From Asterochloris sp. CNOR1 (lineage: Eukaryota; Chlorophyta; Trebouxiophyceae; Trebouxiales; Trebouxiaceae), in NCBI GenBank assembly GCA_963969365.1, contig OZ017747.1, positions 2,914,001 through 2,978,000 on the forward strand: a stretch of DNA of 64,000 nt, in the 5' to 3' direction. The notes beneath the pieces were generated by a model that was given only the letters and a program-made list of their open reading frames with translations, had not been told where the DNA came from and searched no databases. The translations under genes were made by a program, and so were the position numbers. Positions 1-64,000 of the stretch are shown in pieces. Within the stretch, counting starts at the first letter, position 1. The number at the start of each line of letters is the position of its first letter.

Positions 1-1586
1 GTGGACATGGAGCAGGACAGTGGAGAGGAGATGGAGGATGGGGCTGAGGAGGAGGACAAGGACGATGTGCTGAAGAGCAGCAGGTTGATGGGGCCCGGGG
101 GGGGGGGGGGGGGGGGGGGGGTGTGTGGGGGGTGTATAGTGCAGGGGTTGTGTAGAAGAGCAGCTGTTGAGGCTGGGCACTGACAAGGGGGCAAGGATGT
201 CGCTGCTGTTGGCAGGCTGTCTCATGGAGGGGGACAACAGGACCATGTGCTGAGAAGCAGCAGCCTGGTGCCAGGGGTGGGGGCCCAGGCTCTGCTGGCA
301 GGCAGACAGAGCTACTGGCTCATCATGATCTGCCTGTGCACAACCTGGTGGATCCTTGACATCGGGGCCGACTTGGGCGGCTGGCACTGTGGAGCCCCTG
401 GCTTTCATTCAAGCACATGCTGGCGACGCTTGCTACTTGACATTGCAAAATGAGCTGCACAGCTGGCTTGGGCAGGAGTACCAGCCAGCGGTCACACAAT
501 GACTAGCGCTGACTGCTGCACCGACTGCAGGTGGGCCATTGCAGGCGGCGCCGTCAAGGCTGGGATGCAGCGCAAGAAGGCCAAGCGGCAGGCTGCCAAT
601 GGGTACGACGGCCTAAAGAGCGGGGCGGACAGGCTGCTGGTTCAGGCTGGTAGCAATGGAAGGGTGCGCAATGGCGTCTTGAAGAAGGTGAGGGGCCCCG
701 GGGTTGCCCCGATGCAAGTGGGGGAAGTAGCCATAATCCCAGCCACACCTTGCTCAGTATGCCCATGACATGAATGGCCTGCTGCTTATCTCATTCTACA
801 TGACTGAGAGATGGCTCTCTGATAGCGCAGGGGCCTCCTGATAGCCTGGGGCAGTCTGCTCCCATGCTTGACGTTGGCAAACCCAGATCTGGGTCTGCTA
901 GAGCCTGCAGGCGCCTAACAGGCTGCAGCAAGCCCAGCTGCCATCCTGACACTTGCGTCAGGGGTCCCGTCTGGTTTGTCTGCAGGGGCCGTCAGACCGC
1001 CACTTCAAAGTGCGCTGGGCTGATCAGGATGAGCCCGATGCGGATGCTGGCTTCACCATGGGGCGCAGCACACGCCAGGTGAGTACTGCCTGGTGTATGC
1101 AGGGCGCTGCTTACTCACGTGCACTGTCTGCTCTTTTAAGGTCATTGAAACCTCTACGGAGGGTCTTTATTTAGTCGCTGTCATTGCTGTACAGCTGGAG
1201 ACTGTGTACCTGCTGAAGGGCTTGGGGCCGCCCAAGGAGCATCCTGAAGACCAGGGACATCTTTCGTTTCAGGAGCAGGTCTGCTGGCTGCAGCTGAGAG
1301 TGCTGCTGGGCTACTGCATTGTGATGCGCTTGCTGCTGGACTGCTCCCCCTCCCTGCTACATGCGATCTCTGCTAGCCAGACAACAAGCGCTGCCCGCTG
1401 AACTGCATGATATGGCAGTTTTTTTGCCCATTGTGACGTGTGCTAGAAACCTGTCCCCTCCCGTGTGCCTGCATGCTTGCCGGCCTCCCCTTTCTCCAGG
1501 TTCACGCTGTCCCATTGCAGACCAAGAGGGAGCATAAGGCAGAGCGGAACAGCTTCAAGAGCATCCTCCTTGGGGGGCGCGCCTGA
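1..1586 (+). CDS. uncharacterised basic protein, 5' part uncertain
   Basis: I do not recognise the family. Three exons fit together in frame: 545-687, 986-1078 and 1521-1586, with GT donors, TGCAG-type acceptors and a final TGA at 1584-1586. The exon at 545 is Lys/Arg-rich (GMQRKKAKRQ). The next contains HFKVRWADQDEPDADAGF, and the last is TKREHKAERNSF followed by KSILLGGRA-stop. Basic stretches alternating with acidic patches look like a nuclear or nucleolar protein, but that is inference. An acidic stretch (EEMEDGAEEEDKDD) at about 25-65 just before a 25-base G run may be an earlier exon of the same gene, and the gene probably begins outside the window. It converges on the CLC gene. A ribosome-biogenesis role is possible but not shown. 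Confidence 0.45.
97..121. repeat. G homopolymer, 25 nt
   Basis: An uninterrupted run of 25 G, followed by a GTGTGTGGGGGG stretch. It could form a G-quadruplex or be an assembly-sensitive spot. It lies just downstream of a possible acidic exon of the first gene. Confidence 0.9.
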
Positions 1587-2108
1587 GGCTGGGCTGGCCC
1601 TGCAGACCCCAAGCATCCTTGCATGGCTCACATGCCCTGCTGCATGTCCTGTTTATGTCGTTTGGTCCTCATGTCCATGTCGTGGTCCCACACTGCTCTT
1701 GCAGCAGGTGGCAGTTGGACGGGCAGCGTCGACAGGTGTGTCCTGCTTTGTCTTGAGTGTTTGCAGCTGATGAGCATTGCAGACATGTCAACCGTCGTGT
1801 GTGCCCAGGACCTGCTGCTGCACTGACAGCCTTGCAGCCTCCGTTGTCTGCATGGAGGCAGCAGCCTCTGCAGTATCAGGACCTGCTTCACACTGCACTG
1901 CCTTAGCTTGTAGGTGCTGCTCTGCAGGTTGGGATGTGCACCACCAGGTGATGCCAATCATCAAGCGTTCAACTAGTCATCAGTGGCAGAATAACAGTAC
2001 TGGCTCAAGCAGTGCGCATTGCCGACAGCTGTCTCCAAAGATGAAGGTTGGACAGACCTCTACACTACTCAGGAGCAGACGCTATGTTCTTAAAATGAAT
2101 TGCTGAAC
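1587..2108. other. intergenic, convergent gene ends
   Basis: The space between the stop of the first (+) gene and the stop of the CLC gene (-). I see no convincing exon, RNA gene or repeat here. It presumably holds both 3' UTRs. Confidence 0.5.
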
Positions 2109-5100
2109 TCAAAGACTGACAACTCCACTGTGACCATCCCCGCTGCCAGGCCCTCTATCTAGAAGTGGAGAGCTCTCTGGCTCCCCGTCATCCCGTCTGC
2201 GATTATTTCGCCGACCTGGCTGAGCTCTGCTTTGCTGCCAGTCACTACTTGAAGCAAGATTTCTCTCATGCTGGCCGACAGCCATCTCCAGATCTGAGCT
2301 GGCAGTCTCACGTTCCCTATCTGTGCTGGACACCGTGGGGTCATCTGCAGGGCGAACAGGATTGATGAGTGGTTGAGCACTTTTGTGGAGGGGTTGCAGC
2401 AGAGTCGGAAGAGGGGTAGACTCACATGCCCCATAGGGGATGAAAGGCAGCCCATCGGACTTGACCAGCCTATCTGAGGGGGTGGTCAGGCCCAGATTTG
2501 CTTTCCGCCCCAGCGCAAGCTTGGCATTGGCCTCAGCGATGTCCTTCCTGGTGATCACCCCAATGACCTGCAGTTGAACACAGCAGCAGGCTGCAAGGAC
2601 TTTGCAGTGGTGCAGTGCTGACTGACGGCAATGGGAGACTTCAGATGAAGCAGCAAGGCAAGGCCTGCCAAGCAGATCCCATCCTCTGCAGGGTCAGCTA
2701 CGTCGAGGCGGCACAAATAGGTTTGGCATGGTGCCAGACCACAGCAGGCGTCTTCACACACACCTTGGGGCAGGGTGGCCCAACAAAGAGGTGCCGCAGG
2801 CCCATGGTCCTGAAGAGGCGGTATGTGCGGGAGAGGTTGGCATCTGAGTGCACAACGAAGGGGTTGCGCTGCATGAAGGGTCGCAGGTCTACCTGCACCG
2901 GCCAGGTGCAGGTCAGACAATCAGCATGGGAGCACAGGACCCTTGGACGCCAGGCAGTTTCTGATGCAACCATCTTCAGAAAAGCAGCCAACATGGCTCA
3001 GGCTGGCCGGCACAAAGCTGGAGCAGAGGGTGCGCACACTCCACATTGTGGCCTAGCGCAACTTGCACAGGGGCCAGCAAACATCTGGGGCTGAGGGTGT
3101 GCAACACGCTTACTGTCGATGGATGTGTTGTGCAGCGTGGCTGTACACGCACCTGAAGGTCCATGTCGCTGGGGCTAAGGGTACGCAGCACTGCATCCTG
3201 CTCCTCCTTGGGCCGGGTCTTGATGGGACGCTGCTCAAGCTTCTCCAATAGGGCCAGGCGCTCCTGAAGGAGTCACCATGTCAGATGAGAGACATAGCAA
3301 CTTCGGTGCAACAAATCTGTGCTGATCGCATGCTTCTCTGTGCAAGCCAGGTGCAGCAAGGCCCCAGCGAGCTGGCCATAGCCGATAGCACAGCATGCTC
3401 AGGCATGTGAGGTGCAGTAAGGCATCAGGGCAATCTGCTGCCATGCAGCACTGGAAAATAAGGCTGTTCAGGGAGGTGCTGAGAAGTCCTGGGCAACGAG
3501 AAAGAATCAGCTCAGTGGTGAGGGTACACAGCTGCAAGGCGGTGCTAGACAGTTGCATGGCAGCAGGGCGACTATCCACAGCACAGGCTGCTTGGCAGAT
3601 GCTGACCCTCTGAGTGGAGGGGATGTGGCTGTTCGCTGGTGGCACCTCCCCGCTTGCATCCGAAACAAAGACGCCAATCCTGTGCTGTATGAGCTTGAGA
3701 AGAGTCGACCGCAGGACGACGCCTGCAAGGTATGCAGGGCGTCAGCACATGTCTGTGAAGTTCTGTCGCAGCGATGCACAAGGACAAGGCTTTACTACTT
3801 GGGGGAAACATAGGGAGGTCAACAACCTGTGTTGGACCACCTCCTGCAAGAAGACACTCCTGCAGCTGCAAGACAACCCATAGATGTGTAGCTCACCGTG
3901 CAAGTCAAAGGGCTCTACTGTCTCAAAAGCCCGCTTCACGTCTGGAGTGACTGCGAACGCCTGGTGGCTGCAGCACCGCAGCGTCTCTACCAACTGCTTC
4001 ATCTGCGGGCACGCAGACAAGCCACTGTGTGCAGTAGGCCAGCAGCCAGGCTTGGCAGGCAAAGAGGTAGATGAAGCAGGTGCACTGTGCTATGTTCCTT
4101 CTCAGGAGCCAGTCAAGCTGCACTGCAACCTGCTCAGACTCGACTGTGACTTGTCCTGGTGAAGCGGCTCGCTCAGCATCCATCTCTTTCACAAGGCAGG
4201 GCAGGTGTGGTTATGCACACAAGCAGAGTGCAGCGCAGTGCTGGGCGCAGCCACTCACCTTGACAATGGGCGGCATAGCCACCACGGCCATGGTCATCAG
4301 CTCAGACACTGTGAGCTTGTCAGCAATCATCTTTTGGTGGGAGGATAGAGCAGGCTCTTCCAGCACAGGGGCTCCCCGCATCTTCACATGCGTGTCATCA
4401 ATGCCCACTCCAAACTTGTCACCCACAATCTGCAGAGACCAGCATTGACAATTTCACGAAAGACTCATTTTCCGGAATGAGGCAGCTGTGCACAACTGGC
4501 AAGGCCCCCACCCTCTGGCCTGCATGGCAAACAGCCGAGCACTTCAGCAGCTCAGTGCTGCCCAGTCTTTCAATGCGTGGCAACAGGGCCCCCCATCATT
4601 GGTGTGCTGGCCACCAAGGATCTCTTTGCACTCACCTTGGCAACAAAGACTGTCAACATGATGGGAACGATGAGCTGCAGGGCCCCTGTGGTCTCCATGA
4701 CCATTACTGTGGCCGTCAGCGTCAGTCTGGTGGCCCCGCCCATGAAGGCTGCTGCCCCCACCACCGAGTAGGATGAGAGGCTGACAGGGACGCTGCTGCC
4801 AGCCGCGCGCAGGATGCCCCGCACAGTTTGGCCTGTCATGCGGCCGCCTGCAGGAGCATGGCAGGGCGTGTTGCTGCGGGCCAGACACAGCGTCAGGCAC
4901 AGCGGCACAGGTGCGTGCATCAAGGGGGCCCCGGCGCAGGCAGTACACGGTGTGGAGTGGCAGGCGGCTGAGCCTCCATGCGGCCTGCAAGCCCACCAAT
5001 GATGCCTGTACTGGTTCATGTACAATCTTGTGCTTGTGAGCAGCCGGCAGAGTATGACTGAGGCGGCACGCACACATGAGAGGTGCCTGGCAGGGTGGCG

Positions 5101-8100
5101 GCTCACCGACAGCGCCCACGGCCAGCGCAGGGACAAACATGCCGGTGGAGGCCCCCACGCCATTGGTCCACATCATGAGCAGGAAGCTGAAGACAAACAG
5201 GGCAAACAGGCCACGGAAGTCAAACTGAAAGGAGGGGCGGTCCTCTGGCAGGGGTTCCCCCAGGTGGATGACCAGGCGCAGAGCTTGGCTTAGAGGGGTG
5301 AAGAACAGCTGCATCAGAAAGGGGTTTCAGGGTCAACAAAGCACTGAAGAGGCATCTTAGCATGCCCTGCTGAGTGGTTGAAGAGCAGCTGCACCAGAAG
5401 AGGGCTCTCAGGGTCACTACAGCACTAAAGAGGCATGCTGGCATTCGCTGCTGACTGGCTTGGGTGTGTGAGCACAGCTGCAGCAGGGGGCAGGCCTTCA
5501 GAACTCTAGCGGGTGGGCGCCCGAGATGCAGCTTGCAGGGGGGCAAACAGCAGCCGCATCAGTGGGAGTGGTGGACCCTCACCATGGCCCTGCAGCCATG
5601 CGCCTAGAGAAGCACTGCTGGCTGCCCTGCTGCAGTTGAAGGCACCCGGTCGGTGGTGGCTTCGCACCCCAAGCTCAGCTTGTGCTTGGCAGCGACCGCC
5701 TCAACGTTTGCAAGACTTGTAGGAATCGCCTGCTGGCCCCACAGGTGCAGCTGGAGTCTCAGGGCAGTGCTGCGCTGAGCAAACTGAGGAGCAGGGATGG
5801 ATCCTGACCCACCTGGCCGTAGACACTGTAGGTCCCGTTCTGGCACCACAGCTGGGGAAAGTGCTCGGTGCCACGGGCCTTGAACTGCCCACCGCCAGCA
5901 TAGAACTGTTCATCCGCATCCCCAGCGTCTGAGGGGTCAGTGGCTTCCAGGAAGCGCAGGTCAGCCTGCAGCACGCAGCAGCTGCCACTTAAGGTTCTCC
6001 ATCCTCCTTTCACAACTGTGCTGAGCACACTCAAGGCCTTGCCCACGTCAACTTGCACAGCACCATGCAATAGTGCTAGACACAGAAGCACAAGCTGCAC
6101 TGCTGCCATGCAGGCCTGCCAGCAATGACAGCATATGCTGCAAAGCACCAAGAGGTCTCTGCAGGCTTCCTGATGGTGCTGGAGACACCAGGAAGCCCTG
6201 AAGACAGGCCAGATGCTCAGATGCTGTGCCTCTGCCATCATAGGACCACGACAAGAGCCTTCCGGGGTGCAGTGCAGCACAGGGGCACGCGCTTTTGACG
6301 GGGCGTCACCTTGGAGGGCAGCTCGTGGCAGGGTGAGCCGTAGGCCATCAGGAACCAGATGCCAGATGTGACCAGGACCAGCACTACGACTTCCAGCACT
6401 CGGCGAATGGAGCACCTGCACCACAGCGAAGCTCCTTGCAAGGCTGCCACACGAGATGACAATCTAGGTGGATGCCCATGTCCGAATCAGCAACATGAGT
6501 TCTGGCTGTGAGGGATCAGGACTGCAGGACAATCCAACAGGGACATACCACCTGGCCCACCTGACAGGCTGTACACTTCGGTAAGCACACCAGCAAGACC
6601 CTGCACTGATGCCTCTCCTGACAGGCAGCTTGTGACTGCCCAGAGGGCAGTGCAATAGATGGCGAGCAAGCGTGGACTCCTGACTCTTGCTTACCAGACC
6701 AAATGTGTTGGCGCAGCTGGCTGGTGCCTTACATTTCTGTGGCACAGCGGTGGGCTGTCTCACCTAACGGGCACATATCTGTGGCGCAGCTGGGTGATCT
6801 TGACATTGACTTTGATGAAGGCAGCCCCCATGAGGCCCCCCATGACGCCCATGCCGATGAAGATGGGCACGTCCCAGACATAGTAGAACATACGAGAGCC
6901 GTAGAAGGCCAGGCTGTCTGTATACAGACCAAAGTCGCGGAAGCGCCCAAAGTGGGCTGTCAGGATGGCCCGGGGGTGCTCCTGCAGCAGAAGGGAATGG
7001 GCTTGACAACTCTACTCAGACAGGCATCAGCTGGGGCACCAGCTGCCAGGGTGGCCCAGGAGTGCTCCTGCAGCAGGGGTTGGTGGGGTCAGCAGCTCTA
7101 GTCAGGCAAAGTTCACTTTGTGAGTGATGTGAGAGGCTGGGGGTTGAAGTTGGCAGACGAGCAGGGGCAGGCAGCTCTGATGGGCTCCAGACTATGGGTC
7201 AAGGTAAGAAACCTTGTCAGAGCACCCATCAACTCAGGCGCCTTAGCAGGGTGCAGGAATGGCCTCAACAATTGCGAAATCTCTCTAGGCAGCAGCAATG
7301 AGTGCAGCCAAGCGTGGCCCAGCAGCCCCCATGCCTAGGCAGGCTGCAGGGACACTTACGGCACACTCCACCAGGAAGTGCAGGGTCAGCACGCCAATGC
7401 AGGTGGACAGGAAGCCGCGCCAGAAGATGTTGGTGCTGTAGAAGGAGGCGCCCTCCTCAATGGTGAACAGCAGGCCGCCAATGGGGGCAGCAAAGGCGGT
7501 GGCCACACCTGCAGGTAGCGCGGCACACTTAACAACGCTCAGCATGCCCGAGAACCAGTCTACAGGGAGCCACTGCGCATTGAAGGCAGGTCAAGATGAT
7601 ATGGCTGCTGCACAGATGCCTTAGCATGCATGCCTAGTTCCAGCTGGGACTGCAGCATGCATACTGCATCTGCCAGACAGGTGGACCCCCGAAAGCCCCT
7701 TTCAATGGACTGACCTGCTGCAGTCCCGATAGCGGTAAAGTCGCGGTGGTCTGCATCATTGTGGAAGTACCCGCCTAGCTTGCGGGGTGCCTTGCCAGTG
7801 AACTTCCCCCTCAACAGCTCCCAAAGGGTCCTGCGCAGCGGCCAACCAGCTTGAAGGGATGATTTGTAGCTGAGTAGTTCGGCAGATAGACTGCCTGAGT
7901 GACTGCACCCCTGCCCCTTCAGCAGCATCTCGCTTCCTTGCAGCGAGCTGCTTGAGGTAAATTACAGCAGGCAGCACAGCAGCGCTCACGGCAGTCCCTG
8001 CATCAAGATGGCAGGCACACAGGGGACGACACTCACTGGGAGCCCATGCTGCCAATACCCCCGCCCACGATGCCACCGCCGTGCACAAATGGGCCTTCCT

Positions 8101-9471
8101 TTCCAGCAATGAGGCCTGCCGCAATGGAAAACACCACTCCAGTCAGCTTTGCCACCAGAGTTCTGACCTGCAGGCACCAGGTGCGTGCTTGGAAGCTCCT
8201 GAGGAACAACAGTTGAGTGATTAACAGCGGCAGCTGAGGTGGGGAACAAATGCACCTTGCTGGCTTGCAAAAGCAGCCATGCGGCAGGGAATGGGTAGGG
8301 GGGTAAGAAAGCAAGGTGGAATGGAGAAGAAGGACCTGCAGGTGCGGATTTCTGCAGCTGTAGCATGCATCAGTCTCACCGCCAGCAGGCCCTTGATGTG
8401 AATGCCGTTGAGGTAGGTCTTGATCTCAGGGATGCCGCTGCCAGCTGCCAGGGGCTCCACAAAAGCCACCAGCGAGCCAGCCACGACGGCGTAGGCTACA
8501 CTGATGGACAGAAAGGTGGCAAAGGGAGACCAGAAAGTGCCTGCACGAAGGGGAGCGCAGCATTGTGAGCATACGCAGGCAGTGCATGGCAATACGATTG
8601 GACGGCTTGCTACTCGCTCTGGTGCTCACAACTGCCGCTGTAAAGCTGCTTCCACACACTGCAGCGCAGCTTGCAACATTGTGCTCGTGCATATGGCCGA
8701 TACTCCAAGCAGTCCACAAGCAGTAGCTGGCTGACCAGCCTCTTGCAGGCTACACCCTGTTTCAGTCCAAAGGCATGGTGCCGCAGGGTGACAGCCTCAG
8801 CATATCAAGCCACCAGATCGCAGGCCCAACCTTCAGCATGGCATAGCCTGGGCTGCTCTCGCGGGCATGCAGGTGCAGCATGAGGGCCTCAGCGTCTCAC
8901 CTTTTCTCAGAATCACGTCCACAGTGCTGCTGTACTTGATGTCATTTAGCAGGTTGATGCCCAGGTCAACGAGGAAGCCGATGCAGCCCATGGCCACGCC
9001 TATGGCGCAGGAGATGGCCCACTTCCAGAACTCTGCGAGGGCATAGTCTGACTCGGTCCTGTGCACCTGGAACTCCCTTTCCAGATCATTGTCCTGCAGA
9101 CAGCACAGAGCTTAGGAGTTGCAGTTGCAGTGTCCCATGAGGCCTGGGAGGGTCCATTTGCAGACCTGCAGACTCACTTGAATGCAACTGCAGATGCTGC
9201 CACAAGAGTTGCAGGTCATCCATCTGGAAGCTCATGACAGAGAATGCAATCTGTTAAAAGGCCAGAGTCGTGTGGCGCTCCCATGCCTTTGATGCTGTAA
9301 ACACCCAACAAGACAGCAGGGCCACAAGCCAGACAGCAGTAGGGACAATGCAATGCTTGTCACCATTGGATCAAAGTCCTGCGACTCGAAGCCTGCCATT
9401 CGCTTCAGCCGCAGCAGCGTCTCCCGGCTCTCCTGCAGTACCAGAGGCGGCAGTCTGCTGGGAGCTGGCAT
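2109..9471 (-). CDS. CLC-type chloride channel / Cl-/H+ antiporter with two CBS domains
   Basis: At least 14 exons read from right to left. Family motifs appear in order: GSGIPEIKTYLNG (about 8440), GKEGPFVHGGG (about 8090), IEEGASFY (about 7450) and GASTGMFVPALAVGA (about 5120). The cytosolic CBS pair follows, with pieces near 4435-4256, 4009-3620, 2895-2765 and 2573-2500. GSGIP has Ser at the anion-selectivity position, as in chloride rather than nitrate transporters. The gating Glu in GKEGP and the proton-side Glu in EEGASF are both present, so by family knowledge this is probably an exchanger like CLC-7 or plant CLCs of endomembranes. The long C-terminal tail carries ESSPLL, which fits an acidic dileucine sorting signal. 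The ATG at 9471 (MPAPSRLPPL...) opens the exon before GFESQDFDP. Another ATG at 9751 opens a longer frame that does not splice cleanly. The stop is at 2109-2111. Several introns carry decayed copies of their own splice junctions. Confidence 0.93.
3016..3196 (-). repeat. tandem copies of a CLC donor splice edge
   Basis: The exon end with LRTLSPSDMDLQ and its gtgcgt donor lies near 3156-3196. The downstream intron (lower coordinates) holds a similar copy reading LHTLSP about 84 bp away, around 3087, and a weaker copy about 67 bp further, around 3021. The shared core on the plus strand is GGGGCTRAGGGTRYGCARCAC. Confidence 0.7.
5300..5560 (-). repeat. four tandem copies of a CLC acceptor splice site
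   Basis: The functional exon edge (FFTPLSQALRL, edge at 5308) is followed on the plus strand by three more copies of the junction, with edges at about 5388, 5477 and 5553 (offsets 80, 89 and 76). Each has the form of a minus-strand acceptor ending TGCAG or TGCGG followed by CTG. The first copy is similar over almost its whole 80 bp; the later ones are more decayed. Confidence 0.8.
6960..7090 (-). repeat. duplicated CLC acceptor splice site
   Basis: The exon edge with CTGCAG|GAGCAC at 6981/6982 is repeated at 7067/7068, offset 86 bp. Both copies share TGGCCC, then GTGCTCCTGCAGCAG on the plus strand. Confidence 0.75.
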
Positions 9472-9751
9472 TGGCAAGGAAGCTGTATGGATACAGGGTC
9501 AGCCCTCTTGGCTGCAGGGGATGGACTTCCACCTTCTCAGGCATCCAGGTGCTGTTGGTCTGCGCCATCGGCCAGCTTTGGGTGATGTCACCCACCTCGG
9601 CAGTCTCTGGTGCTCCATGCAACATGGAGGGCACCGACTCCAGTCGCTTTCCACTCTGCCGCAAGCTCTCGACTGAAAACTTCTCCCCAATGCTGGGATC
9701 TGACTCTGACACATCAAGATGGGAGCTGCACGTGCAGCAGGCCAAGGCCAT

Positions 9752-10225
9752 CAGCTATCTACCGCAGTCACAGACTGACAGCAGGGGCTTGCTTCTGTTG
9801 TCACGGGGTGTGCACTGCACTCTGTGGGCAACGCTCACAGCCCCACCTGAGCACTCCTCTTTGTGCGCTGCTGGAGCCATTTGTGAGGTGCACTGGGCGC
9901 GTCATGGCACCAGGCGTTGCCTGACAATGTGCTTCAACCTGAGATGCGCTCAGCTCCTCATCGCCAGCGATCTGGGAATGCGTGCCTCCCTGGAAGCCTG
10001 CAGGACCTGCAGAGGGATGCATCTGGTTTTGTTTGTGCATTTATCAGAACAGAAACGTCGGGTTAGCCGAATGTGCAAACCTGCAATCTAGAGCAGCTGT
10101 GGCCCCCTCCACACGTGTGTTAAAAGGCAACTTTGCAGGCCTGGCAGGCTCATGTGTGACTAACATAGCAGGTGGGCACTCGAGTCAAGACCTTGTGAAC
10201 TCTCACTGAGAGGGCCTGGGCCAGC
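9752..10225. other. divergent promoter region between CLC and LC8 genes
   Basis: The space between the starts of two divergent genes (it begins at 9472 if the CLC start is 9471). No further exon is convincing. No clear TATA box is seen. Confidence 0.45.
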
Positions 10226-10877
10226 ATGGCCGACGCAGATGAAGGGGAGAAGCAGCTGACCACAGAGGACCTCCTGAAGTCCCACTCTCTCAAGGTGCCA
10301 TGTGCCCTGCACTTGATGCTCAGAAGGCCAAGCAGTGCTATCAAGAGCAAGACAAAGCAATTGGCAGCAGCTTGCTAAACCCACATAGGCTGTGTCAACA
10401 TGGTCTAGCCACATGCCTGGTGCGCTGCAGGTCATTCAAAGTCACATGACTGGCAGCTATGAGGAGGCAGCCATCAGCATTGCTCTGGCAGCAGTGCACA
10501 AGCACAAGCAGTTCAAGGACATTGCCTGTTACATCAAGCAGCAATTTGACCGCAAATACCCCAGCAGTGGCAAAGCCACCGAGGGTGTCTACCACTGTGT
10601 ATGTGGAAAGAGATTTGCAAGTGAGGGCCCTGTCAAACATGAGAAGCCGCCCCAGCGCAGGCGCCTTGCTGACGTACCTCCCTGGTCCTGCAGCCGCGCT
10701 CAGCCATGAAACATGCTCCTACATTCACCTCCAGATAGACACAATGCATATCATTCTATTCAAATCAAAGGTGAGCTTTCCCTGGGTCTCTCTAAGCAAG
10801 CACTTACTGTCGTTCGCTGTTGCCACAAATGCCCTCCCATGCTGCAGGACAACCCGTTCTCTACTGCTGAGGCATAA
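10226..10877 (+). CDS. LC8-family dynein light chain, divergent
   Basis: Complete four-exon gene of 121 codons plus stop: 10226-10294, 10431-10620, 10694-10770 and 10848-10877, with consistent phases and GT-AG introns. It starts at ATG (MADADEGEK), and there is a good gtgagc donor before the last exon (DNPFSTAEA-stop). The fold signature follows LC8: EEAAISIALAAV (helix 1), KDIACYIKQQFDRKY (helix 2), YHCVCGKRFA (strand), LSHETCSYIHLQ, then IILFKSK. Relative to usual LC8 (about 89 aa) it has an N-terminal extension of about 25 residues, roughly seven extra residues between DRKY and YHC, and a changed last strand (IHLQIDTMHI instead of the usual aromatic-rich FYFYLGQVAI type). LC8 proteins are dimeric hubs of dynein and other complexes. 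The changed groove-side strand may alter partner binding (inference). Confidence 0.88.
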
Positions 10878-11112
10878 CAGCTGGCAGCATGTGCAGCCAG
10901 CAGCCTTTCTGATGCAGCTAGTGGGATGCAAAACATGCAGAGCAGGCTACCCTGGAGACCACAGCTTTGACATCAGCAGCATGTCCTCATGAACATGATG
11001 AATGCAGCTCAAGCTGCACCACTGCTTTCCTGCAGCAATGGCCCCGGCCAAGCAGTACACTGCCTCTTTCAGCTGTGATTGGAGGGGGTTTTGGGCCAGT
11101 CCAGCATGAAGT

Positions 11113-14100
11113 TCACAGCCTGAAGTTTGCACTGAAGTGTTTGCACCTGCTGTTCACTGCCAGAAGATGGGGGTGTTGGGGTCGGGGATGCAATGCTTGC
11201 CTAAGTGTTGCAAAGCAGGTAGGTCCTGACAGTGTTCTGTGCGGGTGCTGGCCAGCTGCTCGCCAGCCAAAAAAAGAGTGCTGTTGCCGGCTGCAGCTGG
11301 CAACGACATTGTTGCCATTCCTGTGCAGCCTGGCATCTTTAGCTGGAGCCCCCATGACAAGCCCGTTGCCAGCCTCCTTGCCAGGCTGGCAAGAGGTGTC
11401 AGAGCCTTCTAGCTCTGTGCTGGAGGAGCTGCTTGTGCTGACTGATGTACTGCTTGCTGAGGATGCTGTCCCCAGCAGGCGCTGCAGCTGAGGCTGAAGG
11501 TCTTTCAGATTAAAGTTGTAGGGAATGCTGATGAAGCCCGACTCCCACAGCTCATAGCAGTCGTCTATGGCAATGCTGGCCCCTGCACATAGCAGCAGGG
11601 GCAGCTGTGATGGCAGGGCTGGTGTCCAGCTGCGGAAAGGCATGAATGCGTTCAAGCTGCCAGCAGGGTTGCAGGCAGCAGACTTACAGACAGCAGCTGA
11701 CCCCATCTGAGAAGTCCGCGCGCGAGAGGATGCCACTTGCTGCAGTTCCTCTGTACAGCGTTAGGCAGACCAGCATCTGCTGCTGCATACTGCAACAGCT
11801 GTTCCGTGGGCCCCCTGGCCACAGCTGGTGCACACCAGCAGACCCCTGATGGTCGCAACAGACAGCCCGGAGCACCCACCTGACAAATCCACGCTGCACC
11901 TGATGGCTGCCGCATGCTGCAGCAGGCGCTCAGCAGCCCCCGTGACGCGGCTCTGGTCGTGGTTGGTGCATACGCGGATGACGTGCTTGCAGCCCAGTGC
12001 CTCGCGCACCTGCTCCAGCAGCAGGTCCTCCTGGGCCTTGCTGCGCTCTCCAGCCGCGGCAGCATCACTGGCTGCCAGCCCAGCCTCGCTGCACATGTAT
12101 TCCAGCAGTTTGCGCGGCATGCAGTCCGCCCGCACCTGCAGCAAGCACAACTACTGAGCATCGCCGACCGCCAGCTGGCCGCCGTAGCAGCACCGCCTGC
12201 TGCTGTCAGCTTTGGCCTTGCAGCACAGAGACTCCAACACCTCACGTGGCATATAGCCCACCCACCACCTGCACCACGACCAGTGGTCTGGTTCCCAGCT
12301 GTGGGCTGACAGTGCTGTAATAGCTGTAGACAGTCGCCCAGCATAGAGCAGGCATGTGACCCTTGTGGTTTATGGCGATCTGTTTGGCAGATGCATCGGC
12401 CGTCGAAGGGTCCTGACAGTCAGCAGGGTTGAAAGGTGTTGCTCAGTCACCGGGCAACACAGCCGTACTGTCTACAAGTGAAGCTGCAATACAAAAATAC
12501 CATTTGAACTTAGTTGACATAGCTGACCTGAAGCACAGATGAGGACGCCAAGAAGTCTATCAGCGGCGAGGTGTTATCAGCATGCACCAACACCGAGAAC
12601 GCAAAGTGTCGCTCCTTGAGAGCCTCTTGGAAGTCGCGCCTGCAGTGCCAAAGCGCAGTCTCGGCACAGACTACGTTCCAGCGTGCAGAGGTGTGGAACC
12701 TGCTGCACCAAGGCAGGCTCACTCCTAGAGTACTCCCAGCACAGTACACAAGGAGCTGTGCTGCAGCGGTGCAGGCTCACTTGGTCTCCAGCACAAAGCC
12801 AGCCCAGAGGACAAACTGCTGGCTGCTGGACTCTGTGCGAGTGTCACACCACACGTTCTCCACGCCCAGCAGCTGTGCCAAGGCTGGTGTCAGCTCCCTG
12901 CATGCCAGGCAGCAACTGCCTTCAGCCTAACTCTCAACATGAGAGAAAGTTGAGCGCATGGGTGCTGCGGCACAGGTACAAGATCTGCCGGTGCCCTCTC
13001 CATGCACCTTCGCAACCCAATTTGCTGGAAGACAGCTTCACCATGCAGCCCAGCTTACTTGACTCTGCGCACCCAGAAGAGACACAGGCGGGTCAGCAGC
13101 CGCGCCTTAGCCAGATCCAGGCTCCCCAACGCGCTCTGGATTTGGCTGCGCTCTGCCACCACGTGCAGACACCCATCATCAGCAATAAAGCTCTGCAGGC
13201 GGCAGAGCACCTTGAGCTGCATCGTACAGGCATTGCAATTTTTGGGTCAACAAAGATGCATGCAGTGTGCATGGGCCACACGCGGCCCAACTGGCAGCTG
13301 CAATGAAGTGATGCCGCCCTTGCTGGCTGCCTGAGCACGAGCACTACCTTGCATGCCTCCAGCACTGCATGACGCCTGCCTTGAACTGTAGATTAGGGTG
13401 GTGCATCCTCCTCTGCAATACAGTCACAAAGCAGCTGGGCTGCAATGGCCCCTTATGCATTCCTCAGTTGCATATATCCCCTTCATCCTGGAACATGGAG
13501 AGGTGCCCATGTCTGCCAGCCTTCCAGAACCCCCAAGAGGCATGGAGAGCTGTAAAGCATATGACAGCAGGGCTGGATTGGCTTCTGTCTGCCCACCTCT
13601 GCAGGAGCGCCTCCATTGCGGTCCAGGTGGCTGAAACTGTCTTGGTGTGTGCTAAGGGGATGATACAGTCGCATGCTGAGCCCCTCAAACATGCGCGGCG
13701 CCTCCACTGTCATGGTGGTGAGGCAGGCATCCAGCACCTGCAGCGACTCGATTTGGCGCTGCTGCTCGGCTGTGCTGATGGCAAATTCACCACCCACCTG
13801 CAGGGCAAGAGGATGCTGCATCTGGGTAGAGCAGCAGCTGCACCGAGGATGATATTGTGCAGGCAAGGGCAAGCAGATAAGATAGCCAGAGGGCGTTATG
13901 CTGCAAATGCAGAGCCATTGCTGTGTGTCACACAGTCAGGTGCACATCCAATAAGAGCGGCGATTCTGTCCTTTGCCCCATGTAGAAAGAGGTAACACTT
14001 CCAATGTGGCCAGTCGGTGCACCGCAGCCAGGACAGTGATAGCAGGAATGACAGTGATGCAGCAGACAGTGGTGGCTTGCAGCGAGGTGCAACAAGACAC

Positions 14101-14838
14101 ACGACAGCAACCCACCTGCACAGCTGCAAGCGCAAAGCGGTCCTCAATGCCTGCCTTAAGCTCACGGATGACGCCTTTGAGCCTCTCATGCTCGTCAGCC
14201 GTCTGGACAGCCTCCTGAACAGTCGTGCTGAGCCACTGCAGGAAGTTTCTGTGATCCTCCACTGCGGGCAGGCAGCACACTGTCGACCCTTCACCTTGAG
14301 TATGTGGCAGCAACCTGGCTTCAGACCAGCCCAGACTGCAGCCTATCAGCAGTCTGGCAGAGGTGGGGAGCATGGCAAGCACAGACTAAGGACCTCAACT
14401 AGCTGCTTACGGTGGTGCTCTGCAACCCAAACATGACCTGCCCACCTGCATCGTAACTCCCATAGCCCTGCCGCAGCTCCTCATCTGATATCAAGCCAAA
14501 GGCATAGAAGAGGGGCCCCAGAGAGCCATGGCTGGGGAGCTCTGCCTCAATTTTGACAAAACTGTCATCCTCCCGCACCCAAAATGAGATTGGCACTGAT
14601 TGCTGCACCTGGCGCTTGGCGCTGGAATCAACATAGTTGTTGAGTGCCTGCAGCCGGGGCACATTGTCAGGTTGTGCGGGCCTTTGGGCATGACTACAGC
14701 AATGAGGTGCATGTCGATGGGTGCACATACCTTAAGAGACTCTGAATTCTGGGCCCTCTCCTGCGGGTGGGCTGCGAAGAGATCTGGATGCACCCGCCTC
14801 ACAATGGATCGCACAAGCTGTCTCTCCTGCGGATTCAT
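11113..14838 (-). CDS. TCAIM-like mitochondrial protein (DUF4460 J-like + DUF4461)
   Basis: About nine exons on the minus strand, starting at ATG 14838. Exon 1 (14838-14731) reads NPQERQLVRSIVRR then VHPDLFAAHPQERAQNSESLK, and exon 2 starts ALNNYVDSSAK. This is the J-domain-like DUF4460 of T-cell activation inhibitor, mitochondrial (human TCAIM has the same HPD.F..HP.ER..NE.SLK pattern), followed by SFWVREDD. Later exons carry a coiled segment (EHERLKGVIRELKAGIEDRF, about 14190), a region near 13800-13600, FAFSVLVHADNTSPLIDFL (about 12590) and a last exon with ESGFISIPYNFNLKDLQ (about 11530). They correspond to DUF4461. The C-terminal tail after about 11480 is Ser-rich and may be poorly conserved. 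Only part of the J-like motif is present, and the biochemical role of the family in algae is not known. Confidence 0.78.
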
Positions 14839-15100
14839 GAGTCAGGATGTCGAACGTATTGCATGTCAGGCTGTCCCTGGCTCTGAGAGGGCGGCACTTC
14901 GCTCTTGACCTGTTTGACCCCAGCTGGGATTATGAGTGGCATTTTCGGCTCGTGGCAGCTTTCATGACACACTTGACACGGTCCTCTGGCATGATGAAAC
15001 CATGATTTTGCATGAAATGGTGTCTGTGACACAATGTGGTCTGCATCAAGGCTGCTCCTGCTGAGCACAGCTGTGAATGCACACTACCAAGTCAAGCCAG

Positions 15101-18100
15101 CTACTCATCCCTGCGGGACACGCAGAAGTTGTCGAGGCTGCGTGCCAAGTGGCCATCAGGCTCCAGAATTGTTCTGCTGCGCAGCACCCTGCATACATCG
15201 GCAGGATCGGCCACCTCCTCAGCCATGGCCAGCTCTTCAGGTGCTGCCAGCACAGGGTCGGATTCAGGGCCAGCTGCAGTCTGTTTGAGCGCCAGCGGGG
15301 ATGCCATGCGCGACATGGCCTGCAGGGCAGGTGGCAGGCAAAGTCGTCGTGGCAGGGACAGGGCACAGTGTGATGCAAGCAGGGCAGCTGGGACCCATCA
15401 TATACCTCCAGCAGCTGGACAGCTGGGTTCAGGCAAAGCACCTCTGCAAGAGCAACCATGCTGACTTGCCTGCATGGTGGCTCCTGAGGCGGGCAGGCAG
15501 GCAGGGCCTGAGCAGCTGGAGGGCTGCAGCTGCGAGCCGTCTGCACTGGGGGTGGATGGCCTAGCCAGAGATAGCTCCCCATCCCCTGCTAAGTCAGCCG
15601 GCAGCGACGCCTGGCGCCTGGGACATTTCAAGGCAGCTTGGGCTGCGCAGGGTTCCTGGCCTCGAAAGCCCGCCCTGGGGCGCAGCTTGTAGGGCTGGCA
15701 GGCGGGGCTCTCTGCTTCAGCTGACCCTGGCCGGCTACCGAGAAGGGCGCCCGCCTGGTCTGCAGATCATCACTCCGCTGTGTTGGCAGGCTGCGTATGG
15801 CAGTTGCACTGGGTTCAACAGAAGAAGGCATTGAGGAGTGACAGCTGCACCACGAAGGCTCTGGGTCAGCCTGCTTGTCACAAGCAAAATCTGCTGGCAG
15901 CTGTGTCTGGTAGCTGCTCACAGAACAAAGGACATCCCAGGCAAGGCGGCCCCGGCATACAGGCTCCTGGCCCGTCTGCAGGCCGCAATGTCACAGACCA
16001 AGCCTGCTTGCAGCGCAATGTCTGGCAGCCGCCCAAGGGCATGCACAATCCCTGGTGACATCTGAGGGAACACAGCTGCAGCATATCAGAAGAGTTGCAC
16101 ACGTCCTCACCCTGCTCTGCCTGAGGGGCCCAAGGCGATAACTGAGCTGGCACAGCCATCTTCCTGACGGCCTGCTGCCTGGGCACCTGCGCAGACTCCT
16201 GCAACATGCAAACCGCTGTTGATGCAGCCCAAGTGATGACACACACCTTCAATCGCCTTCAAGCTGGGCAAGCCCCAAGTGTCACGACTGGCAGTGTCTG
16301 GTAGAGGCAGTGCTTTGACTGACGCCGGGCTGTTGCTCTGCCTCAAAATGAGCTCACAAACAAGGCCTGGGCATTGCTCAGGCAAGGCGCCTCAGGCAAG
16401 GCGCCTCAGGCAGCGGGGCTCAACCGGCAACAACAGTGCATCTTTGGACTAGCAAGGCTGGCAGATGCTCAGTCTCACGGTAATCTCACCACCAGGGTGT
16501 GGGCATCAATCAGGCAGGGCGCCTCAGGCAGCAGCGGGGCACCCAGCTCGCTCATTCCGGACCAAGCTGTCAGCATGCCCTCCACAGGGTAGCTGCCCTG
16601 CGGCATGCCAGTCTCGTACGCCCTGGCTGACGGCTGCACAAGCAGGGAGTGGAGTGAGCAGGGCAGTACGGCCACATTGGCATGAAGCCGAATCCATCTG
16701 GCTGGGGTGGCAAGGCCACCTGGGGCAGGCAGGTGCTGCAGTGTGCCCGCAGGCTGCCTCACACAGCAGTGGTGAATGAGGGCCTTCTGCCAAGGGCTGA
16801 TGGCAGCTGCAAGGGCAGGCACTGCAGTGCGACCAGAGAGCCAGAGACATCTCACCAAAGCCTGGGGGCTGTCCAGCATATTGTTCCTGGAGCTCTGGTC
16901 CTCACCAACGCTGTGGGCAGGGGCAGTACTATATAGACTGACCAGGGCAGAGCCTGCCGAGCCTTGCAGGGGGCTGCAGGAGAAGACAGGTCACTTCAGA
17001 CGGACAGTGGCTTTACTGATTGCACTCATCTCAAAGAGGAGCCAAATTGGGTGCACTGGCGCGTCAAGACTCATGAGCACTGCTCCTCAGCACCTGTGGG
17101 TGAAGCCGTACTGCGAGTGACCGGTGGAGAAGGCTACGCTGCCGGCGTCCACAAACTCATCCTGCCTTGCAGCGCAGCGCCCTCCACCCCTGCAGGTAGC
17201 GGTGCACAGGCTTGTCTGCAGTCCAGAAACCAGCAGGGAGCTGCGCGATCCAACATGACCCATGCTGCTCTGCCATGCCTGCTCTGCATCACTGGGCTGC
17301 CACCCACTCCACCCTGGCAGAGTGGAGGGAGGCCACGCAATGGCAAGTGACCCAATGATCGACTCCTGCAGGCGAGACGTGGTTCCCTAACCGCACCGGG
17401 CAGCCGCACTGAGCACAAGTCATAGCGCACTCAAGCAGGTGGCTGTACACTGCTACCAGTGCATGCCCTCACCGGGCTCTCTTGATTCTGGAGGGCTGCG
17501 GGCTATCCTCAGCTGCATGCTTGCCCCTGGCAGCCCTGGGAGGCTTCTGGCGCTTGGGCGGGTCTGCAAAGTCGTCAGCCATGCTGCCAGCAGTGTTTGC
17601 CCTCACCAGCACCTTGGTCATCTGAGGCTCGATGTCGGCATAGGCTGCTGTCACCACCCAGGTGTCTGGAGCGTCAGAAGCCCTGCAGACCAGCAGCTAC
17701 AGCGATGAACAAAGCGAGCAGGTAGATTCAAGCTGCCTGCATGAGCGTGCCACATGCAGCAGTGTGTTTCAGCGCACCCCTTGCATGCGGTCCAGCCCAC
17801 AACACGCACATTGACCAGCGTGCAGCACGAGACTCTTCCTGCACAAGAAAGCTGCATGTACGCAGTCCAGCCCAAAATGCCCAGGCAAGGAGTCCTGCAG
17901 AGATCTTGCACTCAGCGCCGCACCTGACGAAGCGGTCGCTGGTGTACAGGGCATGGCGGATCTGTGACTTCCAGTGTTCATTGTGAGTGATGAGCCGCGA
18001 GCCGCCTGAGCGCTTGTATGCAATTCGCCCACGCTCCTTGCAAGCCTCGTAGATCTGCACGCATGCCATCCAGCAGTCGCAGACCTTGTGTCACCAGCAC

Positions 18101-19009
18101 GGCAACTGCAGCTGGCCGCAACAAAGTCTGCCATGCTGCGCAGAGCAACGAGCACTCCATGTCTAGGCATGCATCACAAGTTGCTGAGGTGAGGGAGAGC
18201 ATGGGAATGAGGTGCATATTGGTGCTGTTGGCGTACCTCGCGCAACATTGCCCTATCACCATAGGCCACAATGGCTGCGTGGATCATGTCATGCACGCTG
18301 GCAAAAGCTGGCACCTCCTTGACCTGCAGGGCGCTGGGACAATGCTTGATTGTCATCGTCTAGAGTTTGTGGTGACGCCTGTCGTCACCAGACCTGGAGG
18401 TGTGAGCAGGGCCTCCAGTGCTTATGCAGCCTGTTGGCATGAGTGCACCAGAAATCTGGGCATTGTGAACAAGGATTGCCGCGCTGAGACATCTGAAACG
18501 GCGGCTGCAATCAACACCCAGTCATTGCAGAACGGACACAGGTAAGTGTTCTGGTGGCTAGCCTGGGCTGCCAGCGCTCCAGTGGGCTCAGTCAGGGTCC
18601 CAGCAGCAACAGGAGGATCTGCATGGGTGACAGCATGGCTCGCTCTTGGCGGCTGCGAGGCAATGCCCTTCTTGCTGGTGGCTGATCCAGCTCACCGTGA
18701 TGGACTCAGTCTCGCAGGGGTCCTCAGGGTTGACAATGAAGCGGCCTTCTTCAAGAGCCAGGAACTCCGGCTCTGCAGAGGTGGGAGCAAACCGCTAGAC
18801 TCATGGTGACATGAAATCCAATGAGCCGAGAGGAGCCCTGGTTGTGCCCCCTGGCCACAGACCAGCCAGAAGCAGTGCAGAGAGCAGGGACATGACAGAC
18901 CCTACAGGGGGCAGCATGAGGGGTACCAAGGACGGGGCCAATCACCTATGCCGGCCTGGGCGGCTGCATCGCACAGGGACTCGATGGCGTTCTTGCTGCC
19001 CTTGCGCAT
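15101..19009 (-). CDS. winged-helix (forkhead-like) nuclear-type protein
   Basis: Starts at ATG 19009 (MRKGSKNAIESLCDAAAQAG). Exon 1 ends at about 18945 and joins in phase to 18775-18692 (EPEFLALEEGRFIVNPED). Two exons at 18331-18235 and 18058-17926 build one compact domain: VHDMIHAAIVAYGDRAMLRE, then IYEACKERGRIAYKR, then EHWKSQIRHALYTSDRFVR. A helix-helix-helix layout ending in W..QIRHAL...DRFVR resembles forkhead recognition helices, and HARE-HTH domains also end in a similar way. The next exon (about 17680-17472) has a basic patch (PPKRQKPPRAARGKH) like a nuclear localisation signal. C-terminal exons near 17165, 16630-16484 and 15900-15101 are low in recognisable domains. The last one ends VLRSRTILEPDGHLAR then SLDNFCVSRRDE-stop. 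Several small exons between are not resolved. A DNA-binding role is inference. Confidence 0.62.
16345..16545 (-). repeat. duplicated donor splice edge plus short tandem repeat
   Basis: The exon end with CLIDAHTLV and its donor (about 16484-16545 on the plus strand) is matched by a copy about 134 bp downstream in the intron (about 16351-16425). Within that copy, the block CAGGCAAGGCGCCT is itself tandemly doubled. The copied donor is still GTGAG on the minus strand. Confidence 0.75.
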
Positions 19010-19343
19010 GGTTCACGGGCCTAACTTTGCTCACTCAGATCTGCAAGTGCCTGCTCGGTATCGCAGATGTGAGGACATGCATTGATGTCGGCTCTCAGCA
19101 GTTGCTCACATGGCAGATAGACTGGGAGTGGGAGTTTGACTTGACCTATTCAGTCAGGCAGGCTCTCTGTTTTGCGGTCTGGGGCCCGATGGACATGATG
19201 CAGATCCAGAAGCTGCGGGCAGCTGCACGGTCTGCAGCCAGGTGCAGGCTGCCCCATGGTGGCACATTTCTCGTAGGTGGCACGCCTGCATGCTGTTTGG
19301 CAGCTATGACTGTGTGGGCAGCTGACAGAGCTTCCTGCTGCAG
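19010..19343. other. divergent spacer; probably contains the first exon of RRP6
   Basis: The winged-helix gene starts leftward at 19009 and RRP6 runs rightward from at least 19344. The RRP6 exon at 19344 needs a phase-0 upstream exon with the start codon. An ATG at about 19191 (MDMMQIQKLRAAARSAA) is the nearest candidate, but its obvious donor gives the wrong phase. Confidence 0.4.
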
Positions 19344-22300
19344 TACCACAACAACTTCAGTGAATTTCAGCAACCTGTGGCAGCCTGCCTCACCCGCATC
19401 AAGAGCCTGCTGTGCCAGCTGCCGGTGAGTGCTGTATGATGCAGCGAGACTGCAGGAAGGTGTAACCCATTGATGTCAATCCTGCTGAGCCTCCACATTG
19501 CAGGGCTCCTCTGCAGAGGCAGCAGAGGCCCTGGAGGACATAGATGACGGCTATGAGTTGTTTGTGAACAGCCTGGATGACACACTGGACAGGCTGGAGA
19601 TTGCAGCTGCTGCTGCACAGCAGGCTCTCAAGGACGCCCCCCAAGGCCAGCAGGTAGGCCACTTCGATCGTGCTGCACCTCGGCAGGTGCATGGCTGGCA
19701 GGCCTACAGGTGCTCTGTGACTTTCAAAGCTGTGGCTGCTTGTTGACCGATGCTGCCTGCCCTCTGTGCATGCCTTGCATGTGCCCCACCTGTCCAGCAC
19801 ATCTCAGCTGCAGGCCTGCATGTGATTGAGCCTGTCTGCGAATGCTGCAGGTGGCCACACTGGCGGCAGGGGAAGCGGGGGCTGGGGCTGGAGCATCAAC
19901 AGATGCCATAGGCTTCTCGCAGCGACAGTCTGCTGACCTGCAGCGCCCCCAGGACGCATTCCCAGAGCCTGTGGACAACTGCAACCTGCCCTTCAAGCAC
20001 AACCTGAGGAATGTGCAGGCCCTCATGGTGAGCAGACTGCTGTGCTGCAGGTAGCTCTGTGTGTCTCTGACTGCTGCAAGGGTCTGACAGGCTGGCCTCC
20101 ATGCATGCTGACGACGTGGCACGCTCAATGCTCGTCAGTGGTTCAAAGAAGCCTTCCTGCTGTGCAGCTCGTGCAGCAGCCAGCCGCAGCCCAAGGTGAG
20201 GCTGGCAGTGCAGCAGCAGACAGCAGTGGAGCGCTGCACAGGCTTGGCCTCAGGCAAGATCCCCAGTCCAGCACTCCCCATCCGCTGGCAGGCTTGTTGG
20301 CGCACCTGCAGTACCCCTTGCAGCAGCTTCAAGCCAGCCCGACACCCCCTCAGGCAGGTCGCTGTGCATGTCTTTCTGTGGCGTGGACACATTGCTGTGC
20401 AGAGGCAGCTCTGCGGCTGCTGATGCGTTCTGCTTGTGTCTGATGGCACCCTTGCTCGCCAGTGGACACCTGCTGCCCCCTCATGGGCTGCCTTTCTTCA
20501 ACCCAGGACCCTGGACATGAGGAGGGAGGTATGCTGCCCATCCTGAACATGAGCAACCGTGCCCTGCAGAGCCTTGAAGACACCCTGTTCACCCTCGTGG
20601 ATTCCCCCGAGGCTCTGCGCACCATGATGCAGAAGCTACAGGGCGCTGCAGAAATTGCTGTCGACCTGGAGCACCACCATTACAGGTACATTGAGCAGCA
20701 AACCCCTGCAGAAGCTTGCCAGAATGGGCTCTCCGTGTGTGGTTCTTGACCAATCAGCTGCATTCAGTGCAACAAATGGTGATCCCCCGTGTGCAGGTCT
20801 TTTCAGGGCCTCACCTGCCTGCTGCAAATTTCAACAAGACAGGAGGACTTTGTAGTGGACACTCTGGCCCTCAGGGGGCAGGTTGGTGGCGTGCTAGCCG
20901 GGATCTTTGCGGATCCACAGGTGCAGGCGTGCTTCAACAGGCCTGCAGCTTTCTGGGATGCTGCAGAGACGTACCCGGCTGGGTGGCTGCCCACGACCCT
21001 CATCTGTGCTTTCTTATGAACCCCTTGCATGGTCTGTTAGTGTACACAATCCTCTGCATGCTTGCATGCCCTGCCCCTGTTGCCCTCTGCTGCCTTATAA
21101 GGGATGCTAGGTGCACAGTTGAGGCCAAGGTGGCTGTCCTGCAGGTGGTCAAGGTCTTCCATGGGGCAGACAGGGACATTCTGTGGCTGCAGCGTGACTT
21201 TGGCATCTACGTGGCCAACATGTTTGACACTGGGCAGGCTGCTCGGGTGCTCTCGCTGCAGGGCTATGGGCTGGCTTCCCTGATGCAAAGTATCTGTGGT
21301 GTGGAGGTGCGCGCCAGGAGCGCATGAAGTGCATTTGTCCACAGCAACACTGGATGATGGCATGTCAGGCATCAGCACGGCATAGCAATGGTGCATCTGG
21401 AAGCAGGTTTGAAAGATTGTAGTTCTGACAGCAGAGCTGCTTCAGCATCACCTGCAGCAATTCGTGCCTCATGACATGTGGCTCCCAACATGTGCAGCAT
21501 GGCAGCAATCTACTGCTATATGACAGGCACTTACCGTTGACCGCACCTACCCCCTGCAGACAGACAAGCGCTTCCAGCTGGCGGACTGGCGCGTGCGGCC
21601 CCTGAGCCCCCAGATGCTGCAGTACGCCCGCATGGACACGCACTACCTGCTGCACATGTATGACGTCTGTAAGGTCAGCTGGTAGGGGTTGGCATTTTGC
21701 AGGTGCTGAAGTCTACAGGTGCCAGTGAACATGTGCCTGGGCCTGTGCTGCCTTTTTGTCTACCAGAAGCTTTGCCGGCAGTTGAAGCCACAGGAGCAGA
21801 ATTGCATGGAAAAGCAGATCGGTTGGTGCAGGCATGCCTACTGTGTAGCCTTCCAAGCAGAGTGGGTGTTGTGTGCCTTGCAAGGGGCTTTGATATCCTG
21901 CATTTAGGCTCCCACAAGCATGCCCTTCACTCAGCTGCCCCATCAAAACCATTGCGTGCTGCTGCAGGCAGAGCTCATCAAGCAGGGCGAAGAGGTAACG
22001 CTAGAACTGCAGCTGCCGCTGCCCGCAGGGGCCCCTGTGGGGGCCCTGGGAACAGTGCTAGAGCGTAGCCGCCAGTTATGCCTGCAGATGTACGAAAAGC
22101 AGCTCTTCTCTGAGCAGGCAGCTGAGCAGGCCTACAACAGCAGCAAGCTGGGGCTGAGCGCAACGCAGCAGGGAGTCTATGCAGGTCGGGCACCCGCCTG
22201 CAAGTTGGTCTTGGCCATGCATGGGGGACCCCTTTCCCATGATGAGCAAGCATGGCGGCAACAAGGGCGTAGCTGTCTGAGCCACGTGCTGCGGAGTGCT

Positions 22301-25300
22301 GAGCTGTGCAGGTCTACGCTGGCTCAGCATGGTGTGGCCCCTGCTCAGGCAGCATGCTGGTCATGCCTCTCAAACTGAGCAGCTGCAATTGACTGGGCTG
22401 CAGATCTGCTGGCTTGGAGAGACAGGACTGCTCGTCAGATGGATGAGAGCACAGGCTATGTGCTGTCACGCAGCATCCTGCACAAGCTGGCGTCGGAGAT
22501 GCCGGTGACAGCCAAGCAGCTGCAGGCCAGTGTCACCAAGTAAGCTCCTTGAAAGCCCCTTGCCATCACTGCCTGAGTGGTGTTCCTCTGAGGGGGCAAT
22601 CTGCTCCTCAATGCAGCTGTTGGACACAAGAGCAACACAAGCTGCTGAGCGGTGTGTACGCTGGCGGCCTGGCAGCACATGCTGCAGTGAAGCTCAAGCT
22701 GCTGCCTGCAGGTCTGCGCCTGTGGCATTGAGCTGTGCTGCTGAGCTTCTGGCTCTCATAAGAGCAGCAAAGGAGAAGGCGGCGCAGGCCAGAGCAGTGC
22801 AGGCTCCTGTGCAGCCTCAGGCTGCTGCTGAGCCTCTCTCAGTGGAGTCAGACAAGCCCCGGGGGTTCACACCTCGTGCACTGAAGCCTATTGGCAGCAG
22901 GGCTCAGGGGGCCCTCAGCCTGAAGGCTGCAGGCAGCTCAGCCTCTCCAGCTGTCAGTGCTGCTGCTGGGGCAGGCTCCCTGCTGCAGCAGGCGGCTGCC
23001 GCCAGCAGTGCTGAGGACCCCCCTGCACAAGCACAAGGCATAGCTGACGGGCCACAGAGCAGAGACAGGCCCCTCGTGGGCATCTCTCTGAAGGCCAAAG
23101 GCATGTTAGGCACTGCCAGGGGACCTGCTGGTGCCTCAGCCCAGGCTTTTGCTGGGCCGTCTGCTGCTACTCCTGCAGTGACAGGCCTGGGCCGGCAAGG
23201 ACTGGCACAGCCGTGCCTCGATCCCGCGGGAGGCAGTTCTGAGGCTGCAGCCAGGCTCAGGGCACAGCTTGCCCTCCCTTTTGTGGCTGCACCAGAGCAG
23301 ACACCAGAGGTTGCAGCTTCTGCTCCTGCTGGAGCGCTTCAGGGACAGCCGAGTAAGGCGTTGTCTGTGTTACAGGTTTCTTTTGACCTTGTAGTGCCTT
23401 CTGGCACGCTGAACCTTTTCAAGGCCAGTTAGGGCAGCACATTGCCCTGTGTCACATCAACCTCGTCCTGTCCAACACGCACATGAGCTCTTGAACTTGT
23501 ACCTCTGCTGACTGTGAGGTGGCACTGCAGAGGGTTCGCAGGATCAGAGGCCCATGCCTGTCTCGGCGGCATCTGTTCGTGCTGCGGTGGACAGCATAAG
23601 AGCAGATGGCACGCAGACTCCCCCTGCTGCACAGCCTGCAGGTGAGGTGAAGCAAACCGCATGCGTTTCCATCCACTTGCAAGCAGATGCAGATTGAAGG
23701 TGGGCTTGCAAGGTAGACATAACAGGGGTGTCATGAACACTGTCTCCGCTTTCATGCAACTCACTTGAAGGCCCTGCGTTCCCAAGCATGATCATGATAT
23801 TGCAGCCCTGCACATCAAAGGGTCGTCTGCTGCACGTGACAGGGGCACGCAGAGTCTGCTGGCATTGGGTTCCTGAGCGTGTGCTGCCAAACAATTTGCG
23901 CTGCCTGGCTCAGCAAGCACAATGCATGCGTCTACCTGATTCCTGGCTCCAGTCTAGGCCCTTTGTACACAAACATCGGCCCACAAGGTGCTTGCACTGC
24001 AGGTGATGGGGAGGGTGAGCCAGCAGACTTCCTGCCCCTGCCCCTCTCCGAGGTGCACCCCCGGCCTGCCCGCAAGAAGGCCCTGCCTTGCAAGCGTGGG
24101 CGCAGCGGTGACGACGGGGCGGCAGGCACTCAGCCGGGGGCCAAGGCTGGCAGGCGCAGCATGCACAAGTCGGAGCGCTGGGACCACGACATGGCGGACT
24201 GGGGGGACCGCGGGGGCGGTGAGGCTGCGCAGCAGGACAGTCTGAGGAGTGTGGGCGCTGCCCTCAGGGATGCTGGGCTGGGCAGCGACAGCTCGGGGCA
24301 AGAGGAGGGTGCACCGCCAGGGAGAGGCCAGCCTGCAAAGCAGGGTGCCAGCGGCGGCAGTGCCTCTGACACCCAGCAGCGGGGTGCAGGCGGGGAGGCT
24401 GAGCGGGAGCCTCAGAGTGCGCCTGGGGGCAACAGGTTCCAGGCACTGCGCCGTCCAGGAAAGGCCAGACGGAAGACGCCTGCGGATAGCGGCGGACTTG
24501 CTGGCCCCGTGAGTTCCCTCATATGACTGCAGCCATGCATGGTGCATGCCACCATGCGTCAGCCTGTATGCACAGTGACCCCTGCTGCGCATGCAGCCAT
24601 TGTTGCATGCCAGCAGCTGCTTGCTACAGCTGTTCAAAGGCCCTGGAGTCAGCTGGACACCAAAGCATGCCACCAGCTGCCTGCTACTGCGTGTGGTATG
24701 ACAGGCGTTCGTGCCTTGGCTGCAGGAGCAGCAGGATGCGCCGTGCCCAGGCCTGCAGCCCTTTGACTATGCGGCGGCCAAGGCCGGCGCGCCAGGGCTG
24801 GACATCGGGAGGGGCTCAAGGCAGGCACCTCGCGGGCGGGGACGGGGCAACAGAGGTGTGCAAGGCTGTTGCTCCCTGAGCGCGCTGTTGAGGGCTGGCT
24901 GCCTGTTCCTGCCACAAGCGGACGCGTTTTACCAGGGTCTGTTATGCTGCCTCTGAGGACTACCATATGACCAGAGCATTTGTGCCTGAGCCAGCCCATG
25001 CACACCAGAAGGCGCGCTGGCAGCCATATGTCTGACCTGTTATGCCGGAGCAGGCCGTGCTGCATGGCCCCTGCAGATCTGACTCACAGGTTGCACCTGA
25101 GCAGGCTGTCCATTCATGCCAGATCAACTTCAGTGCTGCGCCTGAGAAGAGTGGCTGTCCAGTGTTTCGAGTGCAGCCCTGCCACAGCATCAGTCTGACA
25201 TGTTACAACGCACACTGCAGGGCGAGGCAAGCGGGAGCCTGTGGCAGCAGCTTTGCCCAAGGGATCCTTTGATCCATACTCGCTGGACAGCAGCGATTGG

Positions 25301-25367
25301 CTGAAGGGCGGCCGACGGAGTGGGACTCAGCCCCGCAGCGGTGCCAGGACCATGACCTTCAAATGAA
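19344..25367 (+). CDS. RRP6: RRP6/EXOSC10-type nuclear exosome 3'-5' exoribonuclease
   Basis: Exons: 19344-19424 (PMC2NT-type [19 protein letters not shown]), 19504-19653, 19853-20026, one near 20206-20356, about 20510-20687, about 20807-20919, 21145-21307, 21560-21675, about 21968-22183, 22402-22538, about 22713-23380, about 24002-24510, about 24724-24856 and about 25219-25367. The DEDD-Y nuclease motifs are complete: [20 protein letters not shown] (Exo I), [18 protein letters not shown] (Exo II) and [10 protein letters not shown] (Exo III). An HRDC domain follows ([16 protein letters not shown]). The Ala/Gln-rich and basic C-terminus carries [10 protein letters not shown] and ends [10 protein letters not shown]-stop, as in EXOSC10 tails. 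It acts as the catalytic nuclear exosome subunit in rRNA, snoRNA and RNA surveillance. The start codon is not resolved. Confidence 0.93.
24605..24690 (+). repeat. intronic direct repeat, 60-bp offset
   Basis: GCATGCCAGCAGCTGCTTGC at 24605 recurs with few changes at 24665, inside an RRP6 intron. Confidence 0.7.
25040..25165 (+). repeat. three decayed intronic tandem units in RRP6
   Basis: A core like GCCTGAGCAGGCTGTCC occurs about three times at roughly 45-55 bp spacing (about 25045, 25096 and 25141) in the last RRP6 intron. Confidence 0.55.
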
Positions 25368-25679
25368 AGCTTTGGAACCCAGAATCTTGACTGCTCTGCT
25401 TTCTGCTGCATCATGCTGCGGCCACCTTGAACAGATACTGACTTGACGGCATGCTTCCTGATCCTGCAGCTAGCTCCAGGGGTGCCACACACGGCGAATT
25501 CTTGAGCCCATGTGCATGGTGAACTGATCATCCAGCGGCCGCTGATCTGATATTTTCATTGAGCGTGCTGCAGAGGGCAGTTGAGTGATGACTTGCCTTG
25601 ACTTTAACACACGCACCGGAAACGGAGAAGGTGCAAACGCGTTCTGCACGGTGTCCCCGTTGCGAGGTTGCTGTACGCT
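25368..25679. other. intergenic, RRP6 to CBM48 gene
   Basis: About 310 bp between tandem genes. I see no exon or element here. It presumably holds the RRP6 3' UTR and the promoter of the next gene. Confidence 0.45.
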
Positions 25680-27554
25680 ATGCAGCAAACCGCCACATCG
25701 ATTCCCCATGTGCCAGGCCACCATCGCAATGCAGCCAAGCACAGCTGCTGCAGCATCCTCAGAGTTGTTTCAAGGCATCGCTGCATGACAATCCCACCTG
25801 CCTGCTCACATAGTGGGACACAGGAGTGGCCCCCAGAGCAGGACGATGCAGGCGCCAGGGGCCCAACACAGCTTTCAGTACGCCCTGATAGCATTGCTGC
25901 TGCGTCTGTTTCATTGTTGCTGCAGCTAGCTGGCGTCATGCTTACTGTGTTGTGCTTGCCTGGCTCTGCTGCCTGTGCCGCCGGCTCTCAGACTGTACCT
26001 GCAATCCCCTCATTGGCACTGCAGCACCGCGCTCAGCGCCACCTGCAGCTGCTGCGAGCTGCCCGCATGCAGCTGCAGCAAGCTCAGGATCAAGCTGGGC
26101 TGGGGCAGCTCAGCCAGGCCCCTGCCCAAGAGGCTGACATCAGCCCCTCACGAGAAAATGGCGCAGCAGTGCAGGTGCAGGCCATCCCAAGCCGGCAAGA
26201 GCTGCAGGGCACGTCCACTCACGTCGCCAGGCAGGTTTACAGTGAGGTGGCCAACTCGCGGAGTCGGCTCAGCAAGCGCCTCAGTGCAGCCAGCAAGGTG
26301 GGCGCTCCTGCCCTGAGGTGCCCCGCATGCACCGTGCGTGCCCTGCGGCCTCCCTGCCCTGCCCACTGGCGCACGGGGTGAGCTGCCTGATGCCCCGGCA
26401 GGGGCCAGGCCAGCGGGGGCCATGCCCACAAGAACATGCCCGACTGCCCTTCTCGCCTGCCCCAGCATGCACAGCACTGCAAGACTGCTTCACACCTCGG
26501 CCAGCAGCATTGATCCAGTGCTGAGCATGTGTCCTGGTGCAGAATGGCCTGTCCTGGCTCAACGCCCCTGGTCCCCACTGGTGCAGCAAATACGCGCCCT
26601 GGAGCGTGCTGCAGACAAGCGTGTTGATGCACTGTCAGCGGCCCATGGCGCCCTGCAGTCCATTCAGTCTGAGTTTGCCAGCCTTGCCCGCCAGGCAGAG
26701 GCGGCTGCAGCTTCTGCTCAATTTAGTGTTGACACGGGCAGCACTGTGGAGCGGATTCAGAAGCTCGCCCAGCGCATGCATCTACTCCAGCAGGTCAGAA
26801 TGCGGCAGGGTATGACTCACTGGGTCTGGTGCCTGTGTTGCCCGTGCAGCCATTGCAGGCACAGGAACTGCTGGAGCAAAACAGTGCTCGTTTGAGTGCC
26901 GGCTTCAGTCCTGTGCGGTGCCCTCCACTTGGCCTCTCTGCTGCTTTGCATGTGTAGCATTATTGCCCGCCTTGCCCTTCTCATCTGTGGCCATGATACT
27001 ATATGCAGCATGCCATGCTACGCGTCTGCCTGCCATGCACTGCTTTGCATGTGTCAAATCGGTGCTCAGCCTTCAAGCTGGTCGAACTGGGCTGCCTGCT
27101 TTGCAGTGCCTGGCAACTCGCACCAAGCAGCTAAGCAGTGTGACGCCCCGGAAGGTGCCAGTCTCTTGGTACGGCATTGGGCAGGAGGTGCGAGTGATGG
27201 GCTCCTTTGATGGCTGGGCCACAGGCGTCTTGCTGTCAGCTGAGGAGCTGCAGGACGATGTGTTCAACTGCTACACGGGCACCCTTCGCTTGACACCAGT
27301 GAGATGATAGATATTCTGCTAACTGCACGCTCAGCATGATGCTGTTCACTAGTGAGTTGACGCATGCCTCTCCTGGCATTTTGCATCAGCAGCAGCATGC
27401 TTGCCGCCAGAGCAGACATGGGTGCCTTAACCTGCTGCTGCAGGGCACCTATGACGTCAAATTCCTGGTCGACGGCCAGTGGCGATTGGCACCTGGCTGG
27501 CCAACAGCAACCACTGCATCTGGTGACACCAACAATGTGCTCACAGTCGAATGA
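25680..27554 (+). CDS. coiled-coil + CBM48 protein, PTST-like (starch targeting)
   Basis: The first exon (ATG 25680 to about 26299) begins MQQTATSIPHVPGHHRNAAK, a Ser/Arg/His-rich leader that could be a plastid transit peptide. It is followed by a helix-forming stretch (LRAARMQLQQAQDQ). Further exons add a long coiled coil (about 26584-26791, RALERAADKRVDALSAA onward) and AQELLEQNSARL (about 26856). The last two exons form a C-terminal carbohydrate-binding module 48: VRVMGSFDGWATGV, then GTYDVKFLVDGQWRLAPGWP and NNVLTVE-stop. This order, coiled coil then terminal CBM48, is that of PROTEIN TARGETING TO STARCH proteins, which bring starch synthases to the plastid glucan. AMPK-beta is less likely because no C-terminal ASC domain follows. 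A plastid location is inferred; the exact start and the small exons are uncertain. Confidence 0.78.
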
Positions 27555-27654
27555 ACTGGTCTGCATGCTGGGAGTAGCTGAGAACCCTGGCCCTTGATGT
27601 GAGCAACCTTGTGTTGAATTCGAAAGAAACACATGCAGCATGTTCACTACGTAA

Positions 27655-29109
27655 CTAGAGCAGCAGAGAAGCCAAGAAGACACAAATTGCTGCCAGGGTC
27701 ACCCCCAGAGCGGTGCTGCCAGGGAATGCAGGTGAAGCTGCTCCAGCAAACAGCTGGCTGGAAGTAACTGCTGGCAGCTCAAGGGGGATGATGTACACCG
27801 ACATGTAAAATCGGCATGCTGGTGCCATGTACACGCCCTTGGTGTAGCTGGAGCGTGCTGCATCGATCACATACAGCGCCAGGGTGCCGTTGTTTCCAGG
27901 GGTGCCAAAGGAGGGGTAGGCAGACAGCGTCGGCGTGAAGTAAAAGCCGTTGATGGTCTGATTGGCAAAGCTGGGGCTGCCAGAGGGCGGCGAGGACACA
28001 TCCTTGGTCAGGTCGGGGATCGGGTCTGACTGGAAGTCCTGCAGGTCAGCAGACTGCGCTGAGGATAATGCTGGCGCCAGCTGGGCAGATCAGACAGGGT
28101 GAGGAGAACAATCGCACACAGCGATGGGCGGCCCACACCTGCACAGAGCAGCCCAGCACCTGCTCAACTTTCTCATTTATGTATGCAGCTGGTGCCCAGC
28201 AGTACTGGTTGTCTCCTCCAAGGTGAGCTGCAATTACTGTGAGCACCAAATGGGCAGACGAGAAGGCTGAGGTGTGGGCAGTCTGCGTGCAATTCTTGGC
28301 TTCACTGTGCGAAGCGCTTGCCTGTGTTGGGCTGCCACCCAGGATGTCCAGGCTGGCCCCGCCGGTGTAGAAGGCAACATGCAGCGTGTCACGCTGGTTC
28401 ACCTCCAGATTAAGGTTGCCTGCAGCACAGGGACGTCAGCAGGGGGACTGGGTTGTGAGAGGCGTAGAGTTAGCTGACCCAGCCTGAGTGACTGCTTGTG
28501 CTGCACTGGGGCTGCAGGGCTGTCTTTTGCAGGAGTAGGGCTCTTATTGGTGTCTTCAAATTTACTGACGGCTGCAAAGGGCTTTGTGGAGCAATGGGGC
28601 AGCTGTAGATGCCAAGGCTGCAGCCTGAGATAGGGCATCTTGTCTGCTTAGAGACACCTGCGCTGGCAGCTGCTATCACTCCTGTGTTGCTGGACCGCAG
28701 GGGAAAGCTCACCACCGGTCGTGCAGTAGATTGGGTTGCCCGCTGCATCACCACAGCTGGCAGCTAGCGTGTCATCGACAGCAACTGCAGTGCAGGTGGA
28801 AGGCACCACCACCTGCATGCAAGTCAACAGCTGTAGTCCACAGAGCACGAAGGAGCAGACAGTATGTGCAGTGTGTTATTACAGAGTTGAGCTGATGGCA
28901 GGCAGCACAAGCTCACCGAAATGGATGCAAAGGTGGTGTCGCCATCCAGCAGTGCCCGCCCATGCCTTGCTGCCTCCAAGGCTGCAGGCATCGCAAGGTC
29001 ATTGGAACCCTGCCTCCTGGCAGGTGGCCTATAGCTTGGGCAGCTCACCTTGACCTCGAACAGCAATGGCCAGTGACAGCAGGCCAGCTAGACGGAGGCC
29101 TGGCAGCAT
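27655..29109 (-). CDS. secreted, probably GPI-anchored protein
   Basis: Starts at ATG 29109 with a clear signal peptide (LPGLRLAGLLSLAIAVRGQ) in exon 1, which ends at a gtgagc donor near 29051. Further exons near 28976-28921 (ALLDGDTTFASIS), 28815-28712 (VPSTCTAVAVDDTLAASCGD, several Cys) and 28420-28190 (NQRDTLHVAFYTGGASLDIL) lead to a last exon at about 28060-27655. That exon holds NQT and NGT glycosylation sequons, and it ends in a Ser/Pro/Ala spacer and a hydrophobic tail (TALGVTLAAICVFLASLLL-stop) with no cytosolic residues, the pattern of a GPI-attachment signal. I do not recognise the ectodomain. It converges on the CBM48 gene with about 100 bp between stops. Confidence 0.68.
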
Positions 29110-30275
29110 GTTTGCAGTGTGCCTATCAGCTGAACGAAACGAAAGCAGCGGTCTGCTCTGGCCCTTGACCTAATGTCGACACCTCGCAACTCAGGCTACC
29201 TCAGCCAAAAGATTACAGGAGAAGCTTCTCTGGATCCCCTTTACAATCAGAGTCTAGATATAAGGCGTCCAGCTTACTCAAGCCACTCACACTTTTGCAT
29301 TTGGATGGAAGCTGCAAAGGAAGAGCGCACCCCTGTGAAAAGCGCTGTACCACAAATAAGAGGGCACACACGACAGCCAGCAGCAGGGAGCCACTCAGCC
29401 GCCCCCTCGCATGCAGAGTTGCAGTACAATATTGCTGTTGCTGCGGTAGGTGTGACTGTGCGCAGGCGGAAACTGTGGCAACTGATAGCAGCGTGCACAC
29501 CTGTGTGCGAGGCAAGGCACAGCACGAACAGAAAGGCACAGCGCACACATCTTCAGGCTTCAGGCAGAGAGAAACAGGCATCATGCAATTGCATGTCAAC
29601 CAGACGCCCTTCTCTGTCAGGACAGCCTGCTGGACAATGGCTGTTGTGACGGTCAGACTCCACAGTGCAGACCTGAACATGCTTCAGCTCTGCAGCAGCA
29701 GGCCGGCCAGTACGCTGCAAACTTTTGCATCTGAACAGCTTCAGTGCTGGCGATGCCATGTCCTGGGAGTTGGTCAGAACTGAACCTGGGTTGGTGCAGT
29801 CCCAGCCATGGCGCTCCCAACCGACGGTACAGAAAGAGGGAATGGCTGCCATCTCATGTTTTGACTTGTGGCTGTGCATATCAACCTTCATCAAGCTGGA
29901 GCTCAAGCACCTTCAGCAGTGTCTGCAGATCGCTGTCCTGCATCAGTTGCAGCATTGTTAGCTTTTACCCTTTTGTTCCACACGAGATTTCTGTTCTCGT
30001 TGAGCTCATCTTAGGACACCTGCGTTATCTCTCAACAGATGTGCCACTCTGGGCACATGCTGGGCTGCAAGGAACCTTTCAATTATGGGCTGCCTCATCG
30101 ACATCTGCATGCATGGCGTTCAGGTGCTGATGTTGGGCAAAGGTGTCTGGCTGCTGCAGCAGGTGGTTCAGCTGCCTCAAGGTCAGCCCCCTCAGGGTCA
30201 AGCTGTTGCACACGTTTTGCACATGCCCTGGCCTCCTCCCGCCTCCTGTCTGCTGCACTCATGAGCTGTCTGCAG
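29110..30275. other. long stretch with no convincing gene
   Basis: About 1.1 kb. It includes the upstream region of the (-) secreted-protein gene and probably the promoter and first small exon(s) of the next (+) gene. The longest frame (29213-29680, minus, 155 codons) has no family signature and no good splice or start context. A TATA-like TTATATCT (minus) lies near 29256, about 150 bp upstream of the secreted-protein start. Confidence 0.4.
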
Positions 30276-33200
30276 GAGTCACTGATCGAGCGGGGGCCTC
30301 CGTTACAGAGTGATATATGTGCAAAGCAAAGAGGTCCTTGACTGTAAGCTCACAAGTTGGTCAAAGGCAAGCTGGTTGACCGGCCCAATTTTGGTGCTCA
30401 TGCCGTCGCCTCGTGCTGGAAGCACAGGCCTGCAAATGGCAGGAATGGCTGGTCTGAGTTGAGACAGGCCTGCATCGTCATGGGGCCTCAGGTGCAGGTT
30501 GTTTTCGGCCAGAGCGATCCTGATAGTGCAGATTGTGACCCTGACGTGCTTCTGGCAGGTTGCGCAGGCCTCTAGCCCAGTGCCTGTGCACCTGCAAGCT
30601 TCCTCAAGTGTCATGAGGGAATGGCCCTGGGCCAATAATCAGAGTGGGCGCTGCTTGTGTGCAGGGCACTGCTGAGGCACCAAAGGGCCTGGCACCAGTA
30701 GCGACACAGCCCTCTTCACGCAGCAGTTTGCTGCCGTCCTGGCTGAGGCGTAGCCAGCGGGAGCTCGAGGCAGTTGTGGCCCCTCTGCCAGGCACAGAAG
30801 GATTGCTGCCGCAGGAGCTGGGACCCCCGGTTACAGAGGGGGGTTCGCCGACATGGTCAGAAGCCTCTGCTGCGTCTTTTGTGTCAGGGGAGGATTTTGC
30901 AGCCATCCCTGTAGAGACAGCCCCCATCGCAGCCTGCACTGGTACGGCTGAGCGCAGCCTGGCTGCCTCACAGGCCAGTGCAGGCTCTGGAGCTGGCTCC
31001 ACAGGACTGCAGACGGTGCCTGCTGCTGGTGCCAGCAAGCAGCGCCTGCCTTCACAGGCGCACCAGCCAGGCATCAGCATGCGCCTGGGAGGCTGGCTCA
31101 GCGCTGCAGGCAAGCACTGTGGTCAGGGATGCACATGAAGACTCGTCTGCTCTGCTGCTGCTTGTCTCACGCTTTCGGCTTGCACTCTGATCCCTCTGCC
31201 TCTCTTGCATCATGACCAACATCTAGCTGAGCTGCTGCATGCCCATGACTGTAGGACAAACCATGTTTTCAGGCATATGGTGCAGCCTCAGGCCAGGCTG
31301 CTGCTCTGCAGGCTTTGCATTCGGCGGGGCAGTCAGGGGCGGGACCCAGGCCTGGAAGCGTCTGGCTGGCAAGGAGCGGTTGCAGGACTTCCAGGAGACC
31401 AAGGATCGCTTGGAGGCTGAGGCTGCAGGTGCCTGGCCACCTCGCACTGTGTAGCTGGATGTCGAGTGTGGGACGGCAGGCAGGGCGCTGCAGATGCTTG
31501 GTCACCCCGCCCTGCTAGCTGGAGCGGTGCAGTGTGGGTTGCAGGTTGAGGGGGCCCTGAGGCTCCAGAAATCTGCACCAGACTGTGCTTGAAGGGCTGC
31601 CACAGATGCTGCAATGGCATTGTCTGGCATGGAGGCCAAGTGGCATTGTGACCAGACAAACGGCCTGTCGTGATCATCCGACAAGCCCTGCTCGCTTGTT
31701 GGAGTGCTTGCCGCTGCACCCTGCATTCATGGTGAGCCCTCAACCCATAGCTAGCTCAAGCCGAGTGCATTGCCTAGGTTGGTATTTCCAGTGCCCAGAG
31801 TCCCAGTGCTGAATGACGCAGCTCCATTCTGAGTGGTTCGCCATGTGTTGCAGAGGTGCGGGGCCCAGCCAGGGTCGCCGCCCTGCAGCGCTGGTGCCTG
31901 GTCCTCCGCGAGCTGAGCCTGGCCCACAATCCTGCTCTACGCATAGCCGTCCTGCAGCAGCCGACCAGTCCCCACTCCAGCTCCAGTGGGTCTGAGGGTA
32001 GCTGGCAGCAGCTCAGCCTGCACCAGGCTGGGGTGGGGCCACCTCCTGTCGCCCCTGGTGCGAACCAGACTCGCGGCCTGGCGGGCGCACAGGCAGCTGC
32101 AGCGCCCCCAGCAGGTGTGCAGCCTGCTGCGGGGTCGTGGTAAAACACCTGTGTCACTCGGCATCCATGCAGCTCCTGCAGCGCGCCTAGGGGCACAATT
32201 ATGCCGCTGAGTCCGTTCTGAATACTAGCTGCACAGAGACAGATGCTCAGGACGAACCACTGCCTGCATGGCTGCTTCCTTTCTGCTGCTGTCCTCATCA
32301 TCCTGGCATCATGCTGCCCAACAGCAACAGTGTTGTCTTCCCAGTGTTGATCCTGCAGGGGCCCCCCCGTGCTCACCTCTGCCCTGAACCAATGCAGGCA
32401 GCCAGGTGCAGGTCAGCCTTATCTCAGGCCTCAGCTCAGCTGCCGAAGAGGCTGCTATCCCTGGCAGTGACGTGCTGTATGTCGACCTCACCACTCACAG
32501 CGCCGACAGGGAACCCATGACGCTGCGGGAGGTCTTCCTGCGCAGCTTTGTCCTCGAAAATATTATTGTGGGTGAGGCTTCCTCGGTGACACAGAGCTCA
32601 CTGGCCTCCTTGGGCTGTGCACGTACAGACTCAGCCATTTGGTGGCTCCTGCCCATCTTCCTGTTCATAGGGACACTCAGTTGTGGAGTTGTGTGTGAGA
32701 GGGAGGCTTGGTGAGCAAGGTCTGCCTGGCTCGTAGTGGCTCACTGGCCTTCTGCTCCCCCTGGCAACGGCTGGCGCACCTGCCCACAGCCCACAGCAAG
32801 GCTGCTGGTGTTGCTTCCTTGTGTACCATCCTTGCGTGACTTGCCATCTCAGACCCCTCGACGGAGGGGTGGGGGAGGGGGAGGCGCGGGTAGACATGCC
32901 TTTGTTAGTCCCTGACAAGCCTTGTTAGTCCCTGACATACGCATGCATGCCATTTTCAAAGATGCAGCCTGAGGTGCATATCTGTTGTGCCGCAGGCTAC
33001 GTGACAGCCCCACTTTCAGGCCCTGAGGAGGCTGCCCTGCTAACAGAGCTGTTTGGCCTGGCCCTGGGGGGCGACACCGCTCTGCATCGCCGTCTGGTGG
33101 AAGCCCTGCTGGGGCTGGCGGCTGCAGAGGCGCAGTGCCGGGGCGTGGGCACAGCTGGCTCTCTGGGGGACAAGGAGTCACGCCTCAGCAACATCGTGGC

Positions 33201-36200
33201 AGAGGCCATTTGTGGACTCAAACTCATGGTGAGCACGCCCTTTTTGTCAGCTGGCTCCTGGTGGGAGTGCTCGCTGGGCTGGGCTGGGCTGACCGGCGTT
33301 GGAAAGCCCGCTGCCACTTGCGAGATGCACAGCGGCTAGCGCATATCAGTCTGGTCGCAAGCTGCTTTGTCTGGCTGGTCTGCCTGCATTTGTGGGCGGG
33401 TGTGCTATGCCAAGCGGCTCAGAAACATGCACCTTGCCTGCTGTGGAACCTTACATCTGTTGTCCGGTGCTTCAGATGTCAAGGCCGTCTGCCGTCAGCA
33501 TATCTCTCCAGATCGCTGGTCTGCCAAGCATCAGCAGTGATGAATGATGACAAGCTCGTCTGTGCAGGCTGAGGTGGAGATCCTGGATCGCAAGCTGGCT
33601 GTCCTGAAGCAGGAGATGAATGAGCAGGCCGTTGACATTGCGCAGCGACACAAGTTCAACAGCGGGGCAACCGAGCCCACCGGGCAGTCCTCGCCCAGGC
33701 GCCTTGCCTCAGGCCTGGCAGCTACCGCAGAGGCAAGCCGAAATGGCCACATTCTCTGAAAAGCTGCTCTGTCAGCTGGAACAGATGTGCATGCACTCTT
33801 GCTGCTTGCCCATCCCCAGCAAGTCTTCTGACCTGCGTCTGTGCTGCCATTCCTAGCTGCCTAGATCTCCAGGCTCACTGACTACCTGTTGCGCCTTGTA
33901 ACCTGCCAGATTGCTGACTGCCTGAGCCCCTCTTGTTCCGGTACCTGCATCACATGGTGGCCTGGCTGCTGCTTGAGTACTACTGGTGGCCCCATCAGCC
34001 TCTGCCCGCCCCTGCAGGTGTTGCACTTAGGCAAGGGCCTGCATCAGACGGCAGCCTGCATGCAATGCTGATTGCTCAGCACTCTCTGCTCTTGACAGGT
34101 CAGGTACAGGGGCCAGCGCTTGCACCGGGTGCAGGCAATGCTATTGCTTGGGTGCTGCTGCTGACAACACCCCTGCACACAGCGCTGACTGCTTCCCCTT
34201 GCCTGCCCCTGCAGGTCATGCACATGGGCCAGCGCCTGCACCAAATGGCGGCCCTGCGCGCCACGCTGATTGCTGCCCGTGGCGGGCCTCGCTATCGCAA
34301 ATACCTGGAAAGCGCGCGCAGCCAGGCAGGGACACTGACGGCTGCAGTGACGGACCTGGAGGAACGGGTGGCCGTCCTCAAGAGGCAGAAGGCTGACGGG
34401 GAGGCCTTCAGAAGTGAGCACAGGGGTGGCTGGCCTGGCTTTGCTCACTATGAAAGTCAGACTGACTGTCATGACCAAGTCTTGCACAGCCTGAGTGTCT
34501 GCTGGCACTCTGGGGGGCTCGGGTGTGGGGTTGCTGGCGGCTGCGCTGTGCGGGCTTGCGGCTCTGCCCGGCCTTGCATGACGAGACGTCTGCTCTGCTC
34601 CTGCCTTGCGGCAGTTGTGCCTCAAAGCTGCCCTCTGCCCCAGCCCTGCCACAGTGGGATCGCCTGCATTTGTCTAGGCCAGAATGTTGGCCCTGCGTCC
34701 TGCCCTTGTCCTGTACAGGGAATGCGTGGGCAAGGTTTGGGTGAGACTCATGTCGATCTTACCTCTGTTCCTCTGCCCTACCCTGCAGAGCGCAAGCTGG
34801 GGGACATGGCGACAGCAGTTGGGGGTGTGCAGAACGAGATCCTGGAGCTGGAGGGGCAGGAGGCTGTTCTGTTGCAGCAGCTGAGTCACCTGCGGGAGAG
34901 GCTGGACACCGTGCGGGCCAAAAAGGTGGGGGGAAGTGATGCATATGAGCAGCTTGAGAGCTCCGTCAGCACCTCAGGGTTTGAGGCTAAGGGGTGTGAT
35001 GGCGGCGCTGTGATGCTTCGGCTGCAGGACGTGGCATGGATGCGCAAGCTGCTTGACGGGCCTCATCAGGGCAGCCAGTTAAGGGGGCCTGGACACTGTG
35101 CAGGCCACAGAGCTGGGTGGCAGTCAGAGGGCGTATGTAGTGCAGGCAGGCTCTTCATCACTTTGCAGGAGAGCGCGGCGCCACTCTGCTCAGCTGTGGC
35201 GCTGTCGTGCTGGGGTCTGCCACTGTGAGCTCTGCCCTCTGCCCCTGCAGCACATGGCTGCCTCGCTCAGGGCCTGCCAAGGTGGGGCAACCAGATGGCC
35301 TAGGGGCCTTGAACCCAAAGCTTAGAGCTGTGTGAACCGCCTGTCATCTGTTCCAACAGAAGCAGGCTGCAGCTTGACAGCCACCGTTCATAAGGCAGGG
35401 CTCAGATGCATGCATCGGTGCAGCTGCGCAGACCACCCACAGCTGTGCAATGTGCGTGCTGCCCCTGGGCCTGCAGGCTGACAGGCAGACACTGTTGCAA
35501 AGGGGCTCTGCTGCTTGTACCTCTGAAGGCACCAGGGCAGCCTGCCATGACAGGCTCTTGTGACTGGCTCACAGCTGTGCAACATGCATGCTGCCTCTTG
35601 GCCTGCAGGCTGATATGGAGGAGGGGCGCAACGTCTTTGAGGAGGGCAATGCCTTCACCCTGGACGCGCTGCAGCATCAGGCAAGCTACTTGGGCGTCCC
35701 CTCTTGCGCTTCTCATGCATCAAGCTTATGAAGCTGTCTGCACATACCAACTTGTTTCTGGCGCCATGGCGGCCAACGCACAGGGCTGTGGCTGCGGTTT
35801 ACTGTCACGGCCTGCCTGCCCCACATGTCATGCTGAAGCTCTCCTCCTCTGCCTGGTGGACCTCAGCTCCCTGCCTGGCGCATCCTCGGTGGGTCTTGTG
35901 GGAAGTCATACCTGCCTGCCCAGAGCCTTATCTGGCGGAGCTGCTGGTCCAACATTATCTGGCGCTGTCTCAACACGCATCGACCAGACCGATGGCATTG
36001 TTGCTTGCTTCTGCATTGATCCCCTGCCCTGCTGCATCGCAGGTGGACCAGCTGTGGCTGCGCCAGCAGCAGCACCTGGCAGAGGGCGCAGCACTGGCCG
36101 AGTGCCAGTCCTTGATGCAGGAGGCCATGCGGGGCCAGGACCGCCACCAGAAGGCCTTGACAGCCTCAGCGGCTGCTGTCGTGCATGAGGCGGGCTGCGA

Positions 36201-38342
36201 GTTCATGCATGCGGCCACTCGTCACTGCTACTACCAGCGCGGCGAGCTGCAGCTGCTGCTCAGGCAGCTGCGCTTTTGCGCGGGGGAGCTGCGGGGTAAG
36301 TCCAGACCTGTGGGGGGCCAGGATCAGCAGCAGGGTACATGGAGTGTACCGGCAGTAGAGTCTGACCTTGTGGGTCAGCCTTGCAGTCATCTCTGATGCA
36401 ATTGAAGCTTCAGCTGCTGGACCTGTAGCCTCCTCAAATCTGATCTTGGTGGCTGGTGGCTGCAGCAGCTGAGTGCCCATCAGTTGCCCAACGGTGTTGC
36501 GCATCCCTTCACCCGCGGGCCGTGCACGCCATCATGCGTTGAAGATGAGTTTGCAACATGGACACCTACCAGCGTTCAAACACAGCCCATTAGTGTCTTT
36601 GAGCTCTGGAGTGCAAGGCAGCCCGCCCTTTTCCCTTCCCTGTTAGCGGTGCAGGACGGTTGCATGGGTGTGCCCTGCAGCCCTGGAGCGCAAGGTGGCC
36701 AGTCTCTCCAGCATGGACATGGAGGCCATCCTGGCAGACACCCGCACGGCCCAGCGCACGCTGCAGGCCAAGTACCTGCAGGCAGAGAGGGCTGCGCATG
36801 CACACCTGGAGGTGAGATTCCCATGTTGCTTGAGTCGATGGAAGGGCGCTGTCTTGTCCTGGCGACTGAGGCCCCCTTTGTGTTGCCTGATCTGAGAGGC
36901 CTGAGCATGGCCGTAGGAGAGACATACTGTCACTTGATGTGGGGCAGACCATGTTGACACCAGTTCTCATATCCTAATGGAAGGTGCTTTGGCTTTGGCC
37001 GGCTCCCTGGATGTGACCCAAAGTGGCACTGCAGGCAGTGGCAGTGGTGCGCAAGCAGGTGGAGCAGACCCAGGCTGGCGTCCTGGTGCCACCTGCAGAG
37101 CTGGGCAGCGGCAGCAGGTCCTCCTCTGGTGGGGGCAGCCACCTCACAGACAGTGCAGACGCCAAGATTGAGGCTGCCAGCGGGCCAGCCGCGCTCGGCA
37201 GCACAGACCCTCAGGCCTTGCTTGCTGCCCCTGAGCAGGGCGTGGGGCCTGCCGGGCCACATGCTCTTATTCCTGCTGCCCAGCTCAGCAGTAGTGTTGT
37301 TGGGCAGCAGGCAGGGCCTGGGGCTGAGGGAGTGGCCAGCCCAGCAGGGGCTGGCAGTCCAGCCCAAGCTGAGCAGGGGGTGGCCGTCAGTGCCACTGGC
37401 AGTGCCACCAGGGCTGAGCAGGGGGCTGTGCATGTGCCAGCTGGGCCCGTGATCAGCGAGGAGCTGGCCGATCTCTTCAAGTCCATTGAGGACTTGCAGG
37501 AGCAGCTGCTAGGACTGGAGAGACCACAGCTGGCCCCGTCAGAGCACGAGGGGCAGGAGGGGGCCCAGGTGAGGGGTCAGGCTGGCACCAGCACAGAACC
37601 CGCAACTGGGTGCACTGCTGGCCAGGAGTGATAGGCTGCAGAAGCTGGAATTGCTCAGCTTGAGATCCTTTGAATTTCTGGGGGTTCCGCAACAATGGCT
37701 GCTTGTCTCATATGGCCATCTTCTCTGCACATATGGCACACATCCATAATCCTTTTGCTACTACAGGACCAGCCTGGGAGCCCTGGCAGGCACCCGCAGG
37801 GTAGCGGCCACCTGTTAGCTCCGACGCATGTCTCAGCAGCAGATACTGCAGCCGGTATTGGTGCTGCATCGGGTGCATCCACAGTCATGGAGGTGCTCCC
37901 TCAACAGGACGTGTCCAGCCCTAGCGCTGCTACTGAAGCCCCATCAGTAGAGGCTGACCTCTCTGGTCTCCCTCGTGGAGCCACTTTGTCTGCCACACAC
38001 CAGCAGGGCTCAGATCCTCACCTACGCCTGGCTGCTGAGCAGGCGGAGGTGCTGAGTGCCGCTCATGAAGCATTGAACATTCATGCAGAGCCACCCGTCA
38101 GCGTGGCTGCTGAGAGCAAGCGCCTGTCTGGCACCCCCATGGACGAGGCTCTCAACATTCCCATGCCATCTCGTCATGCTGCTCTGGCCGGGGAGCTTGC
38201 GGCTAAGGGCAGCTCATCAGCCAGTGCTCTGCACCGTCCTGCCAGTCGCATCAGCCGCCAGCACAGCAGCAGCAGGACTCAGCTTGATCAGCCTGAACCT
38301 TCTCAGATTGGTGGTCCATTGCTAGCTGTACAAAATGTCTGA
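30276..38342 (+). CDS. large coiled-coil protein, family not recognised
   Basis: Many in-phase exons: about 30276 (ESLIERGPP), 30666-31110 (Ser/Pro/Ala-rich, low complexity, ISMRLGGWLSAAG at its end), about 31305-31425 (TQAWKRLAGKERLQDF), about 31856-32115, about 32400-32570 (DVLYVDLTTHSADREPMTLR, EVFLRSFVLENIIVG), about 32996-33228, 33568-33760, 34215-34410, about 34793-34926, 35609-35680, 36043-36295, 36681-36810, about 37030-37569 and a last exon about 37768-38342. From 33568 on most exons are heptad-rich coiled coil (EVEILDRKLAVLKQEMNEQA, LGDMATAVGGVQNEILELEG). The block around 32450-33228 looks globular and is the best handle for homology. The tail is Ala/Ser/Pro/Gln-rich and disordered. 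No motor, kinase or membrane motif is visible. The 5' end is unresolved, and the first real start may lie between 30110 and 30660. Confidence 0.6.
32900..32937 (+). repeat. two copies of a 20-nt unit
   Basis: CTTGTTAGTCCCTGACA occurs twice back to back in an intron of the coiled-coil gene. Confidence 0.85.
34018..34280 (+). repeat. triplicated exon with acceptors, two copies decayed
   Basis: Three similar blocks start at 34018, 34099 and 34215, each right after a CAG acceptor in the same phase. The third is the coding exon (VMHMGQRLHQMAALRATLIA). The first reads VLHLGKGLHQTAACMQC and then a stop. The second reads VRYRGQRLHRVQAMLLL. Offsets are 81 and 116 bp. Confidence 0.78.
35440..35650 (+). 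repeat. duplicated acceptor splice site, 132-bp offset
   Basis: CACAGCTGTGCAAYRTGCRTGCTGC, then a pyrimidine-rich step and GGCCTGCAG|GCTGA, occurs with the junction at 35476/35477 and again at the used junction 35608/35609 before DMEEGRNVFEE. Confidence 0.78.
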
Positions 38343-38701
38343 CCATTTATGTGTCAATAGCTCTACCAATAGCTCTGCCACGTATTGTGACGACCCCAAT
38401 CGAACGATGTCATGTATGTATTTCTCTGTGCAGCTGTTTGGCCTTCCAATTCTGTGACCCAGCCAGGCTGTGTTTGAGGTGCAGTCACCACGCATCACTC
38501 TCAGCAACCAGGCTGCTCTTGCAATTGCTGTCCTTTCTCTCAGGTTGTTGCTGCGTCAATATGTAGCAATGCTGGCACTGGGCAGGACATGAAAGTGGTC
38601 ATGTGCTTGCTCAGAACTTGGCTTCAGGCAGTCTGTGCATGTTGAGGCAGTCATCCGTTGGCTTACTGCTTCGCTACTGCTACTTGGTGAGGCTAATCTG
38701 G
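38343..38701. other. intergenic, convergent gene ends
   Basis: About 360 bp between the stop of the coiled-coil gene (+) and the end of the E-Syt gene (-). No exon or element recognised. Confidence 0.5.
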
Positions 38702-41700
38702 TCAGAACTCTTGAACAGGCGGGGGCGCTCCAGCCTCATCTGCAGGGCAACAGCAAAGCAGTTGGCCACTCATGCTCAGCATCCTTGCTGCTCACCAGGC
38801 ACGACGACACATTTGCTGCTACTTGTGCCCGGTGAGGGACATGATGCAAGAACAAGGCTGTTGCTGCTGGAGGGGCATTGCATTCCAGGTGACGCTGCCT
38901 GTGCTTGACAAGAATCCCACTGCATGTGGTATGAGCAAGGGCACGATTGCCCCGCCAAATTGCTTACCAATATCCCAGGGCACCCACTGCACGTGCATGG
39001 TGACGCTGCTGGGGCGAGGCTCGCCCAGTTTTTGATCCACAGGCACCTCAGCCAGGTACCTGCAGGGGCACTTCGACCTTTGACACACAAATTGCTGGCA
39101 TGGGGACTTTCTGACAACTGCAACACTCCACACCAACAGCAATCCTCTCAAGACTTGCTCAGGGGCCCCGCAGAGCCTGGCCAGTGCAGGACTGGCAGTG
39201 CAGACGAAACCCACCAAGTCCTGAGGACCTCGCCATTTGGGGAGGTGGCAATTTCTCGGCCAACATCAATCTCCACCCTCCCCAGAAGCTGCGCAGGCCA
39301 GACATAGAGTCAGCGGCAGGTGCAGACATGACAGCAGCCGTGCAGGCTCTGATCAGCTTTGCTCATCATGCACTCATCCATGTCTGCTGCTGTGGTGCAG
39401 CCATGCCATGCTCAGCAGCAAGCTACAGCCTGTGCATTCCCTTACGTCGTCACCACCCAAGGTGTCCGAATCGTACACCTTCACATCCAAAATCTCATCA
39501 TAAGGGACCTGCAAGGCGGCGCAGCAGGGTGAGGCTACACCTTTACTGCATGCATCACCAGGGTTCAGTGCAGAAGAGCAGCAATGCAGGCCAGCCCGCA
39601 AGCTGCCAGGACTGCTTGACACAGAACTGGTGCTGGGGCACGCTGCAGCTGCCTGGCAGACTTCATTGTGTAAGGGTGCGCTTTGCAATTCACACAGCGA
39701 GTTACCAACCATGCAGCAACAGCCCACATCCCCGGGGCTCCAGAGCCACTTGGGTGCCCCACCATGTACCAACACTGGCAATAACTACAAGCAGCATCAG
39801 GCCCCACAGCCTCTGGCAACCCAGAGCAGCCTTGCAGGCTTCATCACTCACCTGGGGAGCCAGCTGCCTGTATGTTGTATGCAAGGAGTGGCAGATGACC
39901 TGTGTCACGACAGCCCAAAGTCCTCCCCCACTAAAGAGACGCCCCACCTTGAACCACTCAAACTTTTCATTGTACTCTGCATTGAGGGTGAAGTGCTTGA
40001 TGGTGGACTTTTGGCGCGCATGCTTCCCGTCGCCCAGCTTCATGACGACGTAGGGGTCCGAGTAGCCATTCAAGTCGGCGCTGGCCAGATCCTCGCACTT
40101 CTTCAGAGTCAGCAGGATGGCTCCCTGCGGGGCACTAGGCAGTCCAGGCCCCTCCACCCACCACCACTTGCCGCAATGCTTACAGGTGTGCCATGCGACA
40201 AGACTGGGTGAGGCTGGGCAGCTGCATTGCGAGTTGCTTCGATGGCTCTGCCTGGTGCTGTGGACTGAGCTGCCATGCAGTGAGGATGAGGGAGGCCCAG
40301 CCGGTGTACGCGGCACAGCAGGTGTCACAAGCTCAGCCTTTCCGTGCTGCCCACCTCGGCTGAGGCCCAGCATAGCTCAGCAGGCCCGTGCACAACCTGC
40401 GCGGGTCTTACACTGGCTGCATTGCGGGTGTTCAGGTCAGAAGCGCAGAGGACACACAGCACTCACCACTGTCGCACGCCGAGGCTCTGAGTAGATGGCC
40501 CCCAGGCTCATGTACCTGATGCGCAGTCGGACCTTGCCCTTCCCCTTCCCCTACAGCAGAGGAGAGACTACTGTCAAAGACCTGCAGCTCTGCTGCTGAC
40601 CAAAACAAAAGAGGTCCTGCCCTGGGCTGCAGGATGGAGCAACACAACAAATTCATACCTTCTGTCCCTGGCAAATGCCTGATCTGGCCTGCTCTCAAGC
40701 GCTTCAGCCATTCAGCATGCAAGGCTACTACCAGGCATCACGTGCAGCATGGAACAGTGGTTGCTCTGCTCTCTGGGGGCTCAAACGCTGTGCAACTCAC
40801 GCAGCCATTGTCGTTGGAGAAGGTGCCCTTGCCCATGTCAAACCACTCGTCGAATTCAGTCCCATCGTTGTCGGCGTATTTTTTGATGGGAATGGCTGCC
40901 CGACCCATGAGCGTGGAGGCCCCAATGGTGTCTGCAATGCCCTGCATGTCAAAAGAGAAGTATTTTGCCCATGTGCACAGTGGGCAAACAGCCCCGTTTG
41001 TAGGCTTTTGTTGCTGAGATGCCCTCTCCTTGAGGTCTTCTGCCAGCCAGCTTGCCTGCAAAGCTTGCTTGGCAGCTACAGCTTGGCACAAGTCTAGGAG
41101 CATATGCGAGGTGAGGTGCGTCCCATCAGCTCTGTCCTCTGAAAGCTCCAGGGCCATCGAATGGAAGCTGGGGCCACGACCAGATTCCCGGCCTGGTTTG
41201 CACAGGTCAAATCCAGAAAGCGAGGACACACCCCTGAGTGCTGCACGTGGTCACCTTGACCAGGTTGAGCGTGAGCAGCTCCTTCGCATTGATGCGGTCC
41301 CAGTCAAACATCTCCAGACGCAGGAACTGGGTGGTTGGCTCCTGGACCATGAGGAACTTGCGCTCCTGCCACACCGGTGCCAGCGTGTTCTTCTTCTTCT
41401 CCTGCAGAGAGGCACGGCAGAGCACCTTTGCAATCAGGGGTTCCAATGTCTGTCTGAATTGGCAGGGCCCAGGCATCTTGTTACTCTCCTGCACAGAGGG
41501 CAGGGGGATGAAACAGGCAATCTTTTTGTTGGTGTTCTGGCACGTGATGGGGCAAATGCTGCCACACATGCACCAGGGGTGCTTTGTCGTCTACTGCAGG
41601 GGGTGGCAAAAAAGAGTGAGTCTGCTGTGCATCACGCAGGTGCTTGCTCTGCTGCATGCAGGCAGCCGCAGGGAGTCGAGCAACGGAGCAGGGGCCAGCT

Positions 41701-44700
41701 GAAGGGGGCCCAGCGTAGTCCTCTCCCTCTCTTGCAAGCGGCAGGGAAGGAAGCAGGGTTACATGCCAGCAGGCAGTGCATGGCAAATTCCTTCACAAGC
41801 TGGCAGAGGCAGAGACCTAAGTAATCCAGACAGGCTGGTGGAGGTACTGCACTGGGCAAAGGCTCACTAACAAATCTTTTGGTGCGAGCACTGCTGCTGT
41901 TTCAGCACAGCAGCTGCTGGGCTGCTATGTATGTGGCACAGACTCCCACACTGCCATGCCTGCTGGCTGCAGCGCTCCAGCGTGCACCCCCTAAGGGGCT
42001 ACAAGGCAGGCACTGTCCCTCCTGCAGGAGCATCAAGGGCCATACACTGGTGGCTCACCGTCTTCTCAACCTGCTGCACACGAGTGCTCAGCTCCACAAA
42101 AGGGTCAGCCTTGCCCGTCACATCCTGCTTGTGCAGGTCCTTGGCCTGCATCACCCAGACCTGCAGGACGCCCTTGTGCCTGCAGGCAGGCAGCGCGCTC
42201 GTGTCAAGCAGGCATCTTGAACAGCAAAGCAGCAGCAGCAGCAGCCTGGCGGGGGCCCTGCACCTGCACGCCCTGGCAGCCTGGGGATGTATGGTGGCCA
42301 ATTCATCTGGCCCCAGCTGAGCACACCCTGGCAGCCTGGGGATTTTGTGCATGGCAAAGGGAGAGCAGGCCTGAAGCAGTCAACACCTATATTTAACCTA
42401 GCCTGGGCATGACGCATGTTGGGGCGTCTCAGACCTCACAAAGAAGGCATGCGCCCGTCCACCAGCCCCATGAGCATGAGATGCTCAGCAGCTACAGTAA
42501 GGCTGCCTGTCGTGTGACTCAGGGCAACAGCCTCATCTTGGACTCCATCGATGTCCCAACCCACCAGAGTCATCCCACCTGAGCATGAGGTGGTCCAGGG
42601 GGCCTGTGATATCCTCTCCCAGAATGGGCACCACGATGCGGTTGGGCCACACCAGCATGTCACCCAGTGTATTGCGCAGGAAGGGGTCCAGCCAGGCCTG
42701 CACGGGCTTGGCCGTCGCGCTGGATCCCAGGGCCTTCCCAAAGTTCAGCTTGAACTTGATCTGGGGCGGCTTCCTGCAGGCAAACAGGGGACAGTGTCCT
42801 GTGAGCTGCTGTCCACTGACAAAGCTGTCTGTCAAGGCCTGCTCTTGACCCCTGTGCATGCATGGACAGCCCTGGAATGCTGAATGCCATCTGCTCAACA
42901 CCTTCCACAAGGGTTGTAAAGAGCAAAGTCTTGCGGGAAGGGCTCCCCAGAGCACAGCTGATCCAGCCACAGAGGGGTGCCCCACTTATGCAGGTGAAAC
43001 AGGGCGTTGAGGGCTCTGCAAGGGGCTGACCCAACCAACAGACTGCCAGAGGGGCTTTGATGGTACCTGAGGGAGACGACCGCCGCCCCAAAGCCAGGCA
43101 TGTCGCCCACAAGGGGGGCCAGCTTGATGCGGGCAACTGCGTTGATGCGCACATCTGACACCTTTGGCACCATGCGGGTGGCCTCCCCACCAGCTGGCAG
43201 CTCCACAGCGATGGCAATGTTGGCATCACCTGCCCACCTCAGGGCCACCTGCAACAGGTTATGAACATCCTGACCTGAGCCTGTGCTTGCAGCGAAGGTT
43301 GACGGCAAGGCACCCCAGGAAGTAGGGGTCCAAAATGGGCACCCCAAGATGCTCAGGCTCTGTAACGTAGAAGTGCCCAGCGATGTGCCCATCAGGGACT
43401 GCAGGGATGTGCACACACTGCATTAGAGGCAGCCAGGCGTTCCCTGTTGCCACACAGCTGGACAGGCAGCCTCAGTCCCTGCAGGCTGCTGCAGAGCTGC
43501 CATCAGGTGGGCCTATTTGAGGCTGCTGCAACATGTGAGCTTGCTTGAGAGCCTACACAGGCCCCAGCAGAGAGCGTGCTTGCCACAAAGGACCCCACAA
43601 CACCCACCATCACTCTCTGCAGCGTTTGTGCAGGCCCCTGTAGGTACTACCTCCATCAGGACATTATCCTTGGACTGCTCCTCCACCCACACATTCTCGA
43701 TCTTGAATGGCGCATCCCCGAAGGTTAGGTGCTTGAAGTACATCTTCTTGATCAGCCCCGGCGGCTTGTACTGCTCCATGATGGGCTCCACACTCTCCTG
43801 CAGCCAGCAGGGTGCTGCAGGTGAGCATTGAGTTCTGCTGCAGGCCGGCAGGAGTTGCTGCTGGATGTAGAAGGCACTTCCTGGCACATCTGAGGGGGCC
43901 CTTCCAGCTGCAGCTTGGCAGGGCTTGGTGCTGCAGGTCAGACACACCCCTCACTGCAGGGTAGGGCCTCCCATGCTTTTCACAGCAGCATCAGAAGCTG
44001 GGATGGCCCCTTGCCGCCTGAGAACGCTTCAATGAATGAGTGATTAGGCGGCAAGCAGCACTGGCCAATGTATGGATGGAGCAAAGGACGGGGACCTACC
44101 TTGACCATGGCGCACACTGCCTTGTCGTAGAAAGGCCACATCTCTGTCAGGATGGCATTCATCCACTGCAGATGGATGGGACACTTCAGCACTGGGTGGA
44201 GAACAGAGCCGCAAGCAGTCACAGAGTACATGATAGCAAGCATTCAACCTTTGAGGTAGCAACAAGGGGCCCACGGGCAGCAGGCAAGTAGCAGTAAATA
44301 GCTCACCCTAACTTTCTCCCTGTCTGAGAAGTGGATCCAGCTAGGGACTTCCCCAGTGATGGCAGCTAGCCCCTTCTGCCCAGGCGTGATCCTCAACTGC
44401 AGGCAGATGATGGGTTAAGATGTCTGTCAGCAGCACAGACATGGTCTGAAGCTCGCAGTCCACGGCTGCAGGTGGCCTTGACGAATGGAGCTCTCAAGCA
44501 CACTAAAGCACTGTACAGGTGGCAGCCCAGTCCTTGGGTGGCCACCAATGCTGCTGGGCTGGCCTGTCCCGCTGGCCCTAGCACTCCACAGCACCTCACG
44601 CAGAGAGTGGCTTATGTCCCAAAGAAGGATTGCAGGCAGATGACCCACCTGAGCAGCAGTCTGCTGCCTGGTGCGCCGAGCAGTGTTCAGCAGCCAGCTG

Positions 44701-45761
44701 TAGCCCAGGCCGATGGGAAAGCCAAGGATGGCATAGAGCACAATCCACAAAACATTGACCCGGAACAGCAAGATGGAGATGGCCAGTAGTGCCACATAGC
44801 CTGCTGCGATTGCCTGCAGAATGAACAACGCCAGGAGTGGATGCTGTGCACAGCCGTTGCCAGGGTTGGACGTATGCAGCAGCAAGACCAGACAGGGCGC
44901 CCGGAAGGCGGGCATCTCTCCCCTGAGGCTGCAGAACACAGCATGCAGGCCATACACAGCTTGCAACTTGCAGCGGCAGATCTGGACAGGCCTGCACTGA
45001 AGTACAGGCCGCACCCTTGTGTGTTGTGCATGAGCCCAGCCTCTAGGAAGGCTGCAGTCTGCAGCGGCAGACCGCACAGAGAACACCCAGCAGAGCACTG
45101 CAAGCGGCTCTCCCACAGGCTGTGCAGGAGCCTCGCCTGCACGATGACCATGGCCTCCACCACCTTATTGGCAGCTGTGCGGGGCTTCGCAGGCTGGACG
45201 GGCGCGTGCTCCGCCTCCCCCAGACTGGCCTGCCCAGACGTGGGCAGATCCGACTCTGGGGACACTCTGCCAGCCCCTGGGCCGCCTCCCATGTCTGCCA
45301 GCTTGTCTGCTGCCTGCGCGGCAGGGGCATGCTGCCGTCCATCTGCCTGGGGCGCTGCTGCAGGCTTCTGGGTGGCCCGGGGCTGTGTGCTGCCCTGATC
45401 CCCGCCATCCCTCTGGAAGGTGTAGGTCTGGCCACTGTCCAAGCCCTTGCCCCCCCAGGTCTTCTCTGGCGCATTCGCCATCTGCAGCTGGACTGGGCCA
45501 CGCTTGTGGCTCAGCTGAGAGTCCTCATGGGAGTGGTTCTCTGCGCCATCGTCGGTGTGGCTCAGATGGTTAGCCTCCTCTTCTGTCACAGGCTTGGAGT
45601 CATACTCGCCAGGCACTGCAGACACAAACACTTAATGTCATGGCCACTTGACACATGCATGTGACCTGCCCATCCTGAACCAGTTCCTGACCTTGCTTCC
45701 CATGGCTGTGCTTGTGGCTCTTAATGTGCAGCTTCTTCTGCATCTTTCCAAACATCCCCAT
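38702..45761 (-). CDS. extended synaptotagmin / plant synaptotagmin-type ER-PM tether
   Basis: At least 15 exons. ATG 45761 gives MGMFGKMQKKLHIKSHKHSH. A long disordered exon follows (about 45615-45137). Then comes a membrane hairpin (AIAAGYVALLAISILLFRV and VLWIVLYAILGFPIGLGYSW, 44812-44650). An SMP lipid-transfer domain is spread over 44165-42590: WMNAILTEMWPFYDKAV, SVEPIMEQYKPPGLIKK, INAVARIKLAPLVGDMPGF and KFKLNFGKALGS. The C2A domain comes next (GVLQVWVMQAKDLHKQDVTG, TQFLRLEMFDWDRI), ending in ADNDGTEFDEWFDMGKG. The C2B domain (about 40124-39217) has ADLNGYSDPYVVMKLGDG and DVKVYDSDTLGGDD, with the acidic Ca2+-loop positions kept. This is the SMP-C2-C2 layout of proteins that hold the ER at the plasma membrane and move lipids. 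A short last exon ends at a TGA at 38702-38704, chosen by phase. Confidence 0.9.
42265..42345. repeat. intronic direct repeat, about 55-bp offset
   Basis: CCCTGGCAGCCTGGGGAT occurs at about 42271 and again at about 42327, in the E-Syt intron before C2A. A partial third copy (GCAGCCTGGCGGGG) lies at 42241. Confidence 0.75.
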
Positions 45762-46617
45762 CTTGCCTTTGGACCAGCTGGCACCTGCAAATGTCAATGC
45801 CGAGATGCGACAGTCAGAGCACTGCTTGAGGCATCAGAATGACTCCAGGGACAAGCAGATCAGAGCTTCAAGCTGGCTTCCAAGAATGGGAGTAAATCCT
45901 CCCCAAGTGCCAAAACGACACCTCGAATTGTCCTGCCGATACACATCTGCCTGTCATATGCGGCCCGGCAGCTTGCTTCTGCTTCAGTTCAACGTACATC
46001 CTGGCACTTGTGCAGCTTGAGGCTCCTATTCACTAGGACAGGGCTGCCATACCGGCAAAAGAGCTGTGGCTGAAACTCATCTGCAGCATCGGTGCAGGCT
46101 GCTGCACTGGCCTTGAGACAACTGTATGCACAGGTGCCCCTGGAGAGTTGTGAGGAGCAGTGAGGAGGCAAGTGGGTTCCCAATGGTGGTTGCATCCCTC
46201 TTCAAGGCTGCCACAGGTTGCACCGCTCTGCACATTGCAGCTGCCAAGAGAGGTCTTGCCTACAGCAAGATTTGTGGAGGTCTGGCTGCTGGTCAACTGG
46301 GACTGTGAACATGAGCACCTGAACTTCCCGGACTGTTGGACCTCGACCTGGACCCACATACTGACAGATACCCACACCCACATGTTGCTGACAGACAAAA
46401 TCTGTAGATGCACTTGTTTCCTCAAAACCTGTCTAGACAGTGTTCCACCCTGTGATTTGGGGTCTCTCCTGGGTTGATGGGGACAAAAAGGCTACTAAAT
46501 GCTTGCCCATGAAGTGAAGGCGATCGCTGACTGAAAGGCGGGCGGGTCAAACCGCCACATCTCGCACTGCTGGAGCACACTCCAATCTCCGTCAAGCCAC
46601 ACTCGAGCTCACCACTG
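45762..46617. other. divergent intergenic region
   Basis: About 850 bp between the E-Syt start (-) and the secreted-protein start (+). I see no reliable exon, though a 5' non-coding exon of E-Syt is possible because the first coding exon is preceded by an acceptor-like TTTGCAG. Confidence 0.45.
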
Positions 46618-48075
46618 ATGGCACGCTCAGCCGTGACGCTGGCGCTGTTCGCCCTGCTGGTCAGTCTCTGCCATGTGGCTGCCCTGCCCCATGCTGCACA
46701 AGTCTGTGGCTCTGGCCACCTGCTCAGGGCACAGCTGAGCCTAGTGGCACAAGCTTGACTGCACATGCCGTCAGCTGACTGGATGCACCCTGCAGGCCAT
46801 GCACTCTGCGGTTGCGCAGAGCCCGCCCCCGCCCCCTCAGGAGGAAGGTGAGGCATCAAGCCTGGCTCCTGTCAAGTCTGCCATTCATATGCTGAGTCAA
46901 TGCCGTCACATCATCCCCTGACATGTGCCGTGCAGACCTCTCAGCCGGTGCCCACGCACCAGGACCTGCAGGGCCAGGTGCGTCTCCCAGTATGAATTCA
47001 GCCAGCAGAACAGGGATGCCATGTTGGACAGGTAGCCCCTTTTGGATGTTGACGCTCAGCACATGACTTGCAGGCGGTTTCCTAGCCTTTGCCCCAGGCG
47101 GCCAGAGTGAGCCTGCCTTCCAGCACTTCTTGCCCCACCCTACATCACGCTGTCTGTCTGGACTGACCAGAGCTCTGTTCTGCAGTCCCACCCCAAAATG
47201 GCACAGGGGGAACAAATGGCACAGGGGGCGCTCTACTGCCCCCTGTAAAGAGTGTCACTGGTGAGAGCCAGCCCAGGACTTGCCTACCAACTACACTGTC
47301 AGGCTTCAGACAGCGCCCACCAGGGCCCCGATGTAGCATTCCATGCCCACCCTGTGCAGCGTGCTGTTGGGCTGCAAGGTTTGGCTGAAGCCTGCCCTGC
47401 TGTTTGTGCTGCAGCCCCCTCCACCACAGTGGCTCCCAGCACCCTTGTGCCGGGCGGCACTCTGGCTGCTGGCACTATCCCTGTGGTCAGCTTCTCCAGC
47501 AGGTTGACAGCCTTTGACGTCAGCACCTTCACAGCTGCCCCTCGGACTGCGGTGAGTGCTGCTGCATCACGACCTACTGTCTGCCTGCTGCACAATTAAT
47601 GGCGCAGGACCGCTGCGTACCTGACAGCTTGATCGCACCTGGCTGCAGTTCATCACCAGCATCCAGCAGGCCAATGCACCTACCCCAACCACAGTCACAA
47701 TCACCAATGTTGTGGCCGGCTCAGTTGTTGTGTCTTCACAAGTGGCCTACCCATCTGGCAACCTGACAGCTGCCGGCGCATTCACCACTGCCCTGGCAAA
47801 CAACCCTTCATCCATCTTCTCTGTCGCCACCTTTGGAGCAACCACTATATCAGGCATTGAGGTCTCCAGCGTGGCAGGTAAGCTGAGCATGACTGCTCAA
47901 GACCCGCCTTTAGAGTCTTGCAAGGAAGATACATTGCAGTGACAGCACACTCACTGTCCCTGCAGCTTCGCCCGCGCCAGCCCCAGCCCCGAGCAGTGCC
48001 ACACTGTCCAGCAAGCTGGGCTTTGGAGCTCTCGTGGCCATTGTGGCAGGGGCAGGCCTCGCCATGGTGCTCTGA
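46618..48075 (+). CDS. secreted, probably GPI-anchored cell-surface protein
   Basis: Seven exons with matching phases. ATG 46618 gives MARSAVTLALFALL, which joins at 46796 to AMHSAVAQSPPPPPQEE and so forms a clean signal peptide (cleavage likely after AVA) and a proline stretch. Then come DLSAGAHAPGPAGP, a Gly/Thr/Asn-rich repeat (NGTGGTNGTGG), STTVAPSTLVPGGTLAA and a folded module starting FITSIQQANAPTPTTVTITN. That module contains VVAGSVVVSSQVAYP and FTTALANNPSSIFSVATFG. The last exon is SPAPAPAPSSA followed by a hydrophobic end (GFGALVAIVAGAGLAMVL-stop), a GPI-type signal. The module resembles domains common in algal extracellular matrix proteins, where a beta strand lists VTITNV..GSVVV (family memory, not a search). 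Wall or surface function is inferred. Confidence 0.8.
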
Positions 48076-48313
48076 GTGTCATCCTGCTTGGGGTGTTGCC
48101 AACAGCTGCGCAAGCTGCTCACCACAGCTCGACATACTAACACTGCTGCTTGCTGTCATGTGAGTTGCATCTGATTTTCTGCTGTGAAGCGCACTGCTCA
48201 GTACCCATCACTCCTGAATTTGCAGAGGTTGTCATCTGAAGCCCAAAAAGGCTCCAGTCCATAGCCCTCATCCATCAAATTATGAAATGATTCAGTGAGG
48301 GGCAGGGACTTGG

Positions 48314-51300
48314 TCAGTTTGCACTGCGATCAAAGCGGGGCATGTCGTAACCCTCCGGCGCCTGTCGATGGGACTTAGAATTGAGATAGGCTTGCAGCCG
48401 TGTGCCAGCAGCATCGACGTTGGCGTCCTGACCCTGCAGCTTGCAGTGACTGTTAGCAATGCCACAAACACAGCAGCATAGCTTGACTGAGCAGAGCCAC
48501 ACCTGAGCAAGGTCTGGCAGGTAGCCACTCTCAATGTACCCCAGCAGTTTGGTGAATTGCCTTCCATACTTCACGGCAAGGCGGTGCCCTGCTGCTTTCA
48601 GGAAAATGTGAAGTGCAGTGGCCACCACCCTGTTGGCAGGGAGGCTGTTGAGCAGCCTGCAGGCAGCAGGTCTGACCTTATTCATGTACAGGAAGCAGGG
48701 CGGGCATGCAAGAGGTCCTGGAAAAGCAAGCTGCCTCATGCAGCAGCCTCAGAACAGCATATCACACAGACACAACCTGCAGGTGAGCTGGATGTTGCCT
48801 GACAGCGCTTTGGACAGAGGCTGCAGCGCTCCCCTCAGCACCACCCCCTGCCTGCAAGCTCACCTGGCGACATACATCCAGGCATGGTCGATGCCATGCG
48901 GGTGGCTCCCGTGGGGCGGCTGCATCACTGTGAAGGCTGCATAGAAGAGGAGGTAGCCCTGCATGCGGCTCAGGTAGCCATCGGTGCTCTCGGGGAGCTC
49001 CTTGGCAGCCTTGCCATGCTTAGGGTCCGGCAGCAGCATCTTGTACTTCATCTGCTGCAGATACAGGGCGTTGGCCCCTGACCTCTCCTCATAGTACTTT
49101 GGGACAGCTAGGGGGCACACCTGCATGTATGTGAACATAGATCGGCTTGCTGCAAACTGCAGATGTGCACAGCGGGGCCGACTGAGGGGCTGCTTGCAGT
49201 GGGCACACATGCAGGCACGCGCACAGCTGCGCTTGCTTGCTGCAGCGCAGCAGGCAGTGCAGCTGCTGCCAGCGTGCCCAATCATCAGTATGTGTGGCTG
49301 TTGGGGTTGCTGTGGCAACAAATGCTGCCAGCAGGTGCACACGTCTCAATGCTGGACGACTTGCTATGGTGGAACAGGCAGGATGCGGGCTGAACAGCTT
49401 GCGGCTTGCCTACCTGGTGCACGTTGGCGACCATGAGGTGGGCCAAGTCAGGATGTTCTGCAGCCACAAGGCTGAGGGTGGCACCGTAGGCAAAGCAGCT
49501 GGTGGGGTTCTGCGAGATCTGCAGCAGGCAGTAACAGGAGGCTGACGGTGACACTATTGACCAGCAGCACCAGCAGGCTGGCCCAATGACCAGCCCAGTG
49601 AGCAGCCCAGCAAGCTGCACCAGTGAGAGATTTTAAGGCATCTGCTCCGGCCGGGGCTGTCCTGGGATGCAGAGCCTCCAGGGTCCAGGATGTTTGATGT
49701 TGAGCAGGGTGAACAGACATTGGCGTTCACAGCAAAGGTAGCGCACCTGAGCCTCACACTGAGACATCATGCGCTTGGCAAGCACCAGGTAGGCGTAGGT
49801 GCGTAGCTCCTGCTGCTGCTGCTGAGCCAGCAGCTTGAGCAGGTCTTTGGCTTTCCTGTCAATCTGCAGGCGTGTGGAAAGATCTGCAAGAGGGAGCTGT
49901 CAACTGCGCTGAGGGGCCAAGGTGAGGGGCAAACAGCATGCAACTTCAGCACAAGTGAAGGGGGATGCAGCAATTTCTCTCAGCAGTGAGCTTGACGTCT
50001 GTGGGGCCCTGACATAGCATATTGCAGTCCGTGCGACAGCCCTGATGCTTGTGGTTGCTGGACATGGCAGGCATGAGGCTGGCACAGGACTGACCTGCTC
50101 CTGCACACTGGTGATCTGGTTCAGCCTCACAGTAACCTCCTGCTCGATCTCCCGGCGCTGCTTGCGCACACCAGGGTCCTTACTCTCCACCAGGGGCTTG
50201 ACAGACTCCTGCAGCACAAGTGCCAGAGACAGCATCAGCCTCCAGCGCGGACAGCTGCCTGTCAGAAGACGGGCAAGGAAAAATGTCCCGCCCAGCAAGC
50301 TACCTGCCTGCCAGCCCCTTGAGATGCTGGTATGCAGGCTCTGGCCCCCCTACTACCCCGCCTTGCTCTGCTACACATTCCACCGTGGAGGGTCAGCACA
50401 GCTGACAGACCTGCAGCGTTTATGCAACAAGCGCTCCAGCCTGGAGGACGCTTGCAGCCTGCCAGCAGCGCCGCCAAGTTGGTTGGCTCTGCCCAGACAA
50501 GCAACTCCTAGCCCTGCTTGTCAGCCGCCATGGCACCCTTGGGGGGTGCAAAACAAGCACACAACAAAAAGAATCTGCCGTGGTGCTGCCCAGCACCTTT
50601 CACTGCCGCCAGCGCATCAACTGCGGTATGCAGCAGGCTTCCAGCAAGCGTCTCTGACTCACCCTGGCCCTGCTGAGCACCTCCCAGGCCTGCGCCTCTG
50701 CAGCGCGTGCACTGTCAGAAATGCGCAGAAGGCTGGCAGCTGTCACCTCCACCCTGCCAGCTGCCGCCGCAGTCCCTGCCATGGTGCCACCGGAGGCCGG
50801 CCCTGCTCCTGAGGGGCCAGCTTGCTGCTGGTTCTGCTCTGGCGATGCTGCTGGCTGCTGCTTCTGCTGCTGCTGTGTCTTCTCTTGGGCGTGCTGTGCA
50901 GCTGCCTCAGCAGCATGCACTGCAGCCTGGGCTTCCTGCTCTCGTTTCTGCTCAGCAGCCTTGTGTCCAGCCTCCTGCTGCAGCCAGGCCAGGCAGTGTG
51001 CTGAGGGCAGTGCTGCAATGTGCAGGTGACACGAGGACACGTAGCCCCGGCACCTCAGGGTGCTGAACAGCAGTGTGGGCAGCAGCCTTGGCCTACCTCC
51101 GGCGCTTGTGCTGAGCAGCTGTGCACCTGGCCCCCTGCAGCAGCCAGGCCAGGCAATGTGTGGCTATGCCCTGAGGGCAGTGCTGCAGATACAGCAACGT
51201 TCAAACCCCCAGCAATTTCAGTGCTGAAGCGTCCAGCGCATCTGGCATCCTCTGCCCGATGCTCCCACTTGTGCCAACCACCCCACTTTCCCCCACACAC

Positions 51301-53261
51301 ACGCCTCCCTTGCTCTGTGTACTCAGCCTCCTGCAGCAGCCAGGCTTGCCACGGGGTGTGACTGTGCTTAGAGCAGATGTTGCCCAGCAGGCCTGGGCTG
51401 CAGCCTTCTGCAGCAGTCGGGCCTAGCACTGTGTGTTGTTTGTCTGAAACAGTGCTGCAGGATACTCTGGCAGATGGGTGCAGAACCTGGGCCCTGTCCA
51501 GCCAGGCTCAGTGCAGCCATTGTCCTGCACCGCGCCTGCAGGAACCAGGTGCTGGCCAGCATTTGACATTCCACCAAAGATTGACATTCCACGCTGTAGC
51601 TGAAGGTGGCAGCCTGAACCAGTGATTTTAAGACAGGACCAGAGCACGATCAGGAATCTGGGCACACCTCCTTCTGCCTACACAGCGCCTCTTCCCTCCT
51701 CTTCACCTCTTCTTCCTGCCGCTTCTGCTCAGCACAAGCACGCTGCAGCGAGACACATGCATGACAATGAGAGCATGTAGCCAGTGCAGTCTTTCGTCAT
51801 CTGCTGCTGCTGGACAGTGTGTGCTGCCACAATGGGGCGAGCATTACAGTGGGGCATGTAAACAGGCGCAGGCCTGCACAACAAGCTGCCAATCCAAAAG
51901 GCTGGCCAATCACTGGCTGCCGCACAGGACAATGATTTGTCATCACATCTGCTTAGGGGCAGTTGCCAATCATGGGATCGTCCTCTTCATTTCAAAACTC
52001 CTGATGGCAACCCAGTAGCAGGCAGCCAGCAATTGAAGGTAACACAAAACCCTGCTCCTCAACATGCATCCTGTTTTCATGCTTATGTTGCATGGGTATG
52101 TTATGTGGGCAAACATGCCCCCAACTGCCTGAGCCAGCCAGCACATACTGATCACAGGCATCATGAAACACACCCCTGCCCATGTGCCTGTGCCAGTGCC
52201 TCTGACTGCCTGCTCCTGCCGTTCACCACATGCTCTCGATGCTTGTGCTTTGTGAGTACACCCTGGCGCCATGCCACTGCCTAGACTGCGCCCTTGGGCT
52301 GCACCTTGCTGCTCAGGCCTCCCGAGTGCACCCGGGGGGGCCAGCATGCCCACTTGCCTGTGCAAGCGCCTCCTCCACTGCCTTCTTCTGCTGCAGCGCC
52401 TGCAGCTTGTTCTCGCTCAGCAGCGCAGCCAGCTTGCGTGCCCGGGACTCCTTCAATGCCTCCAGAGCTGCTGCCTCCTGCTGGGACAGCTCGCCCTGCA
52501 TGCATGACAGAGCAGCTACTGCAGATACGGCTGCCTGAAGCAACCTCTGGACAACATTGCAGGAGATCAGCTTGAGCTCTCCCAGGGGAGGTTGGGCTTG
52601 ACGTTTGAGTCCTTCACAGCCCGGGGAAGCTTGCCCTGGCTGAGTCTTTGGTGTTTCTGCTCGGAGTGAGGGCAGGATTATCTTCTCGTGCCAGCAATAG
52701 CCTTGTCCTGATTGTCTCAAGCGAGGCCCTGTGAAATGGGGTACATGTCACGTTGGGAGCTGGTTTCAACTTGCCTGCTTGTTTGCCAGCCAGCCTTCCA
52801 GGCCAAGCAGCTGCCCCGCCTCTGCAGCATCCAGCTCTGCTCCTTTGAGCTCCAGTTCACACAAGCCCTGCTGGTACTTGAGCTGCACAAGGCATCACAC
52901 CGCCTCAGTAATCCAAGTGAGGTGCACAGGGCTGTATGGCAGGACACGCCAAGCACCGTTGCCTCACCAGAAGGGATTGCCGCAGCTGCATGGTGAGCTG
53001 CAGTGCCGCCTGATGCTGTGGAGAATGTGGCGGCAGCTCATGGAGCCAAGTAAGCTGCAGGTCCCCGGCCTCCTCTTCATCTGATTCTGACAGGCCTGCA
53101 GGAAAGTGGTCTGCGTGACAATGTGCCAGTTGTGCCATCAACAGGAGATCTGATGCCTGCCAGGGCCACCAAGCCGCTGCACAGACTGAGACCACACCTG
53201 TTGGAGCCCTGAAGCACTTGAGCTCGTCCCAAAACTCTGTCTCCTCATCGTCGCTAGACAT
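48314..53261 (-). CDS. GLE1: GLE1-like mRNA export factor
   Basis: Starts at ATG 53261 (MSSDDEETEFWDELKCF). Next are coiled-coil exons: about 52890-52770 (KYQQGLCELELKGAELD), 52500-52357 (SRARKLAALLSENKLQALQQ) and 50977-50663 (Ala/Gln/Glu-rich with poly-Gln). The conserved helical C-terminal domain is spread over 50215-50093 (SVKPLVESKDPGVRKQRREI), 49868-49747, 49530-49425 (NPTSCFAYGATLSLVAAEHP), 49120-48866 (GYLLFYAAFTVMQ, HGIDHAWMYVAR), 48690-48505 (LLNSLPANRVVATALHIFLK) and a last exon ending MPRFDRSAN-stop. The pattern YxxxxTQ..HG..HAW..LARLLN..P...TA.AL..FL matches GLE1, the nuclear-pore protein that, with IP6, activates the DEAD-box helicase DBP5/LOS4 in mRNA export. Some exons between 51000 and 52350 are unresolved, in a region full of repeated splice edges. 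Confidence 0.85.
50960..51440 (-). repeat. four copies of a GLE1 acceptor splice edge
   Basis: The used edge (exon QEAGHKAAEQK, junction 50977/50978) has on the plus strand the core CAGCCAGGCCAGGCAGTGTG at 50981. Copies lie at about 51141, 51337 and 51411 (offsets about 160, 196 and 75). The first copy also repeats the exon side (CTGAGCAGCTGTGCACCTGG beside CTCAGCAGCCTTGTGTCCAG). Confidence 0.78.
51563..51592. repeat. short direct repeat TTGACATTCCAC
   Basis: Two perfect 12-nt copies 18 nt apart inside a GLE1 intron. Confidence 0.85.
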
Positions 53262-53495
53262 GCGAGAGGAGCTGATCAGAGCTTTCGACACTTCCCCGAT
53301 TGTATTCCAAGATTTCGCGGCATATTGCTCTCATGCAACTTGACCTAAGATCTATATAATGCTAAGCACCATAACCGCATCAGGCAGCAAAGCATGCTAG
53401 GCTGCAGGCATCTGGACCGGTGGGAATGTATGCATCTCTCGGAGTTCGGATGTTTCTGATGTGTTATGCTGACAGTCTCGCGCTGGACATTGCAG
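53262..53495. promoter_or_regulatory. short divergent promoter, TATA-like box near 53353
   Basis: Only about 230 bp lies between the GLE1 start (-) and the first supported exon of the MEKHLA gene (+). TCTATATAATG sits at 53351-53361, about 90 bp upstream of the GLE1 ATG, and could serve GLE1 or both genes. The first coding exon of the (+) gene may also lie here. Confidence 0.35.
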
Positions 53496-55378
53496 ATTGC
53501 AGTACAGGATCAGATGGCAGGGCATCAGCTACTTCAATGCCAGCAGCGAGTGGCCTCCATGTGGGCTTGCAGGACGCAGGCAGCTTGTGGTGCTGGCTGC
53601 CAAAAAGGTCTTTCTTTCCTGGCTGTCTTGCCTCCCTGGGCCCAGCATAGCCCGCCCCAACTGCACCATCCTGGTCAGACAAGTGCATCATCAGTCAGGC
53701 AATTTTGGCCTCAGCTGCATCCCACTTCCCCTGACAGGGCGGCAAAGGTGGTGGCCAGAAGAAGGGGCCAGGCAGCTTGATGGACATCAAGAAGGAGCAT
53801 CCCTATGAGCAGACAGACGTCATCATGCAGAACTTGCTGATGCTGGAGTCCTTTCACCGCAAAGTCGGCAGGTTAGCCCAACAAACTCCCGTGTACAGGC
53901 AGCTGTGCAGCGTCCCACTGAGGCTTTTTTGGCCTGAGCAGGCCTGAGCAAGCAGCACTGGGGGCCCCCGGCCCTCAGCACCCTTCTATGCTGTTCTCTG
54001 TGCATGCTTGACCCTATGTTTTCATGTAGTGCGTGATGCACACTGCGCAATCCCCATCCAGGACAGGGCTGCTACTTCGACTGGTCAACAAGTTCAGTTG
54101 AGATACATGTCCTCTGCCCTTTCAGAGGCTGCCCAACCAGCATTGACCCTGCAGCATCCTCCAAATGTGGTTCAAAAGCAGGACAACCAATGCATGCCCT
54201 GCAGAAACATGATGGAGGACAAGGACATTGAAATCAAGGATGCCCCCAAAGCCCTGTGGGATGCCCCCTTTGCCCTCCTCAGCCACGAGTTCGGGGACAG
54301 CGAAGCAAAGTACGACTATGCCAACAAGGTCTGCACCTGCTCTGTCTGTTGTAGCCCTGGCAGAAGTAGACACCATGGCCCTTATGAAGGCCAGGGCTGA
54401 AGCAGGTGTCCTGCTTGCAGCATGTTTTGCATTCACGCGGATGGCAGTCAGGCGGCCTAATCACTTAGAGCATGGCGCTGAGCCTTGCTTTCAGGGGTTA
54501 CCACTGCAACAGGCCTGTTTACAAGCAAGGGCAGGGCCTGGATCCTCTTGCCTGTGCCTGCAGGCAGCCTTGGACCTCTTTGAGACACAGTGGGACCAGC
54601 TGGTGGGGAAGCCATCTACCATCACCAGCCCAGAGGATCAGCAGGTGCGCTCAGTTGCAGGCATGTGACGTCGGCGCTGAGATGCTAGCTGGCAGGCAGA
54701 TGGTTGACAGCAGTCAGCTCACGCCATGCATGCTGCCTCGCCAAGGGCTGTGGGTAGCACACCATGACATCAACTGTAGGATGGCATCTGGTCGCGTTCA
54801 GGTGCGGGGCGACCGGGAGCAGCTGTTGCAGCAAGCACGCGAAAAGGGAACTGTAGAGGTTAAGGATGCAATCCGACGGACTCTGAAGGGGGCCAAGATC
54901 CAGCTGACCAGCGGCGTTCTCTGGACCATTGAAGCACCCACAGGCAAGCAGGTGCTTGGCAGGGTCCGTCGCCGGATTCGCAGCTGGGTCGAATCTGTTG
55001 CTGGTGTGCAGGCGAATTGCTTGGCCAGGCTGTGCAAATAAACGAGTGGGAACTGGAAGATGGCACCAGGGGCGGCCCGCTAGCTTCTGGTGCTGGCCCC
55101 TCTGCTGAGGCTGCCCCCGCAGCCTCATCAGCTGCCACGGCAGATCCTGAGGCTGTCACAGCTGCTGGTGAGCTTGATGCATGCTGTCAAAGATGCTGAG
55201 CTTGCACCAGTTCTGGCCTGAGCAAGCATGCCCTGCTGCAGAGGCCGCTGTAGAAAACCAAGGCCAGCTTGTGCGTGACTTGAAGGAGACTCATGGCAAG
55301 GCAAACAGTGACATAGAGGTGAAGGAGGCAGTCAGTGAGCTGCTCAGATTGAAGCAGGAACTCGAACAACTTACATGA
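53496..55378 (+). CDS. MEKHLA (PAS-like) plus WHEP domain protein
   Basis: Exons: about 53496-53600 (GRRQLVVLAAKK, probably a plastid-transit end), 53738-53871 (HPYEQTDVIMQNLLMLESFH), 54203-54328 (ALWDAPFALLSHEFGDSEAK, YDYANK), 54563-54643 (AALDLFETQWDQLVGKPST), 54801-54943 (REQLLQQAREKGTVEVKDA, GVLWTIEAPTG), 55012-55168 (ELLGQAVQINEWELEDG) and about 55232-55378. The middle block is a MEKHLA domain, a PAS-related ligand-binding fold (LSHEFGDSEAKYDYANKAAL, W..L.G.PS). The last exon is a WHEP domain (GQLVRDLKETHGK, EVKEAVSELLRLKQELEQL), a helix-turn-helix usually attached to aminoacyl-tRNA synthetases. Intron 54944-55011 fits only a GC donor. The start codon is not resolved because the first exon needs an upstream ATG. 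The stop touches the next gene's frame. Confidence 0.8.
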
Positions 55379-55437
55379 AGAAGTCACAAGGCATGAGCCA
55401 CCGTGGAGCATTAGGTCAAAGGTGGCTTGATTTCGCC

Positions 55438-56525
55438 ATGCAAGCCACCCCCAGCCTTAAGGATACCTACAGACCATGTGTGCCAAGCTCAAATTCCCGT
55501 GGCTTCAGCCTATGCCTCAAAGCCTTCTCCACCAAAACCTCCCAGACTGAATGCACACAGTGTGGGCAGAGTACACAACGACGCCAGCTCCTGCTAACCT
55601 CCCTGATCTTGCCTGTAGTCGAGCTCTGTCCGTGGCCGGCTTCAGCAAAGGTGGCAGGCATGCACCACTTGACTGCTGTGCACCTGCCATGCTGTCATCA
55701 GCAGGCTATTATTTCCTGTCTGCAGGAGGATGGTTCAGACACCAGCAGTAAGCGGCCAAGGGGATTTTCACGATATGTCAAGAAGCGCAAGCTGGATCCT
55801 CTGGACAATTACATCCCAGCACTACTGCAGGCTCGCCTGCAGCTTGAAACAGCTGGAAAAGTCATGGGTGGGTAAATGCTGGCAGGCAGCACCTTGGCAG
55901 CCCTGCACGCACCCTTGACACTGCGTCCTTGCTGTGCAGGAAGTGATCTAGACGGAGCCAGAGTGCTGTTGCGAAAAGGGGCCTTTGATGGGCTGCGAGA
56001 CAGCATCAGGCAGGCTCCTCTGGCGCTCTGCAGTGCACTGCACAGGGCTGCGCTCTCTATTTTCGAATAGCGCCAACAAAGCTGGTGTGCGCTGCAGGGC
56101 AGTCGGGGAGTATGCTGTGCAATATGGTGCTTCCGAGGGGCAGGCAAAGCAGCTGGTGGCCAACTTCAATGAAACCCTGACCGCCTATGATCTGACGCTG
56201 TTCTATGCTATCAGGGACGACGGCAAGCTCCCTGATATCGCGCCGCAGCAGCTGGAGGATACTATTGCAGCTTTGGACAGGCGAGGCAGTGTTGCGACTT
56301 TTAAGCATCCCCAGGCTTCCTTGCTCAAGTTGTGGCTTGCTGAACGCTTATAGAGGTGTGCTCTGCAGACTGTTACATGGTATACCAGAGTCTGAGCTTC
56401 AGAAGGGGCAGCAAGTGCTGAACAAGATACAAGAGGTGATGGCCTCTCAGGAACGCAGCCAGCCAGAGGATGCGGCGGCAAGCAGCCAGGACACGGTGCG
56501 CCTGGAGAAGCTGCTCCCTCAGTGA
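55438..56525 (+). CDS. Tat-targeted thylakoid-lumen protein, MPH2/TL16-like
   Basis: The N-terminus is a bipartite plastid signal: a Ser/Thr/Lys-rich transit part (MQATPSLKDTYRPCVPSSNS...), then STQRRQLLLTSLILPVVE and a PASA cleavage site, i.e. a twin-arginine lumen signal. Exon 1 ends AK at a gtggca donor near 55648. Exon 2 (about 55727-55872) has KRKLDPLDNYIPALLQARLQ, exon 3 (about 55941-56010) DLDGARVLLRKGAFDGLRD, then about 56100-56280 (GEYAVQYGASEGQAKQLVAN, LTLFYAIRD) and a last exon to 56525 (PESELQKGQQVLNKIQEVM). The all-helical layout with LDPL..YIP.LL.AR...LR.G...LR.....L resembles thylakoid-lumen proteins of the 16.5-kDa/MPH2 group linked to photosystem II maintenance, by memory of the family. 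In-frame ATGs also exist at 55375 and 55393. All are within 59 nt of the upstream stop. Confidence 0.72.
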
Positions 56526-56615
56526 GACCACTAGGCCAGCAGCTGCAATAGCCATGGCACAGAATAGTTGCGGAAGGGAATGGACAAAGCCACAATGTTG
56601 AACAATCTGCTCGCA

Positions 56616-58331
56616 TCATAGAGGCTCTGCCTTGAGCTTGACAGGAGGATGAAGGATGATGTGCTGGTTCTGCACAAGCTTCAGCTCTCGCTGCCTGCTG
56701 ACCTGTGTGCAGCACAGATAAGGGCTCAAGCCAGTCCAACATTGGTAAAGTAGTGGTTGGTGACTGTCATGCCATGCCAGTGGGTCACCTCTGCAGAATG
56801 CTCCTTTGATGAGGCTGCATTGCCTGCAGCCTCTGCTGTGCTGAGGAGCACCCCTTGGAGAGTGCCTATCGCATTCTCAACGACTGCCTGCAGGTCATCT
56901 GGGTGCTTGTGAAGCCATGCCAGCAGGAGTGCAGTCAGCAGGTCACCTGCAGGGCAGCAGGCCCAAGCTCAGCGTTCCACTTGAGCAAGTTGACTGCACC
57001 CATGGTCTGCCAGTAGGCTGCCACCAGCATGCAATTTTGCCAGCCAGGGTCCACCAGTGTGGCGCAGACCTAGAGGGCGTGCAGGTACCGCTCAGTAGGC
57101 ATCTGCTCGGAGCAGCGCTCTGACTTGCCTGTGCCTGTGAAATAGCCATCCAGCTTGGGAATGAGCACCTGCAGCTGCGCAGGGCAGCCTGCCCTCTGCG
57201 GCAAGCGCGTGCTGGCGATCAGCAGCAGCTTGTCTGGGTCCTGCTGCAGGCGGATGCTAGTGATGACCTGCACAGGAGTGGACAGTAAGACTATTTGCAT
57301 AGCAGGACGTAATCTATAGAGGAGCCAACAAAGCCTAACCCCAGGACAGTACAAGCACTCTGATCATACTCCCGCTGGATCAAGGGCATCTCACCACTGT
57401 CTGGGGTCCCATGGCGTGCAGTGCATTGCACGCGTTGATAGCCTGGGACCTGCTGCCAATCTGGATGTCTGTCAGTAGCTCTGCCTCGAACTGATTTGGT
57501 GTCAGCACGTTGGCTTCTGCCACAATGTGGCTGCGATAGGCTGGTAAAAGGTCTTTGGGGACATAAAGCCTGCCGTCATCACCCATCACTGGATCACAGA
57601 CTGCCAGGCAGCGCAGCAGGTTGTTGTCAACATGAGCGCCCTGCCGGTGGGGGCGAGGCAGCAGGCAGCCTCAGGGGCAGCCAAGCCAAAAGAGCCGTGG
57701 GTGCGCAGGCCGCCCGAGGGCCTCACCATATGTGAGGGAGGGGTTGGTTTTGCGCAGCTCTGTGAGAATCTCTACAATGCCCTTCAAGAGCGACACTGAC
57801 CCAATGTACCCTGCAGAGCACAAGGACAGCTTTAGGAGGCAACGCAGAGGACCAGCAGGCTCAACCTGAGGTCCACAGCAGTGAGGCACCTGCTTGCCTG
57901 TCAGCAGGTGAGTGCAGCTGGTCAGGCCGTTGGCTTGAAGCCCCTTCAGGAGCTTTGCCAACTGCTGGCCATCCATGACACTGCCTGTCCAAGATGGATA
58001 GCCTGTGTGATTGCTGAGCTGCACCTGCAGAGCATTGTGGGAACGCTACATTGATGATATCTAATGAAGGAGGAACACTGGGTCAGCAGCTTGACCCCAG
58101 CTGGCCACAAACACAGAATGATGACATGCTGACCGAGCATATTGGATCAACTTCAAATCCCAGCAGCTGCAGTGGAAAGACAGCTGCTTTGTTGCCAACA
58201 TAGCCATGCACAACATGAGACTGAATTGATAGGCAGCGGGGAGAGGCATCGCTGCTCATGGCGCAGGGCAATGCAGATCGCAAGGGTCTTGCTGCTAGTC
58301 TGCTCTTGAACATTGAGAGGCCACTGCGCAT
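56616..58331 (-). CDS. pyridoxal kinase
   Basis: Phosphorylates pyridoxal, pyridoxine or pyridoxamine with ATP in vitamin B6 salvage. Exons: 58331-58166 ([20 protein letters not shown]), 58024-57900 ([18 protein letters not shown]), about 57815-57729 ([16 protein letters not shown]), about 57598-57398 ([32 protein letters not shown]), about 57270-57129 (KLDGYFTGT), 56946-56794 ([19 protein letters not shown]) and about 56703-56616 ([17 protein letters not shown]-stop). All ribokinase-family motifs are kept, including the GTGD catalytic motif, which is split by an intron with a GC donor (57128-56947). Before [13 protein letters not shown] the frame has a basic leader ([20 protein letters not shown]) that could be an organelle targeting peptide. 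An acceptor just upstream means a further 5' exon is possible. Confidence 0.93.
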
Positions 58332-58798
58332 GACCTGAAACGGAAATGCTGCTACTAAACAGTAGAAGAAAGAAAGCAGATCCCACGCCCGTTCATTGTC
58401 GCCCCCGGAGAGACAAAGTCTGTCTCTGTTGACAGCCTGACAACACATGAGCAGTTTAGCAATAAGTAAACAGCTTAAGCAACAAATGCATAGCCAGAGC
58501 TGAGATTTCATGACAGTAGTGGCATTACAGCAAGTACCAGGTCTAGTTCTGCATGCACGTCACAGTGGGCACCGCAACTGTGTGACAGAAACTTTCGCCA
58601 GCTTCTCGAGCGCTGAGGACAGCCCAAGGGTTCAAGGGCTGCATTGCTGCTGAGAGCAGCAACAGCTATGGGGCAAAAAGATAACAGAACGCTTCTGCAG
58701 ACAGATCAAAATGGTGAGACTTAGCTATTGTGGCTCTGATGGATATGCTGTGCGCATGGGGGCTGTTGGGGTTCAGTTCTTTGTGTGCATGAGCCGAG
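58332..58798. other. intergenic, between two minus-strand genes
   Basis: About 470 bp between the pyridoxal kinase start and the end of the Gln-rich gene. A small upstream exon of the kinase may be here. Nothing else seen. Confidence 0.4.
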
Positions 58799-59715
58799 TC
58801 AGCGGCTCAGTGTTGTGTTCACATTGATGCCAGAGGAGCCAGCCCACTGCTCAACGCGTGCTACCAGTGCTGCAGCATCCTTCAGGGGGACTGCCACGGT
58901 CAGCGAGATCTTGCTGTCCGCAAGAGAGACCTTGGCCTGCAGTGGGGAGAGGCCGCTGTGTGAGGATGAGTGTTGCTAAACCTCAGGGCTGCTCTGCCTT
59001 GCGCAGGGGCTTCAGTGCAAACCCAGCACCGGATAAGTGACACCTGCACAGGTCCAGCATGAAGGGTGGCGCACCTTCTTATTGCCCATGACCCTTCCCC
59101 CGCTGCTCTCGCTAGGCCTCTTGAGTGGATTGACAGCCGCTTGCTGAGATGCTGCCTGCTGCTGCTGCGTGGCAGCTCGCTGGGGCTCCATCTGGGGCTC
59201 CAACACTGGGGCCTGCTGCATCTGGGCATGCTGCTGAGACGATGCTGGCGAGGGAGGCAAAGCAGCAGTAAGCTGCTGGGCCATCAGGGTCTGTCCCGGC
59301 AGCATGCCCCTGCACAGGCATGAGGGCACATGTGAGGCAGGCTGCCACGCGAGTCTGGATACCCAGCATCCAGGGCGCAACTGCACTGCAGGCCTCCATC
59401 GGCGGCCGGAGGTTGACGGATGTAGCTGCTTTGTCAGGTAAAGTGAGGTGACTGGACTTATGTATTGGCACTGGCCCCCCAACCTCTCCCGCACCTCGAG
59501 AGGTCCAGGGAGTCATCAGAGAGCTCTGAATCCAGCTGCGGCACAGGGCCAAAAGCATCGAGGCCTGCAGTGACCATGCCAAATGCGCTGAGGTCAATGG
59601 AGGCGGCATACTCCTGGCCATAACTCTTCAGCATGAGAGGCGCCTGAGGGATGAATGCATGCCCCACATCTTGGTGCACTGCATGCTCTGGCTTGACCTG
59701 GGGAAGCGGCTGCAT
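58799..59715 (-). CDS. Gln-rich nuclear-type protein, unrecognised
   Basis: Three exons joined in frame: about 59715-59487 (MQPLPQVKPEHAVHQDVG, DSELSDDSLDLSR), 59312-59074 (Gln/Ala-rich MAQQLTAALPPSPASSQQ, then PLKRPSESSGGRVMGNKK) and 58937-58799 (VSLADSKISLTVAVPLKDAA, ARVEQWAGSS, end NTTLSR-stop). A glutamine-rich middle, an acidic N-terminal patch and a KRP basic site suggest a transcription-related protein. The C-terminal module (about 45 residues, beta then helix) looks folded and could be a dimerisation domain. The frame upstream of 59715 stays open to a TAG near 59750 without an ATG, so the start may be spliced in from further upstream. Confidence 0.55.
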
Positions 59716-59759
59716 CAGGTCAGGCAGAGCTGAGAAGTTCAACTTGGTGGGTACTATGC

Positions 59760-60256
59760 TTTTGCAGACTGCCCAACTGCGGCAGCATGTCCACTAGCTG
59801 GATGTGAATGTCAGATGTTATCCACCTGAATTCAGTCGGATCAACTTGACTCAGGTATTGCAGAGTTATCTGATTGCTTTGTGTACTGCGAGGCCATGCT
59901 AATCCACAATGGGCACCGTCAGGCTGATTTGCATGCTCATCACGTGAAGCCGGCTCAGGCTGATCTGAAATGCAGTCCTGCTGGCTTCCTCCTCATCCTG
60001 CAGCACTACTTACTCCTTTTGGGCAATGTATCTGGACATTGCTGGCAGGAATGGAAGTTGAACATATAAAAACATTTAGAGTGTATTAGCATAGCTCGAG
60101 CTGCTCTCGTCGCCTCAGGCTGGACCTTCTAGAACTCCAAAACTTGTGATGCCAGGCTTGCAGCCATCTGAGACTTGAGCGGCCTCATTGATCAAGAGCC
60201 AAAGCAAACTTCCCCAGAGACCTCACGGGTTGCTGTGAGCAGCAGGGCAGCTCAGC
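59760..60256. promoter_or_regulatory. divergent region with TATA-like box upstream of AN1 gene
   Basis: About 500 bp between the Gln-rich gene (-) and the AN1 gene (+). An AT-rich CATATAAAAACATTTA at 60063-60078 lies about 190 bp before the AN1 ATG and is a possible TATA element. No exon recognised. Confidence 0.35.
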
Positions 60257-61395
60257 ATGGGAGGCCAGCCCCAGAGCCCAGACCTGCTTGGCATTGGCAC
60301 TCATTGCGACTTTGTGGGCTGCAATCAGCTAGACTTCCTGCCATTCTCCTGTAGCTCGTGTGGCAGCATGTTCTGTGGAGAGCACAGGTTTGTACTGGCC
60401 TATGTCAATCCCCTGCCAAGGAAGGTGCTGCCTCGCATCAGCTTGGCGATGGCCATTGCTGTGCAGGACACAGGCAGCTCACAGGTGTCCCAACACAGCT
60501 CCCGCAGAGAGCACGGTGGTCTGCCCTCTGTGTGCCAAGGCCATCAAGCTGAAGTCTGGCGATGACGCAAATGTAGTGTGGGAGCAGCATCAGCGGAGCG
60601 GTGCCTGCGATGAGGCAAATTATAGAAAGGCAAGAGCTGCTCTGTTATACTCTGCAAGGTCCACAGGCTGTAGACATTGTGGAGGCTGGCCAGAGCCTAG
60701 GTCATGCTGCTCACGTGAAGGCGGTGGTGACACGGCTCTCGCGGCTGACCTGCTTGCCCCACCGCTGCAGGTGCACAACAAGGCCAGGTGTCCAGTGAGC
60801 GGGTGCAGGAACAAGCTTAGCACCATCAACACATACGTCTGCAAGGACTGCAAGTAAGCACCGGCCATTGCTGAGTGGGGCCTGCCTTTACAGCCAGGAC
60901 TGTGTGAGCAAGCAAAAGCAAAGAAGAAAAGGAAGCTTTTCGTTCTCGCCATGCAGGACGGCTGTCTGCCTGCAGCATCGTTTCCAGTCTGACCATGCGT
61001 GCCGAGGAGCACAGAGCCGCCCCACACCAACATCTCGCATGCAGAAGCTGCGTGTGGGTCTTGGACAGGCTGCCAGCTTTGGACAGCGGCAGCAGCCAAG
61101 CCAGCCCACCAAACTACGAGCAGCAGTCGTATCTAAGCAGGCTCCAAATCAGGCAAGCCAGATCTGCATTTGTGGCGCGGCTGCCTTGAGGGAGAAGTCG
61201 TCCACCCTGCAGGCGCCACTCTCCACCAGAGTTCTTCAGGTACAGAGCTGACTTACATGGCTGCAGGGTGGCAGAGAGAGGTGTCCTCAGTGTCAGAACA
61301 CGTTTGCAGACATTGAGGAGCTCATCGCCCATGTTGAGAGGGCACATCAGCAAGATTCTGCAGTGCAAGCCACAGACAGATGTACAGTGTGTTAG
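60257..61395 (+). CDS. AN1-type zinc-finger stress-associated protein (AN1-AN1-C2H2)
   Basis: ATG 60257. Exon 1 (60257-60388) gives the first half of AN1 finger 1 ([30 protein letters not shown]). Exon 2 (to 60629) has [20 protein letters not shown] and ends ACDEANYRK. Exon 3 (60771-60854) has [16 protein letters not shown] and YVCKDCK, and exon 4 (about 60957-61240) starts [17 protein letters not shown], completing AN1 finger 2. The last exon (about 61267-61395) is a C2H2 finger ([23 protein letters not shown]). The order AN1-AN1-C2H2 is that of plant SAP11/SAP13 proteins and relates to animal ZFAND2, which act in stress and proteasome-linked quality control. The 60630-60770 intron has a GC donor and is 141 nt with an open frame, so retention would insert 47 residues. 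The stop lies 20 nt from the FAH stop. Confidence 0.9.
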
Positions 61396-61415
61396 TATTG
61401 GCTTTAAAAGAGTTT

Positions 61416-63977
61416 TCATAAGTTGATTGCTGGCAGCACCCTCCCTGTGCACTTTCCAAACCCCAGTCTGTGACCATCTGCGTCCTCACAGATGCCTTTT
61501 AAAGTCACTGCATCCCCATCTTCAAGGAATGTACGCTGCACGCCACCCGAGAGGCTGAGAGCGTCCCGACCATTCCATGTGAGCTCCAAAAGGCTGCCCA
61601 TGCCACCTTTAGCCTACATATGCACAGCATCAGGATCAGAGGTTGTGAGTGCGGGCTGGAACTGCCAAATGAACGCCTTGGCACATGGACTTGCTCTTTT
61701 GCGACCACTGGCAAGCAAGGCAAGTACCTGGGTTGAGATGGTGCCTGTGCCCAGCAGGTCCCCTGGCCTCAGACTGCAGCCCCCTGCTGTGTGGTGTGCA
61801 ACCATCTGCTCTGCTGTCCAGTATCTGCAGCAGTGTGTCATTTGTGGCCGGCAAGCAGATGCTGCTGTGCAATGCAGGGCAGGACTGAGCCCTCAGCAGG
61901 GCGAGAGGTCTGTGTGCCAGAGCTCACAGATGCTTGAAGTTGGTGCGTGTGACTGTGCTGGCCTGGCTGGCCCCCTGGGGCAGCACCTCTGCTGCCAGGT
62001 TGATGTCATAGCTGTGCCTGGCATGCTCTTGCAGGTGCGGCAGCGGGGCAGGCTGCTGCTCAGGAGCAGAGCACTTGAAGGGCTCCAACGCTGCTGGGGT
62101 CACCACCCAAGGGCTAATGGTGGTGGCCTGCACCCAGAGCAAGTACACATGTTGCAGAAGGCAGTTGTGGGGTTTTGCTCAGGCTGCTGTATGCTGACTG
62201 GCATCGTTGCACATCATGCATGAAGCCTTCACAAGCTGCGACTGCAGGCTCACGCCAGGCAGAGAGGCGCCTGCTGCATGATGGGAGTCCATGCAATGCA
62301 GCAAACGTCCAATCACCGGGCTGCTGTGTCCTGGCTGCCAAGGCCAACAGTGCAGACCACACTTCACATGCGGCCACCACACATGAGCCTCTGCTGTGTA
62401 ACCACTGCAGTCAGCGTTTGACACGCTGAGGACTGGCAAGCATCAGAGCTGACCCAGTTCTTGCCGTTGAAGGGCCCAAGTGGCACATACTCCCACTTCT
62501 GGATGTCCCTGGCGCTCCAGTCATTCATCAGCACAAAGCCAAAGATGTGGTCAGCCGCTTGACCGATACTGATTGGGTCACCTAAGGGGTTCCCTGGCCC
62601 CACAAATGCTGCCTGTACAGGCAGAAGATGCACAGCCAGCTGTGAGAGTGCAGTTCAAGCAGGACAGCACAAAAGCTGCTCATGATGCACAGAAGTCTCA
62701 CCATCTCAAGCTCAAAATCTAGGACTTGAGATGGCTGGAAAGAAGGGCCACTGCTGCCAGGCTTGGGTGCCAGCTGGCCCCTGCAGAGTGCAGGGGAGCC
62801 AAATCATGCTACCTGAGGCATATAAGCAGATATGGTGTCTCCAACAGAGATCAATGCAGCTCCAGACACATTCTAGCCGCAAGAAGGAGGGTGGCTGACA
62901 CAGGCTTCAGACATGTGTAGACTGCTCTGTGCAAGGGCAGCCCTTGGCATTGTCTGAGCAGGTCTGCTGTGGCATATGATACTCACCATGGCCGCCGCAC
63001 AGGCGTTCCTGACACCACGATGGACGAGCTCCTACCACAGTAGCCGACAGGCAGGTGCAGCCTGCAGCAGACAGTGACAGGGTCAGGCTGTCAATTTTGG
63101 GACTGAGAGCCGCCTCTGAACGGCGCACATTCAGCAGGCAAGGCTCTGAGAGAGGCTGGATGCTCTGCTGTTCCCTGCTGTCGTCTCCACAAGGATCGTG
63201 CTGGCTGCGCACCAGTTGGGCTGCAGCTCATTGCCCCGGCCTCTGAACATCTCCCCCACATGGCTGGCATGCTCCTTCGAGGCATAGAAGTCTGTGTAGT
63301 CCCCAATGTGTGCAGGGAGCTGCATCTGCACATCTGCCTGCAGCGCAGGGCAGCAGAGTGTGAGGACATGCGGCCTGATGCACTGCAACCTCAGACGCAC
63401 GCCACTGCTGCAGCCAAAGCACTTCACAAGTGCCAAAGTAGCCTGTTCATGTAGCTCCTCACATGGTGCGACCTCAGTGCCCCTCAGCATTCATGCTGTA
63501 AAGCTGCAGGACGCAGATGGCCAGCCACTTGCTCACTGTCAGCCTTTCCTTTACTGTTGAGCTGGTACCTGAGACAGCAAAGCCTCCTGACGCAGCTGGG
63601 CATTATCGCGGAGCTGTCCCTCACTGCTGCTCAGCAGGCGCATGATGGTGGATCTTGTTTCCTGCCATGCTGCCTTGCCCATGCCCATAAAGCTATTGAG
63701 AGTGGCCTGCAGGGCAAAGGCGGCCAACAGTAAGTTTCCTGCCCAACGTTAGGTACGTGAGGGGCAAGAAGCTTGCCTGCTTGAAGCAGTCTGTGCCCTG
63801 AAGGCATGGTCCCTGGAGCAGGCCTGCTCTGCTCAGCACCGCAAGGTCAAGAACATGCTCCCCAATGGCCACACCAATGTGCTGCTGCCCCGCCAGTGAC
63901 TGATTAGTGAAGATGCCATATGGCAGATTGTGCAGAGGGAAGTGGCTGCTGGCTGGAACATGAACGAAGCTCTGCAT
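61416..63977 (-). CDS. FAH: fumarylacetoacetase (tyrosine catabolism)
   Basis: Hydrolyses fumarylacetoacetate to fumarate and acetoacetate, the last step of tyrosine breakdown. Complete gene: ATG 63977 ([20 protein letters not shown]) to TGA 61416-61418. Exons: 63977-63780, about 63705-63570, about 63340-63215 ([20 protein letters not shown]), 63060-62992 ([14 protein letters not shown]), about 62780-62702, 62613-62450 ([20 protein letters not shown]), about 62130-61930 ([29 protein letters not shown]), 61835-61730 ([20 protein letters not shown]) and 61590-61416 ([16 protein letters not shown]). It aligns by eye with human FAH along its length. Metal ligands fit GDYTDF, DFELEM and NDWSARD, and the catalytic His is in SKEHASHVG. 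The pathway link suggests the alga can degrade tyrosine through homogentisate. Confidence 0.95.
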
Positions 63978-64000
63978 TTGGCCTTACTGTAGTCTCAACA

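Follow-up and report, generated by a model that had tools for sequence, protein, structure and literature searches.

Splice junctions and their copies in the window

The window, a stretch of 64,000 nucleotides from contig OZ017747.1 of Asterochloris sp. CNOR1 (Chlorophyta), contains a CLC gene, a gene labelled 'winged-helix' in a first-pass annotation, a coiled-coil gene and a GLE1 gene. This annotation had claimed that introns in these genes grow by tandem duplication of their own splice junctions. The underlying self-similarity was confirmed by ungapped self-comparison at offsets of 20-400 with overlapping segments kept, which yielded 22 segments scoring at least 18 in the 64-kb window vs none in each of three dinucleotide shuffles. 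Gene models were self-trained on sequence only (2 of 76 models contain an internal stop), and junctions were scored against their own introns, with the same junctions scored against introns of other genes as background. Ten introns in the areas named by the annotation were tested at both ends, and five of these 20 tests gave p ≤ 0.0015 (two in CLC, one each in the 'winged-helix', coiled-coil and GLE1 genes), while two were weak and the other 13 gave p ≥ 0.07.

In the CLC gene (minus strand), the modelled acceptor junction of exon 5107-5308 with adjoining intron (5299-5377) has an intronic copy at 5379-5458 with an offset of 80-81 bp (score 48, p = 0.0005). The acceptor junction of exon 6764-6981 (6966-7022), across which the protein aligns to CLC-7 with a 3-residue gap, has its copy at 7052-7108, offset by 86 bp (score 27, p = 0.0005). 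The third CLC intron (2893-3152) had also been listed, and here the claim did not carry over to the junction: the weak copy at 3017-3043 matches 3168-3195 at the end of exon 3153-3263 (p = 0.017), leaving 15 bp between the match and the donor, so that no splice site is included. A neighbouring repeat (3005-3036 and 3072-3103) scores 18.

The donor junction of exon 16490-16633 in the 'winged-helix' gene (minus strand; 16460-16530, from gene model and alignment) is copied at 16328-16398 with an offset of 132 bp and with GT kept (score 35, p = 0.0015). On the plus strand, the donor junction of exon 31312-31428 (31422-31449) recurs at 31487-31514, offset by 65 bp. The coiled-coil gene, also on the plus strand, had been credited with two affected introns. 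One is strong: the acceptor junction of exon 35609-35731 (35570-35620, placed by alignment) has an intronic copy at 35438-35488, again at 132 bp and with AG kept (score 35, p = 0.0005). For the second, the similarity is clear and the gene model unsettled, as the 5' model differed between gene-model runs; a 5' exon with an acceptor-like CTGCAG (34200-34253) resembles 34003-34056 upstream (score 32), and 34096-34141 resembles 34212-34257. The introns 34414-34788 and 34994-35250 gave p ≥ 0.07 at both ends when compared with introns of other genes.

The GLE1 gene (minus strand) carries a series of similar segments across 50908-51436 at offsets of 160, 196 and 77 bp, which the gene model splits by mini-exons. 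It runs from the acceptor junction of exon 50663-50977 (50908-51000) over a second member at 51068-51160, partly modelled as a 38-bp exon that may be wrong, and a third at 51315-51376 to a fourth at 51401-51436 (score 20, p = 0.0005); the acceptor at 51324-51359 matches this last copy with p = 0.0005. Intron 50978-51096 was weak (p = 0.0495), and intron 51135-51281 gave p ≥ 0.07 at both ends. The donor junction at boundary 52354 (52347-52372) is copied at 52177-52202, offset by 170 bp. In the whole window, 11 of 136 introns carry a junction-spanning copy, some of them absent from the annotation's list.

Frequency of junction copies and intron length

The analysis was extended to a sample of 334 kb in 27 sequences including the window, comprising 615 introns and 1149 splice-junction windows. 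At a score of at least 16, 106 of these 1149 had a copy in their own intron, with 6.6 expected from introns of other genes; at a score of at least 18, there were 76 vs 1.4 expected. Junction-spanning copies numbered 70 and were found in 67 of the 615 introns, in 24 of the 27 sequences and in 16 of 18 large contigs, which supports a recurrent and widespread phenomenon. Donors (34) and acceptors (36) were affected equally, in agreement with the local process that had been proposed, and offsets ranged from 65 to 370 bp with a median of 136 bp. The design of the junction test largely hides short offsets and is blind to copies a few bases from the used site; NAGNAG-type tandem splice sites are alternative sites a few bases apart. 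Offsets showed no frame preference, being divisible by three for 19 of the 70 junction copies and for 33 of 129 duplications over the four main intron-touching classes, as expected for the junction copies if they are spliced out.

Copy-bearing introns were longer than introns without a copy (median 381 vs 233.5 bp, p = 4.5e-16), a contrast that is partly mechanical because only introns longer than the offset can contain a copy. After subtraction of the offset the difference was about gone (257 vs 233.5 bp, p = 0.58), which fits the suggested intron growth; in an earlier set of 541 introns, length minus offset still exceeded the length of all introns lacking a copy (271 vs 222 bp, p = 0.028).

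Gene bodies as a whole are rich in tandem duplications, and not just at junctions. In the 334 kb, 171 nonredundant duplications were found at offsets of 30-400 vs 7 at offsets of 2000-2370, and each of the 27 sequences contained at least one. The offset spectrum at scores of at least 18, computed on 254 kb, falls from 105 matches per 100 offsets at 60-100 bp to 37 at 200-300 bp and 0.7-0.9 at 2-5 kb. Such direct duplications lie close to their source and measure tens to hundreds of bp, as do the small tandem duplications attributed to break repair. Since duplications wholly within introns (41) nearly equal pairs of intron and junction (46), the splice junction as the thing copied, which the annotation had put at the centre, was not borne out.

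Origin and fate of the duplications

A neutral model of random duplication, removal of duplications that change the mRNA, and decay gives roughly the observed mix of classes without any targeting. For intron-only, intron/junction and exon/intron pairs, it predicted 50, 40 and 28 vs 41, 46 and 31 observed (p = 0.26); two other settings gave p = 0.037 and 0.027. For exon/junction pairs, a class that would change the mRNA, random placement predicts 13.1, and 4 were observed. A frame filter had also been read from exon-only similarities, of which 20 out of 21 have an offset divisible by three (14 of the 21 come from the two repeat-rich loci L008 and L013). This argument was withdrawn, because spliced coding sequence is equally biased at distant offsets of 450-1500 (31 of 32).

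The alternative that survives best, although we regard it as unlikely, is targeted duplication: nicks or R-loops formed during transcription or splicing, for instance, could direct it to gene bodies or splice junctions and make introns a preferred substrate. In its favour, same-intron duplications number 53 vs 9 intergenic ones, where the intron rate predicts 31.2, and the simulation likewise expected 21-23 intergenic duplications with 8 observed. Nevertheless, the intergenic stretches are short, with a median of 425 bp, and selection could purge duplications from the promoters and UTRs they contain. Intron/junction pairs reached 1.15-1.3 times the expectation of the simulation described above (46 vs 35-40), whereas a simulation on 294 kb (score at least 17, four settings) gave the reverse, 42 observed vs 49-53 expected. 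In the latter, exon/intron pairs (40 vs 13-33) and junction/junction pairs (11 vs 0.5-1.3) were in excess. The near equality of intron-only and intron/junction duplications and of donors and acceptors also argues against targeting, and in its strict, junction-directed form it is not needed, as untargeted simulations roughly give the class counts.

We therefore favour as probable a mutation process of small duplications which, filtered by splicing, lengthens introns and occasionally makes one. A frequent mutation in this genome would duplicate tens to a few hundred bp in place, and selection would presumably remove most duplications that alter the mRNA. A duplication spanning a donor would be tolerated when the upstream donor copy is still used and the second copy turns intronic; with an acceptor, the downstream copy would be used and the first would turn intronic. 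For most genes we infer which copy is used. In the ribonucleotide reductase R2 gene (L002), leaving the intronic copy out gives a protein of 296 residues, which aligns along its full length with R2 of PDB 1h0n with one gap. Each event would add one unit length to the intron, after which the unused junction copy would decay about neutrally, and rarely duplicated exon sequence containing AG/GT would become a new intron. The duplications may originate where staggered breaks or paired nicks are repaired by fill-in and end joining, as in plants and mammals; Ku-domain matches are present.

Junction copies decay without a clear sign of being kept. Among the 64 of 70 copies examined, GT was retained in 19 of 32 donor copies and AG in 23 of 32 acceptor copies, so that the cryptic splice sites in series that had been anticipated exist as sequence. 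That selection keeps them for alternative or recursive splicing is improbable. A copy equals the used site in score in 3 of 32 donors and 6 of 32 acceptors, and acceptor copies kept 183 of 215 motif bases (0.851), above both the identity of the intron flank (0.745, p = 0.0009) and non-junction TGCAG in duplications (0.81). However, such an excess would also arise if constraint acts on the used site alone: a Jukes-Cantor calculation by hand for one freely decaying acceptor copy beside a fixed used site gives 0.859 at this flank identity, close to the observed value. Donor motifs did not exceed their flank (0.743 vs 0.702, p = 0.27), and the offsets lack a frame preference. Acceptor copies were also rejected as the cause of the abundant intronic CTGCAG, which occurs alike in exons, introns and intergenic DNA (2.7-2.9 per kb) and in introns agrees with a second-order expectation (408 vs 413).

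Chance similarity from shared splice consensus and CTG/CAG-rich composition has next to no probability, since other genes' introns keep both and yet gave only the small background above at scores of at least 18, even if CTGCAG is frequent everywhere and some low-scoring matches would be chance. Equally remote is the insertion of mobile introns (Introners) beside splice sites, which the part of PMC9860276 available to us reports mainly from rapidly evolving lineages, green algae among them: near-identical introns dispersed across genes are absent from the sample, in which 0 of 188,805 between-gene intron pairs share at least 50% cover at at least 75% identity, in accordance with the annotation's view that no single mobile sequence is involved. 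For 33 of 541 introns, a weak and short resemblance to other parts of the sample was seen, and every junction copy resembles its own neighbour, exon bases included.

Relation to known intron changes and significance

The components of this process are already known from single genes and from break repair in plants, and, in the portions of PMC3443670 and PMC4974935 consulted, intragenic duplications likewise appear as a source of intron change. Intron gain by tandem duplication (Rogers), as reviewed in the former, shares local duplication and splice-site choice with our cases, and its signature, donor and acceptor flanks homologous at an offset equal to intron length, was found in two introns: L004 8412-8500, one clear case (score 30, exact, offset 89), and L011 9008-9085 (score 23, needing a 6-bp slide). 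None was expected at 14 or above; all but these 2 of 541 introns scored below 14 where full flanks could be scored, and seven reached 12 (0.82 expected). Nearly all our cases differ in that they extend an existing intron and create none. In the potato RdRp gene, according to the sections seen of PMC4974935, an intron arose from a duplication crossing an intron-exon boundary, the unit spanning the acceptor junction and providing splice signals; this is one gene with a new intron, whereas here 67 of 615 introns carry copies that appear unused and decaying. In Drosophila, five novel intron positions within open reading frames are ascribed to sliding or tandem duplication in the accessible text of PMC2891723; there too, exon sequence that had been duplicated and carried a proto-splice site became an intron, and that text describes no series of junction copies. 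Insertions of 10-1000 bp in rice (Vaughn and Bennetzen 2014, as described in PMC7407515) are short tandem duplications from break repair, and such duplications may also form via Polα-primase/CST fill-in (PMC8355091). Both resemble ours in size class and local tandem layout, and the excerpts seen of the two papers do not mention the consequence at splice junctions. A genome-wide form of intron growth by junction copies was not found in the literature searched.

A further proposal, which we consider rather unlikely, is that this lineage couples short tandem duplication to transcribed gene bodies and that such duplication is a main engine of intron length. Introns would then have grown step by step from duplicated junctions; every step would have left a datable fossil and, now and then, a new intron. 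The process would provide a simple and measurable route to longer introns without transposons, as splicing neutralises a duplication that crosses a junction. Since every event leaves a decaying copy next to the used junction, a single genome could show how fast introns grow, what becomes of decoy splice sites and how likely a new intron is. A genuine scarcity of duplications between genes would, in addition, tie the mutation to transcription.

Copies of splice junctions within introns

The window spans positions 2914001-2978000 of contig C2. The assembly comprises 56.4 Mb in 21 contigs, 18 of which are ~2-4.5 Mb in size. From these 18 large contigs 270 kb were sampled and combined with the window, yielding 334 kb in 27 sequences. 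Genes were called by a purpose-written, self-trained two-strand gene finder, using no existing annotation. The final set contained 87 genes and 615 introns. The splice-site consensus was sharp on convergence, reading cAG|GTGAGc at donors and CTGCAG|G at acceptors; median lengths in the first full run were 231 bp for introns and 131 bp for exons. Residual model errors were evident from internal stops in two of 76 gene models. A Pfam run on three of the 16 window proteins recognised CLC and GLE1, and the sole Pfam match of the gene labelled winged-helix was DUF4460. The chlorophyll-binding family gave 31 matches in the assembly, which marks the source as a photosynthetic eukaryote and is compatible with a green alga. 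A G-rich run of 36 bases lies close to the window edge (97-132).

The first-pass annotation had claimed that introns carry copies of their own splice junctions and had proposed a comparison with shuffled sequence. In the window, 22 self-similar segments were detected (score at least 18, offsets 20-400) and none in three shuffles, as the claim predicts. Over 254 kb, every 100 offsets held ~105 such segments in the 60-100 bp range and 1 or less beyond 2 kb. In a stricter test, the window around each junction, extending at most 60 bp to either side, was compared with its own intron, using introns of other genes as control, which preserves consensus and composition. Within the scope of this test (introns of at least 80 bp, very short windows excluded), copies scoring at least 16 were found for 55 of 575 donors (3.5 expected) and 51 of 574 acceptors (3.1 expected), and at a score of at least 18 for 41 donors (0.8 expected) and 35 acceptors (0.6 expected). 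Intronic junction copies are thus real. The junction itself was spanned, with at least 5 bp on either side, by 70 of the 106 alignments, located in 67 of the 615 introns, 24 of the 27 sequences and 16 of the 18 contigs. The test yielded no spanning copy in three sampled sequences (L010, L014 and L017), though an ungapped scan did detect junction pairs in L017. L017 also holds a young duplication (4454-4846; identities of 95% and 93% at offsets of 226 and 213, respectively) touching the start and the end of a small exon. Among the cases originally reported from the window, five proved strong, whereas two, in CLC (2893-3152) and GLE1 (50978-51096), were only weak. Two predicted GLE1 mini-exons (window 51097-51134 and 51282-51330) coincide with members of the series of repeated acceptors and are possibly miscalled.

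Composition of the duplicated stretches

At a score of at least 18 and offsets of 30-400, 171 similarities were classified in the 334-kb sample. An intron stretch was paired with a junction in 46, and 41 were wholly intronic, so that the proposal that splice junctions are what is copied does not hold as such. The remainder paired an exon with an intron stretch (31), were wholly exonic (21), paired two junctions (11), were intergenic (8) or fell into other classes (13). Random placement, which leaves selection and decay out of account, predicted 17.7 intron/junction pairs compared to 33 observed (294 kb, score at least 20). We also simulated random duplications, dropping those that change the mRNA and setting a higher rate of decay for non-coding than for coding bases. 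One setting predicted 50 intron-only, 40 intron/junction and 28 exon/intron similarities compared to 41, 46 and 31 observed (p=0.26), and two other settings misfitted (p=0.037 and 0.027). An earlier simulation (294 kb, score at least 17, four settings) gave 51-71 intron-only (41 observed), 49-53 intron/junction (42 observed) and 13-33 exon/intron similarities (40 observed). Since the two versions differ in the sign of the junction excess, targeting of junctions is at most a modest extra.

Two observations do not fit small tandem duplication at large, filtered by splicing. Junction/junction pairs were in excess (11 compared to 0.5-1.3 expected in the earlier simulation, 294 kb, score at least 17), and intergenic duplications were scarce: intergenic blocks of the 334 kb held nine compared to 31.2 predicted from the intron rate (approximately three times rarer), and the later simulation predicted 21-23 compared to eight observed. 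The scarcity could result from selection on promoters and UTRs, which was left out of account, or from a tie between duplication and transcription.

Reading frame, site usage and decay

Multiples of three were not favoured among the offsets of junction-spanning copies (19 of 70) or among those of the four main classes that touch introns (33 of 129), which fits copies being spliced out. The small exon/junction class had three of four. Among the 21 exon-only similarities, 14 of which derive from the sampled sequences L008 and L013, 20 were in frame. This was dropped as a sign of a duplication filter because distant self-similarities in spliced coding sequence (offsets 450-1500, score at least 18) were equally in frame (31 of 32), so that codon periodicity and repeat-rich proteins account for the bias. 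The scarcity of exon/junction pairs (four compared to 13.1 expected) remains as support for an mRNA filter. After this control we still consider duplication filtered by splicing the probable explanation, slightly less firmly than before.

The ribonucleotide reductase R2 intron in the sampled sequence L002 (15058-15711) carries a donor copy at +152 bp, out of frame, that outscores the used donor (8.6 compared to 7.4). These intron limits apply once a 21-bp predicted exon (15335-15355), which is at odds with homology, is dropped. The 296-residue protein obtained by omitting this mini-exon and ignoring the donor copy matched R2 of PDB 1h0n, the mouse protein, over its full length with one gap. 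This alignment supports use of the outer copy, though it does not prove each exon. The CLC protein aligned to CLC-7 in two long stretches. The alignment crosses the acceptor at 6981, with a gap of three residues, and does not include the acceptor at 5308.

Motif retention was scored on the 64 of 70 copies still reaching at least 12 without the motif. Acceptor copies kept 0.851 of motif bases compared to 0.745 in the intron flank, and donor copies 0.743 compared to 0.702. As retention computed for a fixed used site and a copy that alone decays is ~0.86 for acceptors and ~0.83 for donors, acceptor copies look neutral in their decay and donor copies may be lost slightly faster. Within introns, both donor-like GTGAGC (58 sense, 92 antisense) and acceptor-like TGCAGG (238 sense, 307 antisense) may be mildly avoided as decoys; CTGCAGG was near even (103 sense, 115 antisense), and GTGAGC was also low in exons (17 compared to a second-order expectation of 53). 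CTGCAG, the same sequence as the acceptor motif, occurs in the interior of 267 of 615 introns.

Intron length and candidate intron births

Introns with a junction copy had a median of 381 bp compared to 233.5 bp for others of at least 80 bp (p=4.5e-16), a contrast that is partly mechanical because a copy cannot fit in a short intron. Subtracting the offset left 257 bp (p=0.58 against others of at least 80 bp); in an earlier set of 541 introns the subtracted length was 271 bp compared to 222 bp in all introns without a copy (p=0.028). Visible offsets total 10.2 kb of 161 kb of intron. Among the listed matches of a search covering titles and abstract openings, genome-wide intron lengthening by partial junction copies was not described; the closest of the texts found were an intron-gain review (PMC3443670), a potato case (PMC4974935), a Drosophila study (PMC2891723), a repair review (PMC7407515) and PMC8355091.

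Homology between the donor and the acceptor flank, at an offset close to the length of the intron, was found in seven of 541 introns at a score of at least 12 (0.82 expected) and in two at a score of at least 14 (none expected). A 78-bp intron in the sampled sequence L011 (9008-9085), whose host gene we take from its motif to be a dynein heavy chain, begins like the next exon. It is the less certain candidate for intron birth because the homology involves a 6-bp slide and 78 bp is divisible by three. In the 89-bp intron of L004 (8412-8500), another sampled sequence, the offset between the homologous flanks exactly equals the intron length, the hallmark of intron birth by tandem duplication.
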